DNA from: Klebsiella planticola ATCC 33531
GTDB taxonomy: Bacteria > Pseudomonadota > Gammaproteobacteria > Enterobacterales > Enterobacteriaceae
Direction: 5' to 3'
Length of the DNA: 64,000 nucleotides
Assembly (NCBI RefSeq): GCF_000735435.1
Contig: NZ_JMPP01000014.1
Span: 248,001-312,000 of the forward strand
Part shown: one piece after another, positions 1 to 64,000 of the stretch
Position numbering within the stretch: the first letter of the stretch is position 1
Layout of the letters: every line of letters starts with the position of its first letter
Position numbers and translations under genes: made by a program
Notes under the pieces: generated by a model
Databases searched by the model: none
What the model was told of the DNA's origin: nothing
Seen by the model: the letters and a program-made list of their open reading frames with translations, nothing else

Positions 1-304
1 TTTCAGTCAGCACGGTCGGCGTATGCATCAGCAGCACCTTGCGCGCATTCAGCGCCTCAACGTCGAAGTTGTCATAGCCGACGGAAATCGTGGAGGTCGC
101 ACGAAGCCTGGGCATTTTCTCCAGTAACGCGGCATCAACTTTTTCGCTCGACCCCAGCAGACCTTCCGCCTGGGCAAAGGCTTCCGCGTGCTGCTGGACG
201 GTGTCAGGGCTCAGGTTTTTCACCTGAGTGACGGTAAAGTGTTTTTCCAGACGTTGCTGCAAGTCGTCGGGAAGCGTTTTATAGAGAATAACGGACGGCT
301 TCAT
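1..304 (-). CDS. ghrB: 2-ketogluconate/glyoxylate reductase, N-terminal part (cut by window edge)
   Basis: About the first 100 residues of a D-isomer-specific 2-hydroxyacid dehydrogenase; the rest lies left of base 1. The start ([14 protein letters not shown]) and the stretch [14 protein letters not shown] match E. coli GhrB (YiaE), which reduces glyoxylate, hydroxypyruvate and 2-ketogluconate with NADPH in the cytoplasm. The NAD(P)-binding Rossmann half and catalytic residues are outside the window. The ATG at 304 has GGAG about seven bases upstream. It is the last gene seen of the minus-strand kguE-kguK-kguT run, 24 bases after kguT. It therefore sits where Pseudomonas kguD sits and probably reduces 2-keto-6-phosphogluconate or 2-ketogluconate here. 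Which substrate is preferred cannot be told from this fragment. Confidence 0.9.
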
Positions 305-328
305 GCGGATCTCCGTAAGTAGTAAAGG

Positions 329-1609
329 TCAGGCGTGACGAGCGCCGATGGGAAGCTTTTGATTGTTAGCAGGCTTAACAATTAAAGTAAGCCATACCGA
401 GGCGAAAAGCGCCACTCCCATGAAAATGTATGAGGCTGATGGACTGCCGGTGGTGCCGTTCAGGTAGCCCACGAACCACGAACCAAAGAATGAACCTAAG
501 GCCCCCATGCTGTTGATGAGCGCCATTGCGCCACCGGCGACGTTACGCGGCAGCATTTCCGGAATGATGGCGAAAAACGGACCGTAAGGGGCGTACATTG
601 CCGCACCGGCAATCACCAGCAGGGTATAAGAGGCCCAGAAATGGTTAGCGCCGACGGCCCATGAGCCAATAAAAGCCAGTCCGCCAATCAGCAGCAGCGG
701 CCAGACGAACAGTTTACGGTTCTGCATTTTATCGGAAGCCCAGGAGACGACGATCATCGCAATAGTCGCGGCCAGATAAGGTACCGAAGAGAGCCAGCCG
801 ACTTCCACCATCCCCATATTGACGCCGCCGCTGCGAATAATTGACGGCAGCCACAGCACAAAACCGTACACGCCGATACTCCAGGCAAAATACTGCATGC
901 ACAGCAGAATGACGTTGCGTGAGCGGAAGGCTTCGCCGTAGTTACGCACGGCTTTAATACCCTGCTGCTCGCTCTCCAGCTGCGCCTGCAGCGCGGCTTT
1001 CTCGTTTTCTGACAGCCAGTTCACCTGCGACGGTTTATCCTTGACCAGCACCCACCAGCAGAAGGCCCAGAGGACGGCCGGGACGCCTTCAATAATAAAC
1101 ATTTCACGCCAGCCGAAGGACTGAATCAGGTAGCCGGAGACCACCGACATCCACAGTACCGTGACCGGGTTGCCGAGGATTAAGAAGGTGTTGGCGCGTG
1201 AACGTTCTGATTTGGTAAACCAGTTACTGATGTAAATCAGCATCGCCGGCATGACCGCCGCTTCCACGACGCCGAGAATAAAACGGATCGCCGCCAGCGC
1301 TGGAATATTGTGCACCATCCCGGTCAGCGAGGCGCAGGCGCCCCACAGGATCAGACAGATGAAAATCAGCTTCCGTACGCTACGGCGTTCAGCGTAAATC
1401 GCCCCCGGGATCTGGAAGAAGAAATAGCCGAGGAAGAAAAGTGCGCCAAGAAGCGACGAGATGCCTTTGGTAATGCCTAAATCTTCCGTAATGCCCGCTG
1501 CCGAAGCAAAGCTGAAGTTTGCGCGGTCGAGATACGCCAGGCTATACGTGATAAACACGATAGGCATGATGTACCACCAGCGTTTCGTTGCATTGGTAGA
1601 GCTGTTCAT
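329..1609 (-). CDS. kguT: MFS transporter, probable 2-ketogluconate uptake (KguT-like)
   Basis: A 426-residue major facilitator of the anion:cation symporter type with about 12 membrane segments. The first helix carries the family-typical run ITYSLAYLDRANFSFA, and a charged cytoplasmic loop follows segment six (KDKPSQVNWLSENEKAALQ). An in-frame ATG at 1636 would add nine residues but has no ribosome site. The ATG at 1609 is preceded by AGAGG and gives the usual start, so it was chosen. The gene lies 85 bases downstream of kguK and 24 bases before the reductase, in the order known from the Pseudomonas kgu operon. The substrate is inferred from that context; members of this family also carry glucarate, galactonate and tartrate. 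Confidence 0.85.
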   Translation of the reverse strand: MNSSTNATKRWWYIMPIVFITYSLAYLDRANFSFASAAGITEDLGITKGISSLLGALFFLGYFFFQIPGAIYAERRSVRKLIFICLILWGACASLTGMVHNIPALAAIRFILGVVEAAVMPAMLIYISNWFTKSERSRANTFLILGNPVTVLWMSVVSGYLIQSFGWREMFIIEGVPAVLWAFCWWVLVKDKPSQVNWLSENEKAALQAQLESEQQGIKAVRNYGEAFRSRNVILLCMQYFAWSIGVYGFVLWLPSIIRSGGVNMGMVEVGWLSSVPYLAATIAMIVVSWASDKMQNRKLFVWPLLLIGGLAFIGSWAVGANHFWASYTLLVIAGAAMYAPYGPFFAIIPEMLPRNVAGGAMALINSMGALGSFFGSWFVGYLNGTTGSPSASYIFMGVALFASVWLTLIVKPANNQKLPIGARHA

Positions 1610-1693
1610 AGGCTTGCCTCTAAAGTTGAGGTTCATGACGCCGCCGCCGTATGTAGGGTACAGAGGAGGCCGTTATTATGACGCCGGCCCGGG

Positions 1694-2632
1694 CTATTCG
1701 CCCAGCGCCTCGCGTGTGGGTAATCCTTCGCTGTCGCCCTGGACCTGAATGGCCAGCGAGCCAATTTTGTTGCCGCGGCCTATCGCCTGCTGCAGCGTTC
1801 TGCCCTCCAGCAGAGCGCTAATCACGCCGACGGCAAAACCATCGCCGGCGCCCACGGTATCCACGACGTTATCGACTTTGATGGCGGCGACTGCGCCCTG
1901 TTCGCCCGCGGCGGTTTTGAACCAGGCGCCGTCGCCGCCGGTTTTAATGATCACGGCCTGAACGCCGCGCGTGAGATAGAAATCGGCAATCCCCTCCGGG
2001 GTCCGTTGGCCGGTAAGGATCATGCCTTCTTTGAGACCCGGCAGAACCCAGTCGGCCTGAAACGCCAGCTGATTGAGTTTTTCCACCATCTCGGCTTCGC
2101 TTTTCCACAGTACCGGGCGCAGATTCGGATCGAACGAGATCGTCTTCCCCTGGGCTTTCATCGTGGTGGCCGCCTGCTCCAGCAGGGCGTATGAACTCTC
2201 CGACAGCGCAGCGGCCACGCCGCTGAGGTGCAGGTGGCGAGCGCTGGTGAAATATTCGGCGCGAAAGTCCTCGGGCGACAGATGGCTGGCGGCAGAACCC
2301 TTGCGGAAGTACTCCACAATGGGATCGGTTCCATTTTCGACTTTAGATTTCATCTGGAAGCCGGTTGCATAGCGGCTGTCTTCGCTGACGCCGCGTGCAT
2401 CAATCCCTTCTTTGGCCAGCGAATGAAGCACAAAACGGCCGAAGCTGTCTTTGCCTACGCGGCTAACCCAGCCGACTTTCAGCCCCAGGCGAGCCAGGCC
2501 GGTGGCGACATTCAGCTCTGCGCCGGCTACCCGTTTCATAAAGTGTTCTACTTCGGCCAGGTCGCCGGTTTCCGTCGCGACAAACATCGCCATCGCCTCT
2601 CCGATGGTGATGACATCTAATGCGTTTTCCAT
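1694..2632 (-). CDS. kguK: 2-ketogluconate kinase, PfkB family
   Basis: A 312-residue ribokinase/PfkB sugar kinase. The N-terminal substrate site is seen at GAELNVATGLARLG (about 37-50). The C-terminal ATP-site signature DTVGAGD is at 258-264, where Asp264 is the expected catalytic base. It should phosphorylate 2-ketogluconate at O6 in the cytoplasm. It starts three bases after the kguE stop, so the two are translationally coupled. Related kinases act on 2-keto-3-deoxygluconate, and a true kdgK is present elsewhere in the window (52785-53714). That, and the operon context, favour 2-ketogluconate here. The assignment rests on context more than on any specificity residue. Confidence 0.85.
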   Translation of the reverse strand: MENALDVITIGEAMAMFVATETGDLAEVEHFMKRVAGAELNVATGLARLGLKVGWVSRVGKDSFGRFVLHSLAKEGIDARGVSEDSRYATGFQMKSKVENGTDPIVEYFRKGSAASHLSPEDFRAEYFTSARHLHLSGVAAALSESSYALLEQAATTMKAQGKTISFDPNLRPVLWKSEAEMVEKLNQLAFQADWVLPGLKEGMILTGQRTPEGIADFYLTRGVQAVIIKTGGDGAWFKTAAGEQGAVAAIKVDNVVDTVGAGDGFAVGVISALLEGRTLQQAIGRGNKIGSLAIQVQGDSEGLPTREALGE

Positions 2633-2635
2633 GGC

Positions 2636-3385
2636 TTACTCCTCGCGTAACAAATTCACATAGCGACGGGTCACGGCCGTCAGATCGTGGCCCACCAGCG
2701 GAAATTCGATACCGCGCGGGGCATCGGCAGGCAGGTTGTCGAGCAGCGCCAGCCAGCGTGCCGGAGCTTCGTCTGGCGGGACGGCGCGAAAGTGCGCATG
2801 ATGCGGCTCTGCGGCTTTGACATGGATATAGCTGACGGCGGGGGCCAGATGACGTGCGGCCTCTTCCGGCGAATCGCCGACCCACAGCCAGTTACCCATA
2901 TCGAAGGTTAACGTAACCGGCAGTTGGTTCACCCGACAGGAGGCTTTAAAGCGCTGCATTGGCGCCAACTGGCCGCAGTCGGTCTGGTCGTTTTCCACCA
3001 CCAGCGCCATGCCGCTCTCCTGCAGGATGCGGCGCAGCGATTCCAGTTCGTTGTTATGGGTAAAATGGCCGAGAGACAGTTTTAACCACAGGGCGTTGAG
3101 GGTCTGCGCTTCGCGTAACAGCGCCGGCAGACGCGGGTTAAGGGCGCCATTCGCTTCAAACAGCGCTTCCGGCGCAGAGTAGCAGGCCAGCAGGTTGTGG
3201 CGTTCAATGGTGGCGGCCAGCGCCGGCAGCTGATTGAGCTCGTCAGCGCTGAATAACTCACGGCGGATTTCCACGCCGTCGGCGCCGGATCCGGCGATAA
3301 ACGGCAGTACGGCGGACTGCCCGCCAAGTTCTTTAATGCAATCATGACCATAGGCGGCGGTCACGACAATAATTTTTCTGGCCAT
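2636..3385 (-). CDS. kguE: KguE-like sugar isomerase/epimerase (TIM barrel)
   Basis: A 249-residue protein of the xylose-isomerase-like TIM-barrel family (AP endonuclease 2 fold). Likely metal-site residues fall in strand-end motifs such as LVVENDQTDCG (about 149-159), TFDMGNWLWVG and YIHVKAAE. It is the first gene of the 2-ketogluconate operon, and its ATG is preceded by GGGAG about nine bases away. In Pseudomonas, kguE also heads the operon; its exact reaction is not firmly established, and an epimerase role is by homology only. A PtxS-type operator lies 48 bases upstream of the start. Confidence 0.8.
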   Translation of the reverse strand: MARKIIVVTAAYGHDCIKELGGQSAVLPFIAGSGADGVEIRRELFSADELNQLPALAATIERHNLLACYSAPEALFEANGALNPRLPALLREAQTLNALWLKLSLGHFTHNNELESLRRILQESGMALVVENDQTDCGQLAPMQRFKASCRVNQLPVTLTFDMGNWLWVGDSPEEAARHLAPAVSYIHVKAAEPHHAHFRAVPPDEAPARWLALLDNLPADAPRGIEFPLVGHDLTAVTRRYVNLLREE

Positions 3386-3433
3386 CTGACAAACTCCCGG
3401 TAGCGCTGTAGCAAATCACTCTATTACGCTAGA

Positions 3434-3447
3434 TGGTACCGGTTCCA
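3434..3447. promoter_or_regulatory. PtxS-type operator in front of kguE
   Basis: The 14-base near-palindrome TGGTACCGGTTCCA lies between ptxS and kguE. It matches the published Pseudomonas PtxS operator TGAAACCGGTTTCA at 11 of 14 positions, including the whole ACCGGTT core. LacI-family proteins bind such sites with a central CG. Placement 48 bases before the kguE start fits repression of the operon by the adjacent regulator, relieved by 2-ketogluconate. The function is inferred from sequence and position. Confidence 0.7.
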
Positions 3448-3495
3448 AAGGAAAGGAGAGGATGTCTAATTTATGATCACCATCACGAAGGAGGG

Positions 3496-4512
3496 CTATC
3501 GGGAGGTCGATCCCCGCACGATCAGTTCACCGGAGAAGACCCGCTCGCAGATGGGGTCGTTAGTGCCTTCAATCCGGCGCACCACCTGCTCAACCGCGGC
3601 ATAGCCAATCTGCCACGTGGGCTGTTTGAGCGTGGTAATACCCACGCCCGCCAGCTCCGCCCACTCCAGCTCGTCGAAGCCGAGCAGGCCGATGTCGCTG
3701 CCCCAAACCAGGTCGATTCGCTTGAGCGCGCGCGCAACCTGTAGCGTCAGGGCGCCGTTGGCGGAAATCAGCGCCTTGCGCATGCCGCGATGGCGGGAGT
3801 GAAACTGACGCAGCACCGTATCGAGCATGGCGCCGTCGTTCAGCGGAACTTCAGCGTTTTCTGCGACGATGCCGGCGTAGCGCTGGAGGGTGGCGCGAAA
3901 CGCGCTCAGGCGTTCGCGACGGGTGTTGACCGAACCGAGCGGCTCGCTCAGGAACAGCAGGGCTTCAAACCCTTTCTCCACCAGATGTTCTGTGGCGGTC
4001 GTCGCGGCCTGAGTGTTGTCCAGACCGACGACATCGCAGGCGAAGTCCGGAATCTTGCGGTCAATGAGTACCATCGGTAGCGCCGACTGCTGCAGGCGAT
4101 TCAGCCCCTCTTCGCGCATCCCAACGGCGTTGACCACGATCCCCTCTACCTGGTAGCTGCGCAGCAGGTCGAGATAGTGCAGCTCCTGGTCGAGCTCGTT
4201 ATTGGTATTACACACCAGCAGTGTAAAGCCCTTTTCGCGACAGGCCGCTTCGATGCCGCTGAGGACATTGACCGAGTAAGGATTGGTGATATCGGCGATG
4301 ATCAGGCCAATCAGCCGGGTTCGGCCATGTTTCAGGCCACGGGCCATCAGGCTGGGACGGTAGTTAAGTTCGGCAATCGCTTTTTCAATGCGCGCCAGCA
4401 GGTCATCGGAAAGCAGGTGCTTTTCGCCATTGAGGTAGCGTGAAATGCTGGTTTTTCCGGTCTTTGCGGCTTTCGCCACATCGCTAATGGTTGCTCGCGC
4501 CGCTTTCGCCAT
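3496..4512 (-). CDS. ptxS: LacI-family regulator of the kgu operon (PtxS-like)
   Basis: A 338-residue LacI-type repressor. Residues 8-29 form the helix-turn-helix (TISDVAKAAKTGKTSISRYL), followed by the hinge helix region and a periplasmic-binding-protein-like effector domain beginning near LIGLIIADITNPY. The ATG at 4512 has AAGGAAG upstream. It is encoded on the same strand, 110 bases before kguE, an arrangement identical to Pseudomonas ptxS-kguEKTD. The expected effector is 2-ketogluconate and the expected site is the palindrome at 3434-3447. A gluconate-responsive GntR-like role is possible but less likely given the neighbours. Confidence 0.82.
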   Translation of the reverse strand: MAKAARATISDVAKAAKTGKTSISRYLNGEKHLLSDDLLARIEKAIAELNYRPSLMARGLKHGRTRLIGLIIADITNPYSVNVLSGIEAACREKGFTLLVCNTNNELDQELHYLDLLRSYQVEGIVVNAVGMREEGLNRLQQSALPMVLIDRKIPDFACDVVGLDNTQAATTATEHLVEKGFEALLFLSEPLGSVNTRRERLSAFRATLQRYAGIVAENAEVPLNDGAMLDTVLRQFHSRHRGMRKALISANGALTLQVARALKRIDLVWGSDIGLLGFDELEWAELAGVGITTLKQPTWQIGYAAVEQVVRRIEGTNDPICERVFSGELIVRGSTSR

Positions 4513-4577
4513 GATGGCTTCCTTTGCTGAAATCTGGAGAACACCTTAGCGCGAAAATCCGCTATATCAAGCATTTT

Positions 4578-4602
4578 GCCCGGCAAGTGGCGCTTACCGG
4601 GC
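4578..4602. repeat. REP-like hairpin
   Basis: GCCCGG at 4578-4583 and CCGGGC at 4597-4602 pair around a 13-base spacer. The spacer has the CAAGTGGCGCTTA form typical of enterobacterial repetitive extragenic palindromes. It sits between the 3' end of yiaD and the 5' end of ptxS. Confidence 0.6.
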
Positions 4603-4635
4603 GAAGGATACGGTGGTCGGGGTCGACCGCCGGAC

Positions 4636-5298
4636 TTACTGGAGCGGGCTGAGGGTGATTTCTACGCGACGGTTTTGCGCTTTCCCTTCCGCCGTGGTGT
4701 TGCTGGCGATGGGGTTTGCCGGGCCCATGCCGCTGGTACGAATACGGTTTGCCGCCACGCCCTGGGTGATGAGGGCGCTGGCAACGCTGTCGGCGCGCTG
4801 CTGCGACAGGCGCATATTCAGATCCTGACCGCCGGTGCTGTCGGTGTAACCTACGACGTTAACCGCGGTTTTCTCATACTCTTTCAGCACCATGGCCACG
4901 CCGGTGAGGGTGTTTGCCCCGGCCGGTTTCAGGTTGGCACTGCTGCTGTCAAAGGTGACGTTATTTGGCATATTCAGCACGATGTTATCGCCATTTCGCG
5001 TCACGGTGACGCCCGTTCCCTGCATTTTCTCGCGCAGTTTTGCTTCCTGCACATCCATGTAATAACCGATGCCGCCGCCCAGCGCCGCCCCGGCCGCTGC
5101 GCCAATCAGCGCGCCTTTGCCGCGATCTTTTTTCGACGAGGAGAGTGCGCCGACGCCCGCGCCGACCAGCGAACCGATCCCGGCGCCGATGCCGGATTTC
5201 CCCGCTTCGCGTTCGCCGGTATACGGGTTAGTGGTACAGCCAGAAATCGCCAGGGTGCCGCTCACCACAGCCGCAATCATGAGTACGCGTTTTTTCAT
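4636..5298 (-). CDS. yiaD: OmpA-family outer-membrane lipoprotein YiaD
   Basis: A 220-residue lipoprotein. The signal peptide ends in the lipobox LAISGC with Cys21 as the acylated residue. The next residue is threonine, not aspartate, which predicts sorting to the outer membrane. Residues about 36-80 are a glycine-zipper region (GIGAGIGSLVGAGVGAL and GAAAGAALGGGIGYYMD). Residues about 105-218 are the OmpA C-terminal peptidoglycan-binding domain, including VVGYTDSTG, the LSQQRADSV helix and the final NRRVEITL strand. E. coli YiaD is known as a multicopy suppressor of a temperature-sensitive bamD mutation. It diverges from bisC. Confidence 0.93.
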   Translation of the reverse strand: MKKRVLMIAAVVSGTLAISGCTTNPYTGEREAGKSGIGAGIGSLVGAGVGALSSSKKDRGKGALIGAAAGAALGGGIGYYMDVQEAKLREKMQGTGVTVTRNGDNIVLNMPNNVTFDSSSANLKPAGANTLTGVAMVLKEYEKTAVNVVGYTDSTGGQDLNMRLSQQRADSVASALITQGVAANRIRTSGMGPANPIASNTTAEGKAQNRRVEITLSPLQ

Positions 5299-5466
5299 GT
5301 TATTTCCTTAATCCTTTTTATTCGTTGTCACAGCGCGCGTGACGGTTGATTATGACGTCCAATTACGTAGAAAATTCCCCGTACCGGCTCTCTTTTTGTA
5401 AATAACATTGAACGGTCAGTATCACAGACCGTCACAACACCTGCATTCGCTGACCAGGAGCTCGCT

Positions 5467-7797
5467 TTGCCAACCTCATCTGCAACCAAAACCATCTTAA
5501 CCGCGGCTCACTGGGGGCCTATGCTGGTTGAAACGGATGGTGAAAATGTCCTCTCTTCCCGCGGTGCGCTGGAGACCTCTTTCGCCAACTCCTTGCAAAC
5601 CGCCGTGCGTGAGCAGGTCCACAGCAAAACCCGCGTCCGCTATCCGATGGTACGTAAAGGTTTCCTTGCTTCGCCGGAGAGTCCGCAGGGCGTACGCGGC
5701 CAGGACGAGTTTGTGCGGGTAAGCTGGCAGGAGGCATTGGATCTTATCCACGCACAGCATCGGCGGATTCGGGAAAACCACGGCCCGGCAGCGATTTTTG
5801 CCGGTTCCTACGGCTGGCGCTCTAACGGCGTGCTCCACAAGGCGGCGACGTTGCTGCAGCGCTACATGAGCCTCGCAGGCGGATATACCGGACATCTGGG
5901 GGATTATTCCACCGGCGCGGCACAGGCGATCATGCCCTATGTGGTTGGCGGCAATGAGGTTTATCAGCAGCAGACCAGTTGGCCGATGGTACTGGAACAT
6001 AGCGATGTGGTGGTGCTCTGGAGCGCCAACCCGCTGAATACGCTAAAAATTGCCTGGAACGCTTCCGATGAGCAGGGGATCCCGTGGTTCGATCGGTTGC
6101 GCAAAAGTGGGAAGCGGGTGATCTGTATCGATCCGATGCGATCGGAAACGGCGGAATTCTTTGGTGAGGTGGGCGAATGGATCGCTCCGCATATGGGTAC
6201 GGATGTCGCGATGATGCTCGGCATTGCCCATACGCTGGTGGAGAACGGCTGGCAGGACGATGCGTTTCTCGCCCGCTGTACCAGCGGCTATGACGTTTTT
6301 GCCCGCTATCTGACCGGTGAAAGCGATGGCACGCCGAAAACCGCAGAGTGGGCGGCGGAGATCTGCGGCGTTAGCGCGGAGAAGATCCGCGAACTGGCCG
6401 CGCTATTCCATGACAATACCACCATGCTGATGTCCGGTTGGGGGATGCAGCGTCAGCAGTTTGGCGAGCAGAAACACTGGATGCTGGTGACGCTTGCGGC
6501 GATGCTGGGGCAGATTGGTACTCCCGGCGGCGGTTTTGGCCTTTCCTACCACTTTGCCAACGGCGGTAACCCGACCCGTCGGGCGGCGGTACTGGCTTCG
6601 ATGCAAGGCTGTGTGGCGGGCGGTACCGAGGCGGTCGAAAAAATACCGGTGGCGCGCATTGTGGAAGCGCTGGAAAATCCCGGTGCGCCGTATCAACACA
6701 ACGGAATGGACCGGCATTTTCCGGATATTCGCTTCGTCTGGTGGTGTGGCGGCGCGAACTTTACCCATCATCAGGATACCAACCGCTTGATTCGGGCCTG
6801 GCAGAAGCCGGAGCTTATCGTCATTTCGGAGTGCTTCTGGACCGCTGCCGCCCGCCATGCCGATATTGTCCTGCCGGCGACAACTTCGTTTGAACGTCAC
6901 GATATGACCATGACCGGCGATTACAGTAACCAGCACCTGGTGCCGATGAAGCGCGTGGTCGCGCCGCGCGATGAAGCCCGGGATGATTTTGACGTCTTTG
7001 CCGATCTCAGCGAGCGCTGGGAAGAGGGAGGGCGCGCGCGTTTTACCGAAGGGAAAACCGATCTACAGTGGCTGGAGTCCTTCTATCAGATTGCCGCGCA
7101 ACGCGGGGCGAGCCAGCAGGTGACGCTGCCGCCATTTGACCAGTTCTGGCAGGCTAACCAGCTGATAGAAATGCCGGAAAACCCGGAAAATGCCCGTTTT
7201 GCGCGCTTCGCGGCATTTCGTGCCGATCCGCAGGCCAATCCGCTGAAAACCGCGAGCGGCAAAATTGAAATTCACTCTCCAACGATTGCCGGCTTTGCCT
7301 ACCCCGACTGTCCACCGCACCCAATGTGGCTGGAACCGGACGAGTGGCACGGCAATGCCCGGCCTGGCCAGCTGCAGGTGCTGTCCGCTCATCCGGCGCA
7401 TCGTCTGCACAGCCAGCTGAACCACACGTCGCTGCGCGAAAAGTACGCTGTCGCCGGCCGTGAGCCATTAACTCTTCATCCGCTGGACGCGCAGGCGCGC
7501 AATATTGCCGACGGCGATGTCGTGCGGGTGTGGAACGCGCGCGGCCAGGTGCTGGCCGGCGCCGTGGTGACGGAAGGTATTCGTCCAGGGGTTATCTGTT
7601 TACACGAAGGGGCCTGGCCTGATATCGACCCGCAGGCCGGTATCTGCAAAAACGGCGCGGTGAATGTTCTGACCAAAGATATTCCGACCTCGCGGCTGGG
7701 CAACGGCTGCGCCGGGAATACGGCGCTGGCGTGGCTGGAAAAATATGACGGCCCGGCGCTGACGCTTACGGCGTTTGATCCGCCGGCCAATGCATAA
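5467..7797 (+). CDS. bisC: Biotin sulfoxide reductase
   Basis: A 776-residue molybdopterin enzyme of the DMSO reductase family that reduces biotin sulfoxide to biotin and also methionine sulfoxide. The motif GDYSTGAAQ places the predicted molybdenum ligand at Ser148. There is no N-terminal cysteine iron-sulfur motif and no twin-arginine signal, as expected for the cytoplasmic BisC rather than the periplasmic TorA or DmsA. Length and sequence align end to end with E. coli BisC. The start is a TTG with AGGAG seven bases upstream; no ATG fits the family N-terminus. The 3' end overlaps the convergent yiaC by 32 bases. Confidence 0.95.
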
Positions 7798-8206
7798 TCC
7801 AGGTCGGTTGTAGCGTATCGTCCTGCCATGCGCAGTCTTCTATCCGGAAGCCTTGCGCATGGTAGAAATTCACCGCCTGAACGTTTTTCTGGTAAACCTC
7901 GAGACTGAGCCAGCGGTAATGCTGTTTGACCTCGTTCAGCAGCGCGCTGCCGATGCCGCGGCGGATAGCGTCCGGCGCGACAAACAGCGCACCGATAAAG
8001 CGGGACTCCATCACGCTGACAAAACCCTTGATCGTCGCGCTCTCTTCCCACACCCAGGTGCTGGCGGCAGGCAGGTAGACATCGCGTACGACGGCGACAC
8101 TCTCGTGCCAGTATGTTTCGTCGATAAAGGGATGGGCATGAATCGTGCTTTCCAGCCACAGCGTGAGTAGCGGGCGGGTCTCTTTAGCGTCCCACTTGCG
8201 GATCAT
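7766..8206 (-). CDS. yiaC: GNAT N-acetyltransferase YiaC
   Basis: A 146-residue GNAT acetyltransferase; YiaC in E. coli is one of the protein lysine acetyltransferases. The acetyl-CoA pyrophosphate loop is [15 protein letters not shown], with the Q/R-x-x-G-x-G/A pattern. The C-terminal strand motif is NFYHAQGF. Two ATGs lie in tandem at 8209 and 8206. The second was chosen because GGGAGG is better spaced from it and E. coli YiaC begins MIR. The start overlaps the end of tag by 23 bases, so the two are likely co-transcribed. The 3' end overlaps bisC on the other strand. Confidence 0.9.
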
Positions 8207-8765
8207 CATCGCCTCCCGGGTGACAGAAACAGCTCGTCACATGATCGTTGACCAGTCCGCAGGCCTGCATAAAGGAGTAGCAGATGGTGGAGCCGACAAA
8301 CTTAAAACCGCGCTTTTTCAGCGCCCTGGAGAGGGCGTCGGAAGCCGGTGTGGTGGTGGGGATCTCCGCCAGCGTGGCGGCATGGGAAATCTGTGGCTGA
8401 TTGTCGACGAAAGACCAGACAAAGTCGGTAAACGATTCGCCGCTCTCTTCCATGGTCAGGAAGGCGCGGGCGTTGCCAATAATGGCCTGAATTTTCCCAC
8501 GATGGCGAATAATTCCGGCGTCCTGGAGCAGGCGTTCAATATCGGTCTCATTCATGGCGGCAACGCGGACCGGATCGAACTGATGAAAGGCCTGGCGGTA
8601 ATTTTCCCGCTTTTTCAGCACCGTAATCCACGACAGACCGGCCTGCTGGCCCTCAAGGCAGATCATTTCGAACAGTTTGCGGGCATCTCTTTGCGCAACG
8701 CCCCACTCGTTATCATGGTACTGAATATAAAGCGGGTCCTGGCTTACCCAACCGCAACGCTGCAT
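8184..8765 (-). CDS. tag: 3-methyladenine DNA glycosylase I
   Basis: A 193-residue constitutive glycosylase that removes N3-methyladenine from alkylated DNA. The zinc site known from E. coli Tag is complete: Cys4, His17, His175 and Cys179. Glu38 in the CLEGQQAG motif is the conserved base-recognition residue. The length equals the family standard plus a short tail. It diverges from the yhjY-like gene and its end overlaps yiaC, suggesting a small tag-yiaC operon. Confidence 0.96.
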   Translation of the reverse strand: MQRCGWVSQDPLYIQYHDNEWGVAQRDARKLFEMICLEGQQAGLSWITVLKKRENYRQAFHQFDPVRVAAMNETDIERLLQDAGIIRHRGKIQAIIGNARAFLTMEESGESFTDFVWSFVDNQPQISHAATLAEIPTTTPASDALSRALKKRGFKFVGSTICYSFMQACGLVNDHVTSCFCHPGGDDDPQVGR

Positions 8766-8993
8766 GTCTCTCTCCCTTTAGCAATAAAACTTACGCGTTC
8801 GCCTTGACGGCTGAAAGATAAAGATAATAGTTAATACAGGGATACCACTCTCAAATATACCCGCCATTATTCAGGTTGCATGTGCATTGGCTGCATTCGT
8901 TCGCCCAATCACATTATTCAAGGTATTCAGGGAAGCCCGTCCCATAAAAACACAGCAATAATGCCGGTTTGGCTCTTTTCTGGAGTCGCATTA

Positions 8994-9638
8994 ATGATAA
9001 TAAAGAAATGCAATGGCCTTCGGGGGATTATGCTCCCGGCGTGTGCCGTCGTCTGGGTCTCGTTTATCAGTGGCGCGAATGCCTGGCAACAGGAATATAT
9101 CGCTATCGATACCAAAAGTAACACCCCTGAACGCTATACGTGGGATAGCGATCACCAACCCCGCTATGAAGATATTCTGGCGGAGCGTATGAATGCGTCC
9201 GGCGATCTTCCCGGTATTGCGCTGAATCAGGCGGTGGCGCCGCCGGATGGCGGCCGCGGGATGAGCGTGGGATGGAATTTTACGCTGGCCAACGGCGTCA
9301 CTTCCGGCCCGGTGGCGAGTTTGCGTAGCGAGGTGATATCGACCGCCCCCGCGCGCCGCGCGTCAGACAACCCCTATGTGAATACGCTTGGCTGGCGTAT
9401 GGATTATCAGGCGCTATGGGGCGTCCATCCGTGGGCGCAGGTGAGCTACAACCAGCCGCTCTCTTCGGATCTGATTGGCCCTAATCGCGGGCAGGATGGC
9501 GCCTGGCGCGATGTCACCTTCGGGGCGGATATGGCTCTCAATTCACACCTTGCCGCCTGGGCGGCATTATCGCAGGCGGAGAATACGCCAACGGGAGCCA
9601 ACTATCTCTATGTGATGGGAGTGAGCGCTAACTTTTAG
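8994..9638 (+). CDS. yhjY: Exported YhjY-like protein
   Basis: A 214-residue protein placed where yhjY lies in E. coli, between tag and yhjX. The start ATG at 8994 is preceded by GGAG. It opens a signal peptide (MIIKKCNGLRG, then a hydrophobic run ending in SGANA) cleaved before WQQEYIAIDT. The frame is open upstream to 8880, but that part has no ribosome site and does not look like a signal. The mature part has alternating hydrophobic stretches (MSVGWNFTLANG, HPWAQVSYNQPL, TFGADMALNSHLAAWAALSQ) and ends in a C-terminal Phe, as outer-membrane beta-barrels do. The exact function is unknown; the orthology call rests on position and partial resemblance. Confidence 0.7.
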   Translation: MIIKKCNGLRGIMLPACAVVWVSFISGANAWQQEYIAIDTKSNTPERYTWDSDHQPRYEDILAERMNASGDLPGIALNQAVAPPDGGRGMSVGWNFTLANGVTSGPVASLRSEVISTAPARRASDNPYVNTLGWRMDYQALWGVHPWAQVSYNQPLSSDLIGPNRGQDGAWRDVTFGADMALNSHLAAWAALSQAENTPTGANYLYVMGVSANF

Positions 9639-9777
9639 CCTTTATTTAGCATGCGTGAAACGTTCTTGTTACTTAAAAAACACAGTAATGGCGCATTGTT
9701 GTAAGATAGTAGTCACTAACTTATTTCTGCTGCTGTCATGCGCCTGCCTTTTTCAATGTCATTCATTCCGGCTCACA

Positions 9778-9808
9778 TGCATTTCATTCCTTGCTGATGG
9801 CATTTCAT
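9778..9808 (+). promoter_or_regulatory. Paired YpdB response-regulator boxes upstream of yhjX
   Basis: Two direct repeats, TGCATTTCAT at 9778-9787 and GGCATTTCAT at 9799-9808, are separated by exactly 11 bases. In E. coli the LytTR-type regulator YpdB binds two GGCATTTCAT copies with an 11-base spacer to switch on yhjX in response to pyruvate. The spacing is preserved and only one base differs. The pair ends 69 bases before the yhjX start, leaving room for a promoter. Confidence 0.85.
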
Positions 9809-9877
9809 GCCTTTTTTACCCTGGCGTTCAGGCGGCTTCGCTATTGTGGCGGCAGTTAATTATTCAGGATATCTGCT

Positions 9878-11080
9878 ATGAACGCTGCAAACAGTCAATA
9901 TACCCGCTGGCTTACGCTGGCCGGCACGATCGTTACACAATTCGCGCTGGGATCGGTTTATACATGGAGTTTGTTCAACAGTTCCCTTTCCGCAAAACTG
10001 GACGAACCGGTAAGCCAGGTGGCTTTCTCCTTCGGTCTGTTAAGCCTCGGTCTGGCGCTATCCTCTTCCGTCGCCGGTAAACTGCAGGAACGCTTTGGCG
10101 TCAGGCGCGTCACGATGGCGTCCGGTGTTCTGCTGGGGCTCGGCTTTTTCCTTACCGCCCACGCCAACAGCCTGATGATGCTCTGGCTGAGCGCAGGCCT
10201 GTTGGTGGGGCTGGCGGATGGCGCGGGCTATCTGCTGACGCTCTCCAACTGCGTGAAGTGGTTCCCGGAGCGTAAAGGGCTGATTTCCGCCTTTTCCATT
10301 GGTTCCTATGGCCTCGGTAGCCTCGGGTTCAAATTTATTGATAGCCATCTGCTGGCCACCGTCGGGCTGGAGAAAACCTTTATTATCTGGGGCGCCATTG
10401 TCCTGGTGATGATTGTCTTCGGCGCAACCTTAATGAAAGATGCGCCGAATCATACCGCCGCCTCGCATAATGGCGTGGTGGAGAATGACTTCACGCTGGC
10501 CGAGTCGATGCGTAAACCGCAGTACTGGATGCTCGCCGTGATGTTCCTGACGGCCTGCATGAGCGGCCTGTATGTTATTGGCGTAGCGAAAGATATCGCT
10601 CAAGGGATGGTGCATCTGGATGTCGCGACGGCGGCGAATGCGGTCACCGTTATCTCTATCGCCAACCTGAGCGGACGTCTGGTGCTGGGGATTCTGTCGG
10701 ATAAAATTTCCCGTATCCGCGTCATTACTATCGGCCAGGTGGTTTCACTGGTCGGCATGGCCGCGCTGCTGTTCGCGCCGCTGAACGCGATAACCTTCTT
10801 TGCCGCGATTGCCTGCGTCGCCTTTAACTTCGGCGGAACGATTACCGTGTTCCCGTCGCTGGTCAGTGAATTTTTCGGTCTGAATAACCTGGCAAAAAAC
10901 TACGGCGTCATCTATCTGGGCTTTGGTATCGGCAGTATCTGCGGCTCGCTGATTGCCTCGCTGTTCGGTGGGTTCTACGTGACCTTCTGCGTTATCTTTG
11001 CCCTGCTGATTCTCTCTCTGGCGCTTTCCACGACGATTCGCCAGCCGAAAGGTGAAGTTTACAGCGAAGCCCACGCCTGA
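9878..11080 (+). CDS. yhjX: MFS transporter YhjX, pyruvate-induced
   Basis: A 400-residue major facilitator of the oxalate:formate antiporter type with about 12 membrane segments and a short cytoplasmic loop near 185-205. The N-terminus QFALGSVYTWSLFNSSLS and the loop ERFGVRRVTMASG are family-typical. E. coli YhjX is strongly induced by extracellular pyruvate through the YpdA/YpdB system, and the matching boxes are present at 9778-9808. The transported substrate is not settled; pyruvate or a related monocarboxylate is the usual proposal. The 3' side leads into a non-coding stretch with a long hairpin and an ERIC element. Confidence 0.92.
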   Translation: MNAANSQYTRWLTLAGTIVTQFALGSVYTWSLFNSSLSAKLDEPVSQVAFSFGLLSLGLALSSSVAGKLQERFGVRRVTMASGVLLGLGFFLTAHANSLMMLWLSAGLLVGLADGAGYLLTLSNCVKWFPERKGLISAFSIGSYGLGSLGFKFIDSHLLATVGLEKTFIIWGAIVLVMIVFGATLMKDAPNHTAASHNGVVENDFTLAESMRKPQYWMLAVMFLTACMSGLYVIGVAKDIAQGMVHLDVATAANAVTVISIANLSGRLVLGILSDKISRIRVITIGQVVSLVGMAALLFAPLNAITFFAAIACVAFNFGGTITVFPSLVSEFFGLNNLAKNYGVIYLGFGIGSICGSLIASLFGGFYVTFCVIFALLILSLALSTTIRQPKGEVYSEAHA

Positions 11081-11130
11081 TACGCCATCTTCGCGGCGTC
11101 ATATCGATATTCCTGAGCTATTTGTGCTTG

Positions 11131-11163
11131 TCCAACCAAATGTTTTGTAAATGTTTGGTTGGA
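11131..11163. repeat. Perfect 10-base inverted repeat downstream of yhjX
   Basis: TCCAACCAAA at 11131-11140 and TTTGGTTGGA at 11154-11163 are exact reverse complements around a 13-base AT-rich loop. It lies 50 bases after the yhjX stop. No T-run follows, so it is not a textbook intrinsic terminator; it may be a 3' stabilising hairpin or a protein-binding site. Confidence 0.6.
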
Positions 11164-11227
11164 TCACACTCCCGCCTGGTACTTTTTCCTTTCTCTGTGG
11201 TCTACTTAGCGCGCTTTGTAGAGGTTT

Positions 11228-11356
11228 CTTATACTCTCCGTCCTTCAAACTGCCTTATTGTTGACTGCGCTCGTTCGCCTCAGTCACTTACTTGAGTAAG
11301 CTCCAGAGGATTCACGAGCCCGTCGCCGCAAGGCATCTCGAATGGGTTTGAGTAGT
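11228..11356. repeat. ERIC element
   Basis: The central segment reads CGCTCGTTCGCCTCAGTCAC followed by TTACTTGAGTAAGCTCC and AGAGGATTCAC. These correspond to the conserved ERIC core used for ERIC-PCR (ATGTAAGCTCCTGGGG and its partner AAGTAAGTGACTGGGG in reverse). The length, about 127 bases, is that of a full ERIC copy. The ends were placed by eye and may be off by several bases. Confidence 0.82.
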
Positions 11357-11443
11357 TAATCAACCTGAACGCACCCTATTAACCTGCCCGCTTATATCGC
11401 GTAAGTCAGGTGGTTTTATCTCTTCTTTTTCCAGGTTTCATGC

Positions 11444-13135
11444 ATGAATTATATTAGAACGATGACACAGCAGAAAGTCAGCCTTTGGCTGGCGCTGTAC
11501 ATCGGCTGGTTTATGAACGTTGCTGTGCTTTTCCGTCGCCTTGATGGTTATGCGCAGGAATTTACCCTCTGGAAAGGGCTTTCCGGGATTGTGGAACTGG
11601 TTGCCACCGTGCTGGTGACGTTTTTCCTGTTACGTGTTCTGTCGCTGCTGGGTCGGCGCGTCTGGCGAATACTCGCTACGCTGGTGGTAATTTTCTCCGC
11701 TGCCGCCAGCTATTACATGACCTTCCTGAACGTGGTGATTGGTTACGGCATCATCGCGTCGGTTATGACCACGGATATCGACCTCTCTCAGGAGGTGGTG
11801 GGCTGGTATTTGATTCTGTGGCTGGCGCTGGTCAGCGCTCCGCCGCTGCTGCTTATCTGGAGCAACCGCTGTCAACATACTCTGCTGCGGCAAATTCGCA
11901 CGCCGGGCCAGCGGGTAAAAAATATCGCCATCGTTGCCCTTGCCGGATTAATGGTCTGGGGACCGATTCGCCTGCTCGAACTGCGGCAGAAGGACGTGGA
12001 GCGTAGCTCTGAAGTCGATATGCCGAGCTATGGCGGGGTGATTGCCAACTCGTATCTGCCGTCAAACTGGCTTTCTGCGCTGGGGCTGTACGCCTGGGCG
12101 CAGGTGGATGAGTCCTCAGATAACAAGTCGTTGATAAACCCTGCCAAAAAATTCACCTATGTGGAGCCGCAGGGCCTGGATGATACCTACGTGGTGTTCA
12201 TTATCGGTGAAACCACCCGCTGGGATCATATGGGGATCCTGGGTTATGGCCGCAATACCACGCCAAAGCTGGCCCAGGAGAAAAACCTGGTCGCCTTCCG
12301 CGGGTATTCGTGCGACACCGCGACCAAGCTCTCCTTGCGCTGCATGTTTGTGCGCGAGGGCGGGGCGGAAGACAACCCGCAGCGAACGCTGAAAGAGCAA
12401 AACGTCTTTGCGGTCCTGCACCAGCTCGGCTTTACCGGCGACCTGTATGCGATGCAGAGCGAGATGTGGTTCTACAGCAATACTATGGCGAACAGCATTG
12501 CCTATCGCGAGCAGATTGGCGCGGAGCCGCGTAACCGCGGTAAGAGCGTGGACGATATGCTGCTGGTGGATGAAGTGAAGCGTTCACTGACCAAGAATAA
12601 CCAGGGTAAGCACCTGATCATTCTGCATACCAAAGGGTCGCACTTTAACTATACCCAGCGTTACCCGCGCAGCTTCGCGCAGTGGCAGCCGGAGTGCGTG
12701 GGCGTGGACAGCAAATGCTCGAAAGCGGAGCTGATCAACTCTTACGATAATAGCGTGACCTATGTCGATCACTTTATCGTGAGCGTGCTGGATCAACTGC
12801 GTGATAAGAAGGCGATTGTGTTCTATGCCGCCGATCATGGGGAGTCAATCAACGAGCATGAGCACCTGCACGGTACGCCGCGTAAGATGGCGCCGCCGGA
12901 ACAGTTCCGTGTGCCGATGATGGTGTGGATGTCGGATAAATATCTGGCAGCGCCGGACCATGCTGCTTCGTTTGCCCGCCTTAAAGAGCAGGCGGCGATG
13001 AAAGTCCCGCGTCGTCACGTTGAGCTGTATGACACCATCATGGGTTGTCTGGGCTACACCTCGCCGGACGGTGGGATTAATGAGAATAACAACTGGTGCC
13101 GCGTTGCCGATGCGGGGAAAACCGTGGCGAAATAG
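11444..13135 (+). CDS. eptB: Kdo2-lipid A phosphoethanolamine 7''-transferase
   Basis: A 563-residue inner-membrane enzyme that adds phosphoethanolamine to the outer Kdo of LPS. About five membrane segments occupy residues 15-175. The periplasmic alkaline-phosphatase-like domain follows, with Glu256 (IIGETTRWDH), the nucleophile region SCDTATKLSL with Thr294 the likely acceptor, and the metal motifs YAADHGES and LHGTPR. It aligns throughout with E. coli EptB. In E. coli the gene is repressed by the MgrR small RNA and induced via sigma E; neither site was resolved here. The ribosome site before ATG 11444 is weak, compatible with such translational control. Confidence 0.95.
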   Translation: MNYIRTMTQQKVSLWLALYIGWFMNVAVLFRRLDGYAQEFTLWKGLSGIVELVATVLVTFFLLRVLSLLGRRVWRILATLVVIFSAAASYYMTFLNVVIGYGIIASVMTTDIDLSQEVVGWYLILWLALVSAPPLLLIWSNRCQHTLLRQIRTPGQRVKNIAIVALAGLMVWGPIRLLELRQKDVERSSEVDMPSYGGVIANSYLPSNWLSALGLYAWAQVDESSDNKSLINPAKKFTYVEPQGLDDTYVVFIIGETTRWDHMGILGYGRNTTPKLAQEKNLVAFRGYSCDTATKLSLRCMFVREGGAEDNPQRTLKEQNVFAVLHQLGFTGDLYAMQSEMWFYSNTMANSIAYREQIGAEPRNRGKSVDDMLLVDEVKRSLTKNNQGKHLIILHTKGSHFNYTQRYPRSFAQWQPECVGVDSKCSKAELINSYDNSVTYVDHFIVSVLDQLRDKKAIVFYAADHGESINEHEHLHGTPRKMAPPEQFRVPMMVWMSDKYLAAPDHAASFARLKEQAAMKVPRRHVELYDTIMGCLGYTSPDGGINENNNWCRVADAGKTVAK

Positions 13136-13139
13136 CGGG

Positions 13140-13173
13140 AGTGGCGAGTTTCTCGCCGCTTGAGCTATTTTTT
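13140..13173 (+). terminator. Probable terminator of eptB
   Basis: AGTGGCGAG pairs with CTCGCCGCT (one G-T wobble) around a TTT loop at 13140-13160. A run of six T follows about eight bases later. It lies just after the eptB stop and before the proK promoter. Confidence 0.5.
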
Positions 13174-13185
13174 CCAAATAAGGCA

Positions 13186-13214
13186 TTGACGGGTGTGAGT
13201 CTCAGCAGTAAGAT
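13186..13214 (+). promoter_or_regulatory. Sigma70 promoter of the tRNA-Pro gene
   Basis: TTGACG at 13186-13191 and TAAGAT at 13209-13214 are separated by 17 bases. They are followed by a GC-rich discriminator (GCGCCCGC) typical of stringently controlled stable-RNA promoters. The tRNA begins at 13226. Confidence 0.75.
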
Positions 13215-13225
13215 GCGCCCGCATT

Positions 13226-13302
<77 letters not shown>

Positions 13303-13310
13303 AATTTAAA

Positions 13311-13337
13311 AGCCTGCTCAATGAGCAGGCTTTTTTG
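13311..13337 (+). terminator. Intrinsic terminator of proK
   Basis: AGCCTGCTC and GAGCAGGCT form a perfect 9-base stem with an AAT loop, followed by T5-6. It begins eight bases after the tRNA CCA end. Confidence 0.92.
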
Positions 13338-14139
13338 CATCTGAAGCCGATGAGGATGAGAGCCTCCGGGGGCAGAGGTTCGGCTATGCTGGCGGCCCAG
13401 AGCGCTCATTTGTACCTCAGCAATTTTTAGCCGGCTTAACACCGCCCTGGTGTATTGGCCTGTCTCCCCCTGCTGACAGCAAAAACAGGCCTCGTCCAGG
13501 CCACCGTAAAATGAAATCCTTTGCATCAATGGCGTTGGGCTGCGGGCCGGGCGCCACGATGTCGGAGTGTGATAGTCAACCAAAGTCACAAAAAAAGCAC
13601 GAATCCTTGTTTCATGTTGCCTGTTAACTATTTTGTGACATCTTCCATTGTATTTTTTTATATATCTAAGGCTCTTTTTTCGCGAAGCTTATGGATAACT
13701 GCAGCATTTTCCGCTGTGCGTTTTAACGTTCGCGCTATTAATCGCTCACATATTGGCCATATCGTAATAAATTTTCACCATTTACCAGAATTGCTTATCA
13801 CTGGCTGTTACGAAGTATTAAGACATTTATGCTGCCCGCTCGCCGCTAGCATAAATTTCTCTGCTGAAAATAGCGTCTTGAAGTTTTTTTAATCTTTGCC
13901 TGCTGATTCTCACCCCGGGTGTAAAACCCGGTTGGCTGTATTGACGTTTACGCATTCTGTTGACAGATTGTAGGGCATGAGGGGCATTTCATGGAGAATC
14001 CGCACTGCAACTCAGGCGTTTTTGTGAAAGGAATCCCCATCTCTCATCCAGGCCTTCGGGCACCACCGACCAGACCGGGTAAAAAATAAATAAAGGCCTG
14101 GCGGATATATGCAAACAACATCACATTTGGAGCAGAATA
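13338..14139. other. Long non-coding leader/promoter region of dppA
   Basis: About 800 bases between the proK terminator and dppA hold no convincing gene; the open frames there lack ribosome sites and family character. A small hairpin (CCGGGT/ACCCGG) is at 13915-13931. AT-rich promoter-like sequence lies around 13620-13700. The last 150 bases probably form the dppA 5' untranslated leader, which is also long in E. coli. No tRNA or recognised small RNA was seen. Confidence 0.6.
14111..14125 (+). promoter_or_regulatory. CA-rich putative GcvB-binding stretch in the dppA leader
   Basis: GCAAACAACATCACA lies directly before the dppA ribosome site (GGAG at 14129). GcvB, a small RNA that represses dppA in E. 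coli and Salmonella, pairs through a G/U-rich region with such CA-rich stretches close to the start codon. The pairing is inferred from composition and position. Confidence 0.5.
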
Positions 14140-15747
14140 ATGAGTATTTCCTTGAAAAAGTCAGGGATGCTGAAGCTTGGTCTGAGCCTGGTCGCCCTGA
14201 CCGTTGCAGCAAGCGTTCAGGCTAAGACCCTGGTTTATTGTTCTGAAGGTTCGCCGGAAGGCTTTAACCCACAGCTATTCACTTCTGGTACAACCTATGA
14301 CGCCAGCTCGGTGCCCATCTATAACCGCCTGGTTGAATTCAAAACCGGTACTACGGAAGTGATTCCGGGGCTGGCGGAAAAATGGGAAGTGAGTGAGGAC
14401 GGCAAAATCTATACGTTCCACCTGCGTCAGGGCGTGAAGTGGCAGGATAATAAAGACTTTAAACCTACTCGCGACCTGAATGCCGACGACGTTGTATTCT
14501 CGTTCGATCGCCAGAAAAACGCGCAAAACCCGTACCATAAAGTGTCCGGCGGCAGCTATGAATACTTCGAAGGGATGGGCCTGCCTGACCTGATTAGCGA
14601 AGTGAAGAAAGTCGACGATAAAACCGTCCAGTTTGTGCTGACTCGCCCGGAAGCGCCGTTCCTCGCTGACCTGGCGATGGACTTCGCCTCTATTCTGTCG
14701 AAAGAGTATGCCGACAACATGCTGAAAGCCGGTTCGCCGGAAAAAGTGGACCTGAACCCAATCGGTACCGGTCCGTTCCAGCTGCTGCAGTATCAAAAAG
14801 ACTCCCGTATTCTCTATAAAGCCTTCCCGGGCTACTGGGGCACCAAGCCGAAGATCGATCGCCTGGTCTTCTCCATTACGCCTGATGCTTCCGTGCGCTA
14901 TGCCAAACTGCAGAAGAATGAGTGCCAGGTGATGCCGTACCCGAACCCGGCCGACATCGCGCGCATGAAAGAAGATAAGAGCATTAACCTGCTGGAACAG
15001 CCGGGCCTGAACGTCGGCTATCTCTCCTTCAACACCGAGAAGAAACCGCTGGATAACGTGAAGGTCCGCCAGGCGTTGACCTATGCGGTAAATAAAGAAG
15101 CGATTATCAAAGCCGTTTACCAGGGCGCAGGTCAGTCCGCGAAAAACCTGATTCCACCGACCATGTGGGGCTATAACGACGACGTTAAAGACTACACTTA
15201 CGATCCGGAAAAAGCGAAAGCGCTGCTGAAAGAAGCCGGGATGGAAAAAGGCTTCTCCATCGATCTGTGGGCAATGCCGGTACAGCGTCCGTACAACCCG
15301 AACGCGCGCCGTATGGCTGAGATGATCCAGGCTGACTGGGCCAAAATTGGCGTCCAGGCCAAGATCGTCACCTACGAGTGGGGCGAATATCTGAAGCGTG
15401 CGAAAGCAGGCGAGCACCAGACCGTGATGATGGGCTGGACCGGCGACAACGGGGATCCGGATAACTTCTTCGCCACCCTGTTCAGCTGCGCGGCTGCAAA
15501 AGACGGCTCGAACTACTCTCGCTGGTGCTACAAACCGTTTGAAGATCTGATTCAGCCGGCACGTGCCACCGACGACCACAACAAACGTATCGAGCTCTAC
15601 AAGCAGGCTCAGGTGGTGATGCATGACCAGGCTCCGGCGCTGATCGTCGCTCACTCCACCGTCTATGAGCCAGTGCGTAAAGAAGTCAAAGGCTACGTGG
15701 TCGATCCATTAGGCAAGCACCACTTCGATAACGTCTCTGTCGAATAA
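14140..15747 (+). CDS. dppA: Periplasmic dipeptide-binding protein
   Basis: A 535-residue substrate-binding protein (SBP family 5), equal in length to E. coli DppA. The Sec signal peptide ends SVQA before KTLVYCSEGSPEGFNPQ. The mature domain covers the rest, with the dipeptide-site segment SCAAAKDGSNYSRWCYKP near the C-terminus. It delivers dipeptides, and in E. coli also heme and aminolevulinate, to DppBCDF, and supports chemotaxis where flagella exist. It is the first gene of dppABCDF. A stable hairpin follows before dppB, so dppA is probably made in excess over the membrane parts. Confidence 0.97.
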   Translation: MSISLKKSGMLKLGLSLVALTVAASVQAKTLVYCSEGSPEGFNPQLFTSGTTYDASSVPIYNRLVEFKTGTTEVIPGLAEKWEVSEDGKIYTFHLRQGVKWQDNKDFKPTRDLNADDVVFSFDRQKNAQNPYHKVSGGSYEYFEGMGLPDLISEVKKVDDKTVQFVLTRPEAPFLADLAMDFASILSKEYADNMLKAGSPEKVDLNPIGTGPFQLLQYQKDSRILYKAFPGYWGTKPKIDRLVFSITPDASVRYAKLQKNECQVMPYPNPADIARMKEDKSINLLEQPGLNVGYLSFNTEKKPLDNVKVRQALTYAVNKEAIIKAVYQGAGQSAKNLIPPTMWGYNDDVKDYTYDPEKAKALLKEAGMEKGFSIDLWAMPVQRPYNPNARRMAEMIQADWAKIGVQAKIVTYEWGEYLKRAKAGEHQTVMMGWTGDNGDPDNFFATLFSCAAAKDGSNYSRWCYKPFEDLIQPARATDDHNKRIELYKQAQVVMHDQAPALIVAHSTVYEPVRKEVKGYVVDPLGKHHFDNVSVE

Positions 15748-15762
15748 TAAACAGTATGTTCC

Positions 15763-15787
15763 CCCTCTCCCCGCCTTGGGGAGAGGG
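15763..15787 (+). terminator. Hairpin between dppA and dppB
   Basis: CCCTCTCCCC (15763-15772) and GGGGAGAGGG (15778-15787) form a perfect 10-base stem with a GCCTT loop, 16 bases after the dppA stop. No T-run follows. Such stems protect the upstream mRNA from 3' decay or partly terminate transcription. Confidence 0.7.
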
Positions 15788-15855
15788 AATTGACATTTGT
15801 GAGCAATACAGACGTCCGGTCACCAGGCGGGGCGTCACTATAGAGAATCCGGGTT

Positions 15856-16875
15856 ATGTTGCAGTTCATCCTCCGACGTTTGGGACTTGTCATCCCGACC
15901 TTTATCGGTATTACCCTTCTCACCTTTGCCTTTGTGCATATGATTCCCGGTGACCCGGTGATGATTATGGCGGGCGAACGTGGTATCTCCCCTGAACGTC
16001 ACGCTCAGCTGCTGGCTGAAATGGGCCTTGATAAGCCGATGTGGCAGCAGTATGCCCACTATATCTGGGGTGTATTGCATGGGGATTTAGGCATCTCGCT
16101 GAAAAGCCGTATTCCCGTGTGGCAGGAGTTCGTGCCGCGCTTTAAAGCCACGCTGGAACTGGGCGTGTGCGCGATGATTTTCGCCGTTATCGTCGGTATT
16201 CCGGTGGGCGTGCTGGCGGCGGTCAAACGCGGTTCTATCTTCGATCACACCTCCGTCGGCCTTGCGCTGACCGGCTATTCCATGCCGATCTTCTGGTGGG
16301 GAATGATGTTGATCATGCTGGTTTCGGTCCAGCTCAACCTGACGCCAGTCTCCGGACGTATCAGCGATACCGTGTTTCTTGACGATACCCTGCCGCTGAC
16401 CGGTTTTATGCTCATCGATACCGCTATCTGGGGCGAGCCGGGCGATTTTATTGATGCCTTAATGCACATGATTCTGCCAGCCGTGGTGCTGGGCACCATT
16501 CCGCTGGCCGTTATCGTACGTATGACCCGCTCCTCGATGCTGGAAGTACTGGGCGAAGATTACATTCGCACCGCGCGCGCCAAGGGGCTGACCCGTATGC
16601 GCGTCATCGTGGTCCACGCGCTGCGTAACGCTATGCTGCCGGTGGTCACGGTGATTGGGCTACAGGTAGGGACGCTGCTGGCGGGCGCTATTTTGACCGA
16701 AACCATCTTCTCCTGGCCTGGTTTAGGGCGCTGGCTGATCGATGCGCTGCAACGCCGTGATTACCCGGTGGTTCAGGGTGGGGTACTGCTGGTGGCGACG
16801 ATGATTATCCTCGTCAACCTGCTGGTCGATCTGCTGTACGGCGTGGTGAACCCGCGTATTCGGCATAAGAAGTAA
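15856..16875 (+). CDS. dppB: Dipeptide ABC transporter permease DppB
   Basis: A 339-residue inner-membrane permease with about six membrane segments. The N-terminal stretch MLQFILRRLGLVIPTFIGIT is typical of the DppB/OppB type. The EAA loop, which contacts the ATPases, is seen at DYIRTARAKGLTRMRVIVVHALRNAMLP. It forms the channel with DppC. The second gene of the operon, 108 bases after dppA and nine before dppC. Confidence 0.96.
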   Translation: MLQFILRRLGLVIPTFIGITLLTFAFVHMIPGDPVMIMAGERGISPERHAQLLAEMGLDKPMWQQYAHYIWGVLHGDLGISLKSRIPVWQEFVPRFKATLELGVCAMIFAVIVGIPVGVLAAVKRGSIFDHTSVGLALTGYSMPIFWWGMMLIMLVSVQLNLTPVSGRISDTVFLDDTLPLTGFMLIDTAIWGEPGDFIDALMHMILPAVVLGTIPLAVIVRMTRSSMLEVLGEDYIRTARAKGLTRMRVIVVHALRNAMLPVVTVIGLQVGTLLAGAILTETIFSWPGLGRWLIDALQRRDYPVVQGGVLLVATMIILVNLLVDLLYGVVNPRIRHKK

Positions 16876-16884
16876 GGGGCCATC

Positions 16885-17787
16885 ATGTCACAAATTACTG
16901 AAAATAAAGTTGTCGCCGCACCGGTGCCAATGACCCCTTTGCAGGAGTTCTGGCACTATTTCAAACGCAATAAAGGGGCGGTTGTCGGCCTGGTGTACGT
17001 GGCGATTATGATTATCATTGCCGTGTTCGCTAACTTCCTCGCCCCCTATAACCCGGCGGATCAGTTCCGCGACGTGCTGCTGGCGCCGCCGGCCTGGCAG
17101 GACGGGGGAAGTTTTGCGCATCTGCTGGGGACCGATGACGTGGGCCGCGATATTCTGTCGCGACTGATGTACGGCGCGCGTTTATCGCTGCTGGTTGGCT
17201 GTCTGGTTGTGGTGCTGTCGCTGATTCTCGGCGTGGTACTGGGCCTGATTGCCGGCTACTTCGGCGGGGTGATTGACTCCATCATTATGCGTGTTGTCGA
17301 TATTATGCTGGCGTTGCCGAGCCTGCTGCTGGCGCTGGTGCTGGTGGCTATCTTCGGCCCCTCGATCGTCAACGCTTCGCTGGCGCTCACCTTTGTCGCC
17401 CTGCCGCACTACGTGCGATTGACCCGTGCGGCGGTGCTGGTGGAAGTGAACCGCGACTACGTCACCGCTTCACGGGTGGCAGGAGCGGGGGCAATACGTC
17501 AGATGTTCATCAACATTCTTCCTAACTGCCTTGCTCCGCTGATTGTTCAGGCGTCGCTCGGTTTTTCTAACGCCATTCTCGATATGGCCGCTCTTGGCTT
17601 CCTTGGCATGGGTGCGCAGCCGCCGACACCGGAGTGGGGCACGATGCTCTCCGACGTGTTGCAGTTCGCGCAGAGTGCCTGGTGGGTCGTCACCTTCCCG
17701 GGTGTCGCGATTCTGCTGACGGTGCTGGCATTTAACCTGATGGGTGACGGTCTGCGTGACGCGCTCGATCCCAAACTGAAGCAGTAA
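16885..17787 (+). CDS. dppC: Dipeptide ABC transporter permease DppC
   Basis: A 300-residue permease partner of DppB. It has an N-terminal cytoplasmic tail followed by a first membrane segment ([21 protein letters not shown]). The segment [19 protein letters not shown] is typical of OppC/DppC proteins. The EAA loop reads [24 protein letters not shown]. Ten bases separate it from dppD. Confidence 0.96.
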
Positions 17788-17797
17788 GAGGTTCGAG

Positions 17798-18781
17798 ATG
17801 GCGTTATTGAATGTTGATAAATTATCGGTGCACTTCGGCGACGAAGGGACACCGTTTCGCGCGGTAGACCGCGTGAGTTACAGCGTGAATCAGGGTGAAG
17901 TGGTTGGCATTGTCGGTGAGTCCGGCTCCGGTAAATCGGTCAGCTCACTGGCGATCATGGGGCTGATTGATTATCCCGGCCGGGTGATGGCGGATAAGCT
18001 GGAATTTAATGGCCGCGATCTGAAGCGTATTTCAGAAAAAGAGCGCCGCCAGCTGGTGGGGGCGGAAGTGGCGATGATCTTCCAGGACCCGATGACCAGC
18101 CTGAATCCGTGTTACACCGTCGGCTACCAGATAATGGAAGCCATTAAAGTACATCAGGGCGGAAATAAGAAAACCCGTATCCAGCGGGCGATCGATCTGC
18201 TGACGCTGGTTGGCATTCCTGACCCGGCATCGCGTCTTGATGTCTATCCGCATCAGCTTTCCGGTGGGATGAGCCAGCGCGTGATGATCGCCATGGCGAT
18301 TGCCTGCCGACCAAAGCTGCTGATTGCGGATGAACCGACCACCGCGCTGGATGTGACCATCCAGGCGCAGATCATTGAGCTGCTGCTGGAGTTGCAGCAA
18401 AAAGAGAACATGGCACTGGTCCTGATCACCCACGATCTGGCGCTGGTGGCCGAGGCGGCACACAAAATTATTGTGATGTATGCCGGTCAGGTTGTGGAGA
18501 CGGGCGATGCGAAGGATATCTTCCGCGCGCCGCGCCATCCGTATACTCAGGCGCTGCTGCGCGCGTTGCCGGAGTTTGCCCAGGATAAAGCGCGGCTGGC
18601 GTCGCTGCCGGGCGTAGTGCCAGGGAAATATGACCGCCCCAACGGCTGTCTGTTAAACCCGCGCTGCCCCTATGCCACGGATAAGTGCCGCAGCGAGGAG
18701 CCTGAGCTGAACCGCGTCGACGGCGCCCGTCAGTCGAAATGCCACTACCCACTGGATGATGCCGGGAGGCCTACGCTATGA
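17798..18781 (+). CDS. dppD: Dipeptide ABC transporter ATPase DppD
   Basis: A 327-residue ATPase. Walker A is GESGSGKS (about 46-53), the Q loop is [11 protein letters not shown], the signature is LSGGMSQR and Walker B is [12 protein letters not shown]. The C-terminal oligopeptide-transporter extension contains a cysteine cluster ([16 protein letters not shown], then a later Cys), seen in this subfamily and reported to hold an iron-sulfur cluster in DppD. The stop overlaps the dppF start by four bases. Confidence 0.96.
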
Positions 18782-19791
18782 GTACCCATGAGGCCACCAC
18801 GCAACAGTTCTTGTTGCAGGCCATTGACCTGAAAAAATATTACCCGGTGAAGAAGGGGCTGTTTGCTCCGGAAAGGCTGGTTAAGGCGCTGGACGGGGTC
18901 TCGTTTACCCTCGAACGCGGGAAAACGCTGGCGGTGGTCGGCGAGTCCGGCTGCGGCAAATCAACGCTGGGCCGTCTGCTGACGATGATTGAGATCCCGA
19001 CCGGTGGCGAGCTTTACTATCAGGGCCAGGATTTATTAAAGCCAGACGCCACGGCGCAAAAGCTGCGTCGGCAGAAAATCCAGATTGTGTTCCAGAACCC
19101 CTACGGCTCGCTGAATCCGCGTAAGAAAGTGGGGCAGATTCTGGAAGAACCGTTGCAGATCAACACCTCGCTGAGCAAAGAACAGCGCCGTGAAAAAGCG
19201 CTGGCGATGATGGCGAAGGTCGGGCTGAAAACGGAGCATTACGATCGCTATCCGCACATGTTCTCCGGCGGTCAGCGGCAGCGTATCGCGATTGCCCGTG
19301 GTCTGATGCTGGACCCGGACGTGGTGATTGCCGATGAACCCGTCTCCGCGCTGGACGTGTCGGTTCGTGCGCAGGTGCTGAACCTGATGATGGATCTGCA
19401 GCAGGATATGGGGCTGTCGTATGTGTTCATCTCCCATGACCTGTCGGTCGTGGAGCACATTGCGGATGAAGTGATGGTGATGTATCTCGGCCGCTGCGTG
19501 GAGAAAGGGTCCAAGGATCAGATCTTCAACAATCCGCAGCATCCGTATACCCAGGCCCTGCTGTCGGCCACGCCACGCCTGAACCCGGACGATCGTCGCG
19601 AACGTATTAAGCTGACCGGCGAACTGCCGAGCCCGTTGAATCCGCCACCGGGCTGCGCTTTTAACGCCCGCTGCCGCCGTCGTTTCGGCCCGTGCACCCA
19701 GCTGCAGCCGCAGTTGAAAGATTACCGGGGTCAGTTGGTCGCCTGTTTTGCCGTTGACCAGGATGAAAACCAGCAAAAACCGCTCGCCTGA
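18778..19791 (+). CDS. dppF: Dipeptide ABC transporter ATPase DppF
   Basis: A 337-residue ATPase partner of DppD. Walker A is GESGCGKST, the Q loop [13 protein letters not shown], the signature FSGGQRQR and Walker [13 protein letters not shown]. The C-terminal extension again has several cysteines ([16 protein letters not shown]). It starts inside the dppD stop codon, so translation is coupled. It is the last gene of the operon. In E. coli yhjV follows; here the type I cellulose locus follows instead. Confidence 0.96.
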
Positions 19792-19799
19792 TGTCCCCT

Positions 19800-19835
19800 G
19801 CTGCTGTCGAAGGAGCCAAAACTTTCGGCAGCAGC
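19800..19835 (+). terminator. Hairpin after dppF
   Basis: GCTGCTG (19800-19806) pairs with CAGCAGC (19829-19835). The stem extends inward by CGAA/TTCG and one G-T wobble, giving about 12 pairs. It begins nine bases after the dppF stop. There is no T-run, so termination by this hairpin is only likely. Confidence 0.5.
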
Positions 19836-20287
19836 CGCTTATTATGCCCAGAGAAGAGTCAGGCTTGAGAAAGTACCTGGCCGATATTTTTTGGCTTAAA
19901 TAATTTATTTGACCTATTTATACAACGATATAAAAAGTCTAAAATATATTCCATCACGCGGCAGAGTTATTTTGTTCTGCGCATTATCTAAAGATCAATT
20001 AGAGAAAAAACGGGTTATTTTAAGGGTGCGCTGGGCTCAGCTTTGCTGGGATCATGGGACCTCCTAAAAAATGGAGCTATCATTTCTTATAATAAATGAT
20101 AGGGTAACTACAAAATTATCAGTGATTTACGCCACCTTGACCAATACTCCTCTACAACGTCATTGTATTGTTGGTCATTCTGACCAACTTAAGTTGATGA
20201 AAAACAATAAAATAAACTATGCTCTAAAGGCGTAGTATCAAAATAAAAACAGCTAAAATATTATTTTTTAGAATCATGAGGTTATCC
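19836..20287 (+). promoter_or_regulatory. AT-rich leader of the type I cellulose operon
   Basis: About 450 bases without a gene and much richer in A and T than the flanking genes, as in H-NS-bound control regions. It holds two notable palindromes. CTATCATTT/AAATGATAG lies at 20077-20102. TTGGTCA-TTC-TGACCAA lies at 20171-20187, with an extra copy of one arm, TTGACCAA, at 20137-20144. A single TATCAA, the motif of the Klebsiella MrkH box, is at about 20236, but one copy is weak evidence. The bcsO start follows at 20288 with GAGG in front. Confidence 0.6.
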
Positions 20288-20866
20288 ATGAACCATTATG
20301 ATGATTTGCAGCGCTTCAAGGAAAAGACTCGTACGCAAAGTCTCGATTTTAAGGACCTTTCATCACACGCAGCCGCCAGGGAACAGGGCGATTGGGTTAT
20401 TCTCAATCAGCTCTCGCCTGGGGAAGAAAAAGAATCCTCTCTGGCCATGGGAGGATCGGTATCGTTACCGATACCGCAGCCGGTCCCTACGGATATGTTT
20501 CATTGGGTCGAGGCACAACCCGCGCACACGCCGCTGCCATCATCACCTGTAGCCCCGGCTCCGGTAATGCCGCCGCCTGTCTCCGTCTCAGCCCCACATG
20601 ACCCCCTTTCGGTTGCAGAAAATACGCGGGTAGCGGAACCTGCGCCGGCAATGGCCGTCCCCCTTGCGCCAGCTCCAGCCGTTGCGCCAGCCCCAGCTCC
20701 AGCCGTCGCGCCAGCACCACCGGTAGCGGTTCGCCCGGCCGTGCCGTCTGTGCAGGCGGCGGAAGGCTATGCTCATTTATTTGCGGCAAAAGCCGTTGAA
20801 CCGGTGGCGAAAAATAAAGATCAGCCGCTGAAATCACTTTTAGAAAGGATTGCGACATGCCGTTGA
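20288..20866 (+). CDS. bcsO: Proline-rich cellulose biosynthesis protein BcsO
   Basis: A 192-residue cytoplasmic protein heading the type I operon. The start MNHYDDLQRFKEK was chosen over an ATG 12 bases upstream because GAGG lies seven bases before it. Residues about 60-145 are proline- and alanine-rich with a short tandem repeat of Ala-Pro units. Two short conserved-looking segments follow: YAHLFAAK and the C-terminal LKSLLERIATC. The N-terminal quarter (DDLQRFKEKTRTQSLDFKDL) is predicted helical. BcsO proteins occur only in some enterobacterial cellulose operons and their role is poorly known; a scaffold or localisation role is inferred. It overlaps bcsQ by ten bases. Confidence 0.85.
   Translation: MNHYDDLQRFKEKTRTQSLDFKDLSSHAAAREQGDWVILNQLSPGEEKESSLAMGGSVSLPIPQPVPTDMFHWVEAQPAHTPLPSSPVAPAPVMPPPVSVSAPHDPLSVAENTRVAEPAPAMAVPLAPAPAVAPAPAPAVAPAPPVAVRPAVPSVQAAEGYAHLFAAKAVEPVAKNKDQPLKSLLERIATCR
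20664..20722 (+). repeat. Short tandem repeat inside bcsO encoding Ala-Pro units
   Basis: Units beginning TTGCGCCAGC and TCGCGCCAGC recur three times at 18-24-base steps and encode APAPAV-like peptides. Such in-frame repeats can change copy number between strains. Confidence 0.65.
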
Positions 20867-21660
20867 TCTGCGTGTGTTCTCCCAAAGGCGGCGTAGGAAA
20901 AACGACCCTCGCGGCAAATCTGGCCTATTCATTAGCTCGCGCAGGCAGCAAAGTCCTGGCGATCGATTTTGACGTGCAAAATGCGCTGCGTCTGCATTTT
21001 GGCGTCCCTCTGAGCGATGAGCGCGGCTATGTCGCGAAAGCGCTGGAGCTTCATGACTGGAGCCAGTGCGTACTGAGCGCGGGCAGCAATATTTTTGTCC
21101 TGCCGTATGGCGATGTTAGCGAGGCGCAGCATCAGGCTTTTGACCAACACCTTGTCAGCGACGCCCATTTCCTCACCCGTGGGCTGGCGGCATTATTGAA
21201 TTATCCCGGGTTGATTATCATCGCCGACCTGCCTCCCGGCCCTTCACCGGCGCTGACGGCATTAACGTCGCTGGCCGATCTGCACCTGGTGCCGCTGCTG
21301 GCGGATACCGCCTCGATGTCGACGCTGTCGCACGTGGAAAAGCAGCGTTTAACCGGCGGTAAGCTTAACCACAAACTTGGGCACTTTTTCGTGCTGAATC
21401 AGAGCGATAACCGCCGTCAGGTCAGCCGTGACGTCACTGCTCTGATGGAGGATAAACTGGGCGATCGTCTGTTGGGTATTATCCATCGCGATGAGAGCGT
21501 CGTTGAAGCGAATGCTTCCCAGAAGTCGATTCTCGACTTTAGCTCTTCCTCTGCAGCCGCCTTTGATATTGAAATCATGGCAAAAAAAATCTCTGCGCTG
21601 TTGGGTATTAAAATTGGCGACGGCACGGTGCACAGCCAGCCTCGTATGTCAGGGCTTTAA
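20857..21660 (+). CDS. bcsQ: BcsQ, ParA/MinD-type ATPase (type I operon copy)
   Basis: A 267-residue MinD/ParA-like ATPase. Residues 10-17 are a classical deviant Walker A, KGGVGKTT, with the signature lysine Lys10 and catalytic Lys15. The switch region is IIIADLPPGPSPA. BcsQ proteins position or stabilise the cellulose synthase complex, in E. coli at the cell pole together with BcsR. No bcsR is found in this operon; bcsO takes the upstream place. It differs clearly from the second BcsQ (36847-37584), whose Walker A lacks both lysines. Twenty bases separate it from bcsA. Confidence 0.9.
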   Translation: MPLICVCSPKGGVGKTTLAANLAYSLARAGSKVLAIDFDVQNALRLHFGVPLSDERGYVAKALELHDWSQCVLSAGSNIFVLPYGDVSEAQHQAFDQHLVSDAHFLTRGLAALLNYPGLIIIADLPPGPSPALTALTSLADLHLVPLLADTASMSTLSHVEKQRLTGGKLNHKLGHFFVLNQSDNRRQVSRDVTALMEDKLGDRLLGIIHRDESVVEANASQKSILDFSSSSAAAFDIEIMAKKISALLGIKIGDGTVHSQPRMSGL

Positions 21661-21679
21661 CTTATTGCAGGGCTGCTGA

Positions 21680-23791
21680 ATGAAAAAGTCTCTTTTCTGG
21701 TTGCTGGCACTGGTGCTATCGCCGATTGCCGTTCTGGTCATTATTACGCCGATGGACAGCCAAAAGCAGTACCTTTTTGGTCTGCTAAGCATCGGTATTC
21801 TGTTCTTAATGGGCTTTAGCAAAAAGCGCAGTATTTCGGTCATTATGGTCGTGACTTCGCTGCTGATGTCTACCCGCTATATGTATTTTCGCCTGACGCA
21901 GACCCTGCATTTTAACTCCACTATTGAGACGGTGCTGGGGATGGGGCTGTTTCTGGCGGAAGTCTATATCTGGGTGATGCTGCTGCTGAACTATCTGCAA
22001 ACGGTCTGGCCGCTGAAGCGAGAAATCGTCCCGCTGCCGGATGATATGAGCACATGGCCGACGGTCGATATTTATATTCCCAGCTATAACGAACCGCTGG
22101 AAGTGGTACGTGATACCGTGTTGGCTGCGCAGTGTATCGATTACCCGGCGGATAAAATGAAAATTTATCTGCTGGACGATGGCAAACGTAGCGAGTTTGC
22201 GGTGTTCGCCGCCGATGTCGGCGTTGGCTATATCACCCGTAATGATAATAAACACGCCAAGGCGGGTAACCTGAACCACGCGATGACCCTGACTCATGGG
22301 GAGCTGATTTGCGTTTTCGACTGTGACCACGTGGCGACCCGCGTGTTCCTGCAGGCGACGGTCGGCGGCTTCCTCAAAGACCCGATGCTGGCGCTGGTGC
22401 AGACCCCGCACTATTTTTATTCGCCGGACCCGTTTGAACGCAACCTCTCCGTCGGCCGCAATATCCCCAATGAAGGGATGCTGTTCTATGGCCCGATTCA
22501 GCAGGGCAACGATAACTGGAACGCGACCTTCTTCTGCGGTTCCTGCGCCGTGATTCGTCGTAAAGCGCTGGATGATATCGGTGGTTTTGCCGTAGAAACT
22601 GTGACCGAAGATGCGCACACCGCGCTTAAATTTCAGCGCCTGGGCTGGAAATCATCGTTTCTCGATATTCCACTGGCTGCGGGTTTAGCCACCGAACGTT
22701 TGGTCGTGCACGTCATTCAGCGTACCCGCTGGGCGCGTGGGATGACGCAAATTTTCCGCCTCGATAACCCGCTACTGGGCCGCGGGCTGACCTTCCAGCA
22801 GCGCCTGTGTTATCTCAGCGCCATGCTCTACTATCAGTTCGCCCTGCCACGGGTCGTGTTTGTCACCGCACCGTTAGCGTATCTGTTGTTTAACCTGAAT
22901 ATTATCTACTCCTCAGCGAGCCTGATTGTCTCGTATGCGCTACCGCATCTGTTCCTGGCGATTTATGTCGGCTCACGGATGAACGGTCGCTATCGCTACA
23001 GCTTCTGGGGGGAAATCTATGACATCGTGCTGGCATTCCACCTGGTGCTGCCGACGCTGGTGACGATGATCTTCCCCAAACGCGGTAAATTCAACGTGAC
23101 CGACAAAGGGGGGCTGCTGGATGTGGGCTACTTCGACTTTACCGTCGTCAGGCCGCATCTGGTGGTGGCATGTTTGCTCGCGGTTGGCGTGATTGTCGGT
23201 ATCGTCAGGGCCATTGGCCATGACTATTTCGGCTCGGATCCTAACGTTATCGCGCTGAACGTCGGCTGGGGGCTGTACAGCCTGATCTTCCTGCTGGCGG
23301 CGATTGCCGTTGCCCGGGAAACCCGCCAGGTGCGGAAAACGATCCGTATCGACGTCAATATTCCGGTGTTGATTCACTACGCCAGCGGCATCGTGTCGCG
23401 CAGCCACACCGCAGATCTGTCGATGGGCGGATGCCGCATCTCGGTCCCGGACGATCGTCATCTGCAGGATGAGATCGAAGAGATTGAACTGATTCTGCAA
23501 TCTGGCGCGATTTGTATTCCGGCTGAACAGGTGACCGCGGACGAGGACTTTATTCGCCTCAAGTTTGATGAAAATATTCCCCTCTCTTTGCGCCGTGAAC
23601 TGGTGCGAGTGGTGCTGGCGCGCGCCGATGCATGGATTAACCCGCCGCGCCCGCAGGACAACCCGTTCCGGTCATTTTTCACCATCTTACGCTGCGTGTT
23701 TGAACTGTTCTGGCTGAGCTGGAAAACACGACGCGGCCGTCGCCAGCAGAAACCTGTCGCGAGTAGCGCGCAGGAGGATGGGCAACTATGA
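21680..23791 (+). CDS. bcsA: Cellulose synthase catalytic subunit BcsA (type I copy)
   Basis: A 703-residue inner-membrane GT2 synthase that polymerises UDP-glucose to beta-1,4-glucan and extrudes it. The catalytic motifs are complete: DDG at 166-168, DCD at 214-216, FFCGSC near 284-289, TED at 309-311 and Q347-R-T-R-W351. The C-terminal PilZ domain has both c-di-GMP motifs, RKTIR (552-556) and DLSMGG (579-584), so activation by c-di-GMP is expected. It lacks the roughly 150-residue N-terminal extension of the E. coli-type BcsA found at 37581. It overlaps bcsB by four bases. Confidence 0.96.
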   Translation: MKKSLFWLLALVLSPIAVLVIITPMDSQKQYLFGLLSIGILFLMGFSKKRSISVIMVVTSLLMSTRYMYFRLTQTLHFNSTIETVLGMGLFLAEVYIWVMLLLNYLQTVWPLKREIVPLPDDMSTWPTVDIYIPSYNEPLEVVRDTVLAAQCIDYPADKMKIYLLDDGKRSEFAVFAADVGVGYITRNDNKHAKAGNLNHAMTLTHGELICVFDCDHVATRVFLQATVGGFLKDPMLALVQTPHYFYSPDPFERNLSVGRNIPNEGMLFYGPIQQGNDNWNATFFCGSCAVIRRKALDDIGGFAVETVTEDAHTALKFQRLGWKSSFLDIPLAAGLATERLVVHVIQRTRWARGMTQIFRLDNPLLGRGLTFQQRLCYLSAMLYYQFALPRVVFVTAPLAYLLFNLNIIYSSASLIVSYALPHLFLAIYVGSRMNGRYRYSFWGEIYDIVLAFHLVLPTLVTMIFPKRGKFNVTDKGGLLDVGYFDFTVVRPHLVVACLLAVGVIVGIVRAIGHDYFGSDPNVIALNVGWGLYSLIFLLAAIAVARETRQVRKTIRIDVNIPVLIHYASGIVSRSHTADLSMGGCRISVPDDRHLQDEIEEIELILQSGAICIPAEQVTADEDFIRLKFDENIPLSLRRELVRVVLARADAWINPPRPQDNPFRSFFTILRCVFELFWLSWKTRRGRRQQKPVASSAQEDGQL

Positions 23792-26271
23792 AGCGATTAA
23801 CCACGCTTGCGCTGCTGGCCGGCATGTTTTCCATACCGGTGCTGCACGGTGAAGAGGCGCCGGCCGATCGTTCTGCGCCGCTCAATTTCCCGTTACCGGG
23901 CGCGACCACGGGCGGCGTTCCCGCCGATGAATCCGCGTCGACCACCGGCGCGGATCCGTCGGCCACACCGGAGGTTCCGGTGATCCCAGAACCCTCTGCC
24001 GCGTCCGGGTCGTCGACCGCATCGACACCCACGACAGCAGAACCCGCGGCGGCGGATCCGGCCACCTCGCTTCCCGTCATGCCTCCACCGACCAATACGG
24101 CAATGCCGGATGTCGCGCCGTTAACAGCGGTGGTCGGGGGCAGTCTGAATCTGGCTCAGATGGGGATGCCGGATGGCATTATCCTCAGCGGCGGTCAACA
24201 GCAGGGCGGTGCGGGTTTTACGCTGCCTTCGGACCAGGTGGTGACCCATGCAGAGCTGATGCTGGATGTTCAGGTCTCGCCGGATATGGCCGCTCGCAAC
24301 GCCACGCTGCAATTGATGCTCAACGGCCAGCCTTTAGGCACGGTGCCGCTGGGCACCGACGGGGCGGACATTTCGCACTATCAGCTGGATATTCCGGCGG
24401 CGCTGATGGTCTCCAGCAACAATCTGAGCTTTAAAGTGAATGATGGCGACAACATGCAGTGCCAGCTCAATACGCATGACACGTCGGGCGTCACGATTTT
24501 ACCGGCTTCGCGTTTTAACTGGGAAAGCCAGCCGCTGAATCTCAGCAATGATTTGAGTCACTTCCCGCGGCCATTCTTCGACAGCATGCAGATGACCCCG
24601 GCGGATATCGCGGTGGCCTACCCGGAGAAATCGGGAGCGGATATCTTCAGCGCCGCAGCGCTGCTCTCGTCGTGGCTGGGTATTCAGGCGGATTATCGCG
24701 GGATTGCTTTTAGCGCGCTGCGCGACCGCTTACCGGAGCGCCACGGCATTATTATCGGCCATCCGGGTGACCAGGTCGGCGGGCTGACGCTGCCGCAAAC
24801 CGATAAACCGCTGCTGCAGATTGTCGATAACCCGGGTAACCCCACCTACAAACTGCTGTTGATCGTCGGGCAAAATGATGCGGCGCTGCGTGCGGCGGCC
24901 TGGCGGCTGACCCGCGGTAATATTGCCCCGCAGACCGCGAGTCTGAGCGTGGATCCGCAGGCGATCCCGATCGGCAAGCCGTATGATGCCCCGCGCTGGA
25001 TCCCAACCGATCGGCCGGTAAAAATCAGCGAGCTGCTGCGTAAAGATCAGAGTATGACCGTAAACGGCGTCTGGCATGAACCGCTGCGCGTAGCTTTCCG
25101 CGCGGCGCCGGATCTCTATCTGTGGGACGGGGAAACGATTCCCTTGCAGATTGGCTACCGTTTCCCGTCGGAAAACTGGATTAATGAGGAGCAGTCGTTA
25201 TTAAGCGTGACGCTCAATAACACATTCCTGCACAACCTGCCGCTAAACAAGCAGGGGCCGCTGGAGAAATTATGGCGTTATCTGGGCGGCGATGTGCGTC
25301 AGGAGCGGTTTACCATTCCGCTGGCGCCGTATCTGATTTACGGCGATAACCAGCTGTCGCTCTATTTCAACGTGGTGCCGAAACAAAACGCCCCCTGTTC
25401 GGTGGTGCTCAATAACAATATCAAGAGCCGGATTACCGATGATTCGTGGATTGATTTGAGCAATACGCGACACTTCTCGCTGCTGCCCAATCTCTCCTAT
25501 TTCGTCGGCGCTTCGTTCCCGTTCTCGCGGCTGGCGGACTATTCACAAACCACGCTGCTGCTGGCGGAAAAACCGTCGGAAACGCAGGTCGCCACGCTGT
25601 TAAACCTCGCGGCCCGCTCGGGGAATGCGACCGGTACGGCGCTGGCGAACAACCGGGTTGTTTTAGGCATCCCCAGCGGTGGAGCTGGCCTTCAGTATCT
25701 GCACGATCGCGATGTGCTGGCGGTCAGCGCCCTCGATCAGAAAACGTTTAACCAGCGCTTGTTGGAAGATTCTCCTTATTATCAGACGGATAATCAGCTG
25801 GGCGTGCGCGAGTCGGGACTGAGTTCAAAAGTACAGCGATGGCTGGCCGGCGACTGGACATCCGCCAGCCTGGATGCCGATCGCTATCTCTCCTCCAGCA
25901 GCGCCTGGCGCGGCTTTATTAGCTACCGTTCACCGTGGAACCCACGGCGGACGGTGGTGGTGGCGATGGCCAGCAACGATGATCAGCTGACGAAGCTGAA
26001 AAGCGACCTTGATTCACCGCGAATCAACGCCGGTATCCGCGGTGATACGGCGGTTATCACCAGTGATAATGGGGTTCGCAGCTTCCAGGTGAGCACGCCA
26101 TACCCTGGCGGGCAGATGCCGTGGTACATGATGGCCGTTTGGTATGCCAACCAGCACTCCGGTCTGCTGGCGCTGCTGGGACTGCTGGCGACAACGATCA
26201 TCGGCCTGGCGCTTACCGCCATGTTTAAACGCCATGCACGCAAGCGTCTGAGTTCGGGGGATAGCCAATGA
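23788..26271 (+). CDS. bcsB: Cellulose synthase periplasmic subunit BcsB (type I copy)
   Basis: An 827-residue periplasmic partner of BcsA. A signal peptide (MKRLTTLALLAGMFSIPVLHG) is followed by a Ser/Thr/Pro/Ala-rich linker to about residue 110. Then come the alternating carbohydrate-binding and flavodoxin-like domains. One C-terminal membrane helix (LALLGLLATTIIGLALTAMF) anchors BcsB beside BcsA. The start lies in the bcsA stop and the end overlaps bcsC by four bases, so translation is coupled. The long low-complexity linker is more extended than in the second BcsB of this window. Confidence 0.95.
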   Translation: MKRLTTLALLAGMFSIPVLHGEEAPADRSAPLNFPLPGATTGGVPADESASTTGADPSATPEVPVIPEPSAASGSSTASTPTTAEPAAADPATSLPVMPPPTNTAMPDVAPLTAVVGGSLNLAQMGMPDGIILSGGQQQGGAGFTLPSDQVVTHAELMLDVQVSPDMAARNATLQLMLNGQPLGTVPLGTDGADISHYQLDIPAALMVSSNNLSFKVNDGDNMQCQLNTHDTSGVTILPASRFNWESQPLNLSNDLSHFPRPFFDSMQMTPADIAVAYPEKSGADIFSAAALLSSWLGIQADYRGIAFSALRDRLPERHGIIIGHPGDQVGGLTLPQTDKPLLQIVDNPGNPTYKLLLIVGQNDAALRAAAWRLTRGNIAPQTASLSVDPQAIPIGKPYDAPRWIPTDRPVKISELLRKDQSMTVNGVWHEPLRVAFRAAPDLYLWDGETIPLQIGYRFPSENWINEEQSLLSVTLNNTFLHNLPLNKQGPLEKLWRYLGGDVRQERFTIPLAPYLIYGDNQLSLYFNVVPKQNAPCSVVLNNNIKSRITDDSWIDLSNTRHFSLLPNLSYFVGASFPFSRLADYSQTTLLLAEKPSETQVATLLNLAARSGNATGTALANNRVVLGIPSGGAGLQYLHDRDVLAVSALDQKTFNQRLLEDSPYYQTDNQLGVRESGLSSKVQRWLAGDWTSASLDADRYLSSSSAWRGFISYRSPWNPRRTVVVAMASNDDQLTKLKSDLDSPRINAGIRGDTAVITSDNGVRSFQVSTPYPGGQMPWYMMAVWYANQHSGLLALLGLLATTIIGLALTAMFKRHARKRLSSGDSQ

Positions 26272-29200
26272 AACGAGCCACTAAAATGAAGAGCAGGGCG
26301 ACCCGCGGATTATCCACGTTTTGTCTGTCCGGCGCGCTGACCCTGGGCGCCCTCGGCGATGCCATGGCCGCGGGGAATGATGCCGCGCTGCAGGCGCTGT
26401 TTGCCCAGGCGAACTACTGGCATGAAAAATCGCACGATGAGCTGGCGATAGAGTCGCTGCAGAAAGTTCTGCTGGTTGATGCCAACAACACGCAGGCCAT
26501 GTATCTGATGGCGCTGTGGGCACAGCAGGGCGGCGACCTTCAGGCGGCGGCCCAGTGGCGGGCGCGCCTGGCGAAAGTGTCGCCAGAGAGCCCAAACCTG
26601 CAGGAGCTGGATAACGCTAAAAAAATGGCTCAGGTGCCGCAGGGGCAGCTGGGTCTGGCCAGACAGCAGGCGCGCAGCGGCAATATTCCGGCTGCGCTGA
26701 CGACCTGGCGCAGCATGTTCAACGGCAACACGCCGCCGCCGGGGCTGGCTGGCGAGTACTACATGACCATGGCCAGCGACAAAGCGCTGTATCCTCAGGC
26801 GGTCAGCGAACTGCGTCAGTACGTGGCGCAGTATCCGCAGGAGAACGCCCCACGCGTGGCTTTAGGCAAGGCGCTGACCTGGCGGGAAGATACCCGGCGG
26901 GAAGGGATCTCAATGCTGGAATCGATGGCCAGCGGCAGTAAAGATGCCGACAGCGGCCTGCGCCAGGCGCTGCTGTGGCTGGGGCCGCAAGAGGGCGATC
27001 GGGCGTTTTACGATACCTGGATGCAGCGCCACCCGCAGGATACCGAAGTACAGAATTACTATCGCCAGCGGATAAGCGGCCAGGCGCGTGGTCAGGGGTT
27101 CGTTAACCTCAATAGCGGTAATACCGCAGCGGCGAAGCAGCAGTTTGAACAAGTGCTGCAAACCAATCCGCAGGATGCGGACGCGCTGGCCGGGATGGGA
27201 TATATCGCCCAGCGCAACGGTGACTTCCAGGCCGCATCGCAATATTTAAGCCGGGCGGCGGATCTCGGCGGTAATGATTCAGCGGCGCGCCGTCAGCAGG
27301 CGGCGGACGCGCTCTTCTATGGGCAGCTGGCGCAGGCTCAGCAGGCGTACAAGCAAGGCAATATTAGTCAGGCGCTGGCGCTCTCTGCTCCGCTGGCTCA
27401 GCAGAGCGGGACGCGTGGCTCATCGGCTAAACTGTTCCGTGCCGATGTATTGCGCCATAACAAAGATCTCCCTCAGGCCGAACAAACGCTGCGCTCGCTG
27501 CTCAGCGAGCAGCCGCAAAATGGCCCGGCGCGCGAGAACCTTTACTACATCCTGCGCGAGCAAAATAAAACGGCGGAAGCGCAGGCGATGTTACGCACGC
27601 TGCCGGAGAGTTTGCAGCAAAAGCTGCAGCCGCGCATCGTGACCGGTATGCCGGGAGATTCGCTACGTCGCCAGGCGCAGGAGCAGGTCAACAGCGGCAA
27701 CGTCAGCGGCGCTATCGCGACATTGCGCCAGGGGGTCTCCCGCTACCCGGATGACGCCTGGATGCGCCTCGACTTAGCCCGGCTCCTGCAAAAATCCGGC
27801 AATGACAGCGAGGCCGCGTCAACGATGGCCGCCGCGTATCGTCCCGGTGCCAGCAGTAACGACCTCTATGCCGCAGCGCTGTTTGCCAGTGAGAGCGGCG
27901 GCTGGCAGCAGGCACAGACGCTGCTGGGGCGGATTCCCGCCGCCAGCCAGACCAGCCAGATGCGCGACCTGCGTCAGCGGGTAAACTACAACCTGCAGCT
28001 GACCACCGCGCAAGACTATCTCGCCCAGGGCAACATGGTGGCGGCGTCCAATACCCTGAAAGCGATGTCGGCCACGCCGCCAAAATCACCGGCTGACGTG
28101 GGGAAACTGGCGCGATTGCTGGCGCAGAGCGGCGATGTTTCCACGGCGGTCACGCTGGTGCGCAACAATATCAGCGGCGGAATCACCGGGAACGCCGGCG
28201 ACTATGCCGATCAGGTGGCGGTCCTCAACCAGGCGGGGCTGACCAATGAAGCGCAGACTCTGCTGTCGAACCCGCAGCTTCAGGCAAGCAGTACGCCAAC
28301 GCAGCTGGCGAGCATCCGCAACGGCTACGTGATCAACGAAGCCGATCGACTGCGGGAGCAGGGCAACTATGCCGCGGCGTATGACAAGCTGATGGGGGCG
28401 ATGCAAAGCGATCCGCAAAATACCGATCTGATGTTCGCGATGGCGCGTCTCTATCAAAGCGGCAAAATGAACAAAGAAGCCGGGGTGGTCTATGACTATC
28501 TGATGACCCGCGATACGCCGGATCAGGCGGCGCGCTCCGGCGCTATCGATGTTGCGCTGTCGGCCGGCGATAACGACCGGGCGGAACAGCTGGCCGGCGG
28601 ATTGCGTCAGGACAATACGCCGGATCGCCTGCTGCTGCTGGCGCGCGTCGCGGAAGCGCAGGGACACCATCAGCAGGCTATGACGTATCTGCGCAGCGCG
28701 CGCGGCAAACTGCTGGGGCTGCAGAGCAGCAACAGCGCGCAAACGCCGACCGTTGGCGGTGTGCTGGCGGCGGATAACCCCTTTGTGGGCGTCTCCCGCA
28801 CGCCGTCCACGACGCGAACGGCATCGGCTTACGGGCAATATATGCCGTGGCAGGTTGCCCAGGTGTCAACAGGCAGCGGAACCACGCTGCCCGGCATCCA
28901 ACGTCCCGACCTGCCGGTGGAGACCGCGCAAACCCGCATGCTGCGCCAGGTTGATACCATGATGGAGTCGCTGCAGGATAAAACCGGCACCTCGCTGCAG
29001 GGGGGGATGGAGGTGCGTGGGCGCGACGGTGAATCCGGGACCAGTAAGCTGACCGAGATGAAAACGCCGCTGACCTGGTCCTCATCGCCGTTTGGCGACT
29101 CGCGTTTTGACTTTACCGTGACGCCGATTTCGCTGAATGCCGGCACCGCCAGCGGCGACGCCTGGCGGCGCTACGGCGCGAACCCGCTCTCCAATGCGGT

Positions 29201-30320
29201 TTCCAACATGATTTCCACTGCCACCAGCGAACAGGCGGCGATTGCGGCGATGACTGAGACGGAGCGTACGGCATACTTTGCCAGCAATCCGGGAGCCGAA
29301 GCCTTGAGTTCGCTGGGGACGCTGAATGCGGCAGACTTTAACGCCACGACCAGCAGCGGGATGGAGAATCTGGCGAAACTTGGCGCCTATGACTCCGGAC
29401 AGGTCGCCAGCTATCTGGCTTCCTCCAGCCAGAAACCGAATGTCGATCAGACCAGCGGTTCGACGGATTCGCAGAAGGCAAATGGCGTCGAATTAGCCCT
29501 GGCGCTGAGCGGCGATGATTATCGCGTGGATATCGGCAGCACGCCGTTGGGTCAGGATCTCAACACCGTGGTCGGGGGCGTGAAATGGTCGCCGAAACTC
29601 ACCAACTACCTGTCATTGATCTTCACCGGTGAGCGCCGTTCGCTGACCGACAGCCTGCTCTCTTACGTGGGGCTGAAAGACACCTACTCCGGGAAAACCT
29701 GGGGGCAGGTGACAAAAAATGGCGGAACCCTGCAGCTCAGCTATGACGATGGCGACGCCGGTTTTTACGTCGGCGGCGGTGGCTACAGCTACATTGGCAG
29801 CGACGTGGCCAGCAACACCAGTATCAACGCCAATGCCGGGGTCTATCTGCGACCTTACCATGATGAGTATCGCCAGCTGCAGGCCGGTTTGAGTATGAGC
29901 TACATGGATTACTCGAAGAACCTGAGCTACTTCACCTATGGTCAGGGGGGCTACTTCAGCCCGCAAAACTACGTGAGCGTTTCGCTGCCGGTTAACCTGA
30001 CGGAGAAGTATGACAACTGGACCATGAAGCTTGGCGGCTCGGTGGGCTATCAATCCTATAGTCAGGATAAGAGCGCCTACTTCCCGACCAACTCCGAATG
30101 GCAGCAGACCCTGGAGACCGCGGTGGCCAATGGTTTTGCCAAAGAGGCGTACTATTCAGCGACCTCGAAAAGCGGCATTGGCTACACGCTGCGCGCCGGG
30201 GCGGATTATAAGGTGAACAAACAGATGACGCTGGGCGGCCAGATTGGCTACGACACCTTCGGTGATTACAACGAGAGTACCGCCGGTCTCTATATCCGCT
30301 ATATGTTGGGAGATAACTGA
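26268..30320 (+). CDS. bcsC: Cellulose export outer-membrane protein BcsC (type I copy)
   Basis: A 1350-residue protein with a signal peptide ending around GDAMA. Many TPR units span about residues 35-800; examples are ALFAQANYWHEKSHDELAIESL and DADALAGMGYIAQRNGDFQAA. A Ser/Thr-rich linker lies near 810-900. A C-terminal porin-like barrel spans about 1000-1350, with the conserved segment YFTYGQGGYFSPQNYVS. The TPR scaffold spans the periplasm and the barrel passes cellulose through the outer membrane. It is nearly 200 residues longer than the type II BcsC at 43662. It overlaps bcsB by four bases and bcsD follows after two. Confidence 0.95.
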   Translation: MKRATKMKSRATRGLSTFCLSGALTLGALGDAMAAGNDAALQALFAQANYWHEKSHDELAIESLQKVLLVDANNTQAMYLMALWAQQGGDLQAAAQWRARLAKVSPESPNLQELDNAKKMAQVPQGQLGLARQQARSGNIPAALTTWRSMFNGNTPPPGLAGEYYMTMASDKALYPQAVSELRQYVAQYPQENAPRVALGKALTWREDTRREGISMLESMASGSKDADSGLRQALLWLGPQEGDRAFYDTWMQRHPQDTEVQNYYRQRISGQARGQGFVNLNSGNTAAAKQQFEQVLQTNPQDADALAGMGYIAQRNGDFQAASQYLSRAADLGGNDSAARRQQAADALFYGQLAQAQQAYKQGNISQALALSAPLAQQSGTRGSSAKLFRADVLRHNKDLPQAEQTLRSLLSEQPQNGPARENLYYILREQNKTAEAQAMLRTLPESLQQKLQPRIVTGMPGDSLRRQAQEQVNSGNVSGAIATLRQGVSRYPDDAWMRLDLARLLQKSGNDSEAASTMAAAYRPGASSNDLYAAALFASESGGWQQAQTLLGRIPAASQTSQMRDLRQRVNYNLQLTTAQDYLAQGNMVAASNTLKAMSATPPKSPADVGKLARLLAQSGDVSTAVTLVRNNISGGITGNAGDYADQVAVLNQAGLTNEAQTLLSNPQLQASSTPTQLASIRNGYVINEADRLREQGNYAAAYDKLMGAMQSDPQNTDLMFAMARLYQSGKMNKEAGVVYDYLMTRDTPDQAARSGAIDVALSAGDNDRAEQLAGGLRQDNTPDRLLLLARVAEAQGHHQQAMTYLRSARGKLLGLQSSNSAQTPTVGGVLAADNPFVGVSRTPSTTRTASAYGQYMPWQVAQVSTGSGTTLPGIQRPDLPVETAQTRMLRQVDTMMESLQDKTGTSLQGGMEVRGRDGESGTSKLTEMKTPLTWSSSPFGDSRFDFTVTPISLNAGTASGDAWRRYGANPLSNAVSNMISTATSEQAAIAAMTETERTAYFASNPGAEALSSLGTLNAADFNATTSSGMENLAKLGAYDSGQVASYLASSSQKPNVDQTSGSTDSQKANGVELALALSGDDYRVDIGSTPLGQDLNTVVGGVKWSPKLTNYLSLIFTGERRSLTDSLLSYVGLKDTYSGKTWGQVTKNGGTLQLSYDDGDAGFYVGGGGYSYIGSDVASNTSINANAGVYLRPYHDEYRQLQAGLSMSYMDYSKNLSYFTYGQGGYFSPQNYVSVSLPVNLTEKYDNWTMKLGGSVGYQSYSQDKSAYFPTNSEWQQTLETAVANGFAKEAYYSATSKSGIGYTLRAGADYKVNKQMTLGGQIGYDTFGDYNESTAGLYIRYMLGDN

Positions 30321-30322
30321 TC

Positions 30323-30796
30323 ATGACGGACAAAAACAACGCGGAAGTCATGGCCTGGTTTCAACAGCAGCAAACCCCCGCGGGATGGTTTGATCTGCTG
30401 CTCATTATGATTGACGGGATGCTGAACAACGCCGGTGAGCTGGAGAGCCAGCCATTTTTACGCCAGATGGGGGAAGCGCTGGCCGATAACTATCCGCTGC
30501 CAGAGTCAGAAACAGTCGGACAGCTGGAGGCCAATATCAACCAGCTGCTCAGCCGCTTTCAGTGGGGCGTCGTCAGCGTGGAGGTGGGCGATGACGGCCT
30601 GCGCTTACGTCATCGCGCGCTGCCGGTGAGCCGTGACGATGCGCGCCGCGTACGCTGGTGCAATGCATTTTGTGCCATACTCGAGGGGCTTTATTCTCGC
30701 TGGCTACAGGGACAAGGGGGCGGTGCGCATGTGGTGTTACAGCGTGAGCGGCTGTTCTCGGTTTCCGATGTTCAGTTCCTCTACTTCCATCCATAA
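30323..30796 (+). CDS. bcsD: Cellulose synthase subunit BcsD
   Basis: A 157-residue periplasmic-ring type protein, nearly the same length as Komagataeibacter BcsD (156). BcsD marks type I operons and helps bundle nascent glucan chains into ordered, crystalline ribbons. There is no signal peptide, as in known BcsD; its compartment is debated, with a cytoplasmic scaffold function reported in Komagataeibacter. It starts two bases after bcsC and 11 bases before bcsZ. Recognised from operon position, length and segments such as WFDLLLIMIDGMLNNAGE and RVRWCNAFCAILEGLYSRW. Confidence 0.9.
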   Translation: MTDKNNAEVMAWFQQQQTPAGWFDLLLIMIDGMLNNAGELESQPFLRQMGEALADNYPLPESETVGQLEANINQLLSRFQWGVVSVEVGDDGLRLRHRALPVSRDDARRVRWCNAFCAILEGLYSRWLQGQGGGAHVVLQRERLFSVSDVQFLYFHP

Positions 30797-30807
30797 CGGG
30801 TGAACAT

Positions 30808-31800
30808 ATGTCTTTGCGTGCTGTAATCGCAGTCATGGTGACGATGATGGTGCTGCCCCGCGCGTGGGCAGACGCCGCCTGGGAAAGCTATAAATCGCGT
30901 TTTATGATGGCGGACGGGCGCATTGTGGATACGGGCAACGGTAACGTTTCGCATACCGAAGGCCAGGGATTCGCGATGCTGCTGGCGGTCGCGAAAAACG
31001 ATCGGCCGGCCTTCGACAAGCTATGGCAATGGACCGATAAAACGCTACGCAATAAAGACAACGGGCTCTTTTACTGGCGCTATAACCCCGTGGCGCCGGA
31101 CCCTGTCGCCGATAAGAACGATGCCACCGACGGCGATACCCTGATTGCATGGGCGCTGCTGCGCGCACAGCAACAGTGGGGGGACAAATCCTACGGTAAC
31201 GCGTCTGATGCCATTACCGCCTCGCTGCTGAAAAATACGGTGGTGACCTTTGCCGGATATCAGGTCATGATGCCGGGCGCCAAAGGCTTCAACCGCAATG
31301 ACCATCTCAATCTTAACCCCTCCTACTTTATCTTCCCGGCATGGCAGGCGTTTGCTGAGCGTACGCATCTGATCGCCTGGCGTAAGCTGCAAAGCGATGG
31401 TCAGACGCTACTGGGTAAAATGGCATGGGGCAAAACCCAGCTCCCTACCGACTGGGTTGCGCTGAAAGCTGACGGTAAGATGGAGCCGGCGAAAGAGTGG
31501 CCGCCGCGGATGAGCTATGACGCGATTCGTATCCCGCTGTATCTCACCTGGGCCGATCCGCAGAGCCCTCTGCTGACGCCGTGGAAAAACTGGTTCCAGA
31601 GCTATCCGCGGCTGCAAACGCCCGCGTGGATTAACGTCAGCACCAATAACGTCTCCCCGTGGTTTATGACCGGCGGCCTGCTGGCGGTGCGCGATCTGAC
31701 CATGGGCGAGACGGCGGAGGATCCACAAATTACCGCCCAGGATGATTACTACTCCGCCAGCCTGAAACTGCTGGTCTGGCTGGCAGGGCGCGATCGGTAA
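30808..31800 (+). CDS. bcsZ: Periplasmic endo-1,4-beta-glucanase BcsZ (type I copy)
   Basis: A 330-residue glycoside hydrolase family 8 enzyme with a signal peptide cleaved after about residue 21 (PRAWA). The catalytic acid is Glu51 in SHTEGQGF and the expected base is Asp238 in SYDAIRIPLY. The DATDGDT segment at 105-111 lines the active cleft. BcsZ cuts misfolded or overlong glucan in the periplasm and is needed for normal export. The sequence differs markedly from the second BcsZ at 42571, so this is not a recent duplicate. It is the last gene of the operon. Confidence 0.93.
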   Translation: MSLRAVIAVMVTMMVLPRAWADAAWESYKSRFMMADGRIVDTGNGNVSHTEGQGFAMLLAVAKNDRPAFDKLWQWTDKTLRNKDNGLFYWRYNPVAPDPVADKNDATDGDTLIAWALLRAQQQWGDKSYGNASDAITASLLKNTVVTFAGYQVMMPGAKGFNRNDHLNLNPSYFIFPAWQAFAERTHLIAWRKLQSDGQTLLGKMAWGKTQLPTDWVALKADGKMEPAKEWPPRMSYDAIRIPLYLTWADPQSPLLTPWKNWFQSYPRLQTPAWINVSTNNVSPWFMTGGLLAVRDLTMGETAEDPQITAQDDYYSASLKLLVWLAGRDR

Positions 31801-31806
31801 TGTTAG

Positions 31807-31842
31807 CGCCTTCGCCAGGCGCGCTCTGGCTTGCTGAAGGCG
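31807..31842. terminator. Hairpin between convergent bcsZ and map
   Basis: CGCCTTC (31807-31813) with GAAGGCG (31836-31842), plus an inner GCCAG/CTGGC pair and a five-base bulge, form an imperfect stem in the 62-base convergent gap. It could end transcription from both sides; no clear T-run is seen. Confidence 0.45.
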
Positions 31843-31862
31843 ATATCGACAGCCGGAACGGC

Positions 31863-32642
31863 TCAGAACGGGATAATTTCGTCCTCGCGTAGCGTCAGGA
31901 CTTCTACGCCGTCGGCGGTGACGGCCACGGTGTGTTCCCACTGCGCCGAGAGCTTCTTATCGCGGGTCACCACGGTCCAGCCATCCTTCTTGATTTTTGT
32001 CCGGCTATCGCCCTGGTTGACCATCGGTTCGATGGTAAAAACCATGCCCTCTCGCAGCACGGCGCCTTCACCCGGCTTGCCGTAGTGCAGCACCTGAGGC
32101 TCTTCATGCATCTCTTGCCCGACACCGTGACCGCAATACTCGCGTACGACGCTGTAGCCGTTGCTTTCAACATAGCTCTGAATCGCATGGCCGATATCAC
32201 CCAGCGTGGCGCCGGGCCTGACAACCTTGATACCTTTCCACATCGCTTCATACGTTTTCTTCACCAGTCGACGGGCCAGCGGCGAAACGTCGCCGATTAA
32301 GTACATTTTGCTGGAGTCCGCAATCAGACCATCTTTTTCCAGCGTAATGTCGACGTTGACGATCGCGCCTGACTTCAGATGCTCCGTTTCTTTTGGCATA
32401 CCGTGGCACACCACTTCATTCACCGAGGTATTTAAGACGAAAGGATAATCGTATTGCCCTTTGCTGGCCGGTCGGGAATGGAGCTGGTTGACGATAAACG
32501 CTTCCGCCAGGTTGTTGATCTCCATGGTGGTGATGCCGGGCTGAATATGCTTATCCAGCATGTCGAACACCGAGGCCAGCAGCGCGCCTGCCCGGCGCTG
32601 TCGGGCTAATTCGTCCGCCGTTTTAATGGGAATTGATGGCAT
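31863..32642 (-). CDS. map: Type I methionine aminopeptidase, second copy type
   Basis: A 259-residue pita-bread metallopeptidase that removes initiator methionine. All five metal ligands are present: Asp98 (NVDIT), Asp109 (ADSSK), His172 (GHGVG), Glu205 (TIEPM) and Glu236 (QWEHT). The substrate histidines His80 and His179 are present too. The usual HGDTS around the second Asp is changed to IADSS. The housekeeping E. coli map lies next to rpsB, so this is probably an accessory paralogue. Its start overlaps the end of the ParD-like gene by 20 bases, making a tight two-gene unit between the two cellulose loci. Why these two are paired is not known to me. Confidence 0.88.
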   Translation of the reverse strand: MPSIPIKTADELARQRRAGALLASVFDMLDKHIQPGITTMEINNLAEAFIVNQLHSRPASKGQYDYPFVLNTSVNEVVCHGMPKETEHLKSGAIVNVDITLEKDGLIADSSKMYLIGDVSPLARRLVKKTYEAMWKGIKVVRPGATLGDIGHAIQSYVESNGYSVVREYCGHGVGQEMHEEPQVLHYGKPGEGAVLREGMVFTIEPMVNQGDSRTKIKKDGWTVVTRDKKLSAQWEHTVAVTADGVEVLTLREDEIIPF

Positions 32643-32841
32643 TGATCACCTCCAGTAAACGATCGGATCCCGATTTAAGCATCATCATCTTGATTTGCTG
32701 GTGGTTAAGCTCCGGGTAGAGTTCGCTCATCATCCCAAGCCGAATCCAGTATTCCGCCTGAGCATTCACTGAGCGTGACATGGCCTTGCTGGCGTCGCGG
32801 ATGTCGTCATGCAGCAGGTCGGAGATTTTTACGATTCCCAT
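32623..32841 (-). CDS. ParD-like small protein upstream of map
   Basis: A 72-residue protein resembling the ParD-like antitoxin family (ribbon-helix-helix type). The N-terminus MGIVKISDLLHDDIRDASKAM suggests the DNA-binding strand and first helix, and SVNAQAEYWIRLGMMSEL the second. No ParE-like or other toxin gene is adjacent; the partner is a methionine aminopeptidase. The start ATG lies within a CATATATATG palindrome that is repeated 23 bases upstream, as expected of an autoregulated antitoxin-like operon. Function beyond DNA binding is unknown. Confidence 0.75.
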   Translation of the reverse strand: MGIVKISDLLHDDIRDASKAMSRSVNAQAEYWIRLGMMSELYPELNHQQIKMMMLKSGSDRLLEVINAINSH

Positions 32842-32871
32842 ATATATGTTCCGTAATGATTCATATATATA
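32839..32871 (-). promoter_or_regulatory. Repeated CATATATAT palindrome at the ParD-like gene start
   Basis: CATATATATG at 32839-32848 is self-complementary and contains the start codon of the ParD-like gene. CATATATATAT begins again at 32862. Two sites at a 23-base step suit binding by ribbon-helix-helix dimers and would block both promoter and start codon. Inferred. Confidence 0.5.
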
Positions 32872-33022
32872 TCGTATAGCCCCAGGCGAACGCTGTCACG
32901 GCGTTTTTTGCCAGCGACGGTCGTCTGGAGTACGCCATCAGAGATAGCGACCCTGTGCGGTCGTTGGCGGTTTCACCGGGAGATTAACGAGGAGGCGAGG
33001 GGCAGTTGACTACTGGCGCATC

Positions 33023-33051
33023 ATGGCCGCAGGGAACGCCCCTGCGGCCAT
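33023..33051 (-). terminator. Hairpin after bcsG
   Basis: ATGGCCGCAGGG (33023-33034) and CCCTGCGGCCAT (33040-33051) form a perfect 12-base stem with an AACGC loop, nine bases beyond the bcsG stop. No T-run follows on the minus strand, so it may mainly protect the bcsEFG message from decay. Confidence 0.65.
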
Positions 33052-33059
33052 TGGCGGGG

Positions 33060-34730
33060 TTATTGCGGGTACGGTACCCAGCTTCCGCCGTTCAGCTGAA
33101 CGTAAGGTTTCCCCTGGTACTGCAGAACGATGGCGTTGGCGTTTTCCGATACCGCGGCGCTTTGCGGCAGGTTGGCGGTGTACTGCTGCCAGTCCACGTT
33201 ATCTTCGGTAAACATCTTGCCGTCCAGCGCGCGTACCACCAGCTCCGACACCGCCAGATAGCTGGTTGGCTGGTCGATAATCAGCGGGGCGCCCTGATGC
33301 GGTGCCTTCATGCCGAAAAATTTCACCGCCGTCGGTACGTTGGTAATGGACGGACTCGGGATATCACGCAGGCCGGAAACCTGCATTTTGTCGCCCTTCA
33401 GCGCGCCGCCGTGCTCCGGTACGACCACGACCATCACTTTACGGCCCGATTTTTCCAGCGCGGTAAAGAAGCTGTCCAGCTCGTCGAAGAGTTTCTGCGC
33501 GCGAACTTTGTAATCCGCCGTTTTGCTCTGGCCCGGGAAGTGGTTGCCGTCGTGCAGCGGCAGAGTGTTATAGAAGGTGGCGTTGCGGGCGTTACCCTGT
33601 TTATTTTCGGTTTCCAGCCAGCGGTTGAGGGTCGCTAAGTCGTCATAGACCGGCGAGCCATCAAAAGCCTGCAGGCTGACCGGCAGCCCCGTTTGATCCA
33701 TCAGCGGGCTTTGCATCCCGCCTAAGCTGCGCACCTCTTTCAGGAAGTCGCCGAACAGGCCGTTGTGGCCGAGCATCAGCTGTTGGGTAAAGCCGAGTTT
33801 TGCCAGATTTTCGAACAGGTAACAGTCGCTGCCCGACGGTTGATAGAGGTTCGAATGCGACAGCTGGCCACAGCTTGCGCGCAGCAGTCGTACCGCCGCC
33901 GGGCCGCTGTAGGAGGTCGCCGAGTTAAAGTTTTTGAACACAATATCAAAATGCTTCCACAGCGGATGATCCATCAGCCCGGCGGCTTCGATATCGGACC
34001 ATGATAGCGAGCAAATGTTGATAACCAGCAGGTCAAACGGCTGGGCATCGGCCGGCAGCTGATCCGGGAACGGCGTTTTACGCTTCTGTTCTGAGGCGTA
34101 GAACGCGTTCAGCCAGTTGGTCAAATTCGCCGAGGTGGGCGGTTCGGTCTGGGCCGGAATATCGCCGCCGGCGGCCGAGGTGCTCGCCGGCGCCATCGTC
34201 GCGGTGGTAGTCTTCGCGGTGGTCGCCGCTGCCGTCGGTTGGCCCACGGGCCATAAGGTAAAGGCCGGAAGCAGTGGGCTGATCGCCAGCCACACCATAA
34301 TCGCGGAGACCACCACCGTGACGCGCAGCCACTGGCTGATGAACATCCACAGTACCAGCAGCAGGAAGAAGGCGCCGACCATATTCCAGTTAATAAAGCG
34401 GGTGATCAGGTCCCAGATATAACCGGCGCTGAAGCCAGCAAGCTGTGAGCCCTGGCTGAAAATACTTTCCGGCCCCGGTAGCCAGGTATCATGCCAGAAC
34501 AATCCGATGCCGATCGGAATAGCAATCCAGTGCCGCAGGCGGTGCAGTTTATATTTTGGCAGCGGGACCAGTAAAAACGCGAGAAAGACCAGGTTGAGCA
34601 TGGGATGAAAATTAAGATATCCCGCCCAAAGCAGCGCAAACTTCACCAGGAAGTAAAAATTCCAACCGGCCAGGCCACGCCAGTATTGCCACAGCGGCAG
34701 CGGCGTCGCATTAGTTTTTGGATTCGTCAT
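33060..34730 (-). CDS. bcsG: Cellulose phosphoethanolamine transferase BcsG
   Basis: A 556-residue inner-membrane enzyme that decorates nascent cellulose with phosphoethanolamine. Membrane segments fill about residues 20-155. A Thr/Ala-rich linker spans 165-200. The periplasmic domain has the alkaline-phosphatase-like fold. Residues corresponding to the E. coli active site are all present: Cys240, nucleophile Ser275 (TSYSGPAA), His393, Glu439 and His440 (VPEHGG). It overlaps bcsF by four bases. Its presence predicts that cellulose made by the type II machine is modified, as in E. coli and Salmonella. Confidence 0.96.
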
Positions 34731-34924
34731 TTATTCAGTTTGCCTTGCTGAGTTGTTGCTTCCCGGCGTAATACGCCAGCCGGTTTGACATAACGAGGTT
34801 TAAAGAACATTAAGCGTAAGGTGGTGCGAATTCGGCGCTGATAATGGCGCGCCAGATATCCCAGCGGAAAAAACAGCAGGGCACACAGTACGATCAGCTG
34901 AAGAATATCACTGATGGACATCAT
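34727..34924 (-). CDS. bcsF: BcsF membrane peptide
   Basis: A 65-residue protein with one membrane helix ([19 protein letters not shown]) and a basic cytoplasmic tail ([21 protein letters not shown]). E. coli BcsF recruits BcsE to the membrane and helps BcsG. It overlaps bcsE by four bases and bcsG by four. The start could be either of two tandem ATGs; the first is used as in E. coli. Confidence 0.94.
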
Positions 34925-36477
34925 GACGTTTTCTCCCTGTCGGTAGACAAACGATGCGGCTGCGGAATACGTCGCCAGCTGCGTCCGTCATGGGCCGCGT
35001 TAATGGGGGTGTTTTTCTCCATCGTAATAGGCAGCGGCGTGTTCCACTGCGCCGGCGAAATACCCCGCATCAGCCCAATTTCCGCCGTGATTTGTTTATC
35101 TTCAAACCAGACCATGCGGTTCGAAAAAATATCGCCGGTGGGCAACGGGAAAATATGGTTTAGCGCGGTGTCCAGGTCGTTTACGCGACAAAACGACAGA
35201 AACAGCACTAATCGGTTGTTACCGATCGTCATGATATCGCCCATACGGTTCGGCCGGCACAGCGTCAGCGCTTGCTCGACGCGCAGCCCCGGCGCCGGGC
35301 GCAGCGCTACCATCACCCCCTTGCTGTCCGCAGGCAGCATGGTGTTGGTCATAATGTTATGTACCGCGGCGCAGAAATCTCCCCACTTTTGGTAGCCGCG
35401 CAGTTTGAGCGGCTGACTCCAGGTCAGCAGGGTGGCGAACTCTTCCGGAATATGGCGGGTGAACTTCTGTTTTTGCACGCTTTCCACTAACGTCAGGCAG
35501 CGGGAAAGCGGGGCGCTGAAGGGGATCACCATATTCGCGCCGCTGCTGAGTAGCAGTCGCTCATCGGTAGTTCGCAGGCTGGGTAGCTGTTCGCGGACGA
35601 CGATTTTCAACGCGCTGCCGCGCTGCCGGCGCAGCGTGTGAATATAGCGACCCAGTTGCTCAATTTGTTCGTTCTGCGTCACGGAAAATAACAGCGTTGC
35701 CGCCTGCGCGGTGCGGGCGGCATTAAACACGCCGTCATTGGTATCAAACAGCGTCCAGTATTCAGACAGGGCAGGCGCCCCTTCCAGGACTCGCAGGTTA
35801 CTCAGGACGACCTTCTCATCGCTGCGCGGCTGCACCGTGGCCTCTTCTTCTTCAGCCAGTCGCCAGCCGTCGTCATCCTGAATTACCGTCAGCTGTTGCT
35901 GGGCGCTCATTCCTTTTTCGCTGCCCCACCAGGCAATATCATACAGAAAACTATCGCCCTGATAACGAATGCTCGCCAGCCCGGAAAGCGCGCGATACTC
36001 GTGTAATAATGGCGAGAGTTGCTTGTCTATATCATTATCTGAATTAAGAATTAATAACGAACACTTATGGTATTTAGCCCATTGATGAGATTTTTCAACC
36101 CATGCGCTTATTTTCTCACTTTTTATGTTTTTCCATGCATTTTCGGCGCACAGCAAAATAAAAAAGTAATTGGCCGGATCGATCGAGCAGAGTAAATCAC
36201 GATGCATTTCTTCCAGCCCGGCCGTCAGGTCAGGCATACTGAATAACGCCACTTTTTCCGGGCCGCGATCTTTTTTTAATGATATGATTTTATTTGGTTT
36301 CTCACCCATGACGATGGCGGCGACTTTACACTCTTTATCCTGGGCCGCCAGGGTTTGATTGAGCAGGCTTACCGCGTCAGGATAGCGATCGACGTTAAGC
36401 CACCACACGCCCCCGACGGGCATATGGCAGACCTCGTCCCATAATGATGAAATACCTAAAGTATAAACGATATTCAC
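34921..36477 (-). CDS. bcsE: c-di-GMP-binding regulator BcsE
   Basis: A 518-residue cytoplasmic protein with degenerate receiver- and GGDEF-like domains. The GIL c-di-GMP site is seen as RPNRMGD, with the RxGD motif at about 411-414. BcsE stores c-di-GMP at the synthase and is needed for full cellulose output. It heads the bcsEFG operon and diverges from bcsR across 157 bases. The N-terminal third is notably more AT-rich than the rest (around 36000-36350) and less similar to E. coli. Confidence 0.95.
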
Positions 36478-36634
36478 GTCGTTCCTCGTCAGCCCTGATT
36501 CATACTGGATCAGTTTACTAGCGAAAGCGTCAGAGTAAACCTAACATTGAATTTAAAGGGTATCAGTTTTAGCATATATAGGTGACTTGAGATTGAGCCT
36601 ATTATACATCGGGTTTTATTTATGTGTTTTTTGA

Positions 36635-36835
36635 ATGGACAGCGAAATGCCGGGAAAAGAGCCTTCAGTACCCTCAGATGCAACGCTGGGTTACACCTTT
36701 CAAAATGATTTCCTGGCGTTAAGCCGGGCATTTTCCCTGCCCGAAATTGATTACCACGACATTTCCCGGCGCGAGCAGTTAGCCGCGGCGCTGAAACGCT
36801 GGCCACTATTGGCGGAACTCGCAGAGAAAAAGTAA
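36635..36835 (+). CDS. bcsR: BcsR, small cellulose regulator
   Basis: A 66-residue protein matching E. coli BcsR (62 residues). The shared core includes LGYTFQNDFLALSRAFSLP and REQLAAALKRWPLLAELA. BcsR and BcsQ form an essential complex for the E. coli-type synthase. No strong ribosome site precedes ATG 36635; ATG 36647 is an alternative that would shorten the protein by four residues. It is the first gene of bcsRQABZC, diverging from bcsE, 11 bases before bcsQ. Confidence 0.92.
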   Translation: MDSEMPGKEPSVPSDATLGYTFQNDFLALSRAFSLPEIDYHDISRREQLAAALKRWPLLAELAEKK

Positions 36836-36846
36836 GGACGCCGTCG

Positions 36847-37584
36847 ATGGCTATTCTTGGATTACAGGGTATCCGCGGTGGCGTGGGCACCACGTCGATT
36901 ACCGCCGCGCTCGCCTGGGCGTTACAGCTCCTCGGGGAGACGGTTCTGGCGATCGACGCCAGCCCGGATAATATGCTGCGCTATTTTTTCAACGTTGATG
37001 CGACGCATCGCGACGGTTGGGCACGCGCGTTAATTGACGGAGGCGACTGGCGTGACGCCGGCATCCGTTATACCTCGCATATCGATATTTTGCCTTTTGG
37101 TCTGCTCTCGCCCGGTGAAAGAGAGAACGTTGATAAGCTCTATCCGCTGCTGGAATCGTTTGTCGGCATGGTGGAGAAACTGGAACAGCAGGGCGATCAT
37201 CGCTGGCTGCTGCTGGATTTACCGGAAGGTTATTCCCCGCTGACTCGTTCGCTGCTTAGCGCCTGCGATCGCACGCTGGTGGTGGTGCATCCGGATGGCA
37301 ACAGCCATATTCGCCTGCATCAACAGGCGCTGCCGGCGAAGGGCGATATTCTGATTAACGATCTGCGCGTCGGCAGCCAGCTACAGGAAGATTTGTATCA
37401 GCTGTGGCTGGAGAGCCAGCGCCGTATTTTGCCGGTCACCGTCCATCGTGATGAGGCGATGGCGGAGTGTCTGGCGGCGAAGCAGCCGCTCGGGGAATAT
37501 CGTTCTGATTCGCTGGCCGCCGAAGAGATCCTGACCCTCGCTAACTGGTGCTTGCTGCACTATTCCGGCAAGGGGACGCAATGA
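36847..37584 (+). CDS. bcsQ: BcsQ, MinD-like protein (type II operon copy)
   Basis: A 245-residue BcsQ aligned with E. coli BcsQ. Codon 6 is a leucine codon (TTA); E. coli K-12 has a stop there that silences cellulose, so this copy is intact. The Walker A at residues 10-17 reads RGGVGTTS. The usual signature Lys10 and catalytic Lys15 are Arg and Thr, as in other type II BcsQ. The stop overlaps the bcsA start (ATGA), giving coupled translation. Confidence 0.94.
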   Translation: MAILGLQGIRGGVGTTSITAALAWALQLLGETVLAIDASPDNMLRYFFNVDATHRDGWARALIDGGDWRDAGIRYTSHIDILPFGLLSPGERENVDKLYPLLESFVGMVEKLEQQGDHRWLLLDLPEGYSPLTRSLLSACDRTLVVVHPDGNSHIRLHQQALPAKGDILINDLRVGSQLQEDLYQLWLESQRRILPVTVHRDEAMAECLAAKQPLGEYRSDSLAAEEILTLANWCLLHYSGKGTQ

Positions 37585-40199
37585 TGCGCCTCAGTACTTT
37601 GCTCCTGGCGCCTGCGGTTGCGGAACGCCTGAGCGAACGCTACAGCGATTATCGCCAGCACGGCGCATCGTGGCTGTCCGCCTCGCTGGGCTGCCTGTGG
37701 GCGTCGCTGGTCTGGGCGCTGATGCCGCTGGAAACACCGCGCTGGCAGGCGATTCTGAACAACCATCGTGACTACTTTCCGCATATTAATCCCCATCGCC
37801 CGCGGCTGCTGGATCCGCTGCGCTATCTGCTGCAGTCCCTGTGGCTGCTGGTGACGCATGTACCCGGGGCGGATAAAAAGGCGAACTGGCGTTCGTTTGC
37901 CGCCATCAAAGGGGTTCACGGGCGCTACACCCAGTGGCTGGAGACGCTTCCCGAGCGGACGAACAGCCGTACTGCCCATCTGAATAAACACAAAGAGCTG
38001 GCGCATGTCAGCCCGAAACTGCGCAAGGCGATTCTTGGCGTGGTGGTCACTTTCTCGCTGGTGCTGTCGCTGCTGTGTATTACTCAGCCGTTTAACCCGC
38101 TTTCGCAGTTTATTTTCCTGATGTTGCTGTGGGGCGTGGCGCTGCTGGTGCGCCGTATTCCCGGGCGTTTTTCGGCCCTGATGCTGATTGTCCTCTCGCT
38201 GACCGTCTCCTGCCGCTACATCTGGTGGCGCTATACCTCGACGCTGAACTGGGACGATCCCGTCAGCCTGGTGTGCGGCATTGTGCTGCTGTTTGCTGAA
38301 ACCTATGCCTGGCTGGTGTTGGTGCTGGGCTATTTCCAGGTGATATGGCCATTGAATCGCCAGCCGGTTCCGTTACCCAAAGATATGGCCGAGTGGCCGA
38401 CGGTGGATATTTTCGTTCCCACCTACAATGAAGACCTTAACGTGGTGAAAAACACCATTTATGCGTCGCAAGGTATCGACTGGCCGAAAGATAAGCTCAA
38501 TATCTGGATCCTCGATGACGGCGGGCGCGAAGAGTTTCGCCAGTTCGCCAAAGACGTCGGCGTGCATTACATCGCCCGCGCCACTCACGAGCACGCTAAA
38601 GCCGGGAATATCAACAACGCGCTTAAGTACGCCAAAGGCGAATTTGTGTCGATCTTCGACTGCGACCACGTGCCGACACGCTCTTTCCTGCAGATGACCA
38701 TGGGGTGGTTCCTGAAAGAGAAAGCGCTGGCGATGATGCAGACGCCGCACCATTTCTTCTCGCCCGACCCGTTTGAACGCAATCTGGGACGTTTCAGGAA
38801 AACGCCAAACGAGGGGACCCTGTTTTATGGCCTGGTGCAGGATGGCAACGATATGTGGGACGCCACCTTCTTCTGCGGCTCCTGCGCGGTGATTCGGCGC
38901 GGCCCGCTGGATGAGATTGGCGGTATTGCTGTGGAAACGGTGACCGAGGATGCCCACACCTCCCTGCGTCTGCACCGTCGCGGCTACACGTCCGCCTATA
39001 TGCGCATTCCGCAGGCCGCCGGCCTGGCGACCGAAAGCCTTTCAGCGCATATTGGCCAGCGTATTCGCTGGGCGCGTGGCATGGTGCAGATTTTCCGCCT
39101 CGATAACCCTTTGTTTGGTAAAGGGCTTAAGTTTGCGCAGCGGCTCTGTTACGTCAATGCGATGATGCACTTTTTATCCGGCATTCCCCGGCTGATCTTC
39201 CTCGTCGCGCCGTTGGCATTTTTACTGCTGCACGCCTATATCATCTATGCGCCGGCGCTGATGATCGCGCTCTTCGTCTTGCCGCATATGATTCATGCGA
39301 GCCTGACGAACTCGAAGATTCAGGGCAAATATCGCCACTCTTTCTGGAGCGAAATCTACGAAACCACGCTGGCCTGGTATATCGCGCCGCCGACCTTTGT
39401 CGCGCTGATTAACCCGCATAAAGGTAAGTTCAACGTGACGGCGAAAGGAGGACTGGTGGAGGACGAATATGTCGACTGGGTCATTTCCCGTCCCTATATC
39501 TATCTGGTGCTGCTGAACCTGGTGGGCGTGGCGGCTGGGGTCTGGCGTCACTTCTATGGCCCGGAAAATGAGATCCTGACCGTTTGGGTCAGTATCGTCT
39601 GGGTGTTCTATAACCTGATTATCCTTGGCGGCGCGGTGGCGGTCTCGGTGGAAAGTAAACAGGTCCGTCGCTCGCATCGCGTCGAAATGAGCATGCCGGC
39701 GGCAATTGCGCGCGAAGATGGCCACCTGTTCTCCTGTACCGTACATGACTATTCCGATGGCGGGCTGGGGATCAAAATTAACGGTAAGGCGCAGGTGCTG
39801 GAAGGGCAAAAGGTGAATCTGCTGCTCAAACGCGGACAGCAGGAATATGCCTTCCCGGTCAGGGTTGCGCGCGTGAACGGCAGCGAAGTCGGTTTGCAGC
39901 TGATGCCGTTGACCAATCAACAACATATTGATTTTGTACAGTGTACGTTTGCCCGTGCTGATACGTGGGCGCTTTGGCAGGATAGCTTCCCGGAAGATAA
40001 ACCGATGGAAAGCCTGCTGGATATCCTGAAGCTGGGGTTCCGTGGATATCGTCACCTGGCGGAGTTCTCGCCGCCGTCGGTGAAGGTTATTTTCCGCTCG
40101 CTCACCATGCTGGTTGCCTGGATAGTCTCGTTTGTTCCCCGTCGGCCTGAGCGTGCCGCGGCGATACTCTCTGCGGAACCAGAAATGGCTCAACAATGA
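37581..40199 (+). CDS. bcsA: Cellulose synthase catalytic subunit BcsA (type II copy)
   Basis: An 872-residue synthase, identical in length to E. coli BcsA. The start at 37581 overlaps the bcsQ stop and has AAGGGG upstream; an upstream frame opening at 37548 lies inside bcsQ and was rejected. It has the N-terminal cytoplasmic extension, the GT2 motifs DDGG, DCDH, FFCGSC, TED and QRIRW, and a C-terminal PilZ domain with RRSHR and DYSDGG for c-di-GMP. It works with BcsB at 40210 and is supported by BcsR, Q, E, F and G. Confidence 0.97.
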   Translation: MMRLSTLLLAPAVAERLSERYSDYRQHGASWLSASLGCLWASLVWALMPLETPRWQAILNNHRDYFPHINPHRPRLLDPLRYLLQSLWLLVTHVPGADKKANWRSFAAIKGVHGRYTQWLETLPERTNSRTAHLNKHKELAHVSPKLRKAILGVVVTFSLVLSLLCITQPFNPLSQFIFLMLLWGVALLVRRIPGRFSALMLIVLSLTVSCRYIWWRYTSTLNWDDPVSLVCGIVLLFAETYAWLVLVLGYFQVIWPLNRQPVPLPKDMAEWPTVDIFVPTYNEDLNVVKNTIYASQGIDWPKDKLNIWILDDGGREEFRQFAKDVGVHYIARATHEHAKAGNINNALKYAKGEFVSIFDCDHVPTRSFLQMTMGWFLKEKALAMMQTPHHFFSPDPFERNLGRFRKTPNEGTLFYGLVQDGNDMWDATFFCGSCAVIRRGPLDEIGGIAVETVTEDAHTSLRLHRRGYTSAYMRIPQAAGLATESLSAHIGQRIRWARGMVQIFRLDNPLFGKGLKFAQRLCYVNAMMHFLSGIPRLIFLVAPLAFLLLHAYIIYAPALMIALFVLPHMIHASLTNSKIQGKYRHSFWSEIYETTLAWYIAPPTFVALINPHKGKFNVTAKGGLVEDEYVDWVISRPYIYLVLLNLVGVAAGVWRHFYGPENEILTVWVSIVWVFYNLIILGGAVAVSVESKQVRRSHRVEMSMPAAIAREDGHLFSCTVHDYSDGGLGIKINGKAQVLEGQKVNLLLKRGQQEYAFPVRVARVNGSEVGLQLMPLTNQQHIDFVQCTFARADTWALWQDSFPEDKPMESLLDILKLGFRGYRHLAEFSPPSVKVIFRSLTMLVAWIVSFVPRRPERAAAILSAEPEMAQQ

Positions 40200-40209
40200 T
40201 GATAATGCG

Positions 40210-42567
40210 ATGAAAAGAAAACTCTCCTTGATTTGTGCAGTGGCAGTGGGCATGGCTGGTTGGTCATCCTTCGCCTCTTTTGCGGCGCCGACGACAGTCG
40301 TGGCGGCAGCGCCAGCGCCTGCGGCGACGGATCCGCTGGACGGTGGCCTGACGGCCCCGGTCATTGCCGACAGCCAGCCGACGGCAACCCTTGCCGCACC
40401 GCCAGCGCCGGCGGTCGTCATGGAGAATGTTCCGACCCGCGACGTGAAGCTCTCTTTCGCCAGTATCGCCCCGCCTCCGGGCAGCATGGTACTGCGCGGG
40501 GCGCATCCCGACGGCTCGGTAGAATTTGGTATGCGCAGCGATGAGGTCGTGACGAAAGCCCTGCTGAATCTCGACTATACGCCGTCCCCTTCACTGCTGC
40601 CGGTGCAGTCGCAGCTGAAGGTGTACCTCAATGATGAGCTGATGGGCGTCCTGCCGGTTACTAAAGAGCAGCTGGGTAAAAAAGTCAGCGCGCAGATCCC
40701 TATCGATCCTCTGTATATCACCGACTTTAACCGCGTGCGTCTGGTGTTCGTCGGCCATTATCGCGATGTGTGCGAGAACCCGGCCAGCAGTACGTTATGG
40801 CTGGACGTCGGGCGTGACAGCAACCTGGACCTGACCTATCAGGCGCTGGCGGTGCGTAACGATCTGTCCCATTTCCCGGTGCCGTTCTACGACCCCCGGG
40901 ACAACCGATCGCTGACGCTGCCGATGGTTTTCGCCTCCTCGCCGGATGCGCAGCAGCAGCAGGCGGCGGCGATTGTGGCCTCCTGGTTCGGCAGTAAAGC
41001 CGGCTGGCGCGGCCAGGCGTTCCCGGTACTGTTTAACAAACTGCCGGATCGCAACGCCATCGTGTTTGCGACCAACGATAAGCGCCCGGACTTCCTGCGC
41101 GAACATCCGCCGGTGAAGGCGCCGACCATCGAAATGATCGACCATCCGGACAACCCTTACGTCAAGCTGCTGGTGGTCTTTGGCCGTGATGACAAAGATC
41201 TGCTGCTGGCCGCCAGGGGGATCGCACAGGGCAATATTCTGTTCCGCGGCAGTAGCGTCGTGGTCGACGACGTCAAAGAGCTGCAGGCGCGTAAACCCTA
41301 TGATGCGCCGAACTGGGTGCGAACCGATCGTGAAGTCACCTTCGGCGAACTGAAAACCTACGAACAGCAGCTGCAGTCCAGCGGCCTGGTGCCAGATTCC
41401 ATTAACGTGGCGCTGAATTTGCCGCCGGATCTCTATTTGCTGCGCGCCAACGGCATCGATATGAAGCTGAACTATCGCTACACCATGCCGCCGATCAAAG
41501 ACAGTTCGCGGATGGATATCAGCCTCAATGACCAGTTCCTGCAATCCTTCAGCCTGAACAGCTCTCAGGACGTGAATAAATTAATATTGCGTCTGCCGGT
41601 GTTGCAGGGGCTGCTGGACGGTAAGACCAACGTCAGTATCCCGGCGCTGCGCCTCGGGGCGCTCAACCATCTGCGTTTTGATTTCCAGTACATGAACCCG
41701 ATGCCGGGCGGCTCTATTGATAACTGTATTACCTTTCAGCCGGTGCAGAACCACGTGGTGATCGGTGACGATTCAACGATCGACTTCTCGAAGTATTACC
41801 ACTTTATTGCCATGCCGGATCTGCGCGTGTTTGCCAATTCGGGCTTCCCGTATAGCCGGATGGCCGACCTTGCTGACACGCTGATTGTGGTGCCATCCGC
41901 CCCGACTGAGGGCCAGGTGGCGACGCTACTGGAATCCGTTGGCGGTATCGGCGCGCAGACTGGCCTGGCGGCTATCAATGTGCAGGTCACCGATGATGGC
42001 AACAAAATTAAGGATAAAGACGCCGACCTGCTGTTGATTGGCTCGATTCCGGCAGCGCTGAAAGATGAGACCAAAATTAGCCTGCTGGTCGATGCGACAA
42101 AGAGCTGGGTGAAGATGCCGATGCGCCATTACGATCTGCCGAGCATCTATCCGGATGATGAGGCCAGAACGCCCAATACGCGCACGGATATCACCTCCTC
42201 CGGGCCAATGGCGGCCATTATCAGCTTCCAGTCGCCGTATTACGATCAACGCAGCGTCGTGGCGCTGCTGGCGGACAGTCCGCGCGGTAACGAGCTGCTG
42301 AACGGTGCGCTAAACGACAGCGGTAAGCGGGCGGCGATGTTTGGTTCCGCGTCGGTGATTCGTGAATCCGGGGTGAACAGCCTGCGCGTGGGCGACGTCT
42401 ATTATGTCGGACACCTGCCGTGGTTTGAGCGTATCTGGTTTGCGCTGTCCAGCCACCCGGTGCTGCTGGCGATTCTGGCTGCGGTGAGCATTGTGCTTCT
42501 GGCCTGGGTGCTGTGGCGCATGCTGCGTATTGTCAGCCGTCGTCGTCTCCACCTTGATGATGAGTAA
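40210..42567 (+). CDS. bcsB: Cellulose synthase periplasmic subunit BcsB (type II copy)
   Basis: A 785-residue protein; E. coli BcsB has 779. The start MKRKLSLICAVAVGMAG opens the signal peptide. An upstream in-frame ATG at 40132 lies inside bcsA and was rejected. An Ala/Pro-rich linker spans about 25-75, followed by repeated carbohydrate-binding and flavodoxin-like domains. A C-terminal anchor helix (HPVLLAILAAVSIVLLAWVLW) is followed by basic residues. Ten bases follow bcsA and three precede bcsZ. Confidence 0.96.
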   Translation: MKRKLSLICAVAVGMAGWSSFASFAAPTTVVAAAPAPAATDPLDGGLTAPVIADSQPTATLAAPPAPAVVMENVPTRDVKLSFASIAPPPGSMVLRGAHPDGSVEFGMRSDEVVTKALLNLDYTPSPSLLPVQSQLKVYLNDELMGVLPVTKEQLGKKVSAQIPIDPLYITDFNRVRLVFVGHYRDVCENPASSTLWLDVGRDSNLDLTYQALAVRNDLSHFPVPFYDPRDNRSLTLPMVFASSPDAQQQQAAAIVASWFGSKAGWRGQAFPVLFNKLPDRNAIVFATNDKRPDFLREHPPVKAPTIEMIDHPDNPYVKLLVVFGRDDKDLLLAARGIAQGNILFRGSSVVVDDVKELQARKPYDAPNWVRTDREVTFGELKTYEQQLQSSGLVPDSINVALNLPPDLYLLRANGIDMKLNYRYTMPPIKDSSRMDISLNDQFLQSFSLNSSQDVNKLILRLPVLQGLLDGKTNVSIPALRLGALNHLRFDFQYMNPMPGGSIDNCITFQPVQNHVVIGDDSTIDFSKYYHFIAMPDLRVFANSGFPYSRMADLADTLIVVPSAPTEGQVATLLESVGGIGAQTGLAAINVQVTDDGNKIKDKDADLLLIGSIPAALKDETKISLLVDATKSWVKMPMRHYDLPSIYPDDEARTPNTRTDITSSGPMAAIISFQSPYYDQRSVVALLADSPRGNELLNGALNDSGKRAAMFGSASVIRESGVNSLRVGDVYYVGHLPWFERIWFALSSHPVLLAILAAVSIVLLAWVLWRMLRIVSRRRLHLDDE

Positions 42568-42570
42568 GCG

Positions 42571-43680
42571 ATGATGAACCCGATTCGCGGAGTCATCCTG
42601 GCGGTTCTGATGCTGGCGGCGGCGCAGGTGAGCGCCGCCTGCCAGTGGCCGGCCTGGGAGCAATTTAAAAAAGAGTATGTGAGTAGCGAAGGGCGGGTGG
42701 TTGATCCCGCCGATTCGCGAAAAATCACCACCTCCGAAGGACAAAGCTACGCCTTGTTCTTCGCGCTGGCGGCAAACGATCGCGACGCTTTCGGCAAGCT
42801 GTTCCAGTGGACCCAGAACAACCTGGCGGCGGGCGACCTGCGTGCGCACCTGCCGGGCTGGCTGTGGGGCAAAAAGAGCGATGAGGAGTGGACGCTGCTG
42901 GACAGCAACTCCGCGTCTGACTCCGATTTATGGATAGCCTGGTCGTTGCTGGAAGCGGGGCGGCTGTGGCAGATGCCGCAGTACACCGAGGTGGGCAAGG
43001 CGCTCTTGTCGCGTATCGCCGATGAAGAAGTGACGGATGTGCCGGGGTTCGGACCCATGGTTCTCCCCGGCAAAGTTGGCTTTGCCGACGATAAAGGCTG
43101 GCGCTTTAACCCCAGCTACCTTCCGCCACAGCTTGCCAGCTACTTCAGCCGCTTTGGCGCCCCCTGGCTGAAACTGCGCGACAGCAACCTGCGTTTTCTG
43201 CTGGAGACGGCGCCCAAAGGTTTTTCCCCTGACTGGGTGCGTTACGAAAAAGGACAAGGCTGGCAGCTGAAGGCGGACAAACCGATAATCGGCAGCTACG
43301 ACGCGATCCGCGTCTATCTGTGGGTCGGGATGCTGGATGACGGGGATAAACAGAAAGCGCGACTGCTGGCTGGTTTTAAACCGATGGAAGCGCAGACGAT
43401 TCGCCAGGGCGTTCCGCCGGAAAAAGCGAATATCGCAACCGGTAAAACGACCGGCAACGGCCCGGTCGGATTTTCCGCGTCGATGCTGCCGTTTTTACAA
43501 AATGACGACGCCCGGGCGATACAGCGCCAGCGCGTCGCAGACCACTATCCAGGTGCCGATGCCTACTATAGTGCGGTCCTGACTCTTTTTGGCCAGGGAT
43601 GGGATCAACATCGTTTTCGTTTCACTGCGGGTGGCGAATTACGACCTGACTGGGACCAGGAATGCGTAAGTTCAGATTAA
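42571..43680 (+). CDS. bcsZ: Periplasmic endo-1,4-beta-glucanase BcsZ (type II copy)
   Basis: A 369-residue GH8 endoglucanase with a signal peptide ending QVSA before [10 protein letters not shown]. The catalytic acid is Glu56 (TSEGQSY) and the base Asp244 (SYDAIRVYL), one residue offset from E. coli Glu55 and Asp243. The start is the first of two tandem ATGs; the second would match E. coli exactly. In this operon bcsZ precedes bcsC, whereas in the type I operon bcsZ is last. It overlaps bcsC by 19 bases. Confidence 0.96.
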
Positions 43681-46600
43681 GTATTATCACGCTGTCTCTC
43701 GGGCTCGCCCTGCTGCCGGTGGCGCAGGCGGCGACAACCCCTGCCCAGGAGCATCTGCTGGAGCAGGTTCGGCTGGGCGAAGCGAGCCATCGTGAAGATC
43801 TGGTTAAGCAATCCCTCTATCGCCTCGAGCTGATTGACCCGAATAATCCGCAATTAATTGCCGCGCGAATGCGTTATCTGCTGCGCCAGGGCGACAGCGA
43901 CGGCGCCAGAAAACAGCTCGACAGGCTGGCAAAACTGGCCCCCGATTCCGCAGAGCTGAAATCCTCCCGTAGCGAAATGAACCTCAACACCGGCGACGGG
44001 AGGCAGGAGCTTCAACAGGCGCGCCTGCTGGGTGTATCGGGACGTGTAGAAGAGGGCGTGGCCGCCTTTGAAAAATTGTTCGGCGGCGTGCCGCCCGATC
44101 AGACCCTCGCGATTGAATACTGGGCGCTGGTGGCGCGTCTCCCGGCGCGACATAAAGAAGCCGTCGCTCAACTGAAGAAGCTGGATGCCAGCTCTCCGGG
44201 CAATGCCGACCTGCAGGCGGCGTTGGCCAAACAGATGTTTGCTGACAATAAGCCGGCGGAAGGGTTTGCCTATTTAGAACAAATGTCGCGTTCGGCCGCC
44301 GGTCGCGGCGCTGCCGCCGATATGTGGCTCAGCGAAATCAAAGATATGCCGGTCAGCCGGGCCAGCGTGCAGGAACTGCAGCGTTTCCTGGCCCTGTTTA
44401 CAACCGGTGAATCGGCAGCGAATGCCCGCGTGTTGCTGGCTCAGCAGCAGACTCAACTGCAGGATCCGACGTTTCGCGTGCGTTCTGAAGGGCTGGCGGC
44501 GGTTAAAAATGACAACCCCGCCCAGGCCGTGGCCAATTTACAGCAGGCCGTACGGGCCGATGCCCGGGACAGCGATGCCGTGGGCGCCCTGGGCCAGGCC
44601 TATTCGCAGCGTGGCGACAGAGCCCGTGCCGTCGCACAGCTGAACAAAGCGATCGCGATGGATCCGAAAAGCCCGAATCGCGATAAATGGGACAGCCTGC
44701 TCCAGACGAACCGCTACTGGTTGTTGATCAAACAGGGCGATACCGCGCTGAAGGCCGGAGAGCTGGATCGGGCGCAAAACTATTATGCGCAGGCTCAGCG
44801 AGTCGACGGTACCGATAGCTATGCGGTGCTCGGGCTCGGAGATGTGGCGGCAGCGCGCAAAGATAATGCCGCAGCGGAGCGCTATTATCAGCGCACCCTG
44901 CGGATGGATCGCGGCAACAACCTGGCGGTTCGCGGGTTGGCTAATCTTTATCGTGCGCAATCGCCGGAAAAAGCCAGCGCCTATATCGCCGGTCTGTCGC
45001 CTGCCCAGCGGCGCAGCATTGATGATATCGAGCGCAGCCTGACCAATGAACGACTGGAAAAACAGGCCGCAGCGCTGGAGAGCCAAAGCAACTGGGCGCA
45101 GGCGGCGGAAGTCCAGCGTCGGCGTCTGGCGCTTGACCCGGATAGCGTGTGGATTACCTACCGTTTATCCCGCGATTTAGTCAGCGCAGGCGAACAGGCA
45201 CAGGCCGATACGCTGATGCGTAATATGGTCAGCCGCAAGCCGGGGGATGCCGAGCGGGTTTATGCCTGGGGTCTCTATTTATCCGGCAATAATCAGGACG
45301 ATCTGGCGCTGGCGCAGCTTGCTGCCCTGCCGCGCAGTCAGTGGACGGATAACATTCGTGAGCTGGATGCGCGCCTACAGAGCGATAAGGTGATACGTCA
45401 GGCTAACCAGCTGCGTGACAGCGGCCACGAAGCACAGGCTATCGCCCTCATTCAACAGCAGCCGCCGTTGGTTCGCTACCAGCTTACGCTTGCGGACTGG
45501 GCGCAGCAACGCGGCGATAGCCAGACGGCGATTGCGCAGTACAACGCGGTGCTGAGTAAAGAGGCTGACAACGGTGATGCCCGTCTGGGACTGGCGGAAG
45601 TCTATCTTGCCGAAGGCGATAAAAATGCCGCGCGCGCGCAGGTCAGCCAGCTGAAAGGCGGTGAGACCGACTCCATCAATATGCAGCGGCGGGTGGCCCT
45701 GGCGAACGCAGGGTTTGGCGATACAACCCAGGCGCAGCAAATTTTTAACCGTATTATCCCGCAGGCTAAAGCGCAGCCACCGTCGATGGAAAGCGCGCTG
45801 GTGCTGCGCGATGCGGCCCGATTCCAGACCCAGAACGGCCAGCCGCAGATGGCGCTGGAGAGTTATAAAGATGCAATGGTGGCCTCCGGCGTGACCCCGG
45901 TCCGCCCGCAGGATAACGATGCCTTTACCCGTCTGACCCGGAACAACAGCAGCGATGACTGGCTGAAGCGTGGGATCCGCAGCGATGCCGCGGATCTCTA
46001 TCGCCAGCAGGATCTGAATGTCACCCTGGAACATGATTTCTGGGGATCCAGCGGCACCGGCGGCTATTCCGATCTCAAAGCGCACACCACGATGCTGCAT
46101 GTGGATGCGCCGCTTGCCGACGGACGCATGTTCTTCCGCACCGACCTGGTCAATATGGATGCCGGCAGCTTCTCAACGAACAGCGACGGCAGCTATTCGC
46201 CAAACTGGGGGACCTGCGGTGAAATTGCCTGCACCAGCGGTAGCAAAAACCAGACCGACGGTGGAGCCAGCGTTGCGGTGGGCTGGAAGAACGAGACCTG
46301 GAGCGCGGATATCGGTACCACCCCGATGGGCTTTAACGTGGTTGATGTGGTGGGCGGCCTGAGCTACAGCAACGATCTCGGACCGATCGGCTACACCCTC
46401 AATATGCATCGTCGGCCGGTTTCCAGCTCGCTGCTCGCCTTTGGCGGACAGAAAGACAGCAGCAGCCATACCGGGATAACCTGGGGCGGCGTCCGGGCTG
46501 ACGGCGGCGGCGTGAGCATGAGCTACGATAAGGGCGAAGCCAACGGCGTCTGGTCTTCGTTGGGCGTCGATCGACTCACGGGGAAAAACGTGGCCGACAA

Positions 46601-47141
46601 CTGGCGCGTGCGCTGGATGACCGGTTACTACTATAAAGTCATCAATGAAGATAACCGCCGCGTCACGGTGGGCCTGAACAATATGCTCTGGCATTATGAC
46701 AAAGACCTGAGCGGCTATACCCTGGGCCAGGGCGGCTACTATAGCCCGCAGGAGTATATTTCGTTCGCGGTACCGGTCACCTGGCGTCAGCGTACGGAAA
46801 ACTGGTCATGGGAACTGGGGGGATCCGTCTCCTGGTCGCACTCGCGTACCAAAACCATGCCGCGCTATCCGTTGCTGAATTTGATTCCCTCGGACTATCG
46901 GGCCGATGCCAGTCAGTTGACGGAACAAGGCAGCAGCAGCCAGGGCTTTGGTTATACCGCCCGGGCGCTGGTTGAGCGACGTGTCACCGGCAACTGGTTC
47001 GTGGGGGCGGCGGTGGATATTCAACAGGCGAAGGATTATACCCCGAGCCATGCGCTGCTCTACGTGCGCTATTCGGCCGCCGGCTGGCAGGGTGATATGG
47101 ATATGCCGCCGCAGCCGCTGGTGCCTTACGCGGACTGGTAG
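43662..47141 (+). CDS. bcsC: Cellulose export outer-membrane protein BcsC (type II copy)
   Basis: An 1159-residue protein (E. coli 1157) with a signal peptide ([12 protein letters not shown]). About 20 TPR units form the periplasmic scaffold up to near residue 780. The C-terminal barrel has the conserved segment [16 protein letters not shown]. It is the last gene of the bcsRQABZC operon and is followed by about 260 bases before yhjK. Confidence 0.96.
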
Positions 47142-47404
47142 CAGAATAGCCTGAATTACGCGATCGGGCGTCACTCCACCCGCCGGTTCGCGTATACTCG
47201 TCAAACTTCGCCCGTCTTTGTTAATTCTGGCCGTCTTTCCCTCGCTGGCGCTACGCTTATCGGGGCGACAGACCAATGCCGTCGCCTGGCTCCGGTAAGG
47301 GGTCAGCGGCAATCCGGGAAAATAACGCGCAGACATCACGTCACCCCTTGCGGACGCGAGCGAAGGATTTAAGTATATAATCATCCCGAAAACGACCGGT
47401 TTTG

Positions 47405-49459
47405 ATGGAATTAAACCGGGTTGGTGTTAAGTATCAGTGGAGAACCCAGTTGCGCGTCAGCCGCTCACTTACAATTAAACAGATGGCGATGGTCGCGGGC
47501 GTGTCCATGGCGTTTGTATTGGTATTTTGTTCTATTTTGCTGTTTCACTTTGTGCAACAGAGTCGCTTCATTACGGCCACGCAATTAGAAAGTATCGCTC
47601 GTTCCGTTCGCGAACCCCTGTCGGGGGCTATTCTGAAAGCGGATATCCCTGAGGCGGAAGCCATTCTGGGGCGTATCCAGCCTGCTGGTATTGTCAGCCG
47701 GGCAGATGTGGTGTTGCCCAATCAATTTCAGGCGCTGCGGATGCGTTTTATCCCGGAGCGCCCGGTACCGGTGATGGTGACTCGCATTTTCGAACTCCCG
47801 GTACAGATCTCCCTGCCGATTTACTCCCTGGAGAGGCCAGCCAACCCGCAGCCGATAGCCTATCTGGTGCTGCAGGCCGACTCCTGGCAGACCTACAAAT
47901 TCGTCATGAGCGTGCTTTCTACGTTAGTGACCGCTTACTTCTTGCTGGTGCTTATTCTGACGGTGGCGATCACATGGTGTATCAACCGTCTGATCGTCCG
48001 TCCGCTGCGTAAGCTGGCCCGTGAGCTCAATGATGTTGCGCCGCAGGACCGGCTCGGGCACCAGCTGACGCTGCCGCGTCTGCACCATGACGATGAAATA
48101 GGCCTGCTGGTGCGCAGCTATAACCGCAATCAGCAGACCCTGCTGCGCCAGCACGATGAGCTGACCTTACAGTCCACCCGCTTCCCGGTATCCGAGCTGC
48201 CGAATAAGGCTTTTTTGATGGCCCTGCTGGAGCAGACCGTCGCCCGGCCGCAAAGCTCGGCTTTGCTGGTTATCGCCTGCGAAACATTGCAGGACACCGC
48301 GGGGGTACTGAAAGAGACCCAGCGCGAGATCCTGCTGCTGACGCTGGTGGAGAAGCTGCGGGGGATTATCCCGTCGCGGATGGTGCTGGCTCAGATTAGC
48401 GGCTATGACTTCGCGATTCTTGCCCACGGAATGAGCGAGCCGTGGTACGCGGTGACATTAAGTAAGCAAGTGCTCACTGTCATAAATGAACGGCTGCCGC
48501 TACAGGGTATTCAACTGCGCCCCTGCGCCAGCGTGGGTATTGCGATGTTTAACGGCGAACTGAGCGCGGAACAGCTCTATCGTCGGGCGTTTTCTGCCGC
48601 CATCGCCGCGCGGCACAAAGGTAAAAACCAGATTGAATTCTTCGATCCGGCGCAGATGGAAAAAGCCCAGCGTCGGCTGATGGAAGAGCACGACATCCTG
48701 ACCGCGCTGGATAATCATCAGTTTGCTATCTGGCTTCAGCCCCAGGTTGATGCCGCCAGCGGTGAGGTCTGCGGGGCGGAAGTGCTGCTGCGGCAACGCC
48801 AGCCCGACGGTAGCTGGTCGCTCCCTGCGGATCTGATTGAACGCATTGAAGCCTGCGGGCTGATGGTGCCGGTAGGTTACTGGGTGATGGAAGAAGCCTG
48901 TCGTCAGCTGGCCGCATGGCAAAGCCTGGGCATCATGTTGCCGCTGTCGGTGAACGTTTCGCTGCTGCAGCTGCTGCACCACGATCGCGGTACCGAGATG
49001 CTGACGTTACTGGATCGCTATCGCATTGCGCCTGGGACGCTGGTGCTGGAGATTACGGAAAGCCGTCATCTGGACGACCCGCAGACGGTGGTGTCGCTGC
49101 TGCGCCCGCTACGTGAGGCCGGCGTGCGGATCGCGCTGGATGATTTCGGTATGGGCTACGCCGGGCTGCGTCAGCTCCAGCATATGAAATCGCTGCCGGT
49201 CGATATCCTGAAAATCGATAAAGCCTTTATTGATATGTTGCCCGAGGATACCAGCATGGTTCCGGCGATTATCCAGCTGGCGCGCGGCCTTAATCTGCGC
49301 ATCGTGGCGGAAGGGGTAGAAAAAGAGCCGCAGTATCACTGGTTGCAGGCGGCCGGCGTGGATGTCGTTCAGGGGTTCCTGTTTGGTTGCGCTTTGTCGC
49401 AGGAGGCCTTTATGACGCAGTTCTTGCGAGGCAAGAATGAAGAGGGTGCAAGCTTGTAA
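47405..49459 (+). CDS. pdeK: c-di-GMP phosphodiesterase YhjK (PdeK, HmsP-like)
   Basis: A 684-residue inner-membrane protein. Helices at about 26-48 and 166-193 flank a periplasmic sensor region, followed by a HAMP-like linker. A degenerate GGDEF domain has SGYDF where GGDEF should be, so no cyclase activity is expected. The EAL domain has the first motif as EVLLR, then SVNVS, ITESR, DDFG, KIDKAF, AEGVE and VQG; all metal and catalytic residues are present, so it should hydrolyse c-di-GMP. The ATG at 47405 is used; a TTG just before it is unlikely. TATAAT at 47376-47381 may be the -10. Its place beside bcsC suggests local damping of cellulose synthesis. Confidence 0.9.
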
Positions 49460-49526
49460 CGCGCGTGGTGAACTTGTGCGTGTCAGCTCAAAGTTTTTAA
49501 CAATTCCGTTGCATTTTTGCGGTTAG

Positions 49527-50903
<1,377 letters not shown>

Positions 50904-50959
50904 ATCCTTCTGTTAGGCCCGTTGTCCTTGCTGGACTCCGGGCTCCTGCGCATAATTAG

Positions 50960-50989
50960 GTATCATTCCCCGCAGCAGGGGAATGATAC
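50960..50989 (+). terminator. Stable hairpin after dctA
   Basis: GTATCATTCCCC (50960-50971) and GGGGAATGATAC (50978-50989) form a perfect 12-base stem with a GCAGCA loop, about 57 bases after the dctA stop. A strong T-run is lacking, so it is called a terminator with caution. Confidence 0.6.
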
Positions 50990-51123
50990 GAAATGATTAT
51001 TTTACGTCTCCGTGCGACATTTTCATCTCCGCGTGGTCTAACCGACGTACTTCGTTCACCATATTTTTTGGCAGCCCGCGCGCGGGTTGCTTTTGTAACC
51101 AGGAATGTTCATCAGGGGTTCAC

Positions 51124-52617
51124 ATGCAGGGCACAAAAATTCGACTGTTAACGGGTGGTTTGCTGATGATGGCAGCAGCCGGTTATGTGCAAGCAGAAGC
51201 GCTCCAGCCGGACCCGGCCTGGCAACAGGGGACTCTCGCGAATGGACTTCAGTGGCAGGTTTTAGCCACGCCGCAGCGTCCTAGCGATCGTATTGAAGTC
51301 CGTCTGTTCGTAAATATTGGCTCGCTGAGTGAAAGCACTCAGCAGAGCGGCTTTAGCCACTTTATTCCTCGTCTGGCGCTGACGCAGAGCGGCAGTCTGC
51401 CGACAATGCAGGCGCGTTCGCTATGGCAACAAAGCATCGACCCCAATCGTCCGATGCCGCCCGCGATCGTCTCGTATAGCTACACCATGTTTAATCTCAG
51501 CCTGCCGAATAACCGCAATGATCTGCTGAAAGAGGCGTTGAACTGGCTGTCGGATGCCAGCGGAAAGCTGGTCGTGACGCCGGAATCGGTGAATCATGCC
51601 CTGCAGGGGGATGACATGGTGGCGACCTGGCCGCTGGACACCAAAGATGGCTGGTGGCGCTATCGTCTGAAAGGTTCCACGATGCTGGGACATGATCCGG
51701 GCACCCCGTTGAAAAAACCGGTCGATATTGCTCAGCTGAAGGCGTTCTATCAGAAATGGTATACCCCGGATGCCATGACGCTGATCGTGGTGGGTAACGT
51801 CGATAGCCGCAGCGTGGCGGAGCAGATCAACAAGACCTTCGGTGAGCTGAAAGGCAAACGCGAAACGCCGGCGGCGGTGCCGACGCTGGCGCCGCTCCCG
51901 ACGACGCCGGTGAGCATCATGACCAAAACGGTGCGTCAGGATAAGCTGTCGATCATGTGGGATTCCCCGTGGCAGCCGATTCGCGACTCTGTGGCTCTGC
52001 AGCGCTACTGGCGTGATGATCTGGCGCGTGAGGCGCTGTTCTGGCATGTGCAACAGAGCCTGAGCAGGAGCAATGCCAAAGACGTTAACCTCGGCTTTGA
52101 TTGTCGGGTGCTGTATCAGCGCGCGCAGTGCGCCATTAATATTGAATCACCGGGCAATAAACTCAACGCAAACCTGACCGCAGTCTCCCGCGAACTGGCG
52201 AAGGTACGCGATAACGGCTTGCCGGAAGAAGAGTTTGATGCGCTGATTGCGCAGAAAAACCTGGAGCTGCAGAAGCTGTTTGCCACCTACGCGCGCACCG
52301 ATACCGACATTCTGATTAGCCAGCGTATCCGCTCGTTGCAAAACCAGGTGGTGGATATCGCGCCGGAGCAGTATCAGAAGCTGCGTCAGGAGTTTCTGGA
52401 CTCTCTGACCGTGGATATGCTGAATCAGTATCTGCGCCAGCAGCTGTCGCAGGATATGGCGCTGGTACTGCAACAACCGCAGGGTGAGCCGGAATACAAT
52501 ATGAAGGATCTGAAGGCGACATGGGAAAGGCTGATGATGCCAGCCCCGGCTGCGGCAACCAGCGGCGGCGCGGCTGAAGCGCATAACGACGCCTCAGATA
52601 TTCCTCCTGCGCAGTAA
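51124..52617 (+). CDS. yhjJ: Inactive M16-family peptidase homologue YhjJ
   Basis: A 497-residue exported protein of the pitrilysin/insulinase fold. The signal peptide ends YVQA before EALQPDPAWQ. The zinc motif HxxEH is replaced by His79-Phe-Ile-Pro-Arg83, so it should not cleave peptides; E. coli YhjJ is also a non-peptidase homologue. The start at 51124 has AGGGG upstream; the frame is open further 5' but without a signal. The role is unknown, perhaps periplasmic binding or a partner of an active M16 protein. Confidence 0.92.
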   Translation: MQGTKIRLLTGGLLMMAAAGYVQAEALQPDPAWQQGTLANGLQWQVLATPQRPSDRIEVRLFVNIGSLSESTQQSGFSHFIPRLALTQSGSLPTMQARSLWQQSIDPNRPMPPAIVSYSYTMFNLSLPNNRNDLLKEALNWLSDASGKLVVTPESVNHALQGDDMVATWPLDTKDGWWRYRLKGSTMLGHDPGTPLKKPVDIAQLKAFYQKWYTPDAMTLIVVGNVDSRSVAEQINKTFGELKGKRETPAAVPTLAPLPTTPVSIMTKTVRQDKLSIMWDSPWQPIRDSVALQRYWRDDLAREALFWHVQQSLSRSNAKDVNLGFDCRVLYQRAQCAINIESPGNKLNANLTAVSRELAKVRDNGLPEEEFDALIAQKNLELQKLFATYARTDTDILISQRIRSLQNQVVDIAPEQYQKLRQEFLDSLTVDMLNQYLRQQLSQDMALVLQQPQGEPEYNMKDLKATWERLMMPAPAAATSGGAAEAHNDASDIPPAQ

Positions 52618-52659
52618 ATCAGCGGCTATCTCCGGTCTGCATTGCGTGACCGGGAAGTT

Positions 52660-52745
52660 CCCGGGCGGCGGGGTAAACCCCTTGCCCGGGCTACAGATTA
52701 CATACGGCACCGATCGTAGCCCCGCTAAACGCCGCGCGAGCGGGG
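52660..52745. repeat. REP pair (BIME-like)
   Basis: CCCGGGC (52660-52666) with GCCCGGG (52684-52690), and CCCCGCT (52720-52726) with AGCGGGG (52739-52745), form two inverted palindromes in the convergent gap between yhjJ and kdgK. The form GCCCGGGCTAC is typical of Klebsiella REP units. A likely shared transcript-end protector or gyrase/IHF-associated element. Confidence 0.7.
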
Positions 52746-52784
52746 TAGATGTTGGCGAACGGCGGTGCGATCGCCCGGCCTGGA

Positions 52785-53714
52785 CTACTGCGGCATCGCG
52801 TCGCGCGGGATAATCGCCCCACGATACTGAATGACCGTGCTGGCCGTCAGGTGGCCGCGTCTGGCGGCAGATTCCGCATCGCCGCCGGTCAGGCGCACCG
52901 CCAGATAACCGGCGCTAAACGAATCGCCTGCCGCGGTGGTATCCACTACGCACTCTTTTGCCAGCTTCACGGCCGGTACGTCCAGCAGCGGCTGGCCGGC
53001 GATCGCCACCAGGCATGAATCCGCGCCCCGCTTCACCACCACCTCTTGCACGCCCGCGGCATGAGTGCGGGCAATGACTTCATCGACCGGCTTTTCACCC
53101 CATAGCGCATCTTCGTCATCCAGCGTCAGGAAGGCGATATCGGTGCAGGCCAGCATCTGTTGATAGACCTGGCGGGTCTCTTCCTGGCTGGCCCACAGGC
53201 GCGGACGGTAGTTATTATCAAAAATGACCTTCCCGCCGTTAGCGCGGCATTCGCGCAGCAGCGTCAGCAGCTTGTCGCGGCTGGTCGGGCTGAGGATGGC
53301 CAGGCTGATTCCGCTGAGATAGAGATAGTCAAAGGTGGCCAGCTCTTCACAGATTGCGGCAGCCTGCTCGCTCTCCAGCCAGAATTTTGCCGCTGCCTCG
53401 TTACGCCAGTAATAAAACGTCCGCTCGCCGGTATCGTCGGTTTCGATGTAGTACAGACCGGGTAAGCGGTCGGCCATCCGTTGAATCAGGTTGGTGTGGA
53501 CCTTCTCCTGCTGCCAGGCATCCAGCATCTGCTGGCTGAATCCATCGGTACCTAGCGCGGTAACGTAGTGGACGGCGAGTGCGCTGGCATCGGTCTGGCG
53601 CGCAATATAGACGGAAGTGTTTAAGGTATCGCCGCCAAATCCGCGGTTTACCGCCGCGTTTTTCTCTGACAGCTCAATCATACATTCGCCAATGACGGCA
53701 ATTTTTTTAGACAT
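52785..53714 (-). CDS. kdgK: 2-keto-3-deoxygluconate kinase
   Basis: A 309-residue PfkB kinase, same length as E. coli KdgK, making KDPG from 2-keto-3-deoxygluconate in pectin and hexuronate breakdown. The N-terminal site is GGDTLNTSVYIARQ, and the ATP-site signature DTTAAGDSF carries the catalytic Asp. The frame is open upstream to 53840, but the family start MSKKIAVIGECMIELSEK at 53714 was used. A KdgR-type operator is 67 bases upstream. In E. coli yhjH lies between kdgK and yhjG; it is absent here, so kdgK directly faces yhjG. Confidence 0.97.
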   Translation of the reverse strand: MSKKIAVIGECMIELSEKNAAVNRGFGGDTLNTSVYIARQTDASALAVHYVTALGTDGFSQQMLDAWQQEKVHTNLIQRMADRLPGLYYIETDDTGERTFYYWRNEAAAKFWLESEQAAAICEELATFDYLYLSGISLAILSPTSRDKLLTLLRECRANGGKVIFDNNYRPRLWASQEETRQVYQQMLACTDIAFLTLDDEDALWGEKPVDEVIARTHAAGVQEVVVKRGADSCLVAIAGQPLLDVPAVKLAKECVVDTTAAGDSFSAGYLAVRLTGGDAESAARRGHLTASTVIQYRGAIIPRDAMPQ

Positions 53715-53780
53715 AATCATGACCTGAGATGGAATCGAATAAGCGCGAGTGTGCGCCGCGCCGTTTTTATGGTCAATTAT

Positions 53781-53799
53781 ATTAAAACAATGTTCCATT
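53781..53799 (-). promoter_or_regulatory. KdgR-type operator of kdgK
   Basis: On the minus strand AATGGAACATTGTTTTAAT matches the KdgR consensus AATGAAACATTGTTTCATT at 16 of 19 positions, with the ACATTGTTT core intact. KdgR is the IclR-type repressor of kdgK and other pectin/hexuronate genes. The site lies 67 bases before the kdgK start and 110 before yhjG. Confidence 0.72.
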
Positions 53800-53908
53800 A
53801 TTTTTTTGACCTGACGCGTGGAATGTGACGAAAAGCGCATTTGTCAGAGAAAGATGTGCTTTTCAACTATATTCAGAACTGACGAGACGCAAAAGGAGCG
53901 GAGAGGGG

Positions 53909-55960
53909 ATGACCAGAACCCGTAAAACGATTGCCATTATCTCGGGAACGATACTCGTAGCGATCGTTCTGTTTTTCATCGTGCTGGCGACCTTTGACTG
54001 GAATCGCCTGAAACCGACGATCAACCAGAAGGTCTCAGCCGAGCTGAATCGACCGTTTGCGATTCGCGGCGACCTCGGCATTGTCTGGGAGCGCCAGCCA
54101 GGCGAGAGCGGCTGGCGGCGCTGGATCCCCTGGCCGCACATCCATGCCGAAGATATTGTTCTCGGCAACCCGCCGGCGATCCCTCAGGTCACCATGGTAC
54201 ATCTGCCGCGCGTTGAAGCCACCCTGGCGCCGCTGGCGTTGCTTACCAGAACCGTTTACCTGCCGTGGATTAAGCTGGAACAGCCCGATGCCCGCCTGAT
54301 TCGGCTGTCGGAAAAAAATAATAACTGGACCTTTACCCTGGCCTCCGATGCCGCGTCCACCGAACGGCCCGCCTCTTCCGGCTGGTCTTTCCGCCTGGAT
54401 AATATTCTGTTCGATCGCGGACGGATAGCCATTGATGACAAGGTGACGCGCGCGGATATCACGATCCTGGTCGATCCGCTCGGCAAGCCGCTGCCCTTCA
54501 GCGAGGTGAGCGGCGAGAAGGACAAAGAGGGGTCGGCAAAAGCCGGAGACTATATTTTTGGCCTGCAGGCCAAGGGGACCTATAACGGGCAGCCGCTCCA
54601 GGGCGACGGTAAAATCGGCGGCATGTTGGCGCTGCGCAGCGAGGGGGAGCCGTTCCCGCTGCAGGGGGACTTTCGCTCCGGCAATACCCGGGTCGCCTTT
54701 AGCGGCACGGTCAGCGATCCCCTCAATCTCGGGGGTGTGGATCTGCGTTTGAAGTTTTCCGGGGCCTCGCTGCGGGATCTGTACGAGCTGACCGGGGTGG
54801 TGCTGCCGGATACGCCGGCCTTCTCGACCGACGGCCATCTGCGCGCCACTTTTCAGGATCCGAAAGGCGCGCGTTTCGCCTATCGTGATTTTAACGGCCG
54901 TATTGGCGAGAGTGATATCCACGGTTCCTTGACCTACAGCACCGGCAAACCGCGACCGAAGCTGGAGGGCGATGTCGCTTCACGACAGCTACGGCTGGCG
55001 GATCTCGGCCCGCTCATTGGCGTGAATACAGGCACAAAAACCGCCGGAGGCGAGCAACGTAAAGGCGCAGCTTCAGCGCAGCCTGCGGGGAAAGTGTTAC
55101 CGTACGATCGCTTTGATACCGATAAATGGCAGCTGATGGACGCCGATGTGCGCTTTAAAGGTGGGCGGATTGAGCACGGCGGCACTTTGCCGGTTAGCGA
55201 CCTTTCCACCCATGTGATCCTGGAACGAGGTGACCTGCGCCTGCAGCCGCTGCGCTTTGGCCTGGCGAACGGCACAATTGCCGGCAGCCTCCATCTGCAG
55301 GGCAATAAGAAACCATTGCAGGGGGAAGCCAACCTGCAGGCGCGGCGTCTGAAGCTGAAGGCCCTGATGCCGAAAGTCGAAATGATGCAGAAGACGCTCG
55401 GGGAGATGAATGGCGACGTACAGCTGCGCGGGAGCGGCAATTCGGTGGCGGCGCTGCTGGGCAACAGCAACGGCAATCTGAAGCTGCTGATGAACGACGG
55501 TCTGATTAGCCGTAACCTGATGGAAATCCTCGGTCTGAACGTGGGTAACTATGTTATCGGGCAGATATTTGGCGATGATGAGGTCCGGGTGAACTGCGCG
55601 GCGGCAAATATCAATGTGACTAACGGCGTGGCGCGGCCGCAGATTTTTGCCTTTGATACCGAAAATGCGCTGATTAACGTGACCGGCACCGCCAGCTTTG
55701 CTTCGGAACAGCTCGACCTGACCATTGATCCGGAGAGTAAGGGATTGCGTATTATTACCCTACGCTCTCCGCTGTACGTGCGCGGGACCTTTCAATCGCC
55801 GAATGCCGGGGTGAAGGCCGGGCCGTTGATCGCGCGCGGCGCGGTAGCGGCGGCGCTGGCGACATTAGTCACGCCGGCGGCGGCCCTGCTGGCGCTGGTA
55901 TCGCCTGCGGAAGGGGATGCCAATCAGTGCCGGGCGATTTTATCGCAGATGAAAAAGTAA
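53909..55960 (+). CDS. yhjG: AsmA-family protein YhjG
   Basis: A 683-residue inner-membrane-anchored AsmA-like protein. One N-terminal helix (IAIISGTILVAIVLFFIVLATF) is followed by a large periplasmic domain with the AsmA C-terminal region around DGLISRNLMEILGLNVGNYV. Members of this family bridge the periplasm and are linked to phospholipid transport to the outer membrane; YhjG is one of the less studied ones. The start at 53909 follows GAGAGGGG and AAAAGGAG; upstream in-frame codons to 53825 overlap the kdgK promoter and were rejected. Confidence 0.9.
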   Translation: MTRTRKTIAIISGTILVAIVLFFIVLATFDWNRLKPTINQKVSAELNRPFAIRGDLGIVWERQPGESGWRRWIPWPHIHAEDIVLGNPPAIPQVTMVHLPRVEATLAPLALLTRTVYLPWIKLEQPDARLIRLSEKNNNWTFTLASDAASTERPASSGWSFRLDNILFDRGRIAIDDKVTRADITILVDPLGKPLPFSEVSGEKDKEGSAKAGDYIFGLQAKGTYNGQPLQGDGKIGGMLALRSEGEPFPLQGDFRSGNTRVAFSGTVSDPLNLGGVDLRLKFSGASLRDLYELTGVVLPDTPAFSTDGHLRATFQDPKGARFAYRDFNGRIGESDIHGSLTYSTGKPRPKLEGDVASRQLRLADLGPLIGVNTGTKTAGGEQRKGAASAQPAGKVLPYDRFDTDKWQLMDADVRFKGGRIEHGGTLPVSDLSTHVILERGDLRLQPLRFGLANGTIAGSLHLQGNKKPLQGEANLQARRLKLKALMPKVEMMQKTLGEMNGDVQLRGSGNSVAALLGNSNGNLKLLMNDGLISRNLMEILGLNVGNYVIGQIFGDDEVRVNCAAANINVTNGVARPQIFAFDTENALINVTGTASFASEQLDLTIDPESKGLRIITLRSPLYVRGTFQSPNAGVKAGPLIARGAVAAALATLVTPAAALLALVSPAEGDANQCRAILSQMKK

Positions 55961-55976
55961 ACGAATGGAAGAAGCG

Positions 55977-55999
55977 TGCCCGGCGCGGCGCGCCGGGCA
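55977..55999. terminator. Bidirectional hairpin between yhjG and yhjE
   Basis: TGCCCGGCGC (55977-55986) and GCGCCGGGCA (55990-55999) form a perfect 10-base GC stem with a GGC loop. It fills the 47-base gap between the convergent yhjG and yhjE. Confidence 0.65.
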
Positions 56000-56007
56000 G
56001 TAAGGGA

Positions 56008-57330
56008 TTACAGCGACTGATGGCGCGTTTCGTGGGTCAACAGCAGCGCAATCAGCGTCAGCCCGGCCATGGCCGCGAGATAGAGGCCGACCGCCATCAG
56101 GCCGTAGTTGCCCTGTAACCAGGCGGCAATATACGGTGCGACGGAGGCGCCGAGAATCGACGAAACGTTATACGAGAACGATGCGCCGGTGTAGCGCACT
56201 TCCGTCGGAAACAGCTCCGGCAGCAGCGCACCCATCGGGCCGAAGGTCAGCCCCATCAGGCTCAGGCCCAACAGCAGGAAGGCGAAGACCAGAATCGGCT
56301 GACCGGAGCCCAGCAGCGGTTTAAAGGCGAACAGCGCGAAGAGGATAATCATCGTGGTAATCACGATCATGCTCTTACGGCGACCAAACGCGTCGGCCAG
56401 CAGACCCGCCACCGGCACCATCACGCCGAAGCCAATGACCGCCATCATCAGCATCCACAGCACTTCGTTCCGCGGCAGGCCGAGACCCACCGGCGCGGCG
56501 CCGGTACTGAACGTCATGGAATAGACGGTCATGATATAGAACAGGGTATAGGTCGCCAGCATGATAAAGGTGCCGAGCACGGTGACGCGCACATGCTTCG
56601 TCAGCAGGGTCCCCAGCGGGATTTTGACCTGTTTCTTCGCGGCGGCGATTTTAGCGAACACCGGCGTCTCGTGCAGCGACACGCGCACATACAACCCGAT
56701 AATCACCAGCACGGCGGAGAAGATAAACGGTACGCGCCAGCCCCATGCCATGAACTGCTGGTCGGTCAGCAGCCACGAGAGCAGCAGGAAGGTGCCGTTG
56801 GCGAAGAAGAAGCCGATAGGCGCGCCGAGCTGCGGGAAAGAGCCGTACAGCGCGCGCTTGCGCGGCGGGGCGTTTTCGGTCGCCAGCAGCGCCGCGCCGC
56901 CCCATTCACCGCCCAGCCCCAGCCCCTGGCCGAAGCGCGCCAGCGCCAGCAGCATCGGCGCCAGAATACCAATGCTCTCGTAACCGGGCAGCAGGCCGAT
57001 CACCACCGTGGAGATGCCCATGGTCAGCAGCGAAGCGACCAGGGTGACCTTACGGCCGACGCGATCGCCGAAGTGGCCGAATAGCGCAGAGCCAATCGGA
57101 CGGGCAATAAAGGCAATGGCAAACGTCGCCAGCGACTGTAGCGTAGCTGCGGCCGGGTCACCCTGCGGGAAGAAAATGTGCGGGAATACGATCACCGCGG
57201 CGGTGGCATAGATATAAAAGTCGAAGAACTCAATGGCGGTACCGATGAGGGAGGCGACGACGACTTTATTGCGTGAGTTAACCGGAGCGGTTTCCTGCTG
57301 CTTGTCGAGTGTGGTGGCTGTGGCTTGCAT
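56008..57330 (-). CDS. yhjE: MFS transporter YhjE (metabolite:H+ symporter type)
   Basis: A 440-residue major facilitator, same length as E. coli YhjE. It has 12 membrane segments. The first is TAIEFFDFYIYATAAVIVFP, the loop FGHFGDRVGRKVTL is the MFS 2-3 signature, and ARFGQGLGLGGEWGGA lies in segment four. The metabolite:H+ symporter family includes shikimate, proline/betaine and citrate carriers. The substrate of YhjE is unknown. Confidence 0.93.
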   Translation of the reverse strand: MQATATTLDKQQETAPVNSRNKVVVASLIGTAIEFFDFYIYATAAVIVFPHIFFPQGDPAAATLQSLATFAIAFIARPIGSALFGHFGDRVGRKVTLVASLLTMGISTVVIGLLPGYESIGILAPMLLALARFGQGLGLGGEWGGAALLATENAPPRKRALYGSFPQLGAPIGFFFANGTFLLLSWLLTDQQFMAWGWRVPFIFSAVLVIIGLYVRVSLHETPVFAKIAAAKKQVKIPLGTLLTKHVRVTVLGTFIMLATYTLFYIMTVYSMTFSTGAAPVGLGLPRNEVLWMLMMAVIGFGVMVPVAGLLADAFGRRKSMIVITTMIILFALFAFKPLLGSGQPILVFAFLLLGLSLMGLTFGPMGALLPELFPTEVRYTGASFSYNVSSILGASVAPYIAAWLQGNYGLMAVGLYLAAMAGLTLIALLLTHETRHQSL

Positions 57331-57559
57331 AGATCTTTCTTATTTTTAGCGAACGAAAGGTCATATAGCCACAGCAAAAGGGACATTTCAATCTGTAACA
57401 GGGGGCGTGAGTGGTGAAAAAATGGTCAAAAAGCGGATAATTTGCGTGCCGGAAAAATAACTTCTATGAAATGCTTCACACAAATAAAATAATAGTAGAT
57501 AAAACCAGTTCCGCGTTAAATAAAAGTTACATGTTGGATTTATCTGCTGAAATGATGAT

Positions 57560-57592
57560 TCGGGCTGAATTTTGTACCTTTCTTCAGCCCGA
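57560..57592 (-). terminator. Hairpin downstream of yhjD
   Basis: TCGGGCTGAA (57560-57569) and TTCAGCCCGA (57583-57592) form a perfect 10-base stem just past the yhjD stop on the minus strand. It sits at the start of the gap toward yhjE. No long T-run follows. Confidence 0.6.
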
Positions 57593-57599
57593 TACGGCA

Positions 57600-58631
57600 T
57601 CAATCGTGGGCTTTGCCCGGCATACGACGGTCATCCTTGTAGTCGGCCGTGGCGATCCACGCCGCGCAGAACAGCGTCAGGCGGGCGAAGAAATAGAAGA
57701 AGGCCATCAGGCCTAATACGGAGCCAAAGGCGGCGCCGGAAGGCGATTTCACCAGCGCGGGCAGGGTCCAGGTCATGATCATTTTTATGATTTCAAAACC
57801 GATAGCTGCAATCAGGGTACCGCGAATCAGCGCCTTACGCCGCGGACGGTGGCGCGGCAGGCGCCAGAAGATCCAGAAAAACAGCAAATAGTTGGCGAAG
57901 ATGGAGATAGCAAGGCCGATCAGCCGCCAGGCCGGTTTCAACCACTCAATATTATCAAGATAGAGCGCGGAGATGATCATCTGCTGCGCGGAACCGGCGA
58001 CCGAGGTTATCGATAACGTCACCACCAGCGCCACCAGCAGGCCGATCAACGAGATAAAATCACGGAAGTATTTCATCCAGATCTTTTCCTGGTCCTGCGG
58101 CGCTCGCTCCCAGACGTCGCGCGACTGGGCGCGAATCGCCTCCCGCAGGTTGCCCATCCAGTTAATACCGGAATAGAGCGCAACCAGCAGACCGACCAGG
58201 CCAACGGCGGTGCGTTGCTGGATGGCGGTATTAATGGTGTTTTTCAGCGTGGCGGCCAGCGTGGGGTCGCTGACATTAAGCAGGATTTTATCAAAAATGT
58301 CCTGCAGCAGCGTCGGGTGCCAGGCCAGCACAAAACCGGCGGCAGCGAAGGAGACCATCAGAATCGGGATCATCGACAGAAACGAAAAGTAGGTGATGGC
58401 CGCACCGAACTGGTTTCCCATCCTGTCGTTAAACCGTTCGGTTGCGCGCAGCAGGTGCGCAATAATCGGGTTCCTCTGAACTTTTTCTGCTGTTCCGGTG
58501 ACGCTTTTTAACGCCTGATTCGCCTTCTGCGCCACGGCAGAGTCGTTGATGGCGGCCAGCGGGCTTTTACTTTTTTCCGGCGGCTGGCCCGGATCCTGGG
58601 TCGGGCGTTTCGCGTCGTTTTCCGATGTCAT
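57600..58631 (-). CDS. yhjD: Inner-membrane protein YhjD (YihY/BrkB family)
   Basis: A 343-residue membrane protein with about six helices of the YihY/BrkB family. A helix begins GAAITYFSFLSMIPILMVSF. In E. coli a point mutation in YhjD lets cells lacking Kdo survive, apparently by moving lipid IVA across the membrane in place of MsbA control. The N-terminal 50 residues and the C-terminal tail are polar and probably cytoplasmic. Confidence 0.93.
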   Translation of the reverse strand: MTSENDAKRPTQDPGQPPEKSKSPLAAINDSAVAQKANQALKSVTGTAEKVQRNPIIAHLLRATERFNDRMGNQFGAAITYFSFLSMIPILMVSFAAAGFVLAWHPTLLQDIFDKILLNVSDPTLAATLKNTINTAIQQRTAVGLVGLLVALYSGINWMGNLREAIRAQSRDVWERAPQDQEKIWMKYFRDFISLIGLLVALVVTLSITSVAGSAQQMIISALYLDNIEWLKPAWRLIGLAISIFANYLLFFWIFWRLPRHRPRRKALIRGTLIAAIGFEIIKMIMTWTLPALVKSPSGAAFGSVLGLMAFFYFFARLTLFCAAWIATADYKDDRRMPGKAHD

Positions 58632-58740
58632 GAGTGATTTCTTCCTTTCTTTACAGCGAGATTCTTCAAAATTATATACGTAAAATCCTTCATAGACCTG
58701 CGAAGCGTCCGAACGACCGCCGGATAAAGGGCGGCGTCGC

Positions 58741-59640
58741 CTAATCGACGTACTCTTTCATCACGCTCCCCAGCCACTCCATAAACAGATGTACCCGACG
58801 GGAAAGGTTGCGTCGGTGCGGATAGATTAACGATACCGGCAGCGGTGCCGCGCGGTACTGCGGCAGGATGTCAATCAGCTTGCCGGTGCGCAGCGCTTCG
58901 CGGACGCCGGTACGCGGAACCTGGATAATCCCCAGCCCGGCCAGGCAGGCGGCCTGATAGGTTTCCGTGCTGTTAACGGTGAGCGTGCCGCCGGTCTTCA
59001 CCCACTGGACAACGCCATCGCTCATCACCTCAAACCCCAGCGGGCGGGCGCCGGGGGTGCTGGCATAGTGAATAAGAGCGTGACCGGCCAGATCGTCGAG
59101 CGTGGTCGGGTAGCCGAAGCGTGATAAATACTGCGGGCTGGCGCAGTTAATTTGCGTCAGCTTACCCAGCGGACGGGCGATCAGGCCGGAGTCTTTCAGC
59201 GTGCCGACGCGCACCACGCAGTCAAATCCCTCGCGAATCACATCCACCAGCCGGTCGCTACTGCTCAGCTCCAGTTCAACGCCCGGGTACTGCTGCAAAA
59301 AAGCCGGCAGGCGTGGAATGATCAGTTTCCTGGCCAGTCCAACCGGCATATCCACCCGCAGGCGGCCGCTGATGGTGGCCGGATCGTGCTGAAACATGCC
59401 GTCCAGCTCATCGAGATTGCTGAGCAGGTCCCTGGCGCGTTCGTAATAGACCATCCCGTCCTGGGTGAGCTGAACCCGACGCGTGGTGCGGTGCAGCAGG
59501 CGCACCCCCAGATGGTTTTCCAGCGCCTGAATCTGGCGCGAGACACTCCCTTTAGGCAGGTTTAAGGTTTCGGCGGCGCGGGAAAAACTCTCCAGCTCCG
59601 CGACGCGGATGAACAGCTGCATTGCGTGAATTTTATCCAT
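58741..59640 (-). CDS. yhjC: LysR-family regulator (YhjC position)
   Basis: A 299-residue LysR regulator. The winged HTH covers residues 1-60 (AMQLFIRVAELESFSRAAETL and LPKGSVSRQIQALENHLG), followed by a two-lobe effector domain. It is where yhjC lies in E. coli, next to yhjD. Here it diverges from a short-chain dehydrogenase with 119 bases between them and a long inverted repeat in the gap, a classic LysR-target layout. Many relatives (CrgA/DmlR group) act on redox or aldehyde genes, so the dehydrogenase is the probable target. True orthology to E. coli YhjC is likely but not proven. Confidence 0.8.
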   Translation of the reverse strand: MDKIHAMQLFIRVAELESFSRAAETLNLPKGSVSRQIQALENHLGVRLLHRTTRRVQLTQDGMVYYERARDLLSNLDELDGMFQHDPATISGRLRVDMPVGLARKLIIPRLPAFLQQYPGVELELSSSDRLVDVIREGFDCVVRVGTLKDSGLIARPLGKLTQINCASPQYLSRFGYPTTLDDLAGHALIHYASTPGARPLGFEVMSDGVVQWVKTGGTLTVNSTETYQAACLAGLGIIQVPRTGVREALRTGKLIDILPQYRAAPLPVSLIYPHRRNLSRRVHLFMEWLGSVMKEYVD

Positions 59641-59670
59641 ACCGAAACTCTATTGTTGTTAATTCTGGAA

Positions 59671-59707
59671 CAGTAAAACGTAATTTAACGCATTTATTGT
59701 TTTACTG
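59671..59707. promoter_or_regulatory. Long inverted repeat between the LysR and dehydrogenase genes
   Basis: CAGTAAAAC (59671-59679) and GTTTTACTG (59699-59707) are exact reverse complements, 28 bases centre to centre, in the divergent gap. The AT-rich interior may hold a promoter. It is the best candidate operator for the adjacent LysR protein. Inferred from symmetry and position. Confidence 0.55.
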
Positions 59708-59759
59708 GCAGCTAATAAGCTCTTTAACCAGACAAACGCAACTGAGAAGGGGTTTTCTG

Positions 59760-60518
59760 ATGGCACAACGTATCGCTTTAGTGACCGGCGGCAGCCGTGG
59801 ACTGGGAAAAAATGCCGCGCTGAAGCTGGCAGAGAAGGGAACCGATATTATTCTCACCTGGCATAGCAACCCGCAGGCTGCCCAGGAAGTCGTGGATGAA
59901 ATTGAGCAAAAAGGGGTGAAAGCTGCGGCATTGGCGTTGAACGTCGGTGATACGGCGAGCTTTGGCACTTTCGCTCAGAATGTGGCTCAGCTGCTGCAAC
60001 AGCGCTGGCAGCGCGATACCTTTGATTATTTATTAAACAATGCCGGGATCGGTTTAAACGTCCCCTTTGCTGAGACCAGCGAAGCACAATTTGATGAGCT
60101 GATGAATATCCAGTTTAAGGGGCCGTTCTTCCTGACCCAGCGCCTGCTGCCACTTCTGGCGGATAAGGGACGTATCCTCAATGTATCGAGCGGGCTGGCC
60201 CGCTTCGCGCTGCCGGGCTATGCCGCCTATGCGGCGATGAAAGGGGCGATGGAAGTGCTGACCCGCTACCAGGCGAAGGAGCTGGGAGGGCGCGGGATTT
60301 CGGTCAACATTATCGCGCCAGGCGCGATAGAAACCGATTTTGGCGGTGGAATAGTGCGGGATAATGCTCAGGTTAATCAGCATATTGCGGCGCAAACGGC
60401 GCTGGGTCGGGTAGGGCTGCCAGATGACATCGGCGATGCAATCGCGGCATTGTTGAGCGATGACCTGAGATGGATGAACGCACAGCGCGTGGAAGTTTCC
60501 GGCGGCATGTTCCTGTAA
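59760..60518 (+). CDS. Short-chain dehydrogenase/reductase
   Basis: A 252-residue classical SDR oxidoreductase. The cofactor motif TGGSRGLG is at 9-16, and the Arg after the Gly-Ser suggests NADPH use. NNAG is at 93-96, and the catalytic set is Ser144, Tyr157 and Lys161 (YAAMK). The start at 59760 has GAAGGGG upstream; the frame is open earlier but lies in the promoter gap. The substrate is unknown. Divergent pairing with the LysR gene and the palindrome between them suggest inducible expression, perhaps by aldehydes or quinones. Confidence 0.88.
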   Translation: MAQRIALVTGGSRGLGKNAALKLAEKGTDIILTWHSNPQAAQEVVDEIEQKGVKAAALALNVGDTASFGTFAQNVAQLLQQRWQRDTFDYLLNNAGIGLNVPFAETSEAQFDELMNIQFKGPFFLTQRLLPLLADKGRILNVSSGLARFALPGYAAYAAMKGAMEVLTRYQAKELGGRGISVNIIAPGAIETDFGGGIVRDNAQVNQHIAAQTALGRVGLPDDIGDAIAALLSDDLRWMNAQRVEVSGGMFL

Positions 60519-60526
60519 TCGTGACC

Positions 60527-60548
60527 GCCTCTCCGTCTGCGGAGAGGC
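60527..60548. terminator. Bidirectional hairpin between SDR and GNAT genes
   Basis: GCCTCTCCG (60527-60535) and CGGAGAGGC (60540-60548) form a perfect 9-base stem with a TCTG loop in the 42-base convergent gap. Confidence 0.65.
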
Positions 60549-60560
60549 GCAGCGTTCAGC

Positions 60561-61100
60561 TTATATTTTCAGCGTGTGATAATCGCGACGCAGCAGGCCA
60601 AACAGCCAGTCATTATGCCAGCGTCCGTTCAGCCAGTAGCATTCGCGCAGCTCACCCTCCTGCAGAAAGCCGGTTTTCTGCAGCAGATTTCGCGAGGCTA
60701 TGTTGCCGGCGGTAACCGTGGCGGTCAGACGCCGTACGCCTCCGGCGCTGAAGGCAAAATCACAGAGCGCACGCAGGGATTCATAGCCATAGCCGCGCCC
60801 CTGCGCGGCCGGGGTAAATAAAAAGCCCACTTCAGCGCAACCGCCTTCATGATGCCGGTAGCCGGTCAGACCCAGCGGTATACGGGTCTCCCTGTCGCGC
60901 ACCACCAGGCACAGCCACTGTTTTGCCCCTGGCGACCACGGTGAAATACGCGAATCGAAGGCCTCGCGTATTTCAGACAGCGGGCGTGAATCGGCTATAT
61001 ACAGCATCGCCTGCGGATCTCTCTGCAGAGCGAGAAAAAAAGACCAGTCCTCCTGCTTCAGCTGTGAACAGTGCAGCCGTGGCGTAAGCAATTCGGTCAT
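60561..61100 (-). CDS. GNAT acetyltransferase of the RimJ/RimL type
   Basis: A 179-residue acetyltransferase. The RimJ-like start TPRLHCSQLKQEDWSFF, the acetyl-CoA loop AAQGRGYGYESLRAL and the segment NIASRNLLQKTGF define the family (acetyltransf_3 type). The start at 61100 has AGGA about 12 bases upstream; the frame opens earlier at 61136 but that start is less well placed. The substrate is unknown; relatives modify ribosomal protein termini or small amines. It lies between treF and the dehydrogenase, where E. coli has yhjB. Confidence 0.82.
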   Translation of the reverse strand: MTELLTPRLHCSQLKQEDWSFFLALQRDPQAMLYIADSRPLSEIREAFDSRISPWSPGAKQWLCLVVRDRETRIPLGLTGYRHHEGGCAEVGFLFTPAAQGRGYGYESLRALCDFAFSAGGVRRLTATVTAGNIASRNLLQKTGFLQEGELRECYWLNGRWHNDWLFGLLRRDYHTLKI

Positions 61101-61168
61101 GAAAACAATTCCTGCAAAGTGCGATGCTATGACCATAGCAGGACATGAATTGTCGGAACAGCACCTGG

Positions 61169-62821
61169 TTATAAGGGTTCTCCGTACAGCCCTATCAGCC
61201 GACGCGCCACGCCGTTCGTCCAGCCGAAGCCATCCTGTAACGGATATTCGCCGCCGCCGCCTTCGTGGGCAACGCCGCCGGCGATGTGGTACTTCTCAAT
61301 CAGCTTATGGTGCTGCTTATAGAAATGGTTCACCGTTTGCAGCCAGCTGTGGGCAATTTCGTCGCCGAGCGGGTCCTGGCCGTACAGTTTAAATCCCTGT
61401 ATCGCCATCCACTGTAGCGGCGCCCAGCCGTTGGGCTTATCCCACTGTTCGCCGCTGTCATATTCGGTGGCCATGATGCCGCCGGGAGTCAGCAGGCGGG
61501 CGCGGACCGCATCGGCGAGCCGCTCGGCCTGTTGGTGCGTAGCCATGCCGACATACAGCGCTACGATGCTGGCGGCGGAGAAGAGCGCCTGCTGTTCGCG
61601 TCGCCAGTCGTAATCCCGAAAACAGCCGCCCTCTTCATCCCATAAATAGCGGTTTACCGCGGACCGGCGATCGCTGGCTTTCTGGCGAAAAGCCGTTTCC
61701 GTTTCCCGGTCGCCTTTCAGGCCGGATAGATTGGCAATGGTGTTTTCCAGTTTGAATAAAAAGGCGTTTAAATCGATCGGAATAAACTGGGTCGTACGGA
61801 TGCTTGCCAGCCGGGTGATATCGCGCAGCCAGCGGCTGGAATAGTCCCAGCCGGAGGCCGCCCCGGCGCGCAGGTCCCGGTAGACTTCGTTGGCCGGGCG
61901 GCCGGAGTGGCGCGCCGTTTCCACATCTTCCCGCCACGATTCATCCCGCGGGGTATCGCGGTCGTCCCAGTAGCGATTGAGTAACGATCCGTCCGGCATG
62001 CGCACCGTGTGGCGATAGGCCTGGTTCGGGATCAGCGATTCGGCGCCATCCATCCAGAACTGATACTCCAGTTTCAGATGGTCGAGATAGCGCCGCGCGC
62101 CGCGCACGCCATCCTCCTCAAACAGCTCAACCATCAGGGCAAACACCGGCGGCTGCGAGCGGCTGAGGTAGTAGGTACGGTTGCCGTTGGGGATATGACC
62201 GTAGGTTTCAATCATCCACGCGAAGTTGTCCGCCATACATTTCAGCAGGTCTTCGCGGCCGCTTTCCGCCAGCCCCAGCATAGTAAAGTAGGAGTCCCAG
62301 TAGTAGGTTTCGCTAAAGCGCCCGCCGGGCACGATATAAGACTGTGGTAGCGCCAGCAGCGATGACCAGGGAATATGATCCTGCGGCTCGCGGGTGAGAA
62401 CGGGCCAGAGGTTATCGATATGCTCTTTCAGCGATCGCCGGGGATCGGACACGTAGTCGTCAGTGCGGTTGTCCGGCATCCAGAAGTGCTCTTCAACAAA
62501 CTGGCGCAGGTCGAATCCAGGCTGGTGCTTCACCCGCCGGTAGTGGATCAAGATATCCAGCGGGTCTTGCTTTGGCGCGCAGTCGGGGAAGGTTTTGCTG
62601 TCGGCAAAGATGCGTGATTTCTGCACATGCGTAAAGAGTTCCAGATAGCGGTCGGCAGGCGTCAGGGCATCAGAGGCCGGCAGGCCTTCGATGATCTCCG
62701 GCTCCGGTTCGGCATCGAACATTTCATCCAGTTTTAACTCATACGGATCGGCTTCGTAGCACAGATCGCGCTCGATCTTCGGTTTATCGCCATTCTCGTT
62801 GCGTAATGTCTGGCTGGACAT
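61169..62821 (-). CDS. treF: Cytoplasmic trehalase TreF
   Basis: A 550-residue GH37 trehalase that splits trehalose to two glucoses. The first signature [14 protein letters not shown] is at 165-178, the second is [10 protein letters not shown] near 460, and [15 protein letters not shown] lies near the C-terminus. The general acid Asp is in [11 protein letters not shown]. There is no signal peptide, and the N-terminal acidic extension ([17 protein letters not shown]) is that of TreF, not periplasmic TreA. In E. coli it is weakly induced by high osmolarity through RpoS. Confidence 0.97.
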
Positions 62822-63071
62822 AGTGATACGGACCTCCGGATCGCGTCAGTTCAGGGCGCCGGGCCTCTCCCGGCCTGACTATTAAGCTTAGTCATTCGCT
62901 TCGGTGTCTGGAAATAAAAGTGTGCGTCAGGTCACGTTTTTTAGCGATGAGTTTAGGTAGAGACGTGGCTAATTTATTGATTTTTTTATATCAAATTGCT
63001 CCGGGTCGGAGGGGGAAATTCGGAGCAATCGTTTTGCAACAAAATCTAATTATGCCGGATAAAACGGGGCG

Positions 63072-64000
63072 TCACTCCCACGCCGCTTCCAGCATCTCCA
63101 GCAGCTGCTCGCTATCCAGCTGCACCGGATTCGCTTTCATGGATGAGGAGCTGCTGGCTGCCAGCGCAGCAGGCTCCAGGGCCTCGTGCGGTACGCCCAG
63201 TTCGCGCAGATTCCCCAGCCCGGCGCCGCGGCTCCATTCGCGCAGGCTATCCCAGGCCGTCTCCGGCTCGACGTCCAGCCCGTCGGCCAGCCACTGGCGG
63301 ACTTCGTCAAAGCGTTCGCGGATAGCCCTGTTGCTGACCTGCGACTCATTGAGCGCCAGGCCGTAAGGCAGCAGGCTGCCGCAGAGTGCGCCGTGGGAAG
63401 CATGGCTCAGTCCCCCCAGCGGGCCGGCCAGCCCATGAATGACGCCAAGACCAGCATTCGCCAGCGCCAGGCCGCCGCACAGGCTGACCCAGGCCATCTC
63501 ATCGCGGCTGTCCGGGCACTCTTTTTCCATCAGCGTGCGGAGCGCTTTGATTCCGCGCGGAATAGCGGCCCGGCACAGCGCATCGGTAAAAGGATTGGCG
63601 CGGGTACAGAGCCAGGGCTCAATGAGCTGGGTAATCGCGTCAAGGCCGGAGCCGAGCGTCACCGCGCGCGGGGCGTTATCGGTCAGCGCCGGGTCGACGA
63701 TGGCCAGCTCCGGCAGCATCCGATCGTCGCGCAGGCTGACTTTTCGCCGCTGCTGAGGGACGTTAATCACCGCATTTTTCGTCACTTCTGCCCCGGTACC
63801 GGCGGTAGTCGGGATAGCGACAAACGGCAGCGGATGCCCTTCTAATACCCGGCCGTTGCCCACCACTTCCAGATACTCCATCACCGGGCCCGAGGCCGGC
63901 ACCAGCGCAGCAATCGCTTTTCCTGCGTCGATAACCGCGCCGCCGCCGAGGCTGACCACCGCCCCGATGCCATTTTCCCGCGCCAGACGCACCCCCTGTT
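63072..64000 (-). CDS. Iron-type alcohol dehydrogenase, C-terminal part (cut by window edge)
   Basis: About 309 residues of a group III metal-dependent alcohol dehydrogenase; the N-terminus lies beyond base 64000. The cofactor motif is SLGGGAVIDAGKAIA. The family motif IPTTAGTGAEVT follows. Of the four metal ligands, Asp (GLDAITQ), His (VIHGLAG) and His (SHASHGAL) are seen. The second, normally His four residues after the Asp, is Gln here, a form I recall in some family members. The substrate is unknown. Spacing of the two later histidines (14 residues) is normal, so it is probably not a pseudogene. Confidence 0.85.
   Translation of the reverse strand, partial: QGVRLARENGIGAVVSLGGGAVIDAGKAIAALVPASGPVMEYLEVVGNGRVLEGHPLPFVAIPTTAGTGAEVTKNAVINVPQQRRKVSLRDDRMLPELAIVDPALTDNAPRAVTLGSGLDAITQLIEPWLCTRANPFTDALCRAAIPRGIKALRTLMEKECPDSRDEMAWVSLCGGLALANAGLGVIHGLAGPLGGLSHASHGALCGSLLPYGLALNESQVSNRAIRERFDEVRQWLADGLDVEPETAWDSLREWSRGAGLGNLRELGVPHEALEPAALAASSSSSMKANPVQLDSEQLLEMLEAAWE

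Follow-up and report, generated by a model that had tools for sequence, protein, structure and literature searches.

The window, a 64,000-nucleotide stretch of the Klebsiella planticola ATCC 33531 genome, probably encodes two anciently separate cellulose secretion systems, both under c-di-GMP control and most likely each built from its own subunits. A type I operon, bcsO-Q-A-B-C-D-Z, spans positions 20276-31800 on the + strand and is adjoined by a type II locus at 33060-47141, composed of bcsEFG on the - strand and bcsRQABZC on the + strand. The Bcs type names are reportedly those of Romling and Galperin; type and subtype names here follow PMC5407803 and PMC11470070. Profile searches of both loci matched all 16 bcs genes to their families, and every frame was open, so we rejected a broken gene at either locus. 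The preliminary description of two distinct, complete cellulose operons is thus upheld, with each named gene found and the loci assigned to types I and II; its end coordinate of 47141 also stands, but the type I operon begins at 20276 rather than 20288.

The genes of the type I operon, and the gene that separates the two loci, are as follows:

20276-20866, + strand: bcsO, proline-rich accessory protein, 196 aa (PF17037, 32.2 bits, cut-off 27, over residues 5-74 only)
20857-21660, + strand: bcsQ type I, ParA/MinD-like ATPase, 267 aa (TIGR03371, 189.5 bits, cut-off 157.85)
21680-23791, + strand: bcsA type I, cellulose synthase, 703 aa (TIGR03030, 850.9 bits, cut-off 699.1; PilZ at 550-646)
23788-26271, + strand: bcsB type I, 827 aa (NF008324, 1306.6 bits, cut-off 972; PF03170)
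26268-30320, + strand: bcsC type I, TPR and outer-membrane export, 1350 aa (PF05420, 357.3 bits; TPR families)
30323-30796, + strand: bcsD, 157 aa (PF03500, 67.8 bits, cut-off 23; phmmer to 8pog, E 3.5e-69)
30808-31800, + strand: bcsZ type I, GH8 endoglucanase of AfmE1 type, 330 aa (PF01270, 321.1 bits; phmmer to 5czl, E 3.6e-203)
31863-32642, - strand: type I methionine aminopeptidase gene, between the two loci

As expected for type I, bcsD lies beside bcsABC, and bcsE and bcsG are absent from inside the operon. The solved relative matched by the window BcsD, 8pog, is BcsD of Enterobacter sp. 638, and 5CZL is AfmE1 (PMC5407803). Type I BcsC scored 378.6 bits against NF008520, under the cut-off of 858 that the type II copy passes. 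In the type I machine (subtype Ib), glucose would be polymerised by a PilZ-gated BcsA, with BcsD predicted to be an intracellular scaffold organising the synthases. BcsO is a likely partner of BcsD, judging from its proline content (15.8%) and by analogy with BcsH and BcsP. The predicted product is plain, better-ordered cellulose.

The genes of the type II locus are as follows:

33060-34730, - strand: bcsG, phosphoethanolamine transferase, 556 aa (TIGR03368, 772.8 bits, cut-off 410.2; phmmer to 9b8v_B over residues 6-556, E 3.1e-298)
34727-34924, - strand: bcsF, 65 aa (TIGR03493, 111.7 bits, cut-off 56)
34921-36477, - strand: bcsE, c-di-GMP sensor, 518 aa (TIGR03369, 404.1 bits, cut-off 244.65; phmmer to 9fnn_E over 4-514)
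36647-36835, + strand: bcsR, 62 aa (NF040717, 77.1 bits, cut-off 46; PF10945)
36847-37584, + strand: bcsQ type II, 245 aa (NF007460, 438.3 bits, cut-off 399)
about 37581-40199, + strand: bcsA type II, cellulose synthase with N-terminal region and PilZ (NF008558, 1705.8 bits, cut-off 992; model positions 1-872, position 1 at residue 12 of the longest frame)
about 40210-42567, + strand: bcsB type II (NF008325, 1336.2 bits, cut-off 922; model position 1 at residue 27 of the longest frame)
42571-43680, + strand: bcsZ type II, GH8 endoglucanase, 369 aa (NF008305, 547 bits, cut-off 299; phmmer to 9b87_A)
43662-47141, + strand: bcsC type II, 1159 aa (NF008520, 1984 bits, cut-off 858)

The type II assignment is based on the presence of BcsE and BcsG genes, both over cut-off, on accessory BcsR, BcsQ and BcsF genes, also over cut-off, and on a BcsA that carries an N-terminal region of the kind that recruits BcsG in E. 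coli. BcsE scored 873 bits against a further model, NF011619, slightly below its cut-off of 929. The window BcsG and BcsE match solved chains of the E. coli complex nearly end to end. E. coli is not known to have a neighbouring type I operon, and profile searches of an E. coli control genome gave no BcsD match. The E. coli type II complex consists, like the window locus, of BcsE, F, G, R, Q, A, B, Z and C (PMC11470070). The type II machine (subtype IIa) would work in the same way, with BcsE/F/R/Q forming a c-di-GMP-sensing assembly on BcsA, and with BcsG, anchored at the N-terminal region of BcsA, predicted to add phosphoethanolamine to the product.

PilZ domains are characterised by the signature motifs RxxxR and DxSxxG. 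PF07238 matched both BcsA proteins, and both motifs were found in each, as claimed previously: RKTIR at 552 and DLSMGG at 579 in BcsA-I, and RRSHR at 707 and DYSDGG at 734 in BcsA-II (longest-frame numbering). The DDG, TED and QxxRW motifs are likewise kept in both proteins, and on these sequence features both would be classed as c-di-GMP-gated synthases. BcsA-I lacks the E. coli-type N-terminal region of ~155-160 residues; its alignment to solved BcsA begins at chain residue 159, and its alignment to BcsA-II begins at residue 169. E. coli BcsG is recruited by the BcsA N-terminal domain (PMC11470070). Since BcsA-I has no such BcsG-binding region, action of BcsG on the type I synthase is less likely, and we infer that phosphoethanolamine should go onto the type II product only.

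Comparison of the two loci indicates that their separation is old. The gene orders differ as the preliminary description had stated, with bcsZ after bcsD in type I and before bcsC in type II, as do the Walker A forms (KGGVGKTT in BcsQ-I versus GGVGTTS in BcsQ-II). The five paralogue pairs are 28-46% identical in their best aligned stretches, ranging from ~28-32% for BcsB, BcsC, BcsQ and BcsZ to 46% for BcsA, and identity falls to 23.5% in the N-terminal part of the BcsC pair. Only two significant DNA matches, each falling within bcsA-I, were detected between the loci (831 bp at 66.9% and 131 bp at 67.9%). The low protein identity and the confinement of DNA matches to bcsA agree with the earlier statement that the copies are not a recent duplication.

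The phylogeny of BcsA leads to the same conclusion. BcsA-I (37 rows) and BcsA-II (18 rows) formed separate groups with 100/100 support in a midpoint-rooted tree in which the BcsA-II rows come from one genus. The tree included 20 rows from the best 80 of at least 559 relatives, 16 BcsA-I and 17 BcsA-II rows from genus genomes, and both copies from the window; a BcsA-I that is split over two frames in one genus genome (G019) was left out. Within-genome copies were closer than orthologues in 0/70 alignment windows of BcsA. Based on the tree and the windows, we reject recent tandem duplication or gene conversion for BcsA, the outcome that the preliminary description had set against its own reading. 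Duplication or conversion of the remaining genes is unlikely because there is no significant DNA similarity between the loci beyond bcsA.

Among the matches listed, the closest named relative is Raoultella ornithinolytica. The six core type I genes were present and in order in all 80 loci fetched (the best 80 of at least 559 relatives), and both BcsA kinds were over cut-off in 16 of 20 genomes of a genus sample, counting the split case G019. The operon pair, and the idea of two celluloses, is already published for the same species group, contrary to the novelty implied previously. For R. ornithinolytica strain S12, a 2017 paper described a Bcs operon of subtype Ib next to one of subtype IIa, with the suggestion that they form different complexes that make structurally different cellulose (PMC5407803). 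As in the window, an Ib operon encoding AfmE1/BcsZ-I lies close to a IIa operon encoding BcsZ, and comparison with the description in the excerpts of that paper revealed no difference in kind.

Klebsiella pneumoniae and Enterobacter have likewise been reported to carry the pair (PMC7112194, PMC4766428). In K. pneumoniae and Enterobacter spp., clades A1 (bcsABZC) and B1 (bcsABCZ) provide both gene orders in one genome, as in the window (PMC7112194). Enterobacter sp. 638 and FY-07, which reportedly have identical bcs arrangements, also resemble the window in having bcsI and bcsII, each with bcsQ, plus bcsGFE (PMC4766428). The excerpts of PMC4646962 do not describe the pair. Provided that both machines are functional, a single cell could produce two celluloses from one precursor, and Raoultella would be a convenient host for comparing BcsD-ordered with phosphoethanolamine-modified cellulose in one background. 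That question was raised in PMC5407803, and the window contributes a further genome in which the two loci are intact.

It is plausible, if on balance doubtful, that just one of the operons sees regular use, with the other quiet or being lost, its frames intact through rare need or because the loss is recent. Consistent with this, bcsI and bcsII of FY-07 are transcribed at very low levels and removing either has no effect on cellulose, although the cellulose of FY-07 comes from a third operon, bcsIII (PMC4766428; bcsIII is also dealt with in PMC13141831). The window genome differs in this respect; a genome search found just two BcsA over cut-off, and no third. Removal of bcsI, bcsII or bcsGFE left the cellulose output of FY-07 intact (PMC4766428). 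Silence of one operon, which the preliminary description had named as its other refuting outcome, is thereby partly backed by a related bacterium. Because of the low transcription and the lack of a deletion effect in FY-07, with its third operon, we regard activity of the window operons under laboratory conditions as doubtful. Absences also occur within the genus sample: two of the 20 genomes had no BcsA-I or BcsD match, two had no BcsA-II over cut-off and one had no BcsG, while in G019 BcsG is apparently split, as BcsA-I is. By contrast, the open frames throughout the window, the motifs kept in both BcsA copies, and the retention of both BcsA kinds in most genus genomes argue for two maintained machines.

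Fairly recent horizontal arrival of the type I operon next to a native type II operon is unlikely. PMC7112194, which treats bcsA, B, Z and C only, attributes the co-occurrence of both clades within a genome to horizontal transfer, and presence of the operon is patchy, with over-cut-off BcsD in 34 of 119 family-sample genomes. However, of the 76 type I loci with sufficient flanking sequence (from the best 80 of at least 559 relatives), 61 have dppF no more than 7 kb upstream, among them loci of Erwiniaceae. BcsA-I distances track DppF distances across 61 loci (Mantel r 0.852, reached by 0/999 permutations), although DppF is a neighbour and joint transfer is compatible with this result. In G+C content, too, the type I operon (58.9%) resembles both its dpp neighbours (58.1%) and the type II locus (57.9%). 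In contrast to the reading in PMC7112194, the flanks suggest an old, mostly inherited type I site.

We consider it improbable that the two machines share subunits, such as one BcsC or BcsZ for both, or BcsG acting on both glucans, to make one mixed matrix polymer. Adjacency of the loci, the PilZ type of both synthases and the common family domains of the BcsZ and BcsC copies would allow sharing, but each locus is complete in its core genes, the BcsB, BcsC, BcsQ and BcsZ pairs have diverged to the extent given above, and BcsA-I lacks the BcsG-recruiting region. By analogy with known systems, we infer separate assemblies with separate products. Joint activity of both synthases with cross-talk, in which BcsG or BcsE/R/Q works on the type I synthase by contacts that do not involve the absent N-terminal region, giving a composite of BcsD-ordered with phosphoethanolamine-bearing cellulose under one c-di-GMP signal, is very improbable.

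Promoter-like sites in the scan were at chance level (12, versus 9.2 in shuffles, sd 3.2). Terminator-like sites exceeded shuffles (35 versus 19.4, sd 5.9), most being short stems within genes. A 14-pair hairpin lies at 19800-19835, 3' of dppF, and dpp transcription may end there.

All 16 bcs genes of the type I operon (subtype Ib) and the type II locus (subtype IIa) were backed by family matches in profile searches, and no internal stop was found in any bcs frame of either locus. Adjacent genes of the type I operon overlap or are separated by at most 19 bases. The features of the region are as follows:

15856-16875, dppB, on the upstream side of the bcs loci
18778-19791, dppF, on the same side
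20276-31800, + strand, type I operon bcsO-Q-A-B-C-D-Z
31863-32642, - strand, type I methionine aminopeptidase gene between the bcs loci (TIGR00500, 305.2 bits; cut-off 171.35)
33060-36477, - strand, bcsGFE of the type II locus
36647-47141, + strand, bcsRQABZC of the type II locus
36647-36835, bcsR, a full-length BcsR frame
47402-49459, + strand, hmsP-like GGDEF/EAL gene directly 3' of bcsC-II (NF008807, 759.8 bits; cut-off 733)
49593-50903, dctA, with the hmsP-like gene on the far flank

BcsC-I and BcsZ-I fell under the NCBIfam cut-offs of their enterobacterial equivalents (378.6 against 858 and 155.1 against 299, respectively), yet matched PF05420 (357.3 bits) and PF01270 (321.1 bits) well. 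BcsE was above the cut-off of one NCBIfam model and slightly below that of another, and BcsO gave a weak Pfam family match confined to residues 5-74. Residues 6-556 of BcsG and 4-514 of BcsE align to the respective solved proteins. Both BcsA proteins contain the motifs DDG, FFCGS, TED and QxxRW, together with RxxxR and DxSxxG of PilZ; the DCD motif of BcsA-I lines up with that of solved BcsA.

The two sets of genes differ widely. Identity over the best aligned stretch of each type I/type II pair was 29.0% for BcsQ, 45.9% for BcsA, 28.0% for BcsB and 29.3% for BcsZ, and for BcsC 31.6% over the C-terminal part and 23.5% over the N-terminal part. The Walker A motif reads KGGVGKTT in BcsQ-I as against GGVGTTS in BcsQ-II. 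Significant DNA similarity between the loci is confined to two stretches inside bcsA-I, one of 831 bp (66.9%) and one of 131 bp (67.9%). We built a BcsA tree of 55 rows, with 37 BcsA-I (the window, 16 genus genomes and 20 loci drawn from the best 80 of at least 559) and 18 BcsA-II (the window and 17 genus genomes); a single branch with 100/100 support separated the two kinds. We also scanned BcsA alone in 70 windows, each spanning 30 alignment columns, and in none was the genome's own BcsA pair closer than both some BcsA-I orthologue and every foreign BcsA-II; gene conversion is therefore not seen in BcsA. The preliminary description held that the copies are not a recent duplication, which is borne out; the within-genome gene conversion that it named as refuting was not observed in BcsA.

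The pairing itself is already known. According to PMC5407803, Raoultella ornithinolytica S12 encodes AfmE1 (5CZL), an endoglucanase, within a subtype Ib operon and BcsZ within a separate, nearby subtype IIa operon, and the two are suggested to serve different Bcs complexes making structurally different cellulose. AfmE1 resembles BcsZ-I of the window (E 3.6e-203 to 5czl). In PMC7112194, Klebsiella pneumoniae and Enterobacter are reported to have both clades of operon. PMC4766428 describes bcsI and bcsII for Enterobacter sp. 638 and FY-07; FY-07 transcribed both only very weakly, and their removal had no effect there. The BcsD of the window matches the solved structure of its Enterobacter sp. 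638 counterpart (8pog; E 3.5e-69).

Within the genus (20 genomes, window included), BcsD was found in 18, BcsG in 19 and both in 17, where the two always share a contig and their matches start no more than ~5 kb apart; both BcsA kinds exceeded the cut-off in 16. One of these 16, G019, has BcsA-I split in two with an in-frame stop in one piece (G019:C1:4759456-4761479), and its BcsG match is likewise in two pieces. Two other genomes, G013 and G014, have no BcsA-II over the cut-off, and BcsG is kept in the former and absent from the latter, indicating that type II parts were lost separately within the genus. Among 119 family genomes, almost one per genus, BcsG exceeded the cut-off in 43, BcsD in 34 and both in 21 (one, G067, merely marginally), an association with an odds ratio of 4.6 (p 0.0006, kinship ignored). 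The two genes lie within 12 kb in 10 of the 21, far apart on one contig in two, and in nine on separate contigs, so that no distance can be given.

The six core type I genes were present in unchanged order in all 80 type I loci (the best 80 of at least 559). Within this set, dppF lies at most 7 kb upstream in 61 of the 76 loci with at least 5 kb of flank, and, of the 65 whose downstream DNA exceeds 2 kb, at least 28 have bcsG on that side. Enterobacteriaceae and Erwiniaceae alike show this dpp-flanked site, and we are therefore inclined to favour inheritance of a long-established site, lost in some lineages, over recent acquisition. In the 61 loci, the distances between BcsA-I proteins track those between DppF proteins (Mantel r 0.852; 0/999 permutations); the dppF gene being linked to the operon, DppF and the operon may also have been transferred jointly, and horizontal transfer is favoured in PMC7112194. 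Among the same 80, from which the window's own record may be missing, Raoultella ornithinolytica NBRC 105727 has the closest BcsA-I (99%); the organism may nevertheless belong to another species. The BcsA-I of L041, a record titled Serratia marcescens, falls with that of Kosakonia, and its available flank yielded no dppF; the record is either mislabelled or holds a transferred operon. Only three of the 80 loci (L012, L013 and L049) have a close copy of the methionine aminopeptidase gene, which for its rarity looks like an insertion on the Raoultella side of the genus.

According to PMC11470070, BcsD, a proposed builder of intracellular scaffolds, marks type I systems, and BcsE and BcsG mark type II systems; in E. 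coli, three BcsG molecules are brought in by the N-terminal domain of BcsA, and the regulatory assembly is built from BcsF, E, R and Q. On these grounds we would expect two separate cellulose machines, type I and type II, with phosphoethanolamine on the type II product only. BcsA-I lacks the N-terminal region of about 155-160 residues, since the alignment with the longest BcsA-II frame pairs residue 9 of BcsA-I with residue 169, and that with solved BcsA pairs residue 14 with residue 159. The proline content of BcsO (15.8%), with the precedent of the proline-rich BcsD partners BcsH and BcsP of other systems (PMC11470070), suggests that BcsO is a BcsD partner in a like role. The hmsP-like GGDEF/EAL protein encoded beside bcsC-II is a candidate local c-di-GMP phosphodiesterase.
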